Source: Amphirosellinia nigrospora
Taxonomy: Eukaryota > Ascomycota > Sordariomycetes > Xylariales > Xylariaceae
Assembly: GCA_004123355.1 (NCBI GenBank)
Contig: SCHM01000002.1
Span: 5,429,569-5,493,568, forward strand
Length of the DNA stretch: 64,000 nt
Direction of reading: 5' to 3'
Each line of letters begins with the position of its first letter. Position 1 is the first letter of the stretch. Shown here piece after piece: positions 1 to 64,000 of the stretch. A program made the position numbers and the translations under genes. Below the pieces are notes generated by a model. It had not been told where the DNA came from. It did not search any database and saw only the letters and a list, made by a program, of their open reading frames with translations.

Positions 1-2
1 CC

Positions 3-640
3 GGCCGACGCTTGGGAGACAGTGCGCCGCAAGGGTCGCCGCCAGCCAGCAAAGATGTCTGCAGAAATGGAGCAGCCCACAGTGGTCCCGGCGGATCCAA
101 CCATGTCTCTCGAGCAGGTGAAACAGAATCACCATCGTTTTCTAGCGAGTGGACATCCTCGCCCGAGCACACTAAACTTCAAGAGTTGCTATCAAGGCAT
201 ACGTCTGGCCGTATGACCAAAGCTATATGCTTTGGTCTGGGAACTTTTGATCCCCCCGAAGGACAATGGAATTGGAAGCGCGTCGCTCACATCCAACTGG
301 CCGCTTTCCTCACAGTCGTCGAGCATCTCCAAAGTAAAAAGAATAGTCTGATTCGGTGTATCTTCCAGGAGCCTAGTTTAACTCTGTCGACAAGGCCTTC
401 ATCACAAGCCTAGGCCATGAAGTTGTAGAATCCCCCATCGGTTTCGAACTTGTCGACTCTGAAACTATGACCTTTGGTATGCATCTATATAGACCGATCT
501 GCTTACAAATCGTCGCCAAATTCATTCCTGCCATGTACATCGGCACTTCATATGAGGCTTGGGAAAGGTAAGTTACACGAGAGTGTCTAGCTTCTTACTT
601 AATAATGATATACACTCAAACTTGGCTCCTCAGCTAATCA
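3..640 (+). pseudogene. SRR1-like domain protein, decayed and cut by the window edge
   Basis: Conserved pieces of a fungal SRR1-like protein lie in order but in three frames. The N-terminal Lys/Arg piece (AWETVRRKGRRQPAK) is in frame 1 from about base 10. The core 'TKAICFGLGTF...WKRVAHIQLAAFLTVVEHL' (bases ~213-340) is in frame 3. The C-terminal part 'VDKAFITSLGHEVVESP...GMHLYRPICLQ' (~377-560) is in frame 2. A stop lies at 374-376 just before this last part; a CAG-to-TAG change, the type RIP makes, would explain it. A good intron (donor GTAAGT at 568, acceptor CAG ending at 633, 66 nt) is still visible and is followed at once by a stop. SRR1-like proteins are named after a plant circadian/light-signalling factor; the fungal role is unclear. 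The family call rests on the GLG core and the order of the blocks. Confidence 0.6.
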
Positions 641-1844
641 AGGACAGCACGACCGACGTAGAAAAAATGGACTTAACTCGCTAAAGGAAATGAGTCAACA
701 ATCTGTTAACGCCGACTTTCCGTATAACATGACTGATCATGTGTTCAGCGGAAGTACAATATATTGGCGAAAAACAAATCAGAGTTAATAGTTTTCGCCG
801 TCGAACTGCCTTCCTAGCCTGCTCTGGCAGTATACGATGGTGTCCCTCAACTTCTCATGCCCCGCACCGGTATAAGCCATGGACGCAGAGCTTGAACTCT
901 AGCCATAAGAATGACTATACGCCTCACGTGCGACAGAATATTAGCCTAACGTATTCTTTTCTTTTTCTTTTTTAGAAAAAAAGAGCATAGCACACGCTAA
1001 GCTCTAGATTTGCAAAAGTGTCACAATTCCCATACAAGCCATTAAGGAGAACTACCCAGATTTATACGAAACAAACAAGGCGTAACATGGTGCCTCGGCG
1101 CAACATATGGTATTCGCGAAAGGGACTCGGCAGCCTTTCCAATCAGATAATACCACCATTATAGAGCACCTCTAAACACGATCATTTCCGACAATGAGAT
1201 TCGACCTATTACCTACCCCTTGCTTTCACTCCATATCGTGGTGTCTCTCCCATGATGAAGGAGCAGTTATCATGTCTTTTCACCGCAGCAAAACTACGTT
1301 GGAAACAAGTGCCAAAAGTCACCAGTTATTACCACAAAAAAAAGACCTTTTTCTTTTCTTTTAAAACAGACCATCAAAGAAGCAGAACTAACCGCTTGCG
1401 GGCAACATAAAACATGAAAATGGCCGTGAAAGAGCAATCCCGAAAGCGAACCGCGTATAAAGGAGGTACTCCTATTGCAGACCCAGTCAAAGGGCTTTGT
1501 TGCGCGCACCGTCCGAAACCAATGGCACATCACGCGAGTACCTCGTTTTCGAGGAACATATCGAGTGGATTCCGAGATATCAAATGCTCTCGAATACTGC
1601 CCTACAGTCTATCTTACCTGCGTATTCAGCAGTTCTCCATCCTAACACGCTATCCCGCGGGCCTCGTGGCCCCGAGTACGAACCGTGTAGTTGGTTTTAC
1701 GATTCTAGATATTCGGTATTAGGAGGTTTAGTTTAAAAATACTGTTTTCCCCCCGTTTTTTCCTCTGGGCTTTAGTTATAAAATCTAAGGAGATTGCTGA
1801 GCTGGAGAGTTTCTCTCCAGCCAAACGGGCTTCCCTATGAGTAG
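641..1844. other. Gene-poor stretch with one possible coding remnant
   Basis: No recognisable gene. An open stretch at about 1449-1736 (+, frame 3) has a protein-like composition (for example YLVFEEHIEWIPRYQ and SWFYDSRYSVLGGLV) but no start, no recognised family and no clear splice context. It could be the tail of an unidentified gene relic. The rest is moderately AT-biased with short pyrimidine runs (950-975, 1340-1360). Confidence 0.3.
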
Positions 1845-2644
1845 CAATGCCATCCCCACAGGGGGGCGCGGATTCTCTGTTCTCCACTTGCCCTGTCCAG
1901 CATATCGAAACCGGTGTGGACAAGATCAGGCGCCTCGAAAGGATACCCCGATATCCGGGGCTTGAACAGCCTGAACGCCAGCCGGAGCACGTGGCTGGCT
2001 GGCGATGCGATCGAGACGGCGATAGAGACGTACACCCGCGGCTTGCCGGAGGCTCTACAGCAGATCATTGGGGTCGGGTCGCTCGGCCTCCACCCCGCGA
2101 TCTGGCATCAGCCCGGCACACCAGGCTACTACACGGGTAGGGATTCCCTGACCCGGCTATCATGACCCCCGCGAAGCGATTATTGAGGAGGGTGAAGGAG
2201 ACCGAATACAGCATCTGGCCCATTTGCAGCAACGGTAACCACTGGGTTATCGTCATCTTGCATAAGAACCAAGTCCCGTCCCCGGAGAGCCCGGTAAAAA
2301 GGAGTGGTCGAGGGTCGTGCAAGCCGCCGTCCTGGACCCGTTCCGTGACAGTGCCAGGGTCGAATTCATACACTCGACGCTGCACGAGTGGCTCAGCAAG
2401 GCCGGGCAGTTCACCTTTGCCACGAATTATCAGAAGACCGTGTGGGTGCCGTTCCAACGTGATGGGAGTTCCTGCGGGCCACGGGCCCTACTGGAACGCC
2501 AAGCAGTTCTTGGACCGCCTTCTCGAGCTCCACGAGAACGAGACTAGTACGACGAAGCGCTCTGGGCTGATCTCAGCGGTTGGTTTAATGAAGGATTTCG
2601 TGCGCGACGAGATGACGGACGGTGTGCGGCGCGGCGTCCGCTGA
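1845..2644 (+). pseudogene. Ulp1/C48-type cysteine protease domain, broken
   Basis: Blocks typical of Ulp1/SENP-like (C48) or related adenain-type proteases occur in order on the + strand. First comes a 'TWLAGDAIETAIETY' block (about 1980-2030), like the 'WLND..I' start of the domain. Then 'NGNHWVIVILHK' carries the candidate catalytic His (codon 2240), 'VLDPFRD' the Asp (codon 2335), and 'PFQRDGSSCGP' the oxyanion Gln (2455) and the nucleophile Cys (2473). Asp-to-Cys spacing (~46 codons) is normal; His-to-Asp spacing (~32) is a little long. The frame changes more than once, so the gene looks broken. This fold is used by SUMO/Nedd8 proteases and also by proteases carried by several mobile elements, so host or element origin is open. 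The next reading frame downstream, on the same strand, encodes SUMO-interaction-like motifs. Confidence 0.6.
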
Positions 2645-2699
2645 CATGAATTACAACGCCCGCGTAGCTGTTGAGATATGAACAAGGCTAGGGAATTTA

Positions 2700-3545
2700 G
2701 TGAAAATGGCCTCAAAGGCACAGCTGTGGAAATCGGCTGAAAAGATGATGACGCCTGAAGATATGAAGGGCAAGAAGCCAGAGTCGCGTCCAACTGGGTA
2801 CCTGGTGAAACACCTGGGTGGACCAACTGGCTCCCGAGCTCGGTCACCTACCGGTTATACCAATACGAACATCAACAACATCGAAACTCGGGTATTTGCA
2901 GGACGACCCACACCAAACCCCACCGTATATCCCCAACCAGCACCTGATATCGCCCAAGACGAACTCCTCTGGAAAGAAGAAGGCAAAAAGAAGACCCTAA
3001 GTTCCTCGCCTCGAGCAGTAGCAAGCTCGATGAGCCCTACGTTCCCCACCACCAATCCACCGACCAGTTATCAGTTCTCCTTCCGTCAAACCGAAGAAGT
3101 TCTTGACAAAGCCCGGAAAATCAGGGCGAACCCGATCGACCTCACGTCCCGACGTTCCGAAGAAGACGTGTCATCCGTAACGAAAAAGCCGACTACGACT
3201 AAAACAACCGAGGCCGTAGGCAAAATGCCGTTCATTAGTCAGTCGACATCGACATCGAAAAATCCGTTGAACACCTCATCCGGGTCGGGCGGCTTCCTCA
3301 CCACGGCCACGACGGCCGGCATGGGAAGTAGCTCCAACAACCCGATAGTCATCGGGGATACCTTCCCTAAGGGCACCTCTACGAAGGCGACCACGCCCAA
3401 CAAGAACAAGCCGGGCAAGCGACCCCTCCGGACGCATCAGAAGCCCCACCAGCGAAGAAGTCGAAGCCGAATTATTCGGCGTTTGGGTGGTCGTGAACCC
3501 CGAACTGGGATGGTTCGTCAAAGAAGACGAAGACGTGAGGAGTGA
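2700..3545 (+). CDS. Disordered protein with two SUMO-interaction-like motifs
   Basis: A 281-codon open frame begins 56 bases after the protease relic on the same strand. The product is Ser/Thr/Pro/Lys-rich and probably disordered, with no recognised domain. Two hydrophobic patches stand out: NPIDLTS (residues 144-150) and SSNNPIVIGD (211-220, flanked by Ser). Both resemble SUMO-interacting motifs (V/I-x-V/I-V/I or V-I-D-L type). The last ~40 residues of this frame are Arg-rich and look artefactual. From about base 3417 a different frame reads 'TSEEVEAELFGVWVVV' and 'NPELGWFVKEDEDVRSD' to a stop near 3545, far more protein-like, so a frame change near 3410-3420 is likely. The partnership with a Ulp1-type protease is an inference from adjacency and motifs. 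No homologue is recognised. Confidence 0.45.
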   Translation: MKMASKAQLWKSAEKMMTPEDMKGKKPESRPTGYLVKHLGGPTGSRARSPTGYTNTNINNIETRVFAGRPTPNPTVYPQPAPDIAQDELLWKEEGKKKTLSSSPRAVASSMSPTFPTTNPPTSYQFSFRQTEEVLDKARKIRANPIDLTSRRSEEDVSSVTKKPTTTKTTEAVGKMPFISQSTSTSKNPLNTSSGSGGFLTTATTAGMGSSSNNPIVIGDTFPKGTSTKATTPNKNKPGKRPLRTHQKPHQRRSRSRIIRRLGGREPRTGMVRQRRRRREE

Positions 3546-3912
3546 CTGAGATATAGTAGCATATATATGTATTTTATGCCCTTTTTCTTTGAAGAGCCGC
3601 GATCAGGGCGTCATTTTTTGAAGATATTTTGGTGAACGGCAGCTTATGTTGTGGCGTTTGGCATACACTAGAGCTATAGGTATTTGTTTAAACTATAATA
3701 CACTGAGCTCTAATTTTGTAGCCTCCGAAATTGATGAAATCTTACACACTTGACTATATGAAGTCTGATATAGTGTATATTTGCGTGATCCTATCTGTAA
3801 TTTCGACTAGATAGCGTATTTTAGTAGATACCTGTATAACGCGGCCTGAACTTTAGAACGTGCCTACTTGGCTGGAAAATGACAACTTCACCATCCTGCT
3901 ACTTCTTAAGCT
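3546..3912. other. Intergenic edge of the left flank
   Basis: No gene seen. Composition drifts from balanced to AT-rich towards the inverted arm that starts at 3913. Nothing else recognised. Confidence 0.5.
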
Positions 3913-3961
3913 CCCGGAGGCACAATTTGCTATTTTCGGTAAGATCTCAGCTCTAAAAACA
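3913..3961 (+). repeat. Left arm of a ~49-bp inverted repeat bracketing the AT-rich block
   Basis: From CCCGGAG (3913) through TATTTTCGG and AGATCTCAGCTCTA to AAAACA (3961), the sequence matches the reverse complement of 42419-42467. The inner 24 bases agree at 21 positions, and two of the three differences are G/A transitions as RIP would leave. The outer half agrees with a few substitutions and one or two small indels. The arms are 38.5 kb apart and point inward. Confidence 0.7.
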
Positions 3962-3992
3962 TATTTCTAGAGCTTTAAAAACATATTTCTAG
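3949..3992 (+). repeat. 22-bp tandem duplication at the inner edge of the left arm
   Basis: AGCTYTAAAAACATATTTCTAG occurs twice head to tail (3949-3970 and 3971-3992) with one C/T difference, followed by a third partial start (AGCTATTA). The first unit overlaps the end of the inverted arm, so part of the arm sequence has been duplicated here. Confidence 0.85.
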
Positions 3993-5710
3993 AGCTATTA
4001 AGTTAACAAGCGTTAAATACTAAATATATATATTTTAAATATTTTCTTTATTATTAAAAATTTTTTAATACTATAAAAAAACAAATACTATTATACTATA
4101 TAAACTAACCGTAATTTATTATTTATTCCGGAATAAAATAATAAAACAAAGTAATTATATTTATATATAATATTTATTATAAAAATAATACTTTAAATAA
4201 ATAATCCGCCTAATAATATATTATTATCGATTTTTTATTAATATAATTTAATATAACGTTAATTATTTATAATTAAACGTTTAGCTAGCTTTTTTATTAA
4301 AATTTAAAATATTATATAACTTTTTTGCTTTAATATAGTTTTATAAAAACAGGTTTTTATATAACTAAAAATAATATATATTAACGTTAAAATAATTAAA
4401 TATAGCGCGTTTTTTCGCAGCTTTATATTTATTATTTAAGCTTTATATTTTACTAAAAAAAAAAATATTTATTAATCTTTTTTTAACAATTATATATTTT
4501 TTTTAATAAATAATTAATAATAATAACGTTTAAATTATTAGCTATTATTTATCGATTATATAATATTTTAGCTTTAAAAAATTTTTTTATTAAGCTTATT
4601 ATATTATAAGCTATAAAAAAAAAACAATATAATTTATTTCGGAAATATTTTTTAATAAATATAAAATTTAATTAAACTTATAACTTTATATTAAAATATT
4701 ATATATTTTCTAAAAAAACAAAAAATCGATATTAAATTAATAAAATATTTTTTATAAAAATATAAATATTAAACAAATAAATTAATATTACTTTATAAAT
4801 AAAAAAAAATATATACTAAGTTTTTTAAAATAAAAAACGTAATAATTATATATTTAATTTTTAAAGCTTTTTTTTAAATATTAATCGATTTATTTAATAT
4901 AATTTTATAAGCGCTAAACTAGCTATTTATAAAAATAGTTTAAAATAAAAAAATCTTTTTATTTTTAAAAAGTAAAAATTTATATACTATAAGCCGCAAA
5001 TAACTAAAAAATAATCTATATTAGTTAAAAATCGTTTTAAACTTAATTGTAGCGCTAATAATATAGTTTTAAAATTTACAAAATCATAAAATAAAAAAAT
5101 ATTATAAATATCGCGTTTTTATTATCTAAATTATTAAAAAACAAATAATAACTTTAAAAAAAAATAACAATTTAAAATATATAAAATTAATAATTAGTTA
5201 TTTTATTTAAACTAAAAAATTATTTACTTTAAATATTTTATATAATAAACTAAAAATTTTTTAAAAAGCTTCCGAAAATATTACTAATAAATAAATATAT
5301 ATAATATTTTAAATGCTTTTTTTTTTAAAAGCGCTTTTAATAAATCGAAAGCTTTTATTAAATTAAAATAGTATTAAAATCTATTTTATTAATAATAAAC
5401 TTTATAATTTTAATAAAAATTAATAATAAAAAAATATAATAATAAAGTTTTAATTTATAATAGCTATAAAATTAAGCTAGAATTTTAATAAAAAAGTATT
5501 AAAATTAAAAAAACGTTTTTATAAGTTTTAAAAAATAAATATTATTAATTTATATTTTTAAATATTATAAAACTAAAGATTTTTTAAACTTAAATATCGG
5601 CAAAAAATAATTAATATTATAGTTTAAAAATAAATTAGCTATTAATTTAATAATTTTTAGTATTTTATAAAATACTTTTTATTAAAACTTTTTACTATAA
5701 TTTTTATAAA

Positions 5711-5800
5711 ATAAATATTTATTATTAAATTATTTTTATAAGCTTTATATAATTATATAGCTTATATAAAAAGTTTTTTTATTTAATTAATTTTTAATCT
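5711..5800 (+). repeat. Dispersed AT repeat 'X', copy 1
   Basis: Core word TTATTTTTATAAGCTTTATA followed by TAATTATATAG, an AAAAGTTTTTTT run and TTAATTTTTAAT, preceded by ATAAATATTTATTATT. The same order of words occurs at 8211-8353 (same strand) and, reversed, at 5886-5975 and 19588-19730. Low complexity makes the exact edges uncertain. Confidence 0.55.
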
Positions 5801-5885
5801 TTATTACTAATATTAATTAACTAACGAAAATATAAATATTAACCGTTAAAATATTTATTATATATTATTAAACTAACTTATATTA

Positions 5886-5975
5886 TTAAAAATAAAAAAA
5901 TTTTTTATATAATTAAATAATTATATAAAACTTATAAAATAATTTTATTAGTTTTATATAATAATAAATATTTAT
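5886..5975 (-). repeat. Dispersed AT repeat 'X', copy 2 (inverted next to copy 1)
   Basis: The reverse complement follows the copy 1 order: ATAAATATTTATTATTAT, AACTAATAAAATTATTTTAT, AAGTTTTATATAATTAT. Copies 1 and 2 form a ~265-bp head-to-head pair with a ~85-bp spacer, which could be a MITE-like palindrome. Confidence 0.5.
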
Positions 5976-8210
5976 ACTTTTTTTTATAAAGTTTATAAAA
6001 CTTTTTATTATATTAAATATTATTTTTTAATATATAGCTATTTTGCTTATATAATATTATTTTTTAAATAAAAAATAATAAAAGTTTAGATATAAAAACT
6101 AAACAAGTTTATATTATTTTTATTTTTTAAAAAAATTTATAATAAAACTAACAAAAAATAAAAAATCGGATAAATCTAGCTTTTTATAATTTTATAAAAA
6201 ATTTAAATATAGCTATATAATATTAACCTAAATTAAAAATAATAATAAAATTATTTAATTAATAATATTTAAGCTTAATATTATTATCGATAATTTTATT
6301 AAATATTTTAATAATACATAAAAACTTATATATAAATATAGTTTTTTTTTTTATTTTTTAAGCAGAAAAAACTATATAACTATATAAGCTAACTTATATT
6401 AAAATAACGGATTTATTTAATAAGATCTATATTAAACGGGGTTTTTTTAAACGATTTAAAATTATTATAGCTACTAATAATAGCAAAAAATAAACTAAAC
6501 TAATTAAATAAAAAAATAATAAATAAATATAAATAAAACTAATATTATTTATAAAATAAAAAACTATAGCTAAAAAATATTATAAATAATTATAATAATA
6601 TTAAATAAAATTAAAAACTAAATAGCTAAATCTAAAATAAATTTAAAAAAAAAAATTTAGCTAAATAACTATAACCGAAAAAGTTTTATATAAAAATTTA
6701 AAATATAATTTTAAAAAGTTCGGATTTAAAAGTTATTAATAAATTTAAAAGCAAGTATTAAAAAAGCTCCGCTTATTTATAAATAATAATCGATTAAATA
6801 AACTTAAGCTTAAAATTTATTATATTTAAGTTTATTAAATTTTATTTTTAATTTTATAGCTTAGTATATTTTACGTAATATTTTATTAAAACTTTTATAA
6901 AAAAATAATTTATTTAATTTTACGACTTATAATATACGTTTTATTTAAAATATAATTTATAAAACTTTTAATAACTTTTTAACGTTAATATTGCTAGGTT
7001 AAAAAATAAAATAATTATATAAATAATAAAAGCCGATTTATTAAGCAGCTTTATTAATTTTATAATTATATTTTTTACGTATAAATATTAAATTATATTA
7101 GTTTTAATTATTTTATTAAATATTTAATAATATTTTAGTTTTAATATATTTTAATAAATAATAAAGCTAATTAAGCCGTTTATTTTATATTTTATTTTTA
7201 ATATAAAAAATTCTATTTTTTTTTATTAAGCGTATAGTTTTTTATATTTTAAAAAAGTAGCGTAAACTTAAAAAAAACTTAATTATTTAATATACGCGTT
7301 TATAATAAAACTAAAACTTCGGGCTTATATTTAGTAGTATTGTTTATAAATAAAGCTTATAAATAATTATTTTAATAAAATAAATATTAATAGCTAATAT
7401 TTTTAAAATTATAAAATATATATATATATTTAATAGTAACGCTAGTTAAAAAAATATATTATTAAACGTTAAAAATTTAAGTTCGAAATATAAAAAAAAG
7501 TTTTTAAAACTTCGTTAGTACTTTTATTAATAGTTTTATTTTTATTAGCCGTATTAACGTTAAAGTTTTTATTAATTTTAATTATTAAAATTAATAGTTT
7601 TACGTTAATATTAAATAATAGCGCTAATAATTTAAACTTTAGTTATATTTTTATTTTAATATTAGCTTTTTTAAAATATTTAATAAATATTATTTTATAA
7701 TATAAATTTAATTATAATATTATATAAAATTAACGTTTTATAATTTTTTTTTAGTTTTAAATATATTTAAATTATATATAATTTAGTTTATTATTATAGT
7801 TTTAATATTTTTATTTTTAGTAAAAATTATTTATAAATTGTTTTTTTGCTATAAAATATTTAATTACTTTTAAAAAAGCCGAATCGATTTTATTTATAAA
7901 TAAAAAGCAAAAAAAAGCAATAAATAATATTCTAGGTTTAATATAGCTTATAAAAAATAAAAAACTAAAATAAATAAAATAAAAATATAAAAAAATATAT
8001 TTAGTTATATTTTATTAAAAGCTAAATATATTATTTTAATTATATTTACTTTTGTTTATTTTATTAATTTATTATTATATTTAAAAAATAAATAGTTATT
8101 ATAGGTTTTATTTTAGTTTTATAATAAAATAAAAATATATATTAATTTTTTTTAAGTTTTAAAATAGTATAGTTTTATTTAATAATAAACTTTAAAAATA
8201 TAAATAGAAA

Positions 8211-8353
8211 TTTTTTTATATTATAATTTCGCAAAAATAAAATATAAATATTTATTATTATTAAAAAACTAATAAAGTTATTTTTATAAGCTTTACGTAA
8301 CTATATAATAATATATATAAAGTTTTTTTATTTAATTAGTTTTTAATTTTTAT
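8211..8353 (+). repeat. Dispersed AT repeat 'X', copy 3 (longest)
   Basis: Runs from a poly-T/TATATTATAATTT start through AAAATAAAATATAAATATTT, AACTAATAAAGTTATTTTTA and TAAGCTTTACGTAACTATAT to AGTTTTTAATTTTTAT. Copy 4 matches along the full ~143 bp in reverse orientation, with mainly C/T and G/A differences. Confidence 0.6.
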
Positions 8354-9289
8354 TTTTAGTATTTTATATTTTACTTTTATATTTAATATATAAGCTAAGA
8401 ATTTTTTAAGTTTATTAGTTTTATTAATATATTACGTATAAAATTATATAAAAAAAAAAAAAAAAAAAAGTTTAACTTTACGTTATAAGTAGCTATTATA
8501 TATTCGCGATTTAATAAAGCAAATATATTTATTATTTATATTGTTTTTATATTATAAATATTATTATTATAAAATAATTATTATAAATAAAGATTATAAA
8601 TATTATAATTTATAACTATTATATAAAATTATTTAAATATATAAATATTAAACGAAGTTTTTCGTACTATATTAATATAAATATTTAAATATTATTAAAT
8701 TTTATAAAAATAGTAAAAGTTAAAATTATTATTTTTGCTACGTTTTATTTAGCTATTTTAAAAATTATAATATTACTTTAGTAATTATATATATATTTTT
8801 ATAAAAAATATTTTAAATTAAGTAATATAGCTAATATAAATTATTTTTTTTATTAATTTTTGTTTTTAGCTTTAAAGCTTTAAATATTTAATTTAAAATA
8901 ATAATAAAGTTTATAAATTTTTTTTTCGTTAAGCGATAATATATAATTAATATATTATAAAGTTTCGATAAATTTATAAGTTTATAATTTAGGTTTAAAA
9001 TAGCTTTATTAGCTTTTATAAACTAGCTTTTTATTTTATTTTATTTTTTACGTTTTTTATATTATTTATATAGCTTTATAAATTTATAAATTATTTAAAA
9101 GCGATTTTTAGCATTATTTTTTTTTAATTAATTTTTTTTTTTAAAGCTTATTAATAAAAAAATAACTTTATTTTAGTAAAATATATCTAGCGTAAAAAAT
9201 ATATTTATAAATATTTTTATTATAATATTTATAATATAATAAAGCTATAAAGTAAAAATATTAATAATAACTAAATATTTAAATAAGAT

Positions 9290-9612
9290 TTTTAATATAA
9301 TATTATTTTAAGCGTAATTATATTATAAAAAAAAATATTAATTATAGCGGGGTTTAAAAGTAGGATTTTTTATTAAAATATTATTTAAGCGTAACTACGT
9401 TATAAAAAAAAAACGTTAGTTATAGCTAAAAGCTTAAAATAAAATTTTTTATCGAAATATTATTTTAAGCGTAATTACGTTATAAAAAAAAACATTAATT
9501 ATAAAAATTTAAAAATAAAACTTTTTATTAAAATATTATTTTAAAAATAATTAAATTATAAAAAAAATATTAGTTATAGCTAAAATTTAAAAATAAAAGT
9601 TTTTAGTAATAT
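9290..9612 (+). repeat. Tandem array, about four 76-80-bp units
   Basis: The word GCGTAATTACGTTATAAAAA and its RIP-altered forms begin units at 9312, 9389, 9469 and about 9545. Each is followed by a TTAGTTATAGCTAAAA-like segment and TTTTTATTAAAATATTATTT. Units differ mainly by transitions, so the array is older than, or was hit by, the RIP episode. Confidence 0.75.
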
Positions 9613-10216
9613 TTTATTAAATATAAAAACTAGTTTTAATAATAACGTTAAATTTATTAAAACTACTATAAAAGCTTTATAATTAAAATTATTTTTAAAA
9701 TTTTAAACGTAAATATTTCTAGTTTTAATATTAATATTTTTAAAAGCTTTAAGCATAATAATAAAAAAGCTAGCTTTTATTAAAGAACTTTTATATTAAT
9801 TTATAAAAAAATATAATTTTTTCGGCATTATTTTTAAGCAAATATTATAAACTTTTAAACTATTATAATATATTTTTAAATTAATAACTTATAAAATATA
9901 ATAATAAAAATTATATTTTATAAAATATAGTTTATTAAAAATTTATTTTTAGCTAAAAAAGTTATATATAATAAATAATATTATATTCGGACTTTTTAAG
10001 TTTATAAGAACTTTATTTATAATAAATAACTTTTAACTAATAAAAGTTTATTTATAATAAACAATTTTTCGCTAAAAATTAAAATAAATAATTTATAAAA
10101 ATAATATGCTAATTATATAATGCTTAGCTAATTATTTTAATAAATATTAATAAAATATTAAGCTAAAATTATTATTAATATTATTAAAAATATTATTTTA
10201 TATAAGTTCGGCCGCG

Positions 10217-10690
10217 TAAATATTTAGCTATTAAAATAATAATATATATATAATTATTATTTTAAAAACGTTAAAATATAATAGCTAGTAAACTAAAATA
10301 TTCTATTTAAATTATTTACTAAACAAACTAAAATATAAAAAATCAGTTTTACTAATAATTAATTATTAATAAAAAACTTTATAATATTATTATTAATAAA
10401 TATAAACTAAAAATAAAATTATATAAATATTTAACTATTAAAATAATAATACTATAATATAATTATTATTTTTAAAAACGTTAAAATATAATAACTAACG
10501 AACTAAAGCATTTTGCTTAAATTATTTATTAAACAAGCTAAAATATAAAAAATCGGCTTTATTAATAATCGGTTATTAATAAAAAACTTTATAGCACTAT
10601 TATTATTAATAAATATACTAGCTAAAAAATAACTAGTTATATAAATATTTAATAGGTTAAATAAAAATATAATAATAATATAACTATTAA
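10217..10690 (+). repeat. Tandem duplication, ~207-218-bp unit, two copies plus a third start
   Basis: TAAATATTTAACTATTAAAA begins units at 10217 and 10424, with a third partial start at 10642. Both full units continue through AAAACGTTAAAATATAATA, AAATTATTTATTAAACAA, AAATATAAAAAATCGGCTTT and TTATTAATAAAAAACTTTAT. The second copy keeps more G/C. Confidence 0.75.
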
Positions 10691-10821
10691 AACTAGTATA
10701 TAAAAGCTAGTAGGTTAAAATATTTAAAATATATTAATTATTAAATAAATTATTTATTTACGGATAAACAAGGTTATATTTAAGCTTATAAAGCTAGGGC
10801 TTAAGTTTAGGTTAAGGCTTG

Positions 10822-10992
10822 AGTTATAACCTAGCTAATAGTGGCCACAACCTATTACGCCAAGCACCTTAGACAGGGCAAAAAGAACGTAGAAGTTAAC
10901 CAAGGTGGAGGCTTGGGCTTCTATAGTGGACTATATGGATTACGGATACCTGCTAGCCACAGGTCAGGGCTAGACTGCGTACTTTGTAACTA
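10822..10992 (+). repeat. 171-bp direct repeat, copy 1
   Basis: AGTTATAACCTAGCTAATAG ... GTACTTTGTAACTA. It is the same length as copy 2 (11203-11373), with about ten differences, all C/T or G/A. Both ends carry AGTTAC/GTAACT-type inverted hexamers (RIP-altered to AGTTAT at the start here). A RIP-altered relative of the T-arm hairpin precedes this copy at about 10793-10820. Confidence 0.9.
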
Positions 10993-11162
10993 CTCCCCCC
11001 TACTTTCAGCCAAGGGTTCGGCCTTAGATCTCCCCCGGCTCTACCGCGGGTAGTTCGTGGGCATTAAGCGTAATTAAGGACCTTGGAGTAGGTTGTGTAA
11101 GTGCGCTATAACGTAGCACTATATAGGACGTTCGGAAAAAGCGACGGGCTACTTTTTGCCGG

Positions 11163-11183
11163 CTGTAGGGCTCGAACCTACAG
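11163..11183 (-). other. tRNA T-arm-like hairpin with a pol III B-box match
   Basis: On the minus strand GTAGGTTCGAGCCCTAC forms a 5-bp stem with the loop TTCGAGC, as in a tRNA T arm, and GTTCGAGCC fits the B box GWTCRANNC exactly. The minus strand continues into GCCGGCA, like an acceptor 3' half. Upstream, TTAGCTAGGTTG (around 11207-11218 on the + strand complement) only partly fits an A box, and no cloverleaf closes. Best read as a tRNA-derived (SINE-like) relic, not a working tRNA gene. Confidence 0.45.
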
Positions 11184-11202
11184 CGCTGGTTACTTTGGTT
11201 AA

Positions 11203-11373
11203 AGTTACAACCTAGCTAATAGTGGCCACAACCTACTACGCCAAGCACCTTAAACAGGGCAAAAAGAACGTAGAAGTTAACCAAGGTAAAAGCTTGGGCT
11301 TCTATAGTAGACTATATAGATTACGGATACCTGCTAGCCACAGGTCAGGGCTAGACTGCGTACTCCGTAACTA
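11203..11373 (+). repeat. 171-bp direct repeat, copy 2
   Basis: AGTTACAACCTAGCTAATAG ... GTACTCCGTAACTA. In this copy G-to-A changes predominate (for example GGTAAAAGC against GGTGGAGGC), while copy 1 has the C-to-T changes, so the two copies were mutated on opposite strands. This is a compact demonstration of RIP. Confidence 0.9.
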
Positions 11374-11459
11374 GTTACGCTTCACACACTCGAAGAGACA
11401 AGGCTCTAGTATATATAGTATATTGCATATAAAATCTATAGATAAAGTAGGAAGGAAGG

Positions 11460-11600
11460 AAGGTCTAAGTCTACAATACAGGCAGCTGCTTAAATACTCG
11501 CGTGGGGCAGCTGCATTTACTGCCAGTGCCTGCCTTCATTCACTGCAACTGCATTCACTGCGAATGGCAGTCACGCATTCACTGCAAGTGGAGATTACGG
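11460..11600 (+). repeat. Short GC-rich repeats (GGCAGCTGC, CATTCACTGC)
   Basis: GGCAGCTGC occurs twice (around 11482 and 11506), CATTCACTGC three times (around 11537, 11551 and 11578) with related ACTGC words between, and GGAAGGAAGGAAGG lies near 11451. These are simple internal repeats of a non-mutated segment. Confidence 0.7.
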
Positions 11601-12376
11601 GTGCTGTGGCTAGTGGTGGGGCATAGCCACCAGAGCCTGCAGATCCGTAACTGCTTGTACTTATATTTAAAATTATTATTATTAAAAAACCTTGATTTAT
11701 AACCCTAGCCTCCGCTATATGTACTTTTTTACCTTTTTAACGTATTATTATTTTAGCTATACTAGTTTTAAATTAAAGTTTATAAAAGCTATATAATTTT
11801 AAAGCTATTTTAGTTAATATAAGTTTTTAAAACGCGCTAATTAATTAATTTTTAAAATAATAATAAAAGCTATTATTAATTTTTAAGGTTATAATTTAAT
11901 AGTATTTTTAACTTTTATTATTATTGTATATATAAATAAATAGTTTATTAATATATTACGTATAAATAAACTATAGCTAAGCTTTATACTAATTAACTAG
12001 CGTATTTTTTTAATTTTATAGCTTAGGTAAAACTATATTTTAGTTATAACTTAAGCAAGCTATTTATTATAAACGTATTATTTAAAAGTAATTAATAATG
12101 CGACGTTAAATATGTTTTATAAAAAAGTTTGCTTTTATATTAAAAAGGTTTAAAAAGTATATAGTGCTAGCGTAATTAAATCGCGGGTTATAAGCAACTA
12201 ATTAGTAATAAAAACGATAATTATACTTTTATATATAAATTTCTTTTATAATATATATATATATATAAGTATATATATTATTAAAATAAATTTTCGAATA
12301 TAATGTTATATATTGCTAACTAATATATTATTTTTTAGGTATGCTATTTTAATAGCATTTTTGTTTTGTTTTAAGC

Positions 12377-12640
12377 AGCTAGGCTAAAATAAAATATAAG
12401 TGCTGTTTAAATATTAAAGTTTTTTTTATTTTTTGTTTTATTATTATTGCTTTAAAGCATTTTTTATTTTATATTAAATAGTTAGGCTAGAATAAAACAA
12501 AATATACTTTTTAAACTATAGTTTAAATATTAAAGTTTTTTTTATTTTTTGTTTTATTATTGTTGCTTTAAATATTTTTTATTTTATATTAAATAGCTAG
12601 GCTAAAATAAAATAAAATATATTTTTTAAACAATAAAATA
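12377..12640 (+). repeat. Tandem repeat, ~103-115-bp unit, about 2.4 copies
   Basis: AGCTAGGCTAAAATAAAA begins units at 12377, 12480 (AGTTAGGCTAGAATAAAAC) and 12595. Each full unit continues through TTTAAATATTAAAGTTTTTT, TTTTTTGTTTTATTATT, TGCTTTAAA and TTTTATTTTATATTAAAT. Less mutated than its surroundings. Confidence 0.8.
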
Positions 12641-15600
12641 AAATAAAAGCTATATTATATTTAAAATAAATTTATTTTAGTTTTTAATTTAACTATTTTT
12701 ATTTAATTTTATTAATTATAGTAAAGTTTTAAAATAGCGGGTAAAAACTATTAATATTATAACTATATAATAAAAATAAAAAGTTTTATATTTTTTATTA
12801 TATTTAAGTTAATATTTATAAATATTTAAAAACATATATATTATAATAAATAGTAAACTTTTAGTAAAAGGTTTGTTTTAGTAAAACTTTTTGTTTTTTT
12901 TAATAAAACGTATATATAAACAAGCGGTTAAAACTTTATTAATTTTACTATAACTTTATAATAAACGTTTTTATTAAAGATATATATTATAAATATATAT
13001 ATTTAAAAAGCAAGCAATTATAAACTTAATAACTAAATTATAGTTTAGCTTTATTATAAGCTTTTTTTTTTTTTTTTTTTTTGTTGTTATAAATCTATAT
13101 ATTTTTAAATATATGCGCAAATAATAAGCGGTAATATAATATATTAAAAACAAAACTATAGTTTAATCGGGTAATATTATTGTTATTATTACTATTGCTA
13201 TTATATTGCTATTATATTATATTGTTATATATATTATTATTATGTTTTTATATATTTTTATTATAAAATAACGTATAAATTTTAATATTAAGTACTTAAA
13301 TAGGTTAAAATATTTTGTTTAAACGTTATAAATTAATTTTTAAGTAATAAAAGTTAAAAATAAGTAATTAAAACATTATAATAATAGATTAAACTATACG
13401 CGTATAAATTAATATAGTTCGTTTAATTTTTTAGTATTAATTATAATAGCTTTTTTATATTTTAATAAAGTAAAAAAATAAAAACTTAAAATATTTTTAA
13501 ACTTTAAAATAAATATATTTATATTAACGTAGGAAAAACAATTAAAATATAAAAATAAAATAGTTAAAATATTAAATATTTAACTATAGTTTTATATATT
13601 TATAATAATTGTTAAACTAAAACTTTATATAATTATATAATATATTTATTTCGGTATAAAAGATTTTTTTTTTTTTATTATTATTTTTTTAGTTTTTTAT
13701 TTTTATATTATTTTACGTATTTTTTTGCTTTTGTTTTTTTGTTTGTTTTATTAGTCCGAGTTAAATTAATAATATATTATTATTTACTAAATAATATATA
13801 ATTATAGTTTAGTTTTATTTAGGTTTTATTATAATATTTTTTTTAATCTTGGTTTTTTTTCTAAGAAATTTATTTGTTTTAAATTAACGGAAAAATTATA
13901 ACTATTAATATTAATTTATTTTAAAATACTATTATATAAAAATTTTAGTAATTTAATAGCTTATAATATATTATATATTAATATATTTTAATAATATATA
14001 TAGTATTAATATAGCTATTAAAAATATTAAAAAATATTTTTAAATATTTAAATATTTATTAAAATATTTATTAAAAGCAATAAAAACTACTAAAATAAAA
14101 TATATTATTAATATAATATTTATATAAAAACTTTAATAACGTACGTATTTTAAAAAACTAAAAATATACAAAATAAATATTATATGTTTAATAAAATAAC
14201 CTAGTAATATAATAAAATATTATTTAACGTATTATATTTATATTGCAAAAAGTTCGTATTAAAAATAATAAAAAATATTTATAAATATATATATAAATAT
14301 TAAATATATATATAAGTATTAAATATATTTAAGTTTTAAGTTTATATTTAAAAGATAAATATATGCTTAAGCGGTAAATATGTTTTTAAATAGTTTTAAA
14401 TTGCTGTAAGATTTTATATTTATTATTTTAGGGATAAAAAATAATAATATTTAAAAGACCTAGTTAGCTAGGTATAAATACTAGGGTTAATGAAATTAAA
14501 AAGATATAATAAGTTAATTATTTAGTTGTCCGGCGTATAAAATAATATTTAAAATATTTTATAAAAGTTTTAAAATATAAAACTATAACGTATTAAATAA
14601 GCTTTATATATAATACTATAATAATATTATAAAATAAAATTATATAAATAAATATATTATAAGTTTAATAGCTTATGCTTTTTTATTGTTTCAATTAAAA
14701 TATAAATAGAATATATTAAAATCTAAAGTTAATATTATTTTTATAAAATAAATTGTTTTATTTAAACGTTAAATAAATAATTAATAAAGAATAAAATATT
14801 AAATAGTATTATTATACTAAAATTATTAAATATAAATATTTTTATAATTATATTTTTAGCTATACGTAAAATTTTCGATAATTTATAAAAGCAATATTAA
14901 AATAAAATCGGTAAATAAGTTTATTTTATATATATAAAACTATTAGTACTTAATATTTATTAAATTTTATAATTATATAATATTTCCGAGTATATTTTAA
15001 ATAAAATATAATAAACTTTTAATTTGCTATTAAGATTTTAAGTATTCGGAGCTATTTATAATAATAAATAACCGCTTAAGCAGCTTTAGTTATTTTACTA
15101 GCTAATAATTTTAACTTATTTATATTATTATTTAATTTTAAAACTATATTAATATTAAGCAATATTTAAAAAGATTATTAGCTTAAACGTTATTAATTTA
15201 TAAAAATTATATTAATATATAATACGCTTTTATTAAAAAAGCACTTAAGCTAATAAAAAACATTATATAGTTTTTATATAGCGGAAAAAAAAGCTTCGAA
15301 AAATATATCGCTAAATTAATAACGTTTTAAAAAATAAAAATAACATATTTAGTACGTATATTATTTAGCTTAAAAATAATAAACGCTAAAACTAAAAATA
15401 ATTATTATATTATTAAATTTTAAATTTTATTTATTAATAAATTTAAATTATTTAATAAATAAATTATACTTTATATTATACGAAATAAAATTTTTTTTAA
15501 TTATATAATAATAAATATATTTTTTTAACGATTATATTATTATAATAGCCCAAGTAATAATATAGTTTAATAAATAGCTATAAATAACCGTAAAATTTAA

Positions 15601-16702
15601 TAATTTTATTAAAATTAAATTTTATTAACGTTATAATAGCTTTTATTAATATTATAACTTTTTATATATAAATTTTAATTATATTATTTTTAAGCCGATT
15701 TTATATAATTATAATTGTTAAAACTATTAAAAAAAAGCGTACTTTTTACGTAGTTAAAAATAAATAGTTTTATTAAAATATAGCTTTTATAGCTTTTTTG
15801 TTTAATATAAATAAATAAAATATTATAATAATAGCTTTTTTAATAAATAAATATATTTAACTTAATATAATATGCTTTTTTATTATATTTAAAAAATGTT
15901 CGATTTAAATATTTATATTATAATAGTTTTTAAGCTTTTTTAAATATTATTTAGCTAATTATTATAATATTAATATTTTACGTTTAAAAATAAACTTTTT
16001 ATAAATTTTGCTTTTTTTAATCTTATTATTCGGCTTAAATTTTATAATTAAAAAATATTATTAGCTTTAATAAATATTATTTATTATTTAACTATTATTT
16101 ATTAGCTATATTATTATATTAAAAGTTTTAATAATTTTATAAATATATAAGCTTATATTTAAAAAAATACCCGAACTATAATAAAAAAAAAAAAATAAAA
16201 AAATATAACATATTATTAAATTATAAAAATTATATTTAAAAATTATACGTAATAATTTAATAAACTTAATTTAAATAAAACTAGTTAATATTTTAAAAAA
16301 GGATTTTTATAAAAAAACATTAAAAAATAATATATATAATATTTATAAAACATTAATAAAAGCAATAAAACCTAAAAAATAATATTATAAGCTAATAAAA
16401 AAAAAAGTATATAAATTAAAACTATTTATTAAATAATATTATAAAAGTTTAAAATATAAAGCTTAAATAAATCTTATATTTTTTTTATAATAATTAAAAT
16501 AAAATAATAATAAAAATTTTAATAATATTAAATAAAAATATAAAATAAACTAATTATTATTTAAAATTCCGTTTATTATTATTTATTTCTAAATAATAAA
16601 CTTTTTATTAATAATAATATATTAATATAATATAATAAAAGCTTTATTTTATAGTTTACAAAAATTAAATTATTTTTTATTATAAAACGGTTTATTAATT
16701 AT

Positions 16703-16800
16703 TATTTACGTTTATAGTTATATTTAACCTAAATATTTTTTACGTTTATAATTATATTTAATTTAGCTATTTTTTACGTTTATAATTATATTTTGTTAAC
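16703..16800 (+). repeat. Tandem repeat, ~34-bp unit, three copies
   Basis: TTTACGTTTATARTTATATT recurs three times, at about 16704, 16737 and 16770, with spacers AACCTAAATATT and AATTTAGCTATT. Confidence 0.7.
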
Positions 16801-19587
16801 AATTTTTATTATTATTATATTATTTAATACTATAAAATATATTAAAAAAGCTTTTTAACTTTTGCCCGGACTATTAGCTAAAATAATTATTTTTTTTTTA
16901 AAACTAAAGTTTTATAAAATATATAAACTAAATAAGTTTTATTTTTTTATATTAATTTAAATATAGTTATTTTTATAATATTTATTATTTTAAATAGTAT
17001 TTAATATTTAGCCGGAAATTAAAACAAAATTAGTTAACGTTTTTAGTAGCTATAACTAAAATTTAAATAAAAAATTTAAAATTATATTATATAGTTTAAT
17101 ATATTAAGCAAAATTAAAATAGCTATAAACTTTATATAGTAATATTTCGAAATAAATTATATATTAATTATATTTTTAGTTTTAATTAATAAAATAAAAA
17201 CGTTTTTTTAAATAAAGTTATATAATCCTATTTTAAGCTAAAATAGTAATAATAACAAAGCTAATAATAATAACGATAATAAAAATAAAAACGTTTAAAC
17301 TAAATATTAATATTATTAGTAAAAAAAATAATATTTAATTTTATTTATTTAAATAAAATATAATATTTAAGCGTTTAATATAAAATTTAATGCTATTAAA
17401 AAATATAAATTATAAGCTTAATAAAAATATATATTTATTATTTTTTAATATAATATTATAATTATTATTATATTATTTATATAAAAATATATAATTATAT
17501 TAATTATTATAATATATAATATTTTATATATAGTTTTAACTAGTTTTTAATAATAAATTAATACTTTTTTTTTATATATTAAAGATATTTATTTTAGCTG
17601 CTTTTTATATTTAAAGTAAAATTTAGCTTTTTTAGCGCGTTTATATAAGCTTTATAAAAACTTTATTTTAAAATAAATATAGTAAAATTTTTAAAATAAT
17701 ATTATTTTTAATTTTAATATATTTTATTATATATTGCTAAAAAATAAATAAAATAAAAAATAAACTTTTAAATAAATAATAAAATAACTATTATAATATT
17801 TTATATATAAAACTAAAATCCTAATAATTATTATAGTTTTTTTTTTTGTTTTTTTTATATTTTATAACTTTTATAAAAATATTTATAAAAAACTAATAAA
17901 ACTTTCGTAAATATATTATTATTATTAACTATTTAATATATTTATTTATTTAATATTTTTTTTTATTATACGTTTTTTAGCTTTAATATATTAAATAATT
18001 ATTTAGTTATTTTTATTTGCTATATTATTATAGCTTATTTTTTTTAACGAAATATATTTAATATAGCTTTATTAATAATATATTATTTATAAAGTTTAGC
18101 TAATTAGCTAATAAAATTTTAGCTTTTTATTTATATTTATTTTTAAGCGTAAAAAAATTTACATATATAAAAAAATATTAACTTTTAATAATACGCTTAT
18201 TAATAATAAAGCTATTATTTTTAATATTATTATTTTTAACGCTATTACTATAATATTATTATTTTTGCTAAAATTATTAATATATTAGAAAATAGTAAAA
18301 TATATTTTTTATTTATTAAAAAAATTACTAATATATTCGATAAAATAAATAATTTAATCGAAATTATTATAAATATATTTTAAAAATAATATATTATTAA
18401 AATATATAAAAATTTCTAAATATAAATATTACGTTTATAAAACTTAATATTAAATAAAAAGCTTTAAAAAAATATATTATTTTTAAATAATAAATTATAT
18501 AATAAATCTATAGTAATATTATAAAAAAAAATATAAAATTAAAAACTAAAAAAAAAAATAATTAAATTTTTAGTTTATTAAAAGTTTTTAGTCCGCAGTT
18601 TAAATATTTAATAAAATTAAAGTTATATAATTTTTTTAATACGTTATAAAGCTAAATAGCTTACTATAATTTAAATTATTTTTTGCTATAGCTTTATTTA
18701 ATATATAAATATATTATTAGATTATATTAAGCGTTATTAGTAAATAAAATATTTAAAAACCTTTAATATATAGCTAATTAATATAAATAGCTTTAAAAGC
18801 GTTATTTATTATAAATTAAGTAATAAAAAATAAAAATAGCTTAAATATTTATTAGCTTATATAGGTTTTTAGTTAGTAAAATATTTATATTTATATTTAC
18901 GTTTATAATAAATAAAGAATTTAATAAAGTATTAAATTTTTTAAAACAAATAAACGGGCGCCAAATAATTATTTTTTTATATAAAAGCTAACTTATCGAA
19001 AATTAAAAATAATAACAATATAATATTTATAAAGCAAAAAAAGCTTATATTAATAAAACTTAAAACGTTTAATTTTATTATTAAATATTTTTACGAAAAT
19101 ATTATTTTATTAAAACTAAAAATAATTTTTAATATATATATTAATTAATAAAATATAACGTTTTAAAACCGTTATAAAATAAAATAATAAATATAAAAAA
19201 ATATATATATACGCTACTATTAAATTTAGCTTATAAATAGCTTTATATAAAATAGCTAAAATAAAATTAAACTAAAACTATTTAATTAAAAAATAATTAA
19301 TTATATATATAAATTAAATATATAAATTAATAAAAAACTTAATATTAAAAAAATTTCTCCGATATAAAAAAAAGCTTAGTTTTTTTTTAAAAAATTTTAG
19401 TTTAATTAAGCTTTTAAAGCGTAAAATATTAAACTAAACAGCAAAAAAAAAAAAATAATAATTAAATATATATATTCGAAAAACAAAAATAAATAATAGC
19501 TACTAAAAATATTAGTTTTAATTTAAAATAAAAAAAGCAATTGTTTATTATAGCGTTTATTATTTAAGTGCTATATTAAATACTATA

Positions 19588-19730
19588 TAAAAATTAAAAA
19601 CTAGATTAAATAAAAAGATTTTTTATATATAACTATATAGTTATATAAAGCTTATAAAAATAATTTTATTAGTTATTTATATAATAATAAATATTTATAT
19701 TTTATTTTTATAAAAATTATAATATAAAAA
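19588..19730 (-). repeat. Dispersed AT repeat 'X', copy 4 (inverted relative to copy 3)
   Basis: The reverse complement follows copy 3 word for word (TTTTTATATTATAATTT, AAAATAAAATATAAATATTT, AACTAATAAAATTATTTTTA, TAAGCTTTATATAACTATAT, AGTTTTTAATTTTTAT). Copies 3 and 4 face each other across 11.2 kb, so they could be the ends of one large element or two separate insertions. Confidence 0.6.
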
Positions 19731-21757
19731 CTAATAATTATTATTTTATTAGTTTTTATATATTTAAATAAGTTTTTTTAAAATAAACGTAAATTAAAAA
19801 TCGCTAATAAAACTAAGCTATATAAAAAAAAAACTTATTATTTTTTTGTTTTTTTAGCTATTTTATAAATAATAACTAAAAGGCTATATTATGCTTTATA
19901 ATATTATAAAAAACGTTATTTAATATATTTTTAAAAATAAACTAAATAATATAAAGCGTTTAAAAGTTATCGAGCTTTTAGCGCTAATAATAATAATAAT
20001 AGGCGCAAAAAACGCTAGCTTATTTATTATTCTATTATAATTTTTTTTAAAAAAATATTGCGGTTTTTTATATAAAATAGCTAAATATAAAAATATTTAA
20101 TATATATATATAAACTAAATATATTATTATATAATTTTCTTAATAAATTATATAAATAATAACTAATAAAAAATAGCTAAATAATATTAGTATACTATTA
20201 TATATTACTGCCCGGATTTATAAAAAATTAAAAAATAAAACTAAAATATTTATTATTTTTTTTTTTTTATTTAAAATCTAGTTTAAAAAAACGCTTTTTT
20301 TTAGCTTAATTTTAAGACTTTTTTTTTTTTATATTTATTTACTATTATAAAACTTATTAGCTTTATTATTTTAATTTTATATTAAACTAGCTTATAAAAC
20401 TAGCTAAAACTTTTTTAAATAATATTTATAGCTATTTTTTTTAAAACTTTTAAACAATTTATTTTATTAAAAAATTAAAATTATTTATAAATATATTATT
20501 TTATTATTTATTTAAACTTAAATATTAATATAAAATATTTATAGTTTATAATAATAATTTTAATAATTTTTTTGCTTAAAAAAAAAAAATTTATAATAAT
20601 AAATAAAAAAGCTCGGTTTTTAAACTATTTAATAATATAGTTTTAATATTTATTATTATTAACGTATAATTAACTAATAATTTAGCTATAAAAACTTTTT
20701 ATAAGTTTATTAAAATTAAAAACTTAAAATATATAAAATAAATATTATAATTTTATTTATTAAATAAAGCTACGTTTATATTTAAAATAATATATATTAA
20801 CTATTAGTTTTAATATATTTAAAATAATATAAAATAAAAAGCGTTTATATAAAAATATTTATTAAATAAATATTAAAAAAACTATATAGTTTAATTTTTT
20901 TATTATTATTATTATTGTTTAAAAAAATATATATATTATCGATTATATATAATATTATTTGCTAATAGTTATAATAAATATATTTTTTTTTTATATTTTA
21001 CCTACGTTTTATTTATATTTTAGTTTATATTTTGTTTATATTTTTGTTTATATTAATATAATAAAATATTAAAGTTTTTAAATTAATTATAGCTAAAAAA
21101 TAGCTTAATAAATTAATAATTAGCTAATTAATATATTTTTACGAATTATTATTTATAATTTATTTATATTATTTAATATATTTAATAAATTAGCTATTTA
21201 ATTTATTATTTAATTAGTTATAGCTTAATAATTAAATAAATTTTTTTTATTTTATTATATTAGTTATATTTATATTTATTATAATAAAAGTTTAAATAAA
21301 AAGCTTAAAATAAGTTTAAATTAATTAATAAATAATAATAGTATTAAAAATGCTATAAAAATCTAATTTTTTTTTAAAAAGTAAAATTTTATACTTTTTA
21401 ATACTTAAAACTTTTTTTATTATTATTATTATATAAACTAGCTATAAAACCTAGCTATAAAAGCTATATAAACTTTTAAAAACTTTTATAAAAACCTAAA
21501 AAGCTAATATTATTTAATTATTTTTATAAACTAAAATATAATATATTATTATTATAATATTATTTAAAATAGCTTTAAGTTTTTAAAAAGTTATATTTAA
21601 AAAGTTTATAAAAAAAAGTTTTAAAATTCGGCTATAAATTAAAAATATAAAAAAAATTATATTAAAATTAAAATAAAAAACTAAAGCTTTTAAAAACCCC
21701 AAAAAAATTATTAGCTAAATTAAACTTTAAATTTTAAACATTTAAATATAAGCTTTA

Positions 21758-22042
21758 TGTTGGGTGGCTAAAGGGTACGATATTATATATAATAATAAGT
21801 AAAATAAATACTAGTATATATTAATCTATTTTTTTTAATTATTTGTACGAAAGCTAAGCTTTCGTATAAAGAATTTTTTATATAAAAGAATTTTACTATA
21901 ATATACTATATAACTAAATCGGGCGGACATACTAGCTTAACTTTATTATATAAACAACTAATATTATAATTAATAATTAACTATCGTATATAATTAATAT
22001 TAATATATTAATTTATATATAAATAATATTATAATTATAATA
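21758..22042. repeat. Left LTR of fossil A
   Basis: 285 bp. It keeps more G+C than the right LTR, including GTACGAAAGCTAAGCTTTCG (an inverted repeat around AAGCTT) and AAATCGGGCGGACATACTAG. Preceded by CTTTA. Confidence 0.85.
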
Positions 22043-25000
22043 TTAGCTTTTTTTTTTTTAGCTATAATATATTTTCGTACGATTATTTTTTTTAATATAA
22101 AAAATTTAAACATAAAAAAATATTAAATATTTATATAACAAATATATAAATAAAAAAACGCCCGATAATATATTAAATTGCTATTTTTTAAAATATTTAA
22201 TGTTTATATAATTATATATAAAAAAAAAGTTAGCAAATATAAATAAAAAAGCTAATTTATATATAACTATTATATATAATTCTTTTATTTAATTTATTTA
22301 AATATTTTAAAAAATTAAATAATATTATTTTTATATTTGCTACTATTATATATAAGTTAAGTTATTTTATATTATTTTTGTTTTTTTTTTTTTTTTTTCT
22401 TTTTTACGTACGTATATTTATTTTATTATATTATATATATAATACGCATATATATATATTTTGTATATATATTTTAACTAATTTCGCAAACTTATATAGT
22501 ATTAAATCTAATAATTATTATATAATAAGCATAATATTAATAATTATTAATAACAAATAATATTAGTAGTATTAATAATATTAGTAATAATATTATATTA
22601 TTATTATTATTATTATTATATATAAACTTTTTAAGTTTTTTTAAATATTATATTAATAAATAATTAAAATAAAATTACTATTAATATTAATAATAGCCGC
22701 TATAAAACCTATTAACTTTATTAAGGTTTTTTACTTATATTTACGCTTTTTATTTTCGGTAATATTATAGTTCTAAAATTTTATACGTTTAAAAAATAGT
22801 AATACTATTAAGTTTATAGCTTTTTTACTAAAAGTTAAGCTTATAAAGCTTTTATATTAACGTTAATATATATATATATATTTTATTTATTTATTTATAC
22901 GAATAATTTTTAATATACGTTTTAACTAATTTATTTTATTATACGATAAAATAAAAAAAATATAATTATTTTTGTTTTTTTATATAATATTATTTTCTAG
23001 ATATTATTAATTATTATTTTTTATATATAAATAAAATTTATACGTTAAAAAAATACTTTTATATAATTTTTATTTAAAGTTATAATTAAATTTATTTTAT
23101 ATTAAAATAGTTTATATAGCAATTATATTAATTATTAAAATACTTTATTTAATTAATATTATATAATACTAGGTTTTTAAAGCGGCGCTTATAACGTTTA
23201 TATATAATTATATAATATTTATTATTTTTACTATATATAGTTTAAATTTAAAAAAAAAAAAAAAAAAAATAAAAAATTAATTATATATATTATTTTCGGG
23301 GTATAAATTTTAGTTATTATTTTTACTATAATTTTCTAACTTTTTTACTATTTATATATAATATTTATTTTTTTAAATATTTATATATAATATATTATTT
23401 TTATATATATTTAGCTATTATTTATTATATAAACGTATTTTTTATAGTTTTTAATAAATATTTTAATTTATATAAATAGTTTATTTATAAAAACTAAAGT
23501 TTTTAATATTTAGTTTAACGTACGTTTAATAAATATATTAGCTAAGTTATTTTTATTATTAATTTATTATATTTTAAAGATTTTTTCTTTTTTATATAAC
23601 TTTTAAAAAAATATAATATTTATTATTAATTTTTTTTTTAAATTATTTTTAGTTTAATTAAATAATTATATAATAATTTAAAATTTAAATATAAAATAAT
23701 AAATATTAAAAATAAATTAAATATTTTTATAATTTTTTAAAATATTATATAAAAAATAATAATATTATTAAAACTATTAATTATATTATATAATTTGCTA
23801 GCTAAAATATTTTATATAATTTTTTTATATTTATTTAAATTTTAGTATATAATATTATTTTTAATTTTAAAGTTTAAGTTTATTATATTTTTTATAAACT
23901 TTAATTATAAATATAATAATAAATTTAAACTATAAATTATATTTATATTATTTACGAATAATTTATTTATAAAAAAAAAACTTTATATAATAAAATTAAA
24001 AAAAATAAATATAAGCTTTTTTAATAAGTTATTTTTTTACTATTTAATTTATTTATTTAATATTTTAATATTATATAATTATAGCTTAATAATTTAAACT
24101 ATAATAATAAAATTATATATAATTTTAAATTAATATATATTATTTATATATTTTTTAGTTTATTAAAAAATATAAATTTAAATAAATTTTTTTATATAAA
24201 AATTAATTTTAGTTAAATTTTTAGCTTAGTTTTTTTAAATTATTATAATATTTTATTTATATAAAAAGATTTTTTTATTATTAAACTTAAAAAATATTTA
24301 AAAAATAAAGTTTTTTTAGCTTTATATAAAGTTTTATTTATTTAAGTTTTTTTTTTTATACGCCGAAAAGTTTAATATAATAAAACTTAATATATTATTC
24401 GTTTATATTTTAATTATTTTAAAAATATTTAAACTATTATATATAATTAATAAATATAAATTATATATAAATATTTATATTTAAGTTTTTTTTAATAATA
24501 TTAATAATATATTTTAAATTAATATAGCTTAAATTTAGTTAAGCTATATAAAATTATATAATATATAAAATAATTTTTAAAAAATATTTTTTTTTAGGTT
24601 TAAAATAAATAAGCATAAATATTATATAATAGTTTGTTTTTTAATTAAATATAAACTTAAATAATATTTTTAAGCTTATATAAATTCCGAAGTTTTATAT
24701 AAAAATAAAATTAAATATTAAAATTAATTATTAGTTTATTTATTAAATTATTAATAATTAAATTAAAATAATATTTTTTTTAATATTATTATATTTTTAT
24801 ATAATAAATTTAAACTTTTTATATAGTTTTATAGTTTTTTTTTTAATTTTTTATATAAAATAAATTTAAAAATATATTTTTTTTTATAAATATTTAAATT
24901 ATATATAATAAATTTAAAAACGTTTATATAATAAGTTTATTAATTTTTATTACGTCCGATTTTTTAAATAGTTTATTAAAATTATAATAATTTTATTTAT

Positions 25001-28000
25001 ATATAATTTAATTATTAATTTAAAAATTTATTTTTTTTTTTTATTAAAAAAGTTTATAATATTTAAATATTATATAATAAATATATTTAAACGTTATATA
25101 ATAATAAAGCTAAATTTTTTTTTTTTAGCTAATTATATTTTTTTTAATAATTATTAGCTATATAATTATATATTATTTTAGTTTAAATTATTTACTTAAA
25201 TATTTTTTATATAATAATATAGCTTAATTTATATATATTAAAAATATATTAGTTTATTAATTAAAGCTATAATTATATTTAATTTTTTAATTATTTTAAT
25301 TTTATATAGTTTTTTTTTTTATTTTTTTTTTTATATTAAAACTTTATTTTAAAAAAAAATATAAATATATCGTATAAAAATAGTTTATTTTATTTATTAA
25401 TTATATAATTAATTTCGACTTTTATATAGTTTTTATATAATATTTTTATTATCTTTTAAATAACTATTGTTTTTTATATAATAAAAAAAAATAAAAAATT
25501 TTTTATTAATATAAAAATAAGCTTTAAAAATAAAAAAAATTAATATAAAATTATTAAATTTAATAATATTATTTAATATTTTTATTATTATTTATAAAAT
25601 TAATTTATTATTTATATATATATTAATTTTTTCCGAAAAATATTATATATACGTTTAAATAGTTTATATATTTATTTTATTTTATTTATTATTTAATATA
25701 TTTTAATAAATATTTTATAATATTATATATTAATTATTTTTATATATTTTTTAAATTTATTTAATAAAAAATTTATTTTAAAATTATATATAATATTATT
25801 TAAAAGTTTTTAATAAATATTAATTTAATATTTATATAATATTTTTATATATTTTATATAAATATTAATTTTAAAAAAATTACCGCTTAAAATAATATAA
25901 TAATATTAATAATATATAATACGTTTTAATTACTTATTTATATAATATTTAATTATTTTATAATTAAATTTAGTTATTTTTAATTATAAATTTAAATTAT
26001 TATAAAGCTTTATTATATATTTAATAATAATAATAAAATTTTTAGATTTTTTAAAAATAAATTGTTTAATTTTATATTTTATATAAAATAATATTTTATA
26101 TAATTTTTTATATAAAAATATTTAAATTATTTATATAAATAATAATTTAATTTTTATAAAATAGTTAATTATTTTATATAAACTAATATTAAAAAATAAA
26201 TAGTTTTATTTATATACGATAAAAATATTATTTTTATTTTTTTATATAATAATATTTTTTATATTATCGAAATATATTTTTAAACGGTTTATATTTTTAA
26301 AAAAATAAAAATAAAATAAAAATATTTAAAATATAAAATATTATATAGTTAATTTAATTATTAATTTTTATTATTTTAACCGAAATTATTATAGTTTTTA
26401 TTAAAGTTTATTTTAATTATTTTAAAAGTTTAAATAATTTTAGCTTTTAAGTTTTTTTATATAAATTTTTATTTATAGTTTTTTTATAATAAAAAATTTT
26501 AAAACTTTTATTTTTAAATAATATTTTAATATTTTATATAATATTAATTATTAAATATAAATAAATTAAACAATTAGTTTATAATTATTAATTAAATATT
26601 TTTTTTATTATATAATATATAATATATTTATAATATATTATATAACGTTTTTATTTTATATATTTAAATTTTTTTTTTTTTTTTATTATATATATTTAAA
26701 TAGCTTTTATATTTAATTAAATAAATTAAAAATTTTTTAAAAGTTAGTTTATTTTTAAATATTATTTTATATATTAAAATATTAATTTTTATATAAAACT
26801 TTTTTTAAAAAATATAATTAATTAATTAGTATTTTTTTTTTAGTAAATAAAATATTTTTATTTATATATAAGTTTTTTAAAAAATAATTATTTATATAAT
26901 TTTAGTTAATATATTATTTTTAAAAATTTTTAAAATATTATATAATATTTTTATATTATATAAATAATAATTAATTTAATTATATTATTAATTTATATAA
27001 TATAAATTTTTTATTTTTTATACGAAATATTAAATTATTAGGTTTTTTTAACTTAAAAATATAAATAAAAATCTAAAAAAATTTTTTATATATAATTTTT
27101 AAAAAATAAATATTATTTTAAATTTTAAAATATTTTTATATATATATATAATAATTATATTTAAATAAATTTTTTTAAATATTTTATTTTAAATATTTTT
27201 TAAGTTTTAAATAGTTTATTAATTATAATTTTTAATATTTTATATAAAAATAGGTTTTTTTTTTATTTATATATTTATACGAAAATAATATTAGTTTAAT
27301 TAGTTTAATATTAATTATAATTTATAATAATATTAAAATATATTTATAATATTATATGTTTTTTTTATATATAATTAAAGTTAATATAATATATATAATA
27401 ATTTTCGTATAATTAATTAATATTATAAAAATATAATATAAAACTAATTTTTTATAATTTTAAGCTTATAAATAATTAATAAACTATTATATTTTTATAA
27501 AATAAATTATATAATTTTTTAAAATAGTTTTTTTTTTTTTATTAAGTTTTTAAAAAAATTTAATATTTTATAAATAAAATAGCTTTATTTTAAATATTAT
27601 ATATAAAAAATCTAAATTTTAAATAAAAATATTTTTATATTTAATATATATAATAAATAAATTATTTTAAAGTTTAAAAAAAATTTTAAAAAACTAAATA
27701 TTTTATTATACGTTAAAATATAATATATTTTTTACTTATATAAAAATAAATTATTAATTAAAATAATAATAAATAATTTTAATAATTAAAAAAGTTTTAA
27801 AATTTTGCTTTTAATATTTTATTTTTATATAATATTTTATTATTTAAAGTTAAAAAGCTAGCTTTTATTATATATATAAGTTATTTTACGGTTATTTTTT
27901 TATTTATTTTTTTATTTTTTTTTTATTTGTTTTTTTATTTAAAAAAAAAATCGTAAAATTATTTTATTATATAAAAAAACTTTGCTAACTTTAAAATTAT

Positions 28001-28813
28001 TAATTTAATATAAAAATATAAATATTATTTAAAATAGTATATAAAAATTTAAAATTTATATGTTAAATATATTTATTTTTTATAAATTATATAATATAGT
28101 TTTTTTTAACCGTTTTATAAGTTTTAATTTAAAACGTTTTTATATAAAAAACGTTATAAATTTTTTTAATAATTTAAATATTAATTTTATTAAATATTTT
28201 AAGTTTTATTATTTAAAGTTTTTTATTAATATTTTTAAAATTTTTTAAATTATATAAAATATAATTATATTTATATATAAATATACTATTTATATATTAA
28301 TTTATTTTATAATAATTATTTTAAAGTTTTATAAAATATTTTTATATATAAAAATTAATAATTTTTTATATAAAACTTAAAATATACTAGTTTTTAAGCG
28401 ATTTTTTTAATTATACTATTATAAAATATTAGCTAAAAAAATAAAAGTTATTTTAATTGCTTTTTTAAAATATAATATTTTATATATTTATTTATATTAA
28501 TATTATACGATTAATTATTATTTTTTATTATATTTAAAAATATTACGGACGAAAAAATTATTAAATTATATTATAAACTTTTATATAATTTATATAATAA
28601 TAATTAAAAAATAATATAATTATACGCTATTAATTAAACTTTTATATAAAAATATAATATTAAAATATATTAAAATAATTAAAATTTTTTTTTTTATTAA
28701 TATAATATTAAAAAAATTAAAATATAATATAAAAAACGTAGCTTATATAACTAAGTTTAAATTTTATTTTTATTTTTATTAATTTATATTTTTTAGCTAA
28801 AAATACTAATTAA

Positions 28814-29100
28814 TATTAAATAGCTAAAAAATATAATATTATATATAATAATAAATAAAATAAATATTAATATATATCGATTTATTTTTTTTAATTATTT
28901 ATATAAAAACTAAGTTTTTATATAGAAAATTTTTTTATATAAAAAAATTTTATTATAACATACTATATAACCAAATTAAGCAAATATATTAGCCTAACTT
29001 TATTATATAAACAGCTAATATTATAATTAATAATTAACTATTATACGTAGTTAATACCGATATATTAACTTTATATATAAATAATATTATAATTATAATA
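28814..29100. repeat. Right LTR of fossil A
   Basis: 287 bp. Aligns over its whole length with 21758-22042, mostly with C/T and G/A differences, for example ACCAAATTAAGCAAATATAT against ACTAAATCGGGCGGACATAC. Followed by CTTTA. Confidence 0.85.
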
Positions 29101-29445
29101 CTTTAGTTATATTTTATTTTTATTAAACTATTTTTAAATATAAAACTTTATTATATTTTTTTTTTAGCTATATAAACTTAAATAAAAACTTTTATAATTA
29201 AAACTAAATATTTTAATATTTAAGTTTAGCTTTAATATTTATTTAAAATTTATTATAGTTTTATATAACTATTTTAGCTTTATAATATAATATTTAGCGG
29301 ACTTTAAATAAGATTTATATAATATTATATAATATATTAAACTTAAATTTATATAATATTATAATAGTTTTTATAGTTATTTTAATTAAAAAGTTAAACT
29401 AATTTAATTTATAAATAAATATATTATTTAAACGTTAAGCTTTAA

Positions 29446-30243
29446 TTTTAATATATATATTTTATATATTATTTAAAGCTTTTTTATTAAATATTTATTA
29501 AAAATATAATTTAAATATTTATATTTTTTTAAAGTTATATTATTTTATATAAGTTTTAAAGCTTATTTTATTAAATATTTATTAAACAATATAATTTAAG
29601 TATTTATACTTTTTTTAAAGTTTATATATATTTTTTATATATTATTTAAGTTTATTTCGCTAAACGTTTATTAAAAAATATAACTTAAATATATATATTT
29701 TTTTTAAAGTTTATATATATTTTTATATAGTTTTTAAAGCTTTTTTAATAAATATTTATTAAGCAATATAACCTAAATAATTATATTTTTCCGAGGTTTA
29801 TATATAGCTTTTATATATTATTTAAAATATTTTCGGTAAACGTTTATTAAAAATATAACTTAAATAATTATATTTTTCTAAAATTTATATATAGTTTTTA
29901 TATAAGTTTTAAAGCTTATTTTATTAAACGTTTATTAAAAATATAACTTAAATATAAATATTTTTTTTAAAGTTTATATATATTTTTTATATATTATTTA
30001 AAGCTTATTTTATTAAACGTTTATTAAAAATATAATTTAAATAATTATATTTTTTTTAAAGTTTATATATATTTTTTATATATTTTTAAAGCTTATTTTA
30101 TTAAACGTTTATTAAAAAATATAACTTAAATATTTATACTTTTTTAAAGTTTATATATATTTTTATATATTATTTAAAGCTTATTTCGTTAAATATATAT
30201 TAAAAAATATAATTTAAATATATATACTTTTTTTAAAGTTTAT
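29446..30243 (+). repeat. Minisatellite, nine units of ~88 bp
   Basis: Marker word AACGTTTATTAAAAATATAA (or its AATATTTATTAAA form) recurs at about 29491, 29575, 29664, 29752, 29840, 29928, 30017, 30105 and 30192, i.e. spacings of 84-89 bp, mostly 88. Each unit also carries AGTTTATATATATTTTTTAT and TTTAAAGCTTATTTTATTAA. Units differ largely by transitions. It begins about 350 bp after fossil A. Confidence 0.9.
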
Positions 30244-31539
30244 AGTATATTTATAAATAGCGTTAAAATAAAACCCGGAAAAAAAATCCTTTTTATACGT
30301 TTTATATATAAAAAAGCTTTTTATTTTTATATAATATAATTATAGTAAGCTTAAAATAAATATTAAAATAAACTTTTAGTTATAGTTTATATTTAAGTAT
30401 AAAAATAATTTAAGTTTTCCGTAAAAAATAAATAAATAAAATTATAGTTTATTTTTTAAGCTTATTCGAACGCTATAAAATTTATAAAAATATAATTAAT
30501 TTTAGCAAAAATTATATAATATTTATTTAAACTTTTAGTTTTATTAGTAGTTTTTAATTATTTAAATATTATTTTCGTTTTATTTGGACTTATAGCTATA
30601 ATTAAAATTTATTAAATTAAAAAGTTTATATATTTTAATTAATTATTTTTAATTAATTTTTTAAAGTTTTTTTTTTATAGTTTAAAATAAAATAGCTTTA
30701 AAAAAAAATATATTTAATTTTATAAAAATTCTAAAAAAATTTAAATATTAATATAGCTTTTTTGCTTTTTTTTAAAAAGCTAAACTTTTTTTTTATTTTT
30801 TAAATAAAACGCTAAAAAAAATAATAAAAAAATATTAATAATATTTACTTATAAATTTTAGCTAACTTTTTTATATATAGTTTTAATAAATATTATTAAT
30901 AAATATTAAGTTAAAAATTATAATATAATAAATTTATCGAAATTTTTAACTAAATTAAAACTTATTTAATTAAAATATTATTAAAGCTAAATAATATTAT
31001 AATATTATAGTTATATTTTTATATAAAACTATAAATAATAAATATTTTTAAATAAAATATAAAAAAGCTTAATATTATTACTAATAATATATTTTATGTT
31101 TTAATTAATACTTTTTATATTTTTTTTTTTAAATTATATATTATAAAAATTATTAATTTTATAAAGTTAAAATTAAATTTATTTAGTTTAAATTTTTTAG
31201 TTTATTATTATATTTATTTTTATAAGTTTTAAAAAAAATATTAGCTAAAATTAAAAAATTTTTTTATTTATACTTTATTTTTTAAAGCAAAAAATAATAT
31301 TTAAAAAAAAACAAATAAAAAATATTTTTTTTAAATAAATTTTTAATAATATATTAAATAAAAAAGTTTTTTTTATTATATTATAAATATTATAACTATT
31401 AAAAATATTATATAAAAACGTTTATAGTTTTAATATAATAATAAAAATATAACAATAGTTTTATAATTAAATAGTTTATTATTAATAGTTATTCCGATTA
31501 AAATTAAAATTAATAATTTATATTTATTAGTTTTATTAT

Positions 31540-31797
31540 TGTTACAGCCCCACTCTTTTAACCCACTTATCTGGGGCTATGGTTGCACTGTGGCTGCCCC
31601 ACAGGGAATGTGTGGCAGTACTGGGCTAGGCGGTGTAAGGCGGCAGTACTGGCGGTATGGGCACACCCACAAATACTTATTGCCACCTGCAGGTCAATGT
31701 ACTAGTACTTCTTTCCTTTTTTCCCTAAGTAGAAATTAGCTTTTAATATAGGGTAAATTAGGTGTCTGAACCTTTTGCCTGTGTTGCATCCATCATA
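31540..31797. mobile_element. GC-balanced insert, possible solo LTR (258 bp)
   Basis: A sharply bounded island of normal composition. It starts TGTTACAGCCCCACTC and ends near GCATCCATCATA (TA where CA would be expected). ATTAT occurs on both sides (31535-31539 and 31798-31802), which could be a target duplication but is weak evidence in such AT-rich DNA. It contains GGCAGTACTGG twice and a TGGGGC...GCCCCA pair. Being short, it would lie under the length that triggers RIP. No protein family is visible. Confidence 0.4.
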
Positions 31798-31918
31798 ATT
31801 ATTTTATTTTTAAAATACTAAGCAATATATAGTTTTTGTTTGCTTTTTAATATATTTTAAATTTTTAAACTATTTAGCGTTAACTATTAAATAAACTATT
31901 TTATATAATTAAAAAGAA

Positions 31919-32113
31919 TATTATAGGTTATAAATAAAGCTTAATTAAAAGAAAAGAAATTTATTATTAAATTTACATAATGGATTTAATAATAGATTTT
32001 CTAACTAATAGTATATACTAGCTATTTATTTAAATATAAATATTGCTGGTAGTTTTTTTTTATGCTTCGTATAAAAAACTATTAACAATATAAACCTTTT
32101 AAAGGCTTTATTA
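31919..32113. repeat. Left LTR of fossil B
   Basis: 195 bp; matches 39479-39670 along its length, mostly with C/T or G/A differences plus short indels. Confidence 0.75.
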
Positions 32114-35100
32114 AAATACTAAAGTATAAAAAGTTTTTATTAACTTTAATAAATTAATTTAGCTAAACTATATTATAATTATAATTTTTTTATATATATA
32201 TTAATTACTTATTTGTTTTATTTTTTTACTATTTTTTTATAAATTATTATAACTTAAAGCTTTATTAAAAGCAAAAATTTATTTATAAATATATTAAGCG
32301 TTAAAGCGTTAATAATAAAATATTAATAAGATTTAGTATTAAAGCTTTAGTAATTATTTTATATACTTATAAAGCGCTTATTTTCCGTTTTTTTTGCTTT
32401 AAATATAAGTTTAAATAGTAGCCCTAAAAGATTTTTTTTTTTTAGTAATATATATAAAAACTATATTTAAATTAATATTTATTAATAAGTTTTATAATAT
32501 TAAAAATAATACGCTAAATATTAATATTATATTTATAATTTTATTTTTTTTATTTAATTAAATAATCGAAGTTATTTTTTTTAGTTAAAATAATACTTAA
32601 ATATAATTTCGATTTTTAAATATTATTTTATTATTATTATTAAAATATTAGTAGCTTTAACGGGCTTTAATAGTAATATTATTTGCTTAAAAAGTTTTTA
32701 TTATTTTTATATAGTACTATTAAAATAATAATAAATATATATAATAATATTTAAAGAAGTTTAATTTATAAGCTAAGTTGTTAATTTTATGTTTAATAAT
32801 TTAAAGTTTAGTTTATTATTATAAATATTTTTTAAAAGCTTACTAAATAAATAATAACTATTATATAAATAAAAAAAACTTTATTATTTAGTTTAAATTT
32901 TAATGCTTAATATTTATTATTAAAATATTTTTTATTATAGCAGCAGTAAAATTTATAGCTAATTTAGTTTTTATTATAAATAGTTATATAAAACTTTATA
33001 TTTTTAAAATTATATATATATTTAGCTTATAAATATATCGAAAAAGCTAAAAATTTAAACTTAAATAATTATTTATATAAAATAATTATATAGCTTATAA
33101 AAACGTAAAATTAAATTTTATTATAAAATAAAAATTATATTAAGCTAGTTTAACTTAAAATATATATAGTTATAAAATATATTATTTTTAATTATTTAGT
33201 TTTTTTTTTTAAATAAATTATTTTTTATAAATAATACGTAATAGTTATTAATAATTTAATACTTAATATTTTTTATATACTTTTTTAAAAGTTAAAAATA
33301 AACTTATAATCGTAATTAAAAATAATTTTTTTAAAAATATTTTAATTATTTAAAAATATTATTTAATTAAAATTATTGCTTAGTTTTTAATAATATATTT
33401 ATATTACTAAAATTATAAACGTCCGTTTAAACATATAATAAAAAATTATTATTATATAATTATATATATTAAAGCTATTTAACTATTATAAATATTTTAT
33501 AATTTAATAAAATAATATAAAAAAAATTAATTATAATTATTTATATTAATAATACGTTTTTAAGTTTAATTAAACATAAATATTTATTAGTTTTTATTTA
33601 TTATTATAATTAATATTATATTTTAAATAATATTTTTATTTTTTAATATATTATAACTTTTTATAAATCGAATATAGTTTTAAAGTTTTATTATATAATT
33701 AAATCTAAAATAATATTTTTATTATATATAATATATAATATTTATTTATATATTATATATAAACGTAAAATTATTTAATTTTTTATATTTATTATAAATT
33801 AAACTATTTATAATAAAAATAAATACTTAGCTTTAGAAAAAACAATAGCGTTTTTATTATATATAGTTTATAAAATTAATTTTAATAAAATTTGTTTAAA
33901 TTTTTTATAATAAAAGTTTACTTTATATTTTAGCTTAAAATTACGCTTAAATATATTATTTATTATTATTTCCGTAATATATTTTACTATATTTTATATA
34001 AAGTTTAATATAGCAGTTTTTATAATCGCTTTTTTATTTTTTAAGTTTATAATATTTTATTATTATAAGTCGATTTAGCGCATTTAAAATATAATTAAAA
34101 CGTTTTAATATAATAAAATATTTAAAAACTATTATTAATAAATAAATAATAAATAATTATAACTAATTATTTATTTTATTAATAGCGGAAATATTAATAA
34201 AGTTTAATTAATAATATTTTTTATAGCTAAATAATTTATTAAAACTATTATATATTATTTAAATAAATTATTATACGAAGTTTTTTTATAATTTATATAA
34301 AATATATTATTTTTATTTAAAAAGCTATATTTAGTTTTAGCTTATAATAAATATTAATTTAAATATATAATTAGCTATATTTATATAAAAAGTATAAGTT
34401 CGTTTAATTTTTATTCGAATTTAGTTTAATATAAAATTATATATTAAAATTTTATTTAAAATATTTATTAATTTATAAATATAAAATATAATTTAAATAA
34501 TATAATATAAATATAGTTTTAAAATAAATAACGTTTTAAATAATATTAAAAAACTATTTTAATTAATATAAAGTTATAATATATAGTTTATATATAATTT
34601 ATAATAACTTAGATTATTATTTATTATTTTTTTTTTAATAATTTTAGCTAATAAAATATTTATTTTTTATAAAAGCTTAGCTAATTATATATAATAAAAA
34701 AAAATTATAAAAAATTTATTTATACTAAAATATTATTCAAAAGCTTAAAAATTCTTAAAAAATATAAACTACTTAAACGTTTATATGCGTTTTAATATAA
34801 AATATTTTTAAAATTATATAAAATTTAAAAAATTTAATAAAAAAATAACTAATAAAGATTTTTTTAATAATATAATAATATTTTTTAACTAAAATAAACT
34901 AAAAATAATATTTAATATTATATATTTTTTCGAATATATTAAAAAAAATAATAATATTATCGATAAATAATATAAAAATAAAATAAAATAAAACTATTTT
35001 TATATTTTTAAATATAATTAAAAAAATTTATATATTTATTAATATAATTTAAATTTTTTATACTATAAAACTAATAATAATAAATTTATTTTTATAATTA

Positions 35101-38100
35101 AAATAAATTAAAAATTAATAAAAAAAACCTATTATATTAATATAAATAACGTAAGCTTTTTTATAAAGTTTTTAATTATTTTATTTTATAAAAAAAAAAA
35201 ATAGCTATTAAAAATAGCAATTTTATTAAACTATTATAAATTAATAACTATTTAATTTTATTTATATTATAAATTTTTTTTTAAATAATAAATATAAATA
35301 CGTAAAAATATAGTTTTATTTATTTAAGTTATATAATTTATTTCGTAAAATTATTATAAGTTTTATTAAAAATTTTATATTTTTTCGATTAAAAAAATAA
35401 ACTTTATATTTAGTTTTATTTTTATTAATTTTATAAAAAAATTTTAAATTATTTTATTTTAAAATATCGATTTTATTTTTATTTATTTAAATATTATAAA
35501 CTTTAATAATTTTAGCAAACTTAGCTATTTTAAAGCTTTTTTAATATAAATATAAATATTATTATTATTATATTTTAAAAAATCTATAAACTTTTTAATA
35601 TTTAAAATAAATATATTTTAAAGCTTAAGCTTAAAAGTTTTTTAATATTATATATAGTTTTTTAATAATAATATATTTTAATATTTATAATAAAATTATA
35701 TACTATATTAATAAAAAAATATTTAAAACTAAACGTTAAAATATTAATAACTAAAAATAAAAATATTATTTTTTATATAAACTAATAACGTAATTATTAA
35801 TTTTATTAAATATTATTATAAAAATAATTATAAAATTTATTAATTCGTTTATAAATATTAGTTCTATTATATTATATTAGTTTATAGCTATAATTAGCGT
35901 TATATTAAATTTAATATTATAGCAATAAATAAATTTAAATAATTAAAATTTTAAACTAATTATTTTAGCTAATATTATTAAAATAACGCTATAATAATTA
36001 AAGTTTTATAATTAATTTTTATAATTAATATATATATTTTATTATATTTTTATAAATTTATTTTAGTTTAATATTTTTATTTATTTTAATTAAATATATT
36101 ATTAATAATTAAAATAATTTTAAAAATTTTATATTTATTATAATATTTATTATATTTTTATATTATTATAAAATAAAAGTTATAATTAATAAATAATAAC
36201 TTATATTTAATTTATAAATATATATTTTTATTAGCTATAATAGTTATAATATATATTAATAACTTTTTATATATTTATAGCTATAAACTAAACTTCGAAA
36301 TTAATAATAAATTATTAAAATTATAAAAATAATAATATTTTTAAATAATTATAATAACTTTATAAATAAAAAAATTATTATTTAATATATTTAATTATAG
36401 TTTTTTATTTTAATTTAATTTTTTTTTTATATTATAATTTTAAACTATTTATTATTAACTTTTCGAATAAAAACTTAAATTTAGCTTAATATATTATTTT
36501 TATACGTTTATTTTTATAATAATTATTTAATTTTTACGTTTTTATTATATATTTTAACGTATTAAATATTTATTACCGATTATAGTTTTATTTATATTTA
36601 AATCGGTATATATTTTTATATTTTAACTAATTAATATATATACGCAAAATAAAAATATATATAGCTTAAATATAAAACTTTATTATATATATTTATATTT
36701 AACGCTTTAAATATAAATATTTTTAATTTAAAGATTTTATTTAATTTACTTAATATAAATAATAAATTATTATTAAAAATATTTTACTTTTTAACCGTAT
36801 TTTTTTTAATTAATTTATATTAGCTTAAATATTAAAAAATTTATTTCGTAAAATAATATTTAAATATATATTTATATATACTTATTTAAAATAATAAATA
36901 AAAATATTAATACGCGCTATATATTTTAATAAATATATAGCTTATATTTTTATATATAAATAAAATATTAAATAATTATATTTTTATAATATTTATAATA
37001 AATAAAACTAAACTAAATATATAATAAAAATATTATTATTATAATTTCTATCGGTATTATATTTAGATTTTTTTTTATTTAACGCGCGTTATTAGTTTAA
37101 TATATACTATAATAACTATTATATTTTTTATTATAATAATACTTATAATTACTATTATATTATAACTATAGTTATAGCTACGGTTATAATTATAGCTATA
37201 GTTTCGATTACTATTATAACTATTATTACGTTTTTTATTTTTATTATTACGTTTTTTATTTTTATAAATACTTTTTTTATTATTTTTTTATAATAATTAT
37301 AATTTTATATAATATTATTACGTTATTTATTATTTATTATTAAAATAATAATAATATTTATAATAAAATTAATATTTATTTTTTAATCGATAATAATTAA
37401 ATATTTATAATTATTTATTTAAAATATAAATTCTAAAATTTATTATTATTTTTCGAATAATTATAAAAAGTTTAATATTTAAAACTTATATTTTATTTTT
37501 TATTTTAATTTATAATATATTTTATCGATTTTTTTTATATTTATTTAATATATCCTTTTTTTTAATAAATAAATATAATTAATAATTATTTAGCTTATTA
37601 ATTTATATTTTTTATAATATTTTACTAATTAAAATTATTTTAAACTAAAGTTTTATTTTTATAATATATTATAGCTTATATTAATAAATTAAATAAATAT
37701 ATTTTTATTCTATATTATATCAAATAAAAAAAAATTACTTTCGAAAAACTTTTTATAGCGTATTTAAACATATTTTAAACTATTTTTTAGCTTTTTAAAT
37801 ATTAAACTTAAGCTTATTTTCCGCTAAATATAATAATTAATAAGCTTAATTTTATCGTTTATTATAAAAAAACAAAACTTACGAAAAATAATTAAATAGC
37901 TTTAAATTTAACTATTATTTAATAATTCTATATTATTAAACTTATATATAGCTTAAATATATTAAAAAATATATATATATCTATATAATATTTTTTTTAT
38001 TTTATAACTTTTTTTTTTTTAAGTTTTTAATTAAAGTTTAAAACTTTAATATTTTTATATTTAATTTTATAATATTTCCTATTATAAATATAATTAAAAC

Positions 38101-39478
38101 AAAGTTTTATAATTATTATTTATCGCTATAACTATAGCCGCTAAAGCTAACTTTTTATTTAATAAATTTAAATCGTTATTAAAGTTATTTGTTCCGCTAT
38201 TATTTTTATTACTATTATTATTACTATTGCTTATTTTAATTAAAAAATATATTTTTATATTTTTTATATTATTTTTAGGGCAATAAAAAAAAGCGGGAGC
38301 AAGGGTTTATTATGCTTATTATATTTAAAAATAAAAGCGGGAATATTATTATTATTTTTTTTATTTATAGTTATATTATTAAAATTAATTATTATACCGT
38401 AAAAAGCTTGCTAGTTAATATAGTTAAAAATAAAATATTAATAAAAATATAATATCGATTTTTTTAAAACTTTATAAAAACGCTAAAATTTTAATTTATT
38501 TATATAATTAAATTAAATTTATCGTTAATTTACTCAATATTTTTTATAGCTTTTTATATTTAATTTAATTTAATTTTATTTAAAATTATTATTTTTTATT
38601 ATTTTAAAAATATATTTATAGTTTCGGCATTAAATCCTAGCTACTAATTTAATTTTTTAAACAAAACTTTATAAATTTTTAACTTATTATCGCTAATTAA
38701 GCTTTAATATTAATATTAGCTTCGGTTATTTCCGCGCTAATTTTATTTTTTTATTTCGTTTTAACTTTTTAAATTATATTATCGGACAATTTATAAACGT
38801 TTTTAATAAAATATATATTAATAATAATAATACTTATTTTAATAATTATTACGCTAAAAATTAAAAAAAAAAACTTTAAATAAAAGTTTTCTAATAAATC
38901 TAACATTTAATTTAATAAATAATTAAATACGTAAAAAATTATTATTTATTAGTTTATATTTATTATTTTTATATAACGTTATAATAATAACTTAAAATAA
39001 AATAAATTATACACAAATAAAATAAAATAAATATATTAATTTATAATTATATTTTAATAATAAAACTAATATATTTATAAATTTTAACAGCGAACTAAAA
39101 CGTTTAAAAACTTTATAATAAAATTAAAATATTTAAACAATTAATTAATAAAAATCTATAACGTTTATAATTTTATAATTTTTAGTTATATTATAAAAAC
39201 TAATATATTTAAAATATAAAATATTTTATTAAGCTTTTTTTAAAGCTAAATAATTAACTTATTTAAAAGCTTTATAAAAAATATAAAAATAAAATATAAA
39301 ATAAATTAATACTAAAGCATAATATTTGCTTTAATTAATAAATATATATAAATTACATATATTAATTACCGCCGAAAAAATTAATATTTTTTAACTTTAA
39401 AAAATTTAAAAATAAATAGTTTTTAATATAGTTTAGTATTTATAATAAAACTATATAATAAACATTACTTTAAAAAAA

Positions 39479-39670
39479 TATTATAAATTATAAAATAAAA
39501 CTTAATTAAAAAAAAAAATTTATTATTAAATTTACGTAATAAATTTAATAATAGATTTTTTAACTAATAGTATGCTAGCTATTTATTTAAATATAGTATT
39601 ACTAGGTAGCTTTTTTCTACGCTCCGCGCAAAAAACCACTAGCAATATAAACCCTTTAAAGGCTTTATTA
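39479..39670. repeat. Right LTR of fossil B
   Basis: 192 bp; less mutated in its second half (39590-39660) than the left copy. Confidence 0.75.
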
Positions 39671-40659
39671 ATAATTAATAAAAATTATTAATATATTAAA
39701 ATAATATTACGTTTATTAATATATTAAATAATTATTAGTTTATATTATTTTTAATTAAATTATTTTATAAAATATTATTATAAGCAAAAAACTACTAAGG
39801 TTTAATTTTTTTTTGTTTAGTTTAAATAATTTTTAATAAATATTAAATTAATTTCTAAATAATAACTTAACTAATATTTTAGCTTAAAATAGCCTAGCTT
39901 TAGTTTAAAATAGTTTAATTTTAATTTAAAATAACTTAGTTTTTATAAGCTTAGTTTTTTTAAGCTTATTTATATATAATGCTTTAAAAAAAACTATAAA
40001 TAGTTTTAAAGCTTATAAAAATAATAAGCTTATATATGCGCTAAATATTATTTTTTACTATTCGGAATACCGTTATTATATAATTCGTTTTTTTAATATT
40101 TATAAAAACTTAAATAAAATTAGTTTTAAGTTTTAGTTTTAATTTAACGTTAGTATTTTTATTACGTATAGTTTAACGCAATATAATAAATCGTAGTTTA
40201 AACAAGCAATTTTTTTATAACGTTTTAAAAATATATATTTAATTTTAAACTTTAAATAAATATTATTACTATATTTAATAGCTAAAATTATATATTAACG
40301 TAAAAATATAAACTTTTTTATTTTTTAATTTAATAGTTTTTTCGAATAGCTTTTTAATAAATATTATTATAATAAGCTTTATTTCGGACTAAAATAATAT
40401 ATTAGTATAAAACTTTAGTTTAATAATCGCTAAATTAGCGGTATTTTTTATTTTAGTTAAATCGTTAAACTTTAAAAACTTCGGCTATTTAAAGCTTTTA
40501 TTAAAGTTATAATTTATAACTTAATAATACTTAAAAAAAGCGAAATTTAACAATAAAAATAAATTAATAAATAAAAGTATTATAAACAAGTTAATAAAAA
40601 AAAAAAAATTTTTTATTAAAAAAAAAACGGTTATATATAAAAATAAAAACTAAATTAAA

Positions 40660-40800
40660 AAATATAATTATTTTAATTTATAATTAATTAAAGCGGTTAA
40701 GCTTAAAACTAAATTAAAATATAATTATTTTAATATTATAATTAGCTAAAATAGCTAAATTAAAAATATAATTATTTTAATATTATAGTTTTTATATTTA
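40660..40800 (+). repeat. Short tandem repeat, about three ~57-bp units
   Basis: CTAAATTAAAAWATATAATTATTTTAATWT occurs three times (about 40650, 40708 and 40755), separated by AATTAGCTAAA/AATTAATTAAAGC spacers. Low complexity, so the edges are approximate. Confidence 0.5.
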
Positions 40801-41900
40801 AAATAGCTTTATATTTATTTTTTAGCTTTATAAACTTTCATAAATTTATATAACTATTTGTTTATTATTTTATTTAAATAAAATAACCTTTTAATTTTTA
40901 TTTATTATTTTTAAACTATTTAAAGTTTTTAAGTTTATATTCGTTATATTTATAATTTTATACTTTATTATATAAGGATTAAAATTAGTTTTATTTTTAT
41001 AATTTAGCGCTATTAAAACTAGGTTATAATAAATAATATATAAACTAGCTATATATTTATTATTATTTAATAGCTAATAAAAACTTTTTTTAAATTTATT
41101 TTAGTATTAGCTAATAAATTATTATAATTATTTTAATAAATAAAATTTATATATTTCTCCGAAATATTATATATTTTATATTTTAGCGTAGCTATTTTTT
41201 TATTATAGCTATAAAAGCTTTTTTATATTTAAATATAAAATATTAAATTTTATTAAATATATTTATAATATATATATATAGCAAATATAGTTAAAGTTTT
41301 ATTATATATATAATTTAAACTAGTTTTAAAATAATAGTCCTAAACTTTTAAATCGTATTATAAATCGTTAAAAATAGCATTAAATATAGTTATATTACTA
41401 ATTTTATATTAAATTTTTAAGTTCTTTTTAATAAGCATATTTAATAGTATTATTAAATATTAGCTAGGTTTTTTATAAGATTAAATAATTATATAAATTA
41501 TAGTTCGTATATATATTTTAAACAAAATAGTTTTTAAGCTTCGCTATAATTATTTATTTTTAACTAATAATTATTAGCTTATTTAAACTTATTTATTTAA
41601 TTAACAGTTAAACAAAATTATTATATAATATTAAACTAATTATATATTTAATACATTTTTGCTGCTTTTTTCGGTAAAAATTTTAGCTTAAAAAGATTTT
41701 ATAAAGCTTAAAAATAATAATTTATAAAATAATATTTTAACTTAATACTTAAACTTTATAGCTTAGTAATATTATAGTTTGTTTAAATAAAAACTAAATA
41801 TTTAATAGTTATTATAATTAAAATCTTTTTTTTTCCGAACTTATATTATATAATTTTTTAGCTCGTACTATTAGCTAATATTACTTTAGTACTTTTTTTA

Positions 41901-42126
41901 GCAAGTTAATATAACAAAAAAACATATAGCAAATATTATAAATTAAAACCCAAGTTTTATTTTAAACTAAATTATAATAAAAAAAGCTCAGCTTTATAAT
42001 AAAAAGTACTCTATAATAAAAAGTACAAGCAAGTATAACAAAAAAGCATACAACAAATATAACAGATCAGAACCCAAGTTCTTTTAACTTTGCACTAGAA
42101 CAAAAAAATTCAGCTCCATACAAAAA
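41901..42126 (+). repeat. ~100-bp tandem duplication at the fading edge of RIP
   Basis: Copy A (41901-42005) and copy B (42029-42126) share GCAAGTATAACAAAAAA, CATACAACAAATAT, AACCCAAGTT and CAGCTCCATACAAAAA in order, with a TATAATAAAAAGTAC doublet between them. Copy A shows many C-to-T and G-to-A changes where copy B keeps C or G (TTAAAACCCAAGTTTTATTT against TCAGAACCCAAGTTCTTTTA). The mutational load therefore drops within about 100 bp towards the right edge. Confidence 0.8.
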
Positions 42127-42172
42127 TTAATTAGTAAAATAAATGTACAGCCAGCACATCATACAATAAGGC

Positions 42173-42417
42173 TGTCACAGTAAAGTGGATACTGCTCCCC
42201 TAGATGAAGCTATTCCCAAGGGGGTCTATAGACCCATATGGGGATCTTCGGAGGTTAGGTCACGTGAACGCGTACACAGGCCTGTATATATAGGGCACAG
42301 GGCAGTCAGACTGCCCTGCGGGCTTTTTGACCCCTGCAGATCTCCGTGACAGAGGCACTTGTGTTAATACACTAGATACGCAACTCACGAAACAGTCACG
42401 AAACAGACTTACGAACA
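42173..42417. mobile_element. LTR-like segment with TG...CA ends (245 bp)
   Basis: Runs from TGTCACAGTAAAGTGG to ACTTACGAACA at normal composition. It carries a TATA-like GTATATATAGGGC (42282-42296 region), a perfect hairpin GGGCAGTC-A-GACTGCCC (42300-42316), and two CACGAAACAG repeats. No matching target duplication is seen (AAGGC before, GTGTT after), so it is more likely one end of a larger, otherwise mutated element than a clean solo LTR. Family not assigned. Confidence 0.5.
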
Positions 42418-42418
42418 G

Positions 42419-42467
42419 TGTTTCTAGAGCTGAGATCCTTCCGAAATAGGAAATCGTTGACTCCGGG
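42419..42467 (-). repeat. Right arm of the ~49-bp inverted repeat
   Basis: TGTTTCTAGAGCTGAGATCC ... TTCCGAAATAGG ... GACTCCGGG is the inverted partner of 3913-3961. This copy is unmutated in the G/A-variable positions (CTAGAAACA on the complement where the left arm has CTAAAAACA). It begins two bases after the LTR-like segment ends. Confidence 0.7.
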
Positions 42468-42775
42468 GGTTGGGCTGGCGTACAACGACATCGGCGAGGC
42501 GGGCTATCTTAAGTCTGTCCCGATCCATTAGCGAGGAAGTGTGAAAATGGAATGGCAGAGCCACAACCAGGCGCAATACCTTTAGCAAGTTGAATCATAA
42601 CAGTAAGCGATTCCCTCTCAATGCTTTCAAACCGAAATGCCCATACGGAGTGATGTCACGAAGCTTAGTTGGTAGGTATCCCGCACAGTTTTAATGCCTC
42701 AGCTAGAAGCCCGCCGAAAACAACTCAAAGTCACACCATGAACTGGGCTGCTTTTGCGTTGGAGTACTTGGGGCC
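42468..42775. other. Short intergenic stretch, right flank
   Basis: About 300 bp of normal composition between the inverted arm and the stop codon of the RING-finger gene; probably its 3' UTR. Nothing else recognised. Confidence 0.5.
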
Positions 42776-43914
42776 TCATCTCCAACGTCTATACCCGAAG
42801 CCGCGATGGAACCCCTCGGTGTCTCGACGGCGCGGCCCGCTGTAATAAGTGCTCTCGTCTACTGCACGTGAGTCACACGCAACTAAATGTAGGGGCAACA
42901 ATCTTAACATACCTCTTACGCTACTGATGCCGAGCTGGTCAGCGACATTGACATATCCATCAATGCCCGCGAATCCCGTCCTCTGGATCTTCTTGACCAT
43001 CTCCTCGTCCCCCTGCCACGGGCTCCGGCACATGGGGCAGGTGACGGCGCGCGAGCGTCTCGCTGCTTCGTGGCCGCCCACATCTGGAAGCACTCCTTGT
43101 GCATGTTCTGCCCGCACGTGGCGCGGCAGTACACGGTGGCCTCGCCTTCGAACGGGGCGTAGCAGATGGGACAGTCGCCCTCTACCTTCTTGCGGTTCGG
43201 ATCGTCGCTCTCGGCACCCTCGGTGCCCTCAGACCCGAGGGATGGCGCGCCCTCGAAGACCTCGCGGAGCTCGCTTGTCAGGAGGCCGAGTTGATATACG
43301 AGGTCGTGGCGGGCGCGGAGGACGCGGGACATGACCTGTCGCGAAGTCGCGCGTTAGAACAGGATGGACAGCGACGCGAAAGAAATGGACACGAACGAAG
43401 ATGATGTGCTTGCACTGATTGCCCTCGAGACCGTGCGGGCAGTTGCAAGACGGTACGTGCGCGATGTGGACTTCATAGATGTTCCCGGTCGAGCCGGTGA
43501 TCTCGACATCCTCCTCTGGGCAGTCGGCGGTGCCGCCGCGGACTCTGTTGAGCACGTAGAACCTGATCGGGGGAGGCGTTAGCGAGAAGAACCGTAACTT
43601 AGCACTTGGCGAGGATATATACGAACCGTTGCTCGGTTGCCCGTTGGTAGACGACTTCGAAGCTCTGTGGCGCTTTTGGGCGGAATCTATAGAAAAGTGT
43701 TAGTCTTTTCGCTCGTCTGCCAAGTTCAGATCAAGGTCAGATTAGGAAGGGCTGACCGCCGCAACCGCTTCTCGCCATCTGCTGCTGCTCTCGCGTCCTG
43801 CTCCTTCGCGCTTTTCTTTGTGGTTCGGGCTTTCTTCGTCTCTGGCACCGCAGCGGGCTTGTTATTGTCCCATGCAGTTGGGAGCTTGCGCTTCCCTGAG
43901 GTAGAGGAGCTCAT
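42776..43914 (-). CDS. SWIM and RING zinc-finger protein (ubiquitin-ligase-like)
   Basis: Five exons on the minus strand: 43914-43757, 43686-43627, 43562-43397, 43335-42913 and 42858-42776. The introns are 70, 64, 61 and 54 nt, all GT-AG, and all junctions keep phase. The start MSSSTSGKRKLPTAWD opens a Lys/Ala-rich, nuclear-signal-like tail. Exon 3 carries a SWIM finger (CNCPHGLEGNQCKH) and exon 4 a RING finger (CPICYAPFEGEATVYC, CGQNMHKEC, CPMCRSPW). The C-terminus reads DESTYYSGPRRRD...GFGYRRWR. SWIM+RING proteins of the ZSWIM2/MEX type act as E3 ubiquitin ligases; the substrate is unknown. One frame change sits inside the RING at about 43051-43066, consistent with one missing base, so the gene is either freshly broken or misassembled. 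It is the first gene right of the RIP block. Confidence 0.8.
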
Positions 43915-44268
43915 GGCGGGTCGGTTGTTTTAGTTTGTTTGTTTATCTTTGACCGCCGATGGGCTTACGACTGGCGGACATATAGGGTGAATTTGGCGAG
44001 CGCGAGCCTATACACTTATAGTTGGATTGGAAAGTATCAGCAAGGAGCCTCAACTGTATCAGGTCGCGCCAGAGCGAGACGTGCTGTCGCATAAAATCTT
44101 TGTTGCGATTGGGAAATTGGGTCCAATAGGGTGACATCACTGCTGCACGCGGCCAGGTACTGTTTAGTTGCAGTAGGCTTATGGCGGGGATTGTGGGGGA
44201 TCTACAATGCATTAGAAGTAGGTACCTAGGCACGTTTTGTGGCGTCTTGAGCCCCTGTTAAATATGTT
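43915..44268. other. Intergenic gap between the RING gene and GH92
   Basis: 354 bp holding the promoter of the SWIM/RING gene and the 3' end of GH92, both on the minus strand. TTTGTTTGTTTATC near 43933-43948 is pyrimidine-rich on one strand. An open frame at 43943-44233 (-) has no family features. Confidence 0.5.
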
Positions 44269-46853
44269 CTACAGAAGACCAGCTACCTTCGTCGCTTCAC
44301 CCCAGCTTGGTGGGCGATCCTCCAGCTTGGTGCCCCAACTCGACTCATTATTTCCAAGCACCACTTCCATCGTCCAGCCTTCTGTGAAGAAGGCATGGCC
44401 GATCCAGGACTTCGTCCAAGGTTTTCCATTAACCGTGATATTCTGGATGAAAACGTTCTCATACGCGGCATCGAATCCCACCGTCTTGATCTGCGCTGTC
44501 TTGCCCGTCGCGGGGCTCGTGATATTAATACCCTCGAAGAAAGGCGCAGAGATTAGGTATACGTCCTGGCCCGAGATGGGGAAAAGTCCCAGCATTCCAA
44601 AGGCCACGAATGCACCCATGGACCCGGAGTCGTCGTTACCAGGCAACCCGCCATTGGTTGCGTTGAAGGATCCCGGGATATAGGTGTGCAGCCGCTTGGT
44701 GGAGAGACCGGGCCGCCCAGCGTAGTGGTATAAATATACCGTTGAGAAAACGGGTTCATTAGAGATGTCTGCGAGCCCCGACGTGTGGAAGAAATCCAGC
44801 CTGTTTAGGAAGCGCTCCTCGCCGCCCATGAGTTCGATTAGCGAGGACATGGATTGAGGCACCAAACTAAGCCATGTTATTAGCCTCTCATCTCATTTCG
44901 TCCCCGAATCGAGAGGGGATATCAAACTTACAACTGATACTGCCAGACGCTGGCCTCAAATGTCTCACTCGGATTTGTTGTCAACGAGCAGAAGCTCGCA
45001 AGTGCTGAGCAGTCGATGGGATCTTGGTAGCCCCACGTACCGTTTTGATACTTCGGTTGAAAGAATCCTGTGAAACCGGTATCCTTACCCTTGATAGCAG
45101 AAGTCTGCTCGGCCTTCCATATGTTTTGCCAGTTGGCGCTTCTCGTGACATACTTATCGTAGAGATCAGCATGGCCTAGGCCCTGTGCCAGGGTAGCCAG
45201 GCAGTAGTCGTTGTATGCGTACTCTAATGTTCTCGAAATGCTTCGAGAATTCGTACCGAATCCCACTGGATCAAAGTCAAGGTACGGGATGTAGTCCAGC
45301 TTGCTCCAACTCTGCAGGCCACCACGCCCATGGAAAGCCCACTCTAGAGGCTCGACTTCAGCATCTTGGATAATGGCTTTCAGAGCGAGCTCCCAGTCGA
45401 TGCCCGTCAGGTTCTTAACATATGCGTCTACGAGCACTACGTCTGCGTTGGAACCGCCTTGCGTCCATCCATTGCATAGTGACATGTGGCAATCAGGTAA
45501 CCAACCCTCGTGCTCATACATGTCAAGCAGTGAGTTAACCATCTGAACCTGCGCGTTAGGGTCGACGATAGTAAGGAGAGGGTGCTGAACACGGAAAGCA
45601 TCCATATGCAGTAGAATGAATCGAAGTACGGAATGCCACTATCCCATTTTGGATTTTCACCTGTGTAGTTTTGTGGCGAAATCATTGAGCGGTATATACC
45701 GCTCCAAACTATAACAATTCTTGTCAGTCTTGACTACGGGGTTCAGAAAGAGCTTCTGTCACTGTTTCACACGAGACTGCTCTTGCCTACCTCGTGGAAA
45801 GCGATTTTAAGAGAGATTCTGAGATGACATTTCACTTACAGCTCGTCAGGAGTGCATCGCTCGCTCCACCAGCATTGACGGAAACGGGGCTCAACTTCTC
45901 CTCCCATGCATCTTCAGCTTCTTGAACCAGTCTATCGAAGTCATCCAAGGGTTGCGAAATTTCGGCCTCGGCGCTCCGACATGCTTGGCCAGCACTGATG
46001 AAGCTGATACCTACTCTCGCCGTGAGTGTATTATTAGCAAGCCCAGAAAAGCGCGCCCAACCACCGGCTTCGAGAAAGAAGAGGTTGAAACCCCGGGTGA
46101 CATAGAGGTCCTTCGGTTCCGTACCGCCCGATTGTTAACCCAGACGCCGTTGTCAAAGACATCCCGCCGAAGAAATCCACGCAGAAGTGCATGACATACG
46201 ATCCGGCGCCGAAGCTGGGGAGGAACGTGCCGTTGCCTTTCATCCGCCCTGTTTCGGCGTCCACGCTGATGCTCGCGTTCTGCCGGGATTGCCACAGATC
46301 TGTTAGGTCGAGGAGGACAAGCGGATGCTGCGCGCTGGTATTCCCAGATGGGAACTGGAACCTGAAGAGCGCCGCGTGGTCGCTCGTCGTCATGGATGAC
46401 TTGATCCCGGACTGCAGATCGACGGCGAAATGGCAGGCGACGCGACGACCGAGTTGGCTACATAGGGCACCGCGCGGTCGCCGATGCGGAAGTCACAATT
46501 ATTCACATCGTCGTCGGGGCAGAGCTGCGGAAGAGTGGGAAGTTGCCTAAGCTCGGGTTACCACCCGTGCCCGAGTCGTGGACGGCAGAGAAGCCGACGA
46601 CATCAGATCCGTCGGTTGAGAAACCACCCGTGTTCTGCCCATTGACGTCGGCGACGGCCTTGGCCAGCCCGTACGGCCGCGTGGCTCCCGCGAAGACGTT
46701 GCCGCCATTCGTGCTCCCGATGAGGGGATTTACGAAGCGCAGGACGCTGTCGTCATCGGCGCAACGCGCCGCGAGGGGGAAGATTGAGAGGAGGAGGAAG
46801 CGGAGGGCGAGCTGATGCGGGGAAACCCGCGATGTTGGAGACATGTTTCTCAT
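44269..46853 (-). CDS. Secreted GH92 family alpha-mannosidase, frame-interrupted
   Basis: Glycoside hydrolase family 92 enzymes are calcium-dependent exo-alpha-mannosidases (often alpha-1,2) that trim mannan or N-glycans. Visible parts: signal peptide (MSPTS...LALRFLLLSIFPLAARC), then the family start FVNPLIGSTNGGNVFAGATR and HDSGTGGNPSLGNFPLF. Next come DLYVTRGFN...GQACRSAEAEI, SPQNYTGENPKWDSGIPYFD, the signature WLPDCHMSLCNGWTQGGSNA, RSISRTLEYAYNDYCLA and the C-terminal GLPGNDDSGSMGAF. Two introns are clear: 45709-45839 (131 nt) and 44867-44931 (65 nt). The frame changes about five times (near 46530, 46434, 46165, 46125 and 45602), each consistent with one missing base; the last falls where TGGGATGC is expected and TGGATGC is present. 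The second ATG (46844) has an A at -3 and may be the start. Confidence 0.85.
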
Positions 46854-46892
46854 GCCGTGTCTACGAAACTCAATTGCATGATACTCTCAAAA

Positions 46893-46906
46893 GAATTATA
46901 TATATA
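46893..46906 (-). promoter_or_regulatory. TATA-like element of the GH92 gene
   Basis: The minus strand reads GGCATATATATATAATT, 40-53 bases upstream of the first ATG. Confidence 0.45.
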
Positions 46907-48420
46907 TGCCGCCCAAAACCATATTGTATCTAATCTTGGCATACTTACTTAATTATCTCCTTCACCGAAAGTCAAGCCGAACGATAGCAATGACCCCCGG
47001 TCGTTTGTCTCTCCACTGTATGCAGTGCACGATCATCTTGCAGCTTCTCCAATTCCAGACCTTCCGAAAACAGAAGATAGAGAGGGGATTTTAGCTCAAC
47101 GATCGTCCTTTGTTTACTCAACACGGCAAGAGATCTCGCTCGTCTGCTACGGTCCTTAGGTAAGTTATCGAATTCGCAGGGTTTTAGACTCATATCGATT
47201 TATCTGACCTTGCTAGCAGAATGTTTTGGTGATTGATGCATACTTGGGTAGGTACTTAATCCCGCAGCTTTCTTATATGCGAAGAGCTAGGAGTTGTTGC
47301 TTTTCGGTGGATCCTAGGAGCTATACAAATTTGGAGTAGCTTGTACGGTCTGAGATATCCTGCAAATTTACAGTATATATGAGCTCCCACGCCGCCTTCG
47401 ACAGTTGAGTTTTTATGGTCATAAGAGGCCGAATTAGGTACGTGTATCTCTCGGCAAGTGGAAACCGGCCACTATTAGCTACAACCAAGTCAACTTGCCA
47501 GATAATCTATCTGATGGCGCTGGTGCCTACGATCTCTAGATGACTGTCTCGGCTGCGCGGGGTGGCCTGTGCGCTATAATACTATATAGATCAGGCTCGT
47601 TGTATCTACTCCCGCCTCCGTGGCGGCAACTGTGCTGGTTCACACAAAGGCGTGGAACAGATTTCGGATGGGATTTCAAGTTGATAACGTACGACAATAT
47701 TTTGCTTCTGTCTTGGGCAGTACATAAATTACTGCCAAGACAATCTGAAGAAGTGATGAGTCATGAATCTTTACATCTTGTCCGCATTGTCCGCACGAGG
47801 CAATACCCCAACATTACATACATACCTTAGTATCATTGACATCGATACTAGAAGACGTCGTAGACATCCGCAACGTAAAAAGTACACGGCTAACAGAATC
47901 AAGTGTCCCTTAATCGGCTCCTTAGGTATCCGGCATGGCGCCTGTGATGACCCTCGAATGATGAAATCATTCACAACGATGATCGATCTGTGACACATGG
48001 GAAGCTTAGCAGGGCCTCGCGGCTTGCCACAAGCAAGCGGCATCTCCCACTACCTCAATACTATCTCATTAAGAAGTATGCTAGTTACGAAATTTCATGG
48101 GAACTACCTGCGAAGAAGACGCCGACGGTAGAATGGCGCAAAGCGAAGCATGTCATCGTGTACATCAAGCGGTACACATCGACGTAAGTATCTTGGTATC
48201 AAATATTCACCCAACCGCGTGCTTCTTCTCAATGCCAATACCGCTAGAGCCTAACCGCCCAGAACTGCCGGTTCAAATCTACGTCTCATTTGTAGGCATC
48301 TATGACGACAATCGGAATGTTCGCCATAGGCATGGCACGAAGCTAACTTTTACGACGGCCGTCCCGGTACTACACTTGAGCCATAGAGGTGAAGCTGAGA
48401 GGAACATAGATTTTTGGGTG
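46907..48420. other. Divergent intergenic region, GH92 / Rds1-like gene
   Basis: About 1.5 kb shared by two divergently transcribed genes. No coding region is supported; scattered short open frames on both strands lack codon structure or family similarity. Probably regulatory. No repeat seen. Confidence 0.55.
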
Positions 48421-48428
48421 TATATAAC
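48421..48428 (+). promoter_or_regulatory. TATA box of the Rds1-like gene
   Basis: TATATAAC lies 41 bases before the upstream ATG (48469) and 59 before the second ATG (48487). The second has the better context (CACCATGCC), which favours it as the start. Confidence 0.5.
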
Positions 48429-48468
48429 ACTCTGTTGCTCACCTCCTTAGGCTTGGCCTTGTTCATCG

Positions 48469-49893
48469 ATGACAATATACGTCACCATGCCAGGCCTAAT
48501 CTCATTATCGTGGCCAGGCGTTTTGGCCCTCGCTTTTGCCTTTCGATGCAGTGCCGTGCCCGTGGTCTCGGAGCCGGAAACAACCGTAACTTCAGCTCCA
48601 ACATTTACAGCCAGTATCGTCCCTGTCACAAATGTGACTTCACATGGGCCATACACAGGACCACCGCCAACAACAACAGGTGCCATATCGACTACGGTCT
48701 TGGCGCCGTCAATACCAGCATTACCCCCGGCGCCGTATAAGTTGCAATATCCCGCTGATGGTAAGCTTCACCAGCCACAACCAGCGCCATACACCCCTGG
48801 TGGTGGGCTTGGTACGAACGGCAGCGAACCTGTCTACCGTGTGCAGAGCGACTTCGACTACGAATCCATCGCTCTGGGGTTATATCAGGAATGGATCGAA
48901 CTCGACCTCTTTCACTACGGCCTAGCCACGTATCCTGTCGAAGAGTTCGAGGCGATCGGCCTGACTGCGGAGGATAGGTTCCTGCTACAATTTATGGCAG
49001 ACCAGGAAGTCGGGCACGCGACTCTGCTCACTAACATGTTGGGTCCCCAGGCGCCCGTGCAGTGCACTTACAACTACCCATCCATGAATCTCCGCGAGTA
49101 CATTGACTTTAGCCAGAAGCTGACGCGTTGGGGCGAGTCTGGCGTGTACGGGTTTCTCAACCACCTCGACGCTAGGGAGGTCGGGCAGCTGCTCCTGCAG
49201 TCCATCTCGACAGAGGCGCGACAGCAGATGATATTCCGGCAGTTCGAGGGCCTGTTCCCGATGCCCGTATGGTTTGAGATCGGTATACCCCAGTCGTGGG
49301 CCTGGACCCTTCTGGCGCCGTATATCTCGTCATGTCCACAGGGCCAGACGCGATTGATCTGGCAGAACTTCCCAGCCCTCCGTATCCTCAACCAGCCCAA
49401 CCCGGCTCGGATCAACGGTTCGGACGTTTGGAGCGAGACGCTCGGTGACTATGCTCAGACGTTAAGCACAGAAGGGCTCTCGGACTCCGACTCCTGCATC
49501 AACGCCACGGGGGTGGGTGAAAAGTGCACCGCGGCCATCACGCACAACAGGACAAACCCGCTCTCGTACCCAGGACGCCAGGTATTCTTAGAATGGGACA
49601 CGCCGGGCCAAAGCGTAGGGCCGAACAACAGCTACGTGACATCGACGTCTGCGGGCGCGCCCAAGTTCGCAGCGTGGGTCTCGCAGCTCAACGTCACGTA
49701 CTCGCCACTCTTGAACATTAGCGGGAACAAGGCATACACAATCCAACCCAACACGTCGACCTATGCGGGCGATCCCGCCATCAACGGCACCATATTCCTC
49801 GTCATTACCGATCGGGAGCTACCCGTGACGCCCTTCAACTTGTCACAGGTTAATCCTTTCGTCAATGCCTTGTCTATCTACCAAGCTGGATAA
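48469..49893 (+). CDS. Rds1-like secreted protein with ferritin-like domain
   Basis: Single intact exon of 474 codons (468 from the preferred ATG at 48487, whose product begins MPGLISLSWPGVLALAFAF, a signal peptide). A Thr/Pro-rich linker (residues ~30-110) precedes the ferritin-like domain (~125-320). Helices with metal-ligand-type residues are YQEWIELDLFHYGLATY and FMADQEVGHATLLTNML, followed by LTRWGESGVYGFLNHLDARE, STEARQQMIFRQFEGLFPMP and the family block VWFEIGIPQSWAWTLLAPYI. Many N-glycosylation sequons lie in the C-terminal third. S. pombe rds1 is a stress-responsive gene; the enzymatic role is unknown. This is one of only two conserved right-flank genes with no frame change. It is transcribed divergently from GH92. 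Confidence 0.85.
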   Translation: MTIYVTMPGLISLSWPGVLALAFAFRCSAVPVVSEPETTVTSAPTFTASIVPVTNVTSHGPYTGPPPTTTGAISTTVLAPSIPALPPAPYKLQYPADGKLHQPQPAPYTPGGGLGTNGSEPVYRVQSDFDYESIALGLYQEWIELDLFHYGLATYPVEEFEAIGLTAEDRFLLQFMADQEVGHATLLTNMLGPQAPVQCTYNYPSMNLREYIDFSQKLTRWGESGVYGFLNHLDAREVGQLLLQSISTEARQQMIFRQFEGLFPMPVWFEIGIPQSWAWTLLAPYISSCPQGQTRLIWQNFPALRILNQPNPARINGSDVWSETLGDYAQTLSTEGLSDSDSCINATGVGEKCTAAITHNRTNPLSYPGRQVFLEWDTPGQSVGPNNSYVTSTSAGAPKFAAWVSQLNVTYSPLLNISGNKAYTIQPNTSTYAGDPAINGTIFLVITDRELPVTPFNLSQVNPFVNALSIYQAG

Positions 49894-50466
49894 AGGGGCT
49901 GATGGATTGTTCATGAAGTAATGAGATTACGATATGTACAGGAGGAGGCGATTGCTTTCGCTACTCAATGTAATCAAAGTTGAGGGCAACTTCACGTTGA
50001 GTGACTGGGGAATAGCCTCTGTATAGTCAACAATATCAACAAGTATAAGAGAGTAATAAGAGAGTAATAACCTGTGCTGTGTCGCACGTATAGCTGTTTA
50101 GTAATCCTTAATACCTTACTGTTCCAGTCGCTACAATACCATATATGTACGATTATGTACAGTCTAGAACCCCTCTTATGTTAAATGTGATGGTCATAGC
50201 CCATTCCTTCATTTCCTGGATATAATCTCTGGGGTGCTGGTCATCGTTGGGCCATTTTCTTCCCGAGTATACTAATCTCTTCCCCTCTAATGACTTACAG
50301 CAGCAAGAGGTATTTCGTCAGCAGGCTCTCGTGGCTTTGCAGCTGAATGATAACTAGGTCGGCCAGCCCACGCGACGGGCATTGACGAAGCCACATCGGT
50401 CCACCATAACTTCCCAGTCGATCTACCCCAAAGTTAGGTAATTATCAATGAACTTTACATCGCAAG
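49894..50466. other. Intergenic, converging 3' ends
   Basis: 3' region of the Rds1-like gene (+) and of the hypothetical gene on the minus strand. It contains a perfect 12-bp doublet AAGAGAGTAATA (around 50045-50069). No gene seen. Confidence 0.5.
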
Positions 50467-51142
50467 TCATATGTAAATTGAATAATCATACCTTTGGGTT
50501 CTGCCAGGAAACAGGGACCTAGGCACACGGATCCAACCGGAACAAAGAAACTCTCTGTATATAGTCAAGTAGTCACATAGAGCCCACGGAGATGACTTCA
50601 CTGATCCTCCGTGCATCAACAGATGTTTACACTCCACCCTTGCAAAGTTCGTGGCAGCTTCTCGGCAAAGCCATATATGGGAAGCTCCTGGTTGCTTGTC
50701 AGTGCTAGTTCGTATCACGCGAGCATGGGGGAATGGACTTATGCCGAGGTTGTAGTTGCGGCCAACAGAGCCGGAGTCTTTGTCTTGGACGCCTTGGGCT
50801 ACGGCGGTTTGGCAAAAGGCCTTGATGTTGCATGCGAAGGTATCGGCGGACATATATATCTTCGACCCGAGACCGTTGTAATGCAAGTTATTTAAGGGTT
50901 CGGAAGGTGGCGCTCCAGTTGGCGTAGAAGTTGGAGTTGCTGTCGACGTTGGCATATCTGGCGCCTTGCTGAGATGCGCTTCTGAAAGTCTCAACTTACT
51001 GTCACTCAGATCCTCTGGCACTTGTGGATTATTCCAAGCTAGAGGGCCGTAAAGAACCTTCTCATAGGGCATGTTCAACCCGTTAGGGGTGTTGAATATA
51101 GCCTTGACCTCATTTTCGATTTGCTGGTTTTTAGATGGTAAA
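50467..51142 (-). CDS. Hypothetical protein, candidate small secreted protein (partial model)
   Basis: A minus-strand open region. The 203-codon part from 51078 starts MNMPYEKVLYGPLAWNNPQ. The same frame continues upstream without stops to a likely intron acceptor (TTAG before GATGATGG at ~51141), giving DDGLPSKNQQIENEVKAIFN before it. The middle holds NNLHYNGLGSKIYMSADTF, IKAFCQTAVAQGVQDKD and SVGRNYNLGISPF. The order 'TF...I..FC..A..QG...SV.R.YNLG' resembles a widespread group of fungal secreted proteins of unknown function, but I cannot name a family. The first exon, with any signal peptide, is not found. The last ~50 residues look less protein-like and may be out of frame. Confidence 0.4.
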
Positions 51143-51184
51143 CCATCATCCTAACTAAACCGCTCTGGCTGACCAACCGGGAGT

Positions 51185-51640
51185 TAAGCCGTAATTAAGA
51201 GTTCTAGATTCCGCCCGTCCTCCATATTTTGCGGAGTGCTGGCGCTCGGAGTCTGATTGCCAGATCGAGACCTATTGTAGGCATGGGTGTTCAACTGATA
51301 GACCCTGATCGTGCGGTGCTTCGATCATGAATCCATCATAGACTTCGTCAGAGGCAAATCGAGATACTCCTCCTCTGGCAGGGTAGTTGACTCGTAGTCT
51401 GTGAACGCAAATGACGCCGCGCCGGATCGTTCAATGCGAGTTCCGAGAGGTAGCTCGAGCTGTCGAGCGAATGCGTTGAGGGACTTTGTGTCGTCATGTT
51501 TGCCATGATGACTGTTGGCGGAGAACACGAGTGGCTTGATTTGCTTGCTATCGCCGGAGAAAATGCGAACCCTCTCTGCTCGGGACAGAACTTGCGCCTC
51601 AAATTCATCTTCTATCTGTCGTGATACAGAATTGCACACT
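51185..51640 (-). pseudogene. Relic of an SF1 (Upf1-like) helicase
   Basis: 'RVRIFSGDSKQIKPLVFS' (around 51520-51570 on the minus strand) matches the Walker-B-following 'GD..QL.P.V.S' motif of SF1 AAA-type helicases. It is followed by 'NAFARQLELPLGTRIERSG', equivalent to the 'F..QL..SL..RL' segment. The piece is about 100 codons, far short of a helicase (usually over 600). Further helicase-like text (YQLNTHAYNRSRS) seems to continue in another frame towards 51190. No start or flanking domains are found, so it is a fragment. Confidence 0.55.
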
Positions 51641-54078
51641 ATTTACAACACTCAAAAGGTAGAACGTTGTCAAGTCGAGCACTTGGCTCTGCAGTTGACT
51701 ATACGTGTACTGGACTCGTGACACTATGTGTCGAAACATGAATGTTTGTGCTATCGCGGGCTGAGCTTGCGGTGGTCTTAGGATTGTAAGAAACTGTGAA
51801 GGGTAACAACTAGAATGAAACAAGGCATCCTAATAAGAAAAGTTGATTCAATATCTTGGTCAATGTTGACTTTGAATATTTTATGTTTTGAATAGGATGC
51901 TGGGAGCGGGGGGCTGCCTCCGTTACGAAGGGTAGAACCCAAGAACGAAGTTTCCTTGCCCTTAAACCCAAAGGGCCCTGAGACTACCTACGTATACTTG
52001 TTATGTACTATAATATATCTTAAACGTCTACTAACAGTGAGCAGGTACTACCTAAGTGTATGGGAAGGCATGTATCACACTGAGCACGAAAGGAAATCGG
52101 GGTGGCGTCCCTGTATTAGAGCCATTATCTCTTCTACATGTTATATATTCTGTTACTTTATTCTCTCTTACGTGGTACATGTGCAGTTATCTGTGGCATT
52201 CCGCATGCATCCTTCTTCAGCAGGGTCTTTTCGCTATACAGACGCCGGCAGTTCAGAGTTCCCATGTGTTTTGGGCCCGCTGCACGCTGTTGAGTAGCAT
52301 TCGCTTAATTAGATCTAGAAGGGTCGTGGACCTTGGTGGAGTCGCCGTTCTCAAGGCGAGACATTGACCTGCAAAGAATTCAGAGTAGTTGTATTTTCGC
52401 CGTGGACTAATTTCACATCATGATCTCTGCCAGCGAGTCCGGCTTAACGGAGTGTCTTGTTTTTCTGCGGTGGAATCTAACTAAGCCTGCACCCTCTCTT
52501 GCACCTTCAATGCCGTCGCCAAAGACGCCAACATATTGAACTACGGGCTTTACCACGTTACGGGTGCTTTATTGTCCGCTTGGATTATTGTCGCCCGACG
52601 GTATCGCCAAGTCAAGCCAAGCAGCTCTAGTCTTATCGAATTTCGATAAGGCATCCAAAGTGGTCCGGATTTCCGGAAGAGTTCGGCATTCGCATTCTCA
52701 GGGGTTCGTGGTACAAGTGCGTGGTCTCTGGGTTGATCGTATTGGGCTGGCCACTTGGCGCGTAGGGCTTTGGCGAAAACTAGATTGATGAGGATGTCTT
52801 CATAGGACCGGTCTTTCATTTGATAGGTAGTTTTGCGAGCAATAATGTGTCATTGTTTACCGCCTATATTGCTTTCGTCGGCCATCGGGGGCTTGGGTTA
52901 CCATTAGTGTACGGCATATACTTATAGTTCTCCAACGGTTGAGACATTGTTCATTCGCTAATCTTGCAGATAATATCGTTAGCGAGAGCAGAGGATCCAC
53001 AGGTCCCGAAGGCTCGGACCGTGCGGGCATACTGATGACCCGACACTCTTTAGCATCAGCATCGCCATCACTCCAACGCTCGATTGATCTTACGCAGTTG
53101 GTGAGCAATTCATGACCTGTTAGCAACTATTTTCGCTACTTTCTTCGGTTCATTCGTCACGTCGCTGTTAATGTAAAAGGATACAGGGGGCTAAGCCCAT
53201 CACTCTCTCGAGCAAGTTAAGACTACGGCACGTGTATTCCATGTGGGCGGGAAACAACTGCATCCCGTCCCGCAACGTCCCGCACCCTAAGCGAGGCGTC
53301 TTAATCACAAGTAGATTAGCTGGGAAGTTTAAGGCAACTACACTAGTGTACGTCTTCAATACTGATTGTCAACTGATATCATAATCACTTGGCAAACAAA
53401 GCCCCAGTCATCTTAAAATAAGCCGTCCCAACACAATATTCATATGGCCAAGATATCACATACAGTTAGTCTATTGAGCACGCCCGCCGGCTTACCGCAG
53501 CTCGGAAGAATCCGAAGTCAGGATGAAGGAAGGCATCATTCGACGAAGCCGTTTTTCGCTCCAATGTCCCTTCAATTTGTCACTTGATAGTACGTGCGTA
53601 CATTGTAAATGGGGTGATATATAGACGTGAATTCGCGGCCGCCCCCAAATGCCCATGGTCGTTCCCACGTCTGGGCCCTCATCGCTCTGCTTAGGATCCT
53701 ACCGTAGCATTAACCTAGCCAAACATGTACCTATAGAGCTAAATATTAAGTGGTACTGGATAGAAGTCTAGAATAATCAATGAAACAGTGCCTGACAGAG
53801 GTCTAGAACAATCAATCAAGCAGTACATGGTAGAAGTCTGGAACGTTTACTTGGCACATGTCCGTGGTATCGTCGACGATTTTCTCTATTCGTTTTCATG
53901 ATATGGCGTCACATACCATTATAGTCAACGGGTCGACGAATCCGTTCGCATACTGCGTTCTAGATGTAAGACATGGCCTAAAAGGGAAATTGGAGCCAGA
54001 AAAAGGGTTTGTCGGATCATATCCTCATGGAGCACTGTCAAGGTGGGCTTGACGTCAGAATACGGCGTGATGTGAGTG
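51641..54078. other. Gene-poor interval (2.4 kb)
   Basis: No gene supported. Minus-strand open frames at 52550-52819 and 52857-53126 show no family resemblance. A triple 35-bp repeat lies at 53753-53856. The remainder is ordinary unique-looking DNA with some AT-rich runs. Confidence 0.5.
53753..53856 (+). repeat. Three 35-bp tandem units upstream of the esterase gene
   Basis: Units start at exactly 53753, 53788 and 53823: GTACTGGATAGAAGTCTAGA..., GTGCCTGACAGAGGTCTAGA..., GTACATGGTAGAAGTCTGGA.... They share RSAGAAGTCTRGAAYAATCAA with a few substitutions and no indel. They end about 290 bp before the esterase ATG. Confidence 0.85.
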
Positions 54079-54087
54079 TATATAAAG
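54079..54087 (+). promoter_or_regulatory. TATA box of the PAF-AH-like esterase gene
   Basis: TATATAAAG, 63-71 bases before the ATG at 54150. Confidence 0.6.
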
Positions 54088-54149
54088 TAATGATTTCCGT
54101 CGAAAATGCAATGTGATAAATCGTCTCACAAGCTAAACAATATCTCAAC

Positions 54150-55261
54150 ATGCGGCAAACAACCATTACTCTGTCTATACTGTGCGCGGCCGCGGCCGTG
54201 GCAGCAGATCACATCCTCTATCCCAACACCACCGGCTCCTATCGGGTTGGGTACAAGGACCTTGAGCTTGTCGACTACTTGAGAAACGACATATATTCGC
54301 TGCTGCCAGCACCTCGTGACCTCATGAGCACCCTCTTCTATCCAATTAACGATGACCAGTCAAACTGTGATATCAAAACACTCCTCACGCCACTGCTCGC
54401 GGGCTACTTAGACGTGCTGCTCTCGACGCCGCCAGGAACTTTCACGCAATTCGCCCTGCCATCGTGCGCTAACGCGCCTTTGGCTCGTCCAGATCTGCCC
54501 CTTGTGCTGTTCAGCCACGGATTCAAGGGGTCGAGGCTCTTATATGCCGGTTTCCTCCAAGAATTCGCCAGCTACGGCTTCAACGTATTAGCTGTTGATC
54601 ATCCCTACGATGCCGCGGTGGTTGAGTACCCCGACGGCCGGTTCGTGTACAACACTCTCAACGACAGCGTGCCCGGTGCCGTAGAACAGGACCTCAATGT
54701 CAGAGTCCAAGATATGATTTTCGCCCTCAACTCCATGAACAACAAGACCATCACGTCCCAGATCCCAGGCCTGTCCAGCAATAAGCTGCAGACTGACCAA
54801 GTTGGAATCCTGGGCCATTCCTTTGGAGGCAGCACGACATTGCAAGCGACAGTCAATGACACCCGGTTCATCGCGGGACGAGTTTCGACGGTCCCTTCTG
54901 GGGCTTCGCCAACCAGACCGGCACAGATGCTCCCCTCATGTTGATGGCTGCACTGCAGCCTTCGAGCGAGGACTGGATATCGGAGTGGGCGACGACCTGG
55001 CCGGAGCTGCGGAGCTTCAAGCGACGGTACGACGTAGCTGGGACGCTCCACCTTTCGTTTGATGACTTCCCGCTCCTGGCAGATCTCCTGGGGGCTAATA
55101 TCAACGACATGGTCGGCAATGTCACGGGATCGAGGATGATCTCGATACAGTCTGCTTTCGCGACGAGCTTCTTTAGTCAATTCCTGAAGAATGAGACCGA
55201 TGGCCTGCTTGATGTAGAAGCAGACAAAGAATGGCCAGAGGTTTCCCTGGTGTCAACGTGA
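54150..55261 (+). CDS. Secreted alpha/beta-hydrolase, PAF-acetylhydrolase-like, frame-interrupted
   Basis: Starts MRQTTITLSILCAAAAVAAD (signal peptide; ATG context CAACATGCG). Family blocks: LVLFSHGFKGSRLLYAGFL (oxyanion region), YGFNVLAVDHPYDAAVVEYP and VGILGHSFGGSTTLQATV with the GxSxG nucleophile Ser. After a frame change at about 54875-54877 (GCGGGACG where GCGGGGACG would keep frame) it continues with a candidate acid residue (SFDGPFWGF), PLMLMAALQPSSEDW and LHLSFDDFPLLADLLG, which holds the likely catalytic His. PAF-AH-like enzymes cleave short acyl groups from phospholipids or other small esters; the fungal substrate is unknown. No intron. Total length (~370 residues) is normal if the two halves are one gene. 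Confidence 0.75.
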
Positions 55262-55859
55262 AGCTGAGTGATGGGTATAATAATCGCTTGTCACCTAGTC
55301 TAAGAAACTAGTATGCATTCGATGTCTCGATGGTGGATATTCACACGATTGATATTTGGTTATGTACTTCCCTAGGCGTTATCGGTTACGGATACAGAAG
55401 AGTTCGTTTTCGGGATGCTTTGAATTTAGGCGACATCCATTCACCCGAGGGGTTGGGAACATAAGCCTGTCGCACTTCGCGAACAGTCTGCGATACCACA
55501 TGCACAGAAAGGTTGTATGAGTAAAGCATGTAGGATTTACGAGTTTTCGTGTCGGGGAATTTCTAGAATGGAGGCTTTCATGTCAATGGCAGCGATAAAT
55601 CAGTTTGGCCCATAGTAATCAATACTCTGACTCTTAAGTACTGACAATCATCTTGACAACTCATGACTAGAAAGCTCTCTTCATATTTGCACGAATACCA
55701 GGTTCCCACACGAAGGGAGTAGACTGAAGTCATTCACTAGCAGTGCCACATTTTGAAACATCATTTCAAGATGACTATCTAGTGAGAGAGATCTACAGTC
55801 ATAACATGTGGCCCTAACAGAACTTTTCGCCAAGGCATCTCTAGATACCAATTCCCTCC
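55262..55859. other. Intergenic, converging 3' ends
   Basis: About 600 bp between the stop codons of the esterase (+) and DUF4185 gene (-). No gene or repeat recognised. Confidence 0.5.
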
Positions 55860-57121
55860 TTACTTGGAGAAAGAGACCTTGATCACCTGAATGGTGGCAG
55901 CATTGTTGGTGTACGAGATAGTGAGGGTCTGGCCCGAGGTGTCAAGGTAAGGATGAGCAACACCGGCATAGACCAAAGCGTTGGCGGCGAGAGGGGTGGC
56001 GGTGAAGACCTTGACGTCGGGGGTCCATGGGCCCTCGAGAGTAGTCGATGTTCGGAGAACAACATCATTACCGGCTACAGTGAGAAGGTAGGTTAGCTTA
56101 TTGTCATATTTCTCGGGCGCGGTCTTGTGCCGTAGCTATTACGAGGGCCAAAAGCTTACAGAGATGGACGAAGATATACGTCTGGTAGAAGTCACTCCAG
56201 ACGATCTGGCCCTGACCGGTGCCCCAGAAGACAGCGGTATCAGACGAAAAGGTAGTCAGGACGTTCGACTTCCATCCCTGGCTGCGTCCCCACCAGTACT
56301 CGTACTTGCTCAGGTCGAACGCGTCGGCGGCGTTGACTCGGGCCATGTACACGTATTGGCTGCCGGTGAAGTCCGTGACGGAGGTCGGCGCGCCGCCCCA
56401 GATGTAGATGTAGTTGGACTTGGGATCCCTGAGCGCGGCGACGTCTCCGTAGCGGGGGGTGTTGGTGGAATCCCACCACCAGCCGTTGTTCCCAAAGCGC
56501 TGTGTCGCGGTGGGTTGGCCGTTGACGATCTCGACCTTGGCGACACCGGCGCCCTTGAGACCAGCGTCGTTTGCATTCTGGTTCAAGGCGTTAGTATTCC
56601 ACAGGCTAGCATTGGTGTGTTCGTTTCAAAAAGGGAAGACATACAACTAGGTAATACACGGCGCCGATCCCACTGGTAGTCTCGCAGAGACTGGTACCCC
56701 CAAAGCCGTAGATGTTGGTCTCGCCCCAAGCCTCGTTGTACGGGATGAACTGTAGCGGGTGAGCGACGGGGGTGTCGCCGTTGAGATGGTAGTCCTGGAT
56801 CAACAAAGGATTATTCCCCATGAGAGTGATGGTATCTCTGACGATGCCGTGAAAACCGGGTGGATTTTGGTCAGGATCTGTGACGCCCCCAGCGCACCAA
56901 TTCGTGTCGCCATATACACCGTACCAGTTACCACCTAATTGACCGGTGAATCCGAGATCACGCCCTGCGCAGCTGTTTGACGACTTCTGCTCGCCCAAAA
57001 ACTGGGTGTTGAAATGGGCGATGGGGTTTGTGCCAGCGGGCTGCGTGTCGTCACGGCGCTCAACGGGCGTCCCGAGAGCCACGGCCGCTCCAAGGGAGGC
57101 GAGGTATAGTCTGTGCAGCAT
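55860..57121 (-). CDS. Secreted DUF4185-type protein
   Basis: Three exons: 57121-56645, 56577-56160 and 56074-55860, with introns of 67 nt (GTATGT...CTAAC...CAG) and 85 nt (GTAAGC...CTAAC...TAG). Signal peptide MLHRLYLASLGAAVALGTP, then a possible Kex2-like ERR site. The body shows the repeated beta-propeller-like style of DUF4185: GRDLGFTGQLGGNWYGVYGD, GFHGIVRDTITLMGNN, TNIYGFGGTSLCET, RYGDVAALRDPKSNYIYIWG, YMARVNAADAFDLSKYEYWW, IVWSDFYQTYIFVH and LRTSTTLEGPWTPDVKVFTA. The fold resembles GH43/GH32-like propellers, so a carbohydrate-related role is plausible but unproven. No frame change, so it is probably functional. Confidence 0.8.
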
Positions 57122-57197
57122 TGTCTCATAATAGAGGTTGAGAGCCGATGATCTAAGGGACGACTCCAGCAGGCCGACTAACTACCTAAGTCACCTA

Positions 57198-57208
57198 TTA
57201 TATAAAAT
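57198..57208 (-). promoter_or_regulatory. TATA-like element of the DUF4185 gene
   Basis: The minus strand reads ATTTTATATAATAG, about 77-87 bases upstream of the ATG at 57121. Confidence 0.5.
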
Positions 57209-58190
57209 ACAAAACATAATATAGCCTCTAGCACATATCATCCTCTTCCTGTGAATTCCATGACTGACTGATTTGAGGGTGTTAGCATAGTAAGAGCCAC
57301 CTGATGAACAAGGGGTGGAAGCTACCATACTAGGATTATACCGGTATACCACGTTAGGAAAAAGGCAAGTTTAATGGTCTTTTGAAGACTACCATGTCAT
57401 CGGTTTCCATGCACCACATCACTGTTTTGGCAAGTCGTGTTAGATTTAGACTCAACCCTATGCAAACATAGAGGTGGTAACTATACTAATGTTGTCGATC
57501 AGATGGCACGCATTTTGCACGGCACGGGTTAGGTTAGTCCATTACATGGGTCTTGAAACGATGCGCAGCCCCATACACGCCGGGCGTTTTTAGGGGCAGG
57601 TCCGGAAAAACCACCTTGCCTACCTGAGTAGGTCACTGGGCTTGAGGTTGAGATTAAGGGTGTCGTCGCTCGGTTTTTAATTCGGTAATTCGGTCTCGGT
57701 CTGTTCCAAGATTTTCGTGACTTCGGCGTTTAGTCCCAGGCTCCGGGTGGACCAATGAATCGAGCCAGCGACCGGCCGCCGTCATACGGAGGCGACCTCT
57801 ATAATAAATCCTACAGCGCCTCCTATTTGACCATTGTTTCACGTACTTATCCAGACACAGACAAGGACGATAGGCCTGGTGAATGGGAGCCGGCGCTACA
57901 TTTCTTAGGATTGTCGTGCTAATGAAAGGAGGGGTGTGCCCTTCAAATATGGCTAGTATCAGGAAGACGTCCTCATCGACGGGTTCATCAAGATGATTGT
58001 GAAATGAACTCACTATGATTGTTTCAACTTGCTTCGATAGCCTTCACTGACGAATTCAAACGAGAAATTTGGGAAAAAGATAATAATCCGCGAAGGAGAC
58101 AGCTAGCCTTCAAATTGTCTTGAGCCATGAACACAGACACGTTGTGATTTTAAACAAATCGCATTCTTGATTATTCGCGATACTCTCGAC
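57209..58190. other. Intergenic region between DUF4185 gene and dextranase
   Basis: About 1 kb: promoter of the DUF4185 gene and 3' region of the dextranase, both on the minus strand. A minus-strand open frame at 57654-58013 has no recognisable features. No repeat seen. Confidence 0.5.
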
Positions 58191-60218
58191 TTAGACAATA
58201 ACAACAGTACCATCCGACAAGTACTTCGACGCAATGTTAAGCCCACCAGCATCATTAGGGCCGTAGTTATTCGCAGCCTGTGTGATATGCACACCACCAA
58301 CCATGAAGTTACGGATCACAAATCCTTTCATGCTAATAGACTGCCCATTCCCATTCGTCCAGGCGGGCAATTGGCTCTCGTAGATGCCAGTAGAGCGGAC
58401 GGGGAATTGATCAAGGCTGATGTTCTCGAGTAGCACGCCGTCGTAGTTCGTCAGGGGCACGATGCGCATCAAGTTCCCTCCGATGCCGCTGGCACGAATA
58501 TTCCGGAACGTCGCGTTGCGCACGGTCCGCGAGAGGTCTGCTGTGTTCGTCGTCGTTTCGTCCACGCCGTAGACTTGGTTCGCGCCGAGGATGCTGGGAT
58601 GTGATCCGTTGCTACTGTAGTGCATGTGGATCACGTCGACGCCGTCTACGAGCACGTTTTCCATGTTGCGCGCTGCCCAGCCGTATTGGACGATCGGTGC
58701 CGTCTTTGTCTTCCACACCACTATAGTATAGATCATTAGTCGTTGCCCGGTTGAGCGGGCTATCGGAGGTTAAGGAGATAAAGGGAATCGCGCGCTCGAT
58801 GGTACTCACCAATATTCCGCACAGTAATATCCGACCCGTAAGTTTTGATCGTGTCATCACCCGAATGGTAGAACACATCATGAATACTCGACCCAGAGTA
58901 TAGCGTCGTCCCGTCCGTCTGGCCAAAGTATGCGCCGACCTGCTTATAATCCCACTGGGAGATTCGAATCGTGTCCAGGTCGCCAGTGAAATCAATGCTA
59001 TTGAACGGCGGCGCGTTCGTCGTCACCCCTGTCAGCGTGAACGTCTGCTGCTGGCCTGGCGTGCTGTATCCACTCCAGATGCGTAGCGAGTCGCCGTTCG
59101 AGCCCACGTTCCTGTAGCCCTGCGCCGTGTTCGCCTGGTACACGTATTTCTCGCCCGAGAGGACGCCGAAGCCCGTCGCTTTGATCGAGCTCGCTGATGT
59201 CGTGAACTGGATCGCGCCCTTGACGTACGCACCGGGCGCTAGGTACACCCAGTTGACGGAGCTCGAGAGCTTGAGGTGCTGAGTGGCCGTCATCTCGTGC
59301 ACACCCGGCATGAAATAGACGTTGGTGTTGCTTGCAGATGCGAGCGCCGAGACGGGCACGTCTCCAGGGTAAACCACGTAGGTTTCGGGCGCCGACACGT
59401 TCGGCACTAGCCCAGCACTCGAAGCCGGGGCGGACTTGCGAAGATCAACAGAGCGTCATGGGGCTCGGTCCCCATGGCGGCATTGTTGTTAGTAAGAGGC
59501 GACACGTAATATGGCCCATTAGGGACCCAGTCTTGGACAAAATCGCATTGTGTCGTGGCACAGCTATCCCGGTAGGTATACTGGTTATCTTTAAACTCGA
59601 CGGAAAAACGAACCCCCGCGCTACTGTAGGGTACGAAGACGTAGATGTTGTTCTTGCCGTCATCCGATACCTTGACGCCGAGGTTACTAGGCCGAATCGT
59701 GATGTCCGCTGCGGTCACGTTCGCGGCGTTGCCCCGGCGAGAGATCTTGACCCAAGAATCTGAGGTATATAAAAACTGCGTCCAGGCCATCGTGATCCAG
59801 ACTGCGGCCTCAACTTTCACACCATCGTCGGCGTCAGTAACCGATGATGGGTCGCCTGGTACAACGATGTTCCCTTGTCCATTGCGAGGAATCGTCTCAT
59901 ACACGAATGAATTGTAACTAAACGAAAAAGGGTTAGAGCTGCGAGACCTACGACCCTTTGATTATAGGACGACACTTACTAAGTCGAACTCGAGTCTGCT
60001 GTCGATTTCACCCAGGCCGAGTAAACGTGAGACTGACGCACGTTTCCATGCTTCACAGGTGTCTGATAATTGATCTCGCCTGTGTTGTGCCACCAAGTTG
60101 TCAAACTCCCTATATTGGCGGTTCCGTTACCTGGTGCTATTACATCTGCTACGACGGCACTCATCAATGGCGACGCCGCGATGAATAAGGCGAGGCGTTG
60201 CGCCCACATGGCGAGCAA
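58191..60218 (-). CDS. Secreted GH49 dextranase, one frame change
   Basis: GH49 dextranases hydrolyse alpha-1,6-glucan (dextran) with inversion. Three exons: 60218-59980, 59917-58810 and 58720-58191; introns 62 nt (59918-59979) and 89 nt (58721-58809), both in phase. Signal peptide MLAMWAQRLALFIAASPLMS. N-terminal domain: LTTWWHNTGEINYQTPVKHG, GNVRQSHVYSAWV, FVYETIPRNGQGNI. Catalytic beta-helix: NWVYLAPGAYVKGAIQF, GVLSGEKYVYQAN, DYKQVGAYFGQTDGTTLY, and HDVFYHSGDDTIKTYGS. The Asp in QTDG and the DD pair match the three catalytic acids of Penicillium Dex49A. A frame change at about 59427-59430 (a run of four G on the + strand where five would keep frame) separates the domains. Confidence 0.9.
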
Positions 60219-60300
60219 CTTGAATTATGTGAGAAAAGTAGTACTAGCTTAATGGCTCTTCGTTTTTAGACTTGTTGAGAATAGCAGTCTATTTGCCGAT

Positions 60301-60307
60301 CTATATA
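60301..60307 (-). promoter_or_regulatory. Weak TATA-like element of the dextranase gene
   Basis: The minus strand reads CTGTATATAGATC, 83-89 bases upstream of the ATG at 60218. Confidence 0.35.
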
Positions 60308-62084
60308 CAGACATTAAAACGAAATCTATAACTAGTAAGCATTAGACTATAAAAGTCGACCCTAGCTACCAGAAACCCTCGGGTTTGGCTATTGTGGAGA
60401 TATCGTGATCTATCGGCGGTTCTTTCGGCGTGGAGGGTCGCATTCCTCCGTCGTGGCGCGAATACTGCCACGTTCAAGTACCCGTGACTTCCTGGGCCTC
60501 TAAAAATCTTGGCGGATGGGATAGCTTCAGGGACGCATATAGTGAAGCGGTGGCATTTGAATATTTTATGCAAATAAACCTCGCTTCCCCATTTGTTTAC
60601 AAAAACATCGATGTTTGGCGATAGTTACAGCTATGGCGGTTGGTCCAACTCAACCTTCGAGAAAGACTAAACAGTTGCAGCAGCCCAATCCCAGCAACGT
60701 AGCAGCTGGGGATCGCGGGGTAGATCCTTGTAAGCTAATCTAGCTGCTTTCGAGAGGAGTTGATTAAAGGCACATACTAATGCATGTTAGCTCCCCGCCC
60801 CAGCCCTATAATCTTAACACTTTATAGGTACTCTCGCCCCTTTCTTAATAATCAGCTATGACACCATATTCTAAGTATGGCTCTCACGTACTTACGTAGT
60901 AGGCAAGAACATATAGCACAAACAGAACGGCTTGAACATCTCGCAAGAAAGTGAATGATACTAGGATGCAAGTTTCTAGCCCAGAAAGCAGAAACAAAAC
61001 AAAGGCCCCTACCATTATCAATATCCCATTAAGCTAGTGCATAGAAGTATCATTCTGAGGCAGTGGTTAAAAGTGAGCAGCGATCAGCCTCTTTCCCATG
61101 ACCAAGTTTTGTTAATTATAGGACACGGTCTCCATCATTGAAAGGCCGTTTGTTTTACTCGAAGTTGGAAATTGTAAGCAAGAATCAAGTGCTGTAAGGT
61201 TGCAACCTAATAACAGGAGAGTGTTTTCTCTTTCTTTCTTTTCTTCTTTTCGACGTAGCTAAACACTCGCGGCCAGGCTCAACTGAAATCCATCAATGCC
61301 ATCCTGAAGGTCACTTTGGCTACGCAAGTTTGGCGTCTAATGAGTAAACACTAAATAGTTTCGCAGAGGTCGAGTTTCGGCCCGATCCCAGTTGTTTCCG
61401 TAACTTACCTCTACATTACTAACCGCTCCGCGGCCGAGCCCGCACAGTTCCTGCGCGCAGTTTTGTACGTTAGAACATTTCTATGATGAAACAAAGGTTC
61501 GGCTCTACCATTCTCTTTGGTAAAGCAGTATTTCCAACGTCCTAGAATACGTGAACGAAGCAGGAAGCCGTCAGAAAAGCCACATGAATTAGTGCCAGAA
61601 CAATAATAAGTATATATTCTCTAGCGTAGAATATGTCACAATATAGAACCGCGGTCTGAACAGCTTGCCTCTAAACACAGAGGAAACAAGAAATCAAAAT
61701 CCAACCTCGTTTGGACGCTATGATCTAATATAATTCGGTACCAATACAAAGAATCCAGCTTGCCAGAGACTCAAAACGTTAATCAATCCATCCCGTTCGA
61801 CATTTTCAGACGATTCAAACAACCACTTAAAAACTAAAAGCCTTCGACACCGAACCTAACCAATTACGGGGGTATCAACCGTCTAAACAACCAAGCCAGC
61901 GCCATATCCAACCTCCATGCGCCCAAGAAACAAGTCCTATATAATGCAATGATCCGCCAATGAGAGAGGTAATTAAGGGATATGCCAAACCGGCTACTTC
62001 AACTCGAGGAAGACGGGATAGCGCTCCATTGACCAACGTTCAATGAGGCATCAGCTCTTCCTCTCGCTGTTATCATTGCCACTG
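60308..62084. other. Intergenic region between dextranase and SPT8
   Basis: About 1.8 kb with the dextranase promoter and the SPT8 3' region. It contains a pyrimidine-rich run (TTTTCTCTTTCTTTCTTTTC, near 61223-61245). No coding region is supported on either strand. Confidence 0.55.
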
Positions 62085-64000
62085 TTATTCAATAGGAGGA
62101 CGGATTCCCCGCCTAGGGACATTAATCTCATACCCAATGAGCACCTCGGTAGACGAGCCCTCCCAGCCGCGATTCCCGCGGCGGAGATCATGAAGCGGCT
62201 CGACGCGTCGATGTACAGGCTCGATATGACACCGGCCCTCGGCGGGCCGGGGATGATCAGGAAGGGCGGCGGCGCATGTTTCGAGGTATTGTCGGAGTGA
62301 AGGTCCCAGAGTCGTAGGATATCGTGGGACGCGCATACCAAGTGTCTGCCGTTCGGCATGGGGCGCACGCAGCTGACGGGGCCGCTGCCGCCGGGGAACT
62401 TGAGAACGCGCTCGGGTTCCCAGCCCGCGCGGGCCTTCTGGATGCTGAACTCCTCCACCGTGCCGTTCCTGCGCCCCGCGTACATCCAGTTCCCGTCCGG
62501 ACTCCAGCAGGCGCCCATGCACCATGGCGGCACGCCTGGGCGGTTGTTGATTCTCGCTACGGGGTTGGGCATGCGGCGATCCCAGATGCGGATGGGGCCA
62601 TCGATTGCCGCGGACAGAAAGGTGCTGTCGGATGTCTGTGTCGTGTCATGATGAGTGGCGGGCGGGGCAGCAAATATGGCTGAGGGCGACCGTGGTACGT
62701 CGCCTTCGTGTGCTGTTGACAAGTCCGTCTGCGTCGGGGGCGGAGGCTGAAAGGAGAGGGTGTCGTCTGCCATCGATGTCACGGGTTCCTGTGTTGAGGG
62801 CACGGTGGTGGAAGTAACACCGTTTGTGTGTATCCCGTCGACACCAGACATAGTAGAGTCTGTAGGGTTGATAGGCGCATCGGTGCCATGCTGTTGGATC
62901 CCGGCGGAGGAGGACAGCGGGCGCCGGGCCATCCCCAGGATTGAAAGTCGCTTCGGGCATGCTGTAGTCACCCATGGGCATATTATCTTGCGCCGAGTCT
63001 CGCATCATAGCGCGAGAGAACTCATTGTCATCGTCGCCTCCAAATGCGTCCATGCCGTCATTGTCGCCAAAGAGGTCCGAGCCGCCACCTGGACTGCCAC
63101 CAAATAGGCTATCATGCGCGGACTATCTTGCCCGCCTGTTGCGTCTTGAGAGGTGTCTCCTACTGGCGCGGCGTGCCCGTTGACCCCCAACCCATTCACC
63201 TCCCTATTCGTGCTCGTACCCAGCGCGTCTTCAAGTTTGAAATCGACGTCATGGGCCACCGCCGGGAGCCCATTGGTGCTTGAAAAAGTGTCACTTGGTG
63301 GTAGTTCCTCACCCGCCTCGGGCGGGAAGGGCGCGCCGCTCGTGGGTCTCAACTCGATGGCCGATATCTGACCGCCATTCCCATCAAACTGCCTGGATGT
63401 AGCGCCCGTATTGAGGTCCCAATCAAAGATCTTTTTGTCCCAGCTACCACTTAAAACGCTTTTCTCGTCAGCTGCTAGAGTGAGGGTGCTGACGGCATTC
63501 GTGTGCTTCTGCAAACAGGTGATGCGCTTCCCCTCGTCATGGCGGACGCTTTGTAGATTGATGCCGCCGCTCTCAAGACCGGAAAGAAGCCACAGCGCCT
63601 GCGAGTGCACGGCTAGGCTGTAGACGGGGCTCAGCACGACTGAGGATTGCGGCTCGGCGTTTTCCCAGTAGGACAGGAGCACGCCGGCCTTGGTGACTGA
63701 GTCGACGAAAGGGTGTCGCTGGGCCACGGTCAAGAGCGTCTTGCCGTTGATGGTGGCGGGCCCGTCGTACTTCCGGATATAACCGTCGCCCCCGCCCGTC
63801 ATCCAGTAGCGCAAATCTGGGGTCACGGCAATGCCATTGATGCTCGTGGCCATGGGGGCCGCCATGGTGGGCACGATGTCGTAGGTCTTGGCCGTGAGGA
63901 CCTCGGGCCGCATCGTGGGTTGCCATCTCGGCGTGGACTGGTCTCCGGGGCTGGCCGACTTGCGAGAGGCAGGCCGAGGCGCTTGTTGTTGTTGACCGTG
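62085..64000 (-). CDS. SPT8: SAGA complex subunit Spt8 (WD40), 5' end beyond the window
   Basis: Spt8 helps the SAGA coactivator deliver TBP to promoters. The diagnostic start of its WD40 region is clear: TAKTYDIVPTMAAPMATSIN, TPDLRYWMTGGGDGYIRKYD, TVAQRHPFVDSVTKAGVLLS and SYWENAE. Later repeats: CLQKHTNAVSTLTLAADEKS, VLSGSWDKKIFDWDLNTGAT, a long acidic/Gly-rich insert (SLFGGSPGGGSDLFGDNDG...), DSTFLSAAIDGPIRIWDRR, WCMGACWSPDGNWMYAGRRN, GRHLVCASHDILRLWDLHSD, and the C-terminus GNRGWEGSSTEVLIGYEIN. Open sequence continues upstream through a Gln/Ser/Pro-rich part to the window edge, so the start is missing. Three frame changes are visible: ~63113, within 62900-62945, and ~62174 (GCGGGAATC where GCGGGGAATC would keep frame). 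Because Spt8 is conserved, assembly error is the likelier cause. Confidence 0.85.

Follow-up and report, generated by a model that had tools for sequence, protein, structure and literature searches.

Here, we propose that the AT-rich block in the window (the whole stretch of DNA analysed, 64,000 nucleotides long) occupies an old imperfect palindrome of about 100 bp, lying between convergent reading frames, in which an insertion accompanied by a 13-bp duplication separated the two halves at the centre; later repeats would then have filled the site and been mutated by repeat-induced point mutation (RIP). We give this reading an even chance of being correct. The two inverted arms at the edges of the block (Table 1) would be the halves of one palindrome; repeated DNA would have inserted at its centre, leaving a 13-bp target duplication (TGTTTCTAGAGCT) at both junctions; more repeats would then have accumulated at the insertion site; and RIP would have taken the repeated DNA to about 10% GC while largely sparing short single-copy pieces, the arms included. 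We infer that the halves were formerly joined, and likewise the order of events and which element arrived first. What is left would be a scar, for which we propose no present function, and the locus has the look of the routine decay seen in fungal genomes, its footprint being unusually neat; it does not resemble a giant mobile element of a new kind.

The inverted repeat itself is genuine and scores well beyond its resampled controls. With gaps allowed, 3913-3961 and the reverse-complemented 42419-42467 align at 42 identical columns out of 50, with 6 substitutions and 2 one-base gaps, so that both arms are borne out where the earlier note had placed them; its further claim, that the arms share sequence blocks in the same order, also holds in this alignment (CCCGGAG, TTTCGG and GATCTCAGCTCTA). 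The local score of the pair is 56, whereas first-order resampling of the two junction regions (500 times) never gave more than 28 and resampling of the whole flanks (20 times) never more than 34. Scanning the 49-base arms without gaps in purine/pyrimidine code fails to single out the true partner, which the left arm matches at 41/49, no better than an unrelated site in the flanks, and the pair is absent from the 25 longest of the 1155 inverted pairs listed by a general repeat finder, all 25 of which are AT-rich. An exact 19-base arm word has no match in viral and prokaryote contigs (as distinct from fungal collections), and no occurrence of three arm words was found in literature text. The six substitutions comprise three transversions and three transitions, and since every transition has A in the left arm and G in the right, the pattern is that expected of RIP on the left arm.

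When 3905-3961 and 42419-42475 are joined in silico, they form one long imperfect hairpin (-56.8 kcal/mol with RNA parameters, -32.3 with DNA parameters), and the arms meet at the palindrome centre without a spacer. The inverted-repeat score at the join is 56; no hairpin in either flank scores above 23. The joined centre falls 416 bp past the end of the left frame at 3545 and 357 bp from the stop of the right gene at 42776. A hairpin centred between convergent frames makes a split palindrome the simplest account. The flanks on either side hold genes and gene remnants; among the 10 scanned of the 38 ORFs of at least 120 aa, the Pfam names include a RING finger, a piece of glycosyl hydrolase family 92, a ferritin-like protein, a PAF acetylhydrolase-like protein, a dextranase-type repeat and an SPT8 beta propeller. 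Taken with the RIP signature, these names suggest a filamentous ascomycete. A remnant at 2141-2644 resembles an Ulp1-type protease (E 0.092, below cut-off), its frames apparently shifted.

Table 1. Features of the locus, in positions of the window
Feature	Positions	Strand	Basis
Left neighbouring open frame, directed towards the block	2682..3545	+	No Pfam match
Left arm of the inverted repeat, half of the inferred palindrome	3913..3961	+	42/50 columns identical to right arm; score 56 vs control maxima 28, 34
22-bp tandem unit, 2.4 copies, each unit a near-palindrome	3949..4001	+	TRF period 22, 93% match
TATTTCTAGAGCT, 13-bp direct repeat at the left junction, abutting the left arm	3962..3974	+	12/13 identical to 42419-42431
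AT-rich block (10.6% GC), mosaic of RIP-mutated repeats with un-RIP'd islands	3997..42100		Composition; dinucleotides; purine/pyrimidine repeats
Un-RIP'd island with 172-bp direct repeat (10821-10992, 11202-11373)	10751..11730		Composition; purine/pyrimidine repeats
Second un-RIP'd island in the block	31491..31820		Composition
Un-RIP'd stretch, 45.6% GC, short palindromes and CACGAAACAG tandem, adjoining the arm	42101..42418		RIP edge to right arm
TGTTTCTAGAGCT, 13-bp direct repeat at the right junction, opening the right arm	42419..42431	+	Sequence match
Right arm of the inverted repeat	42419..42467	-	Gapped alignment and resampled controls
Right neighbouring gene, SWIM-like and RING zinc fingers in successive frames, directed towards the block	42776..43699	-	RING E 3.3e-7, above cut-off; SWIM E 0.0077, below

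The junctions carry a second piece of evidence. The start of the right arm is copied at the left junction, in a place and direction that suit a target duplication starting exactly where the arms would meet. The sole difference between TATTTCTAGAGCT and TGTTTCTAGAGCT is a G/A transition of RIP type. No 12/13 match to the junction repeat occurs among 76,254 13-mers of 4001-42140 or among 50,774 13-mers of 1-3900 and 42501-64000, both strands being counted. When 3930-4059 is compared with 42330-42449, no transversion-free direct match outranks the repeat, which only its own 11-base core equals. A further copy at 3984-3996 comes via the 22-bp tandem. This tandem unit also makes up 3948-3997, a perfect 50-bp palindrome in purine/pyrimidine code that continues the left arm inwards; its copies differ by one C/T only, which suggests that the extra unit may postdate RIP. 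Folded alone, the left junction (3935-4010) is unexceptional (z -0.95, with 39 of 200 shuffles folding as well), a point against the split. Of the three origins that the earlier note had offered for the block, an older short element split by the interior is thus the best supported, through the spacer-free join and the 13-bp junction repeat.

Several details tell against a split palindrome. A duplication of 13 bp is an unusual length, to our knowledge, except in LINE-like or break-repair insertion, and no LINE is recognised. The extra 22-bp unit at the left junction requires a second event, the un-RIP'd stretch at 42101-42418 has no partner among the best 70 of 647 repeats, and no duplication of length 4-12 at the palindrome's own outer ends exceeds chance.

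The palindrome and tandem at the left junction also look like template switching. An inversion with staggered breaks, or template switching that copied breakpoint sequence in inverted form, might therefore have made the arms, as both processes can leave inverted duplications at the two ends. Against this, an identity of 84% between the arms, with both transversions and gaps, would imply an old event, yet transitions are the only changes in the junction palindrome. We regard this origin as very improbable; the inversion or duplication put forward in the earlier note keeps that small chance, but it explains fewer details than a split palindrome does.

The composition of the block is of RIP type. 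GC content is 10.6% in 3997-42100, against 50.1% in the left 3.9 kb and 51.8% in the right 21.5 kb. The dinucleotides CA, TG, TC and GA stand at 0.22-0.29 of expectation; with CA at 0.27, TG at 0.22 and TA at 1.11, both CpA/TpG depletion and TpA excess are found. Correspondingly, (CA+TG)/(AC+GT) is 0.25 in the block versus 1.04 and 1.10 in the flanks, and TA/AT is 1.22 versus 0.87 and 0.81. Counted over both strands, 3278 C survive in 35,000 block bases, 2122 of them in ACT, GCT or ACG and only 20 in TCA and CCA together. Across 4000-42100, C is scarce before A and also after T, and the mutating context looks like NCA plus TCN, not CpA alone.

The interior is a mosaic. Repeats were searched for in purine/pyrimidine code, which RIP leaves unchanged, and those found inside the block span only part of it, with several lengths and spacings: 21757-22044 with 28813-29102 (99.3% in that code), 10210-10395 with 10417-10605, and 31912-32114 with 39472-39671. 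A minisatellite at about 29451-30259 has an 89-bp unit in about nine RIP-mutated copies. Besides the two islands of Table 1, a third stretch (39551-39670) exceeds the 28% GC threshold. Inspection by eye picks out a stretch in the island at 10751-11730 that resembles the T-arm of a tRNA, but neither ARAGORN nor Rfam reports a tRNA in that island. Relaxing the Rfam thresholds over 10600-11900 yields one match (E 0.29, below its family cut-off), and a window-wide Rfam search at gathering thresholds together with a tRNA scan returns nothing. The block has no closed ORF of at least 120 aa, and the 10 scanned of the 22 stop-to-stop ORFs of at least 60 aa in 4000-42400 give no Pfam match above cut-off (one hit, E 0.035, below). 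In the right flank, a 120-bp piece at 50533-50656, in the open frame 50467-51150 (minus strand), is not RIP-mutated and has four RIP-mutated relatives within the block (5727-5814, 5906-5998, 8213-8353 and 19587-19730; about 95-97% alike in purine/pyrimidine code).

The earlier note had set the arms at the composition boundary, and this applies to the left side, where the change lies inside the arm and the following 40 bases (about 3950-4000), but not to the right, where the edge is about 320 bp inside the arm. There, composition changes at about 42000-42140, some 280-400 bp inside the right arm, and RIP-type sites per 100 bases climb to flank level between 42000 and 42200. A tandem of about 124 bp pairs 41901-41958 with 42025-42082; its left copy is RIP-mutated and its right copy mostly not, which places the RIP edge between the two. 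From 42140 to 42418 there are many short palindromes (e.g. CAGGGCAGTCAGACTGCCCTG), together with TATATATA and the CACGAAACAG tandem. This stretch may be a solo LTR, the LTR reading being a guess, or the end of another element. Neither an LTR partner in the block for 42101-42418 nor a long direct or inverted pair at the block ends is found among the best 70 of the 647 purine/pyrimidine repeats, the lowest of which scores 28, below the control top of 34.

This right edge bears on whether the arms are the terminal inverted repeats of a giant DNA element at 3913-42467, or of an autonomous transposon with later nested insertions. The inverted orientation, the edge position and the length and identity of the arms are all typical of terminal inverted repeats. 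Such an element would, however, be expected to show outer direct repeats, a recombinase or coherent interior, and an equal RIP state to both ends, and none of these is seen. At the outer ends, within 8 bases of the arm ends, no direct repeat of length 4-12 exceeds chance; the best, 6/7, comes from within the arms' CCGG, and 64 of 300 random junction pairs equal or beat it by reaching at least 6. About 320 bp inside the right arm are free of RIP mutation, whereas the arm-bearing 38.5 kb, as one repeated unit, should show RIP at the right arm too, an argument that is non-decisive because RIP can fade near ends. The un-RIP'd islands and the internal repeats of differing spacing make the interior a mosaic, it lacks a closed ORF of the length given above, neither a transposase nor a captain is recognised in 10 of the 22 block ORFs of at least 60 aa, and a giant element would give the 13-bp inner palindrome at its left end nothing to do. 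We therefore consider terminal repeats improbable.

On these grounds (no outer duplication, an un-RIP'd right edge, a mosaic interior and no recognised recombinase), the suggestion in the earlier note of one giant composite insertion with the arms as its ends finds little support. Its observation that no captain-type recombinase is visible stands, as none appears in 10 of the 38 window ORFs of at least 120 aa or in 10 of the 22 block ORFs of at least 60 aa, though a captain could be hidden by RIP. The bolder claim that the 38.5-kb block is an undescribed giant element, RIP-decayed, with CCCGGAG termini and palindromic inner repeats, or its milder form, that fungal transposons here favour palindrome centres for landing, seems to us quite improbable.

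The main rival is that a short dispersed repeat, or the end of one transposon family, supplied each arm separately, the two copies having come by chance to be opposed at the edges of the nest, with the palindromic inner part present in the left copy and missing from the right. We hold this to be unlikely, while giving it some weight. The three transversions and two gaps between the arms are as expected of old separate copies, and the block contains two weak arm-like stretches in the same direction as the left arm: 41663-41694 (score 32) and 22751-22778 (score 31). In the controls, 150 simulated blocks reached at most 28 and 200 shuffled arms at most 30. Both arm-like stretches contain TTTTCGGTAA, which also occurs at 29830 in the minisatellite. 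The first, at 41663-41714, also spans the inner palindrome and, queried with 88 bases, scores 49, where 150 simulated blocks reach no more than 46; with RIP-aware scoring, however, the 88-base query gives 44, within the control range (maximum 46). In an additional control, a score of 49 compared with a highest value of 43 in 20.

With a longer query, the 41663 stretch is marginal and the 22751 stretch falls within the control range: for 3913-4010, the former scores 49 and 41 and the latter 41 and 33, where the highest values among 40 simulated blocks are 47 and 39, and for 3913-4060 with standard scoring other sites reach 54 and 53 versus 56, almost equal. The arm may thus belong to a repeat family, and if the arm-like stretches are real, the case for dispersed copies gains. 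Against it, the best score of the right arm in the block is 20, versus a control mean of 20.5 (standard scoring), and about 25 kb of GC-rich flank holds no further arm copy (best scores 21 for the right arm and 22 for the left; when the right-end query is lengthened to 42301-42480, it scores 30 at 49201-49600 in the flank, short of the 34 reached by the whole-flank controls). Inward of the arms, the two sequences are unlike each other (score 13, control mean 13), and the edge placement at both sides and the exact meeting at the palindrome centre would be left to chance. Because the left arm, 22751 and 41663 are evenly spaced, we considered whether the block is a tandem duplication of about 18.85 kb, and rejected this, all offsets of 18780-18959 scoring below 52/60 in ungapped purine/pyrimidine comparison.

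If the palindrome was indeed split by the insertion, the scar marks the starting point of the AT-rich block, at a hairpin-forming spacer between convergent genes in a RIP-competent genome. If such seeds were common, palindromes, which are fragile as cruciforms, would offer a testable answer to why AT-rich blocks arise at particular places; a single case alone shows only ordinary nested decay with a clean footprint. A limited literature search at the level of titles and abstract openings, which is no proof of absence, found no report of an AT-rich block inside a split palindrome.

How does this locus compare with known systems? Like a terminal-inverted-repeat DNA transposon, it has inverted terminal repeats; it differs in that an outer target site duplication (lengths 4-12) is absent and that 10 of the 22 block ORFs yield no transposase, RIP-destroyed coding sequence not being recognisable. 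Short palindromic or MITE-like elements are about 100 bp long, have inverted halves and lie between genes. The inferred palindrome would be alike in its length of about 100 bp, its inverted halves and its intergenic place; it differs in having no outer target duplication beyond chance at lengths 4-12, and so is not classifiable as a MITE or a transposon.

Starships are described as carrying a captain as their first gene and as frequently having flanking direct repeats and asymmetric inverted ends (PMC12257634). The block resembles them in its large size and inverted terminal sequences, and RIP-damaged Starship copies are known from the same text (PMC12257634). It differs in that no DUF3435 captain appears in the 10 of 22 block ORFs and 10 of 38 window ORFs scanned, although RIP would hide one, in that outer direct repeats of lengths 4-12 are not beyond chance at its ends, and in that no cargo genes are recognised in it (no closed ORF of at least 120 aa).

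The closest parallel for the interior is Trichoderma reesei QM6a, for which one report gives 2349 AT-rich blocks, 9 of them of 20-50 kb and almost all predicted to be RIP-affected (PMC5496416). There, as here, AT-rich DNA lies between gene-bearing DNA and is attributed to RIP, whereas the passages on those blocks describe no inverted repeat at block edges (PMC5496416). A further difference is that here surviving C is scarce after T as well as before A. Since RIP-mutated AT-rich blocks are common elsewhere, the block itself is ordinary, and the unusual part of this locus is the edge that we read as a split palindrome.
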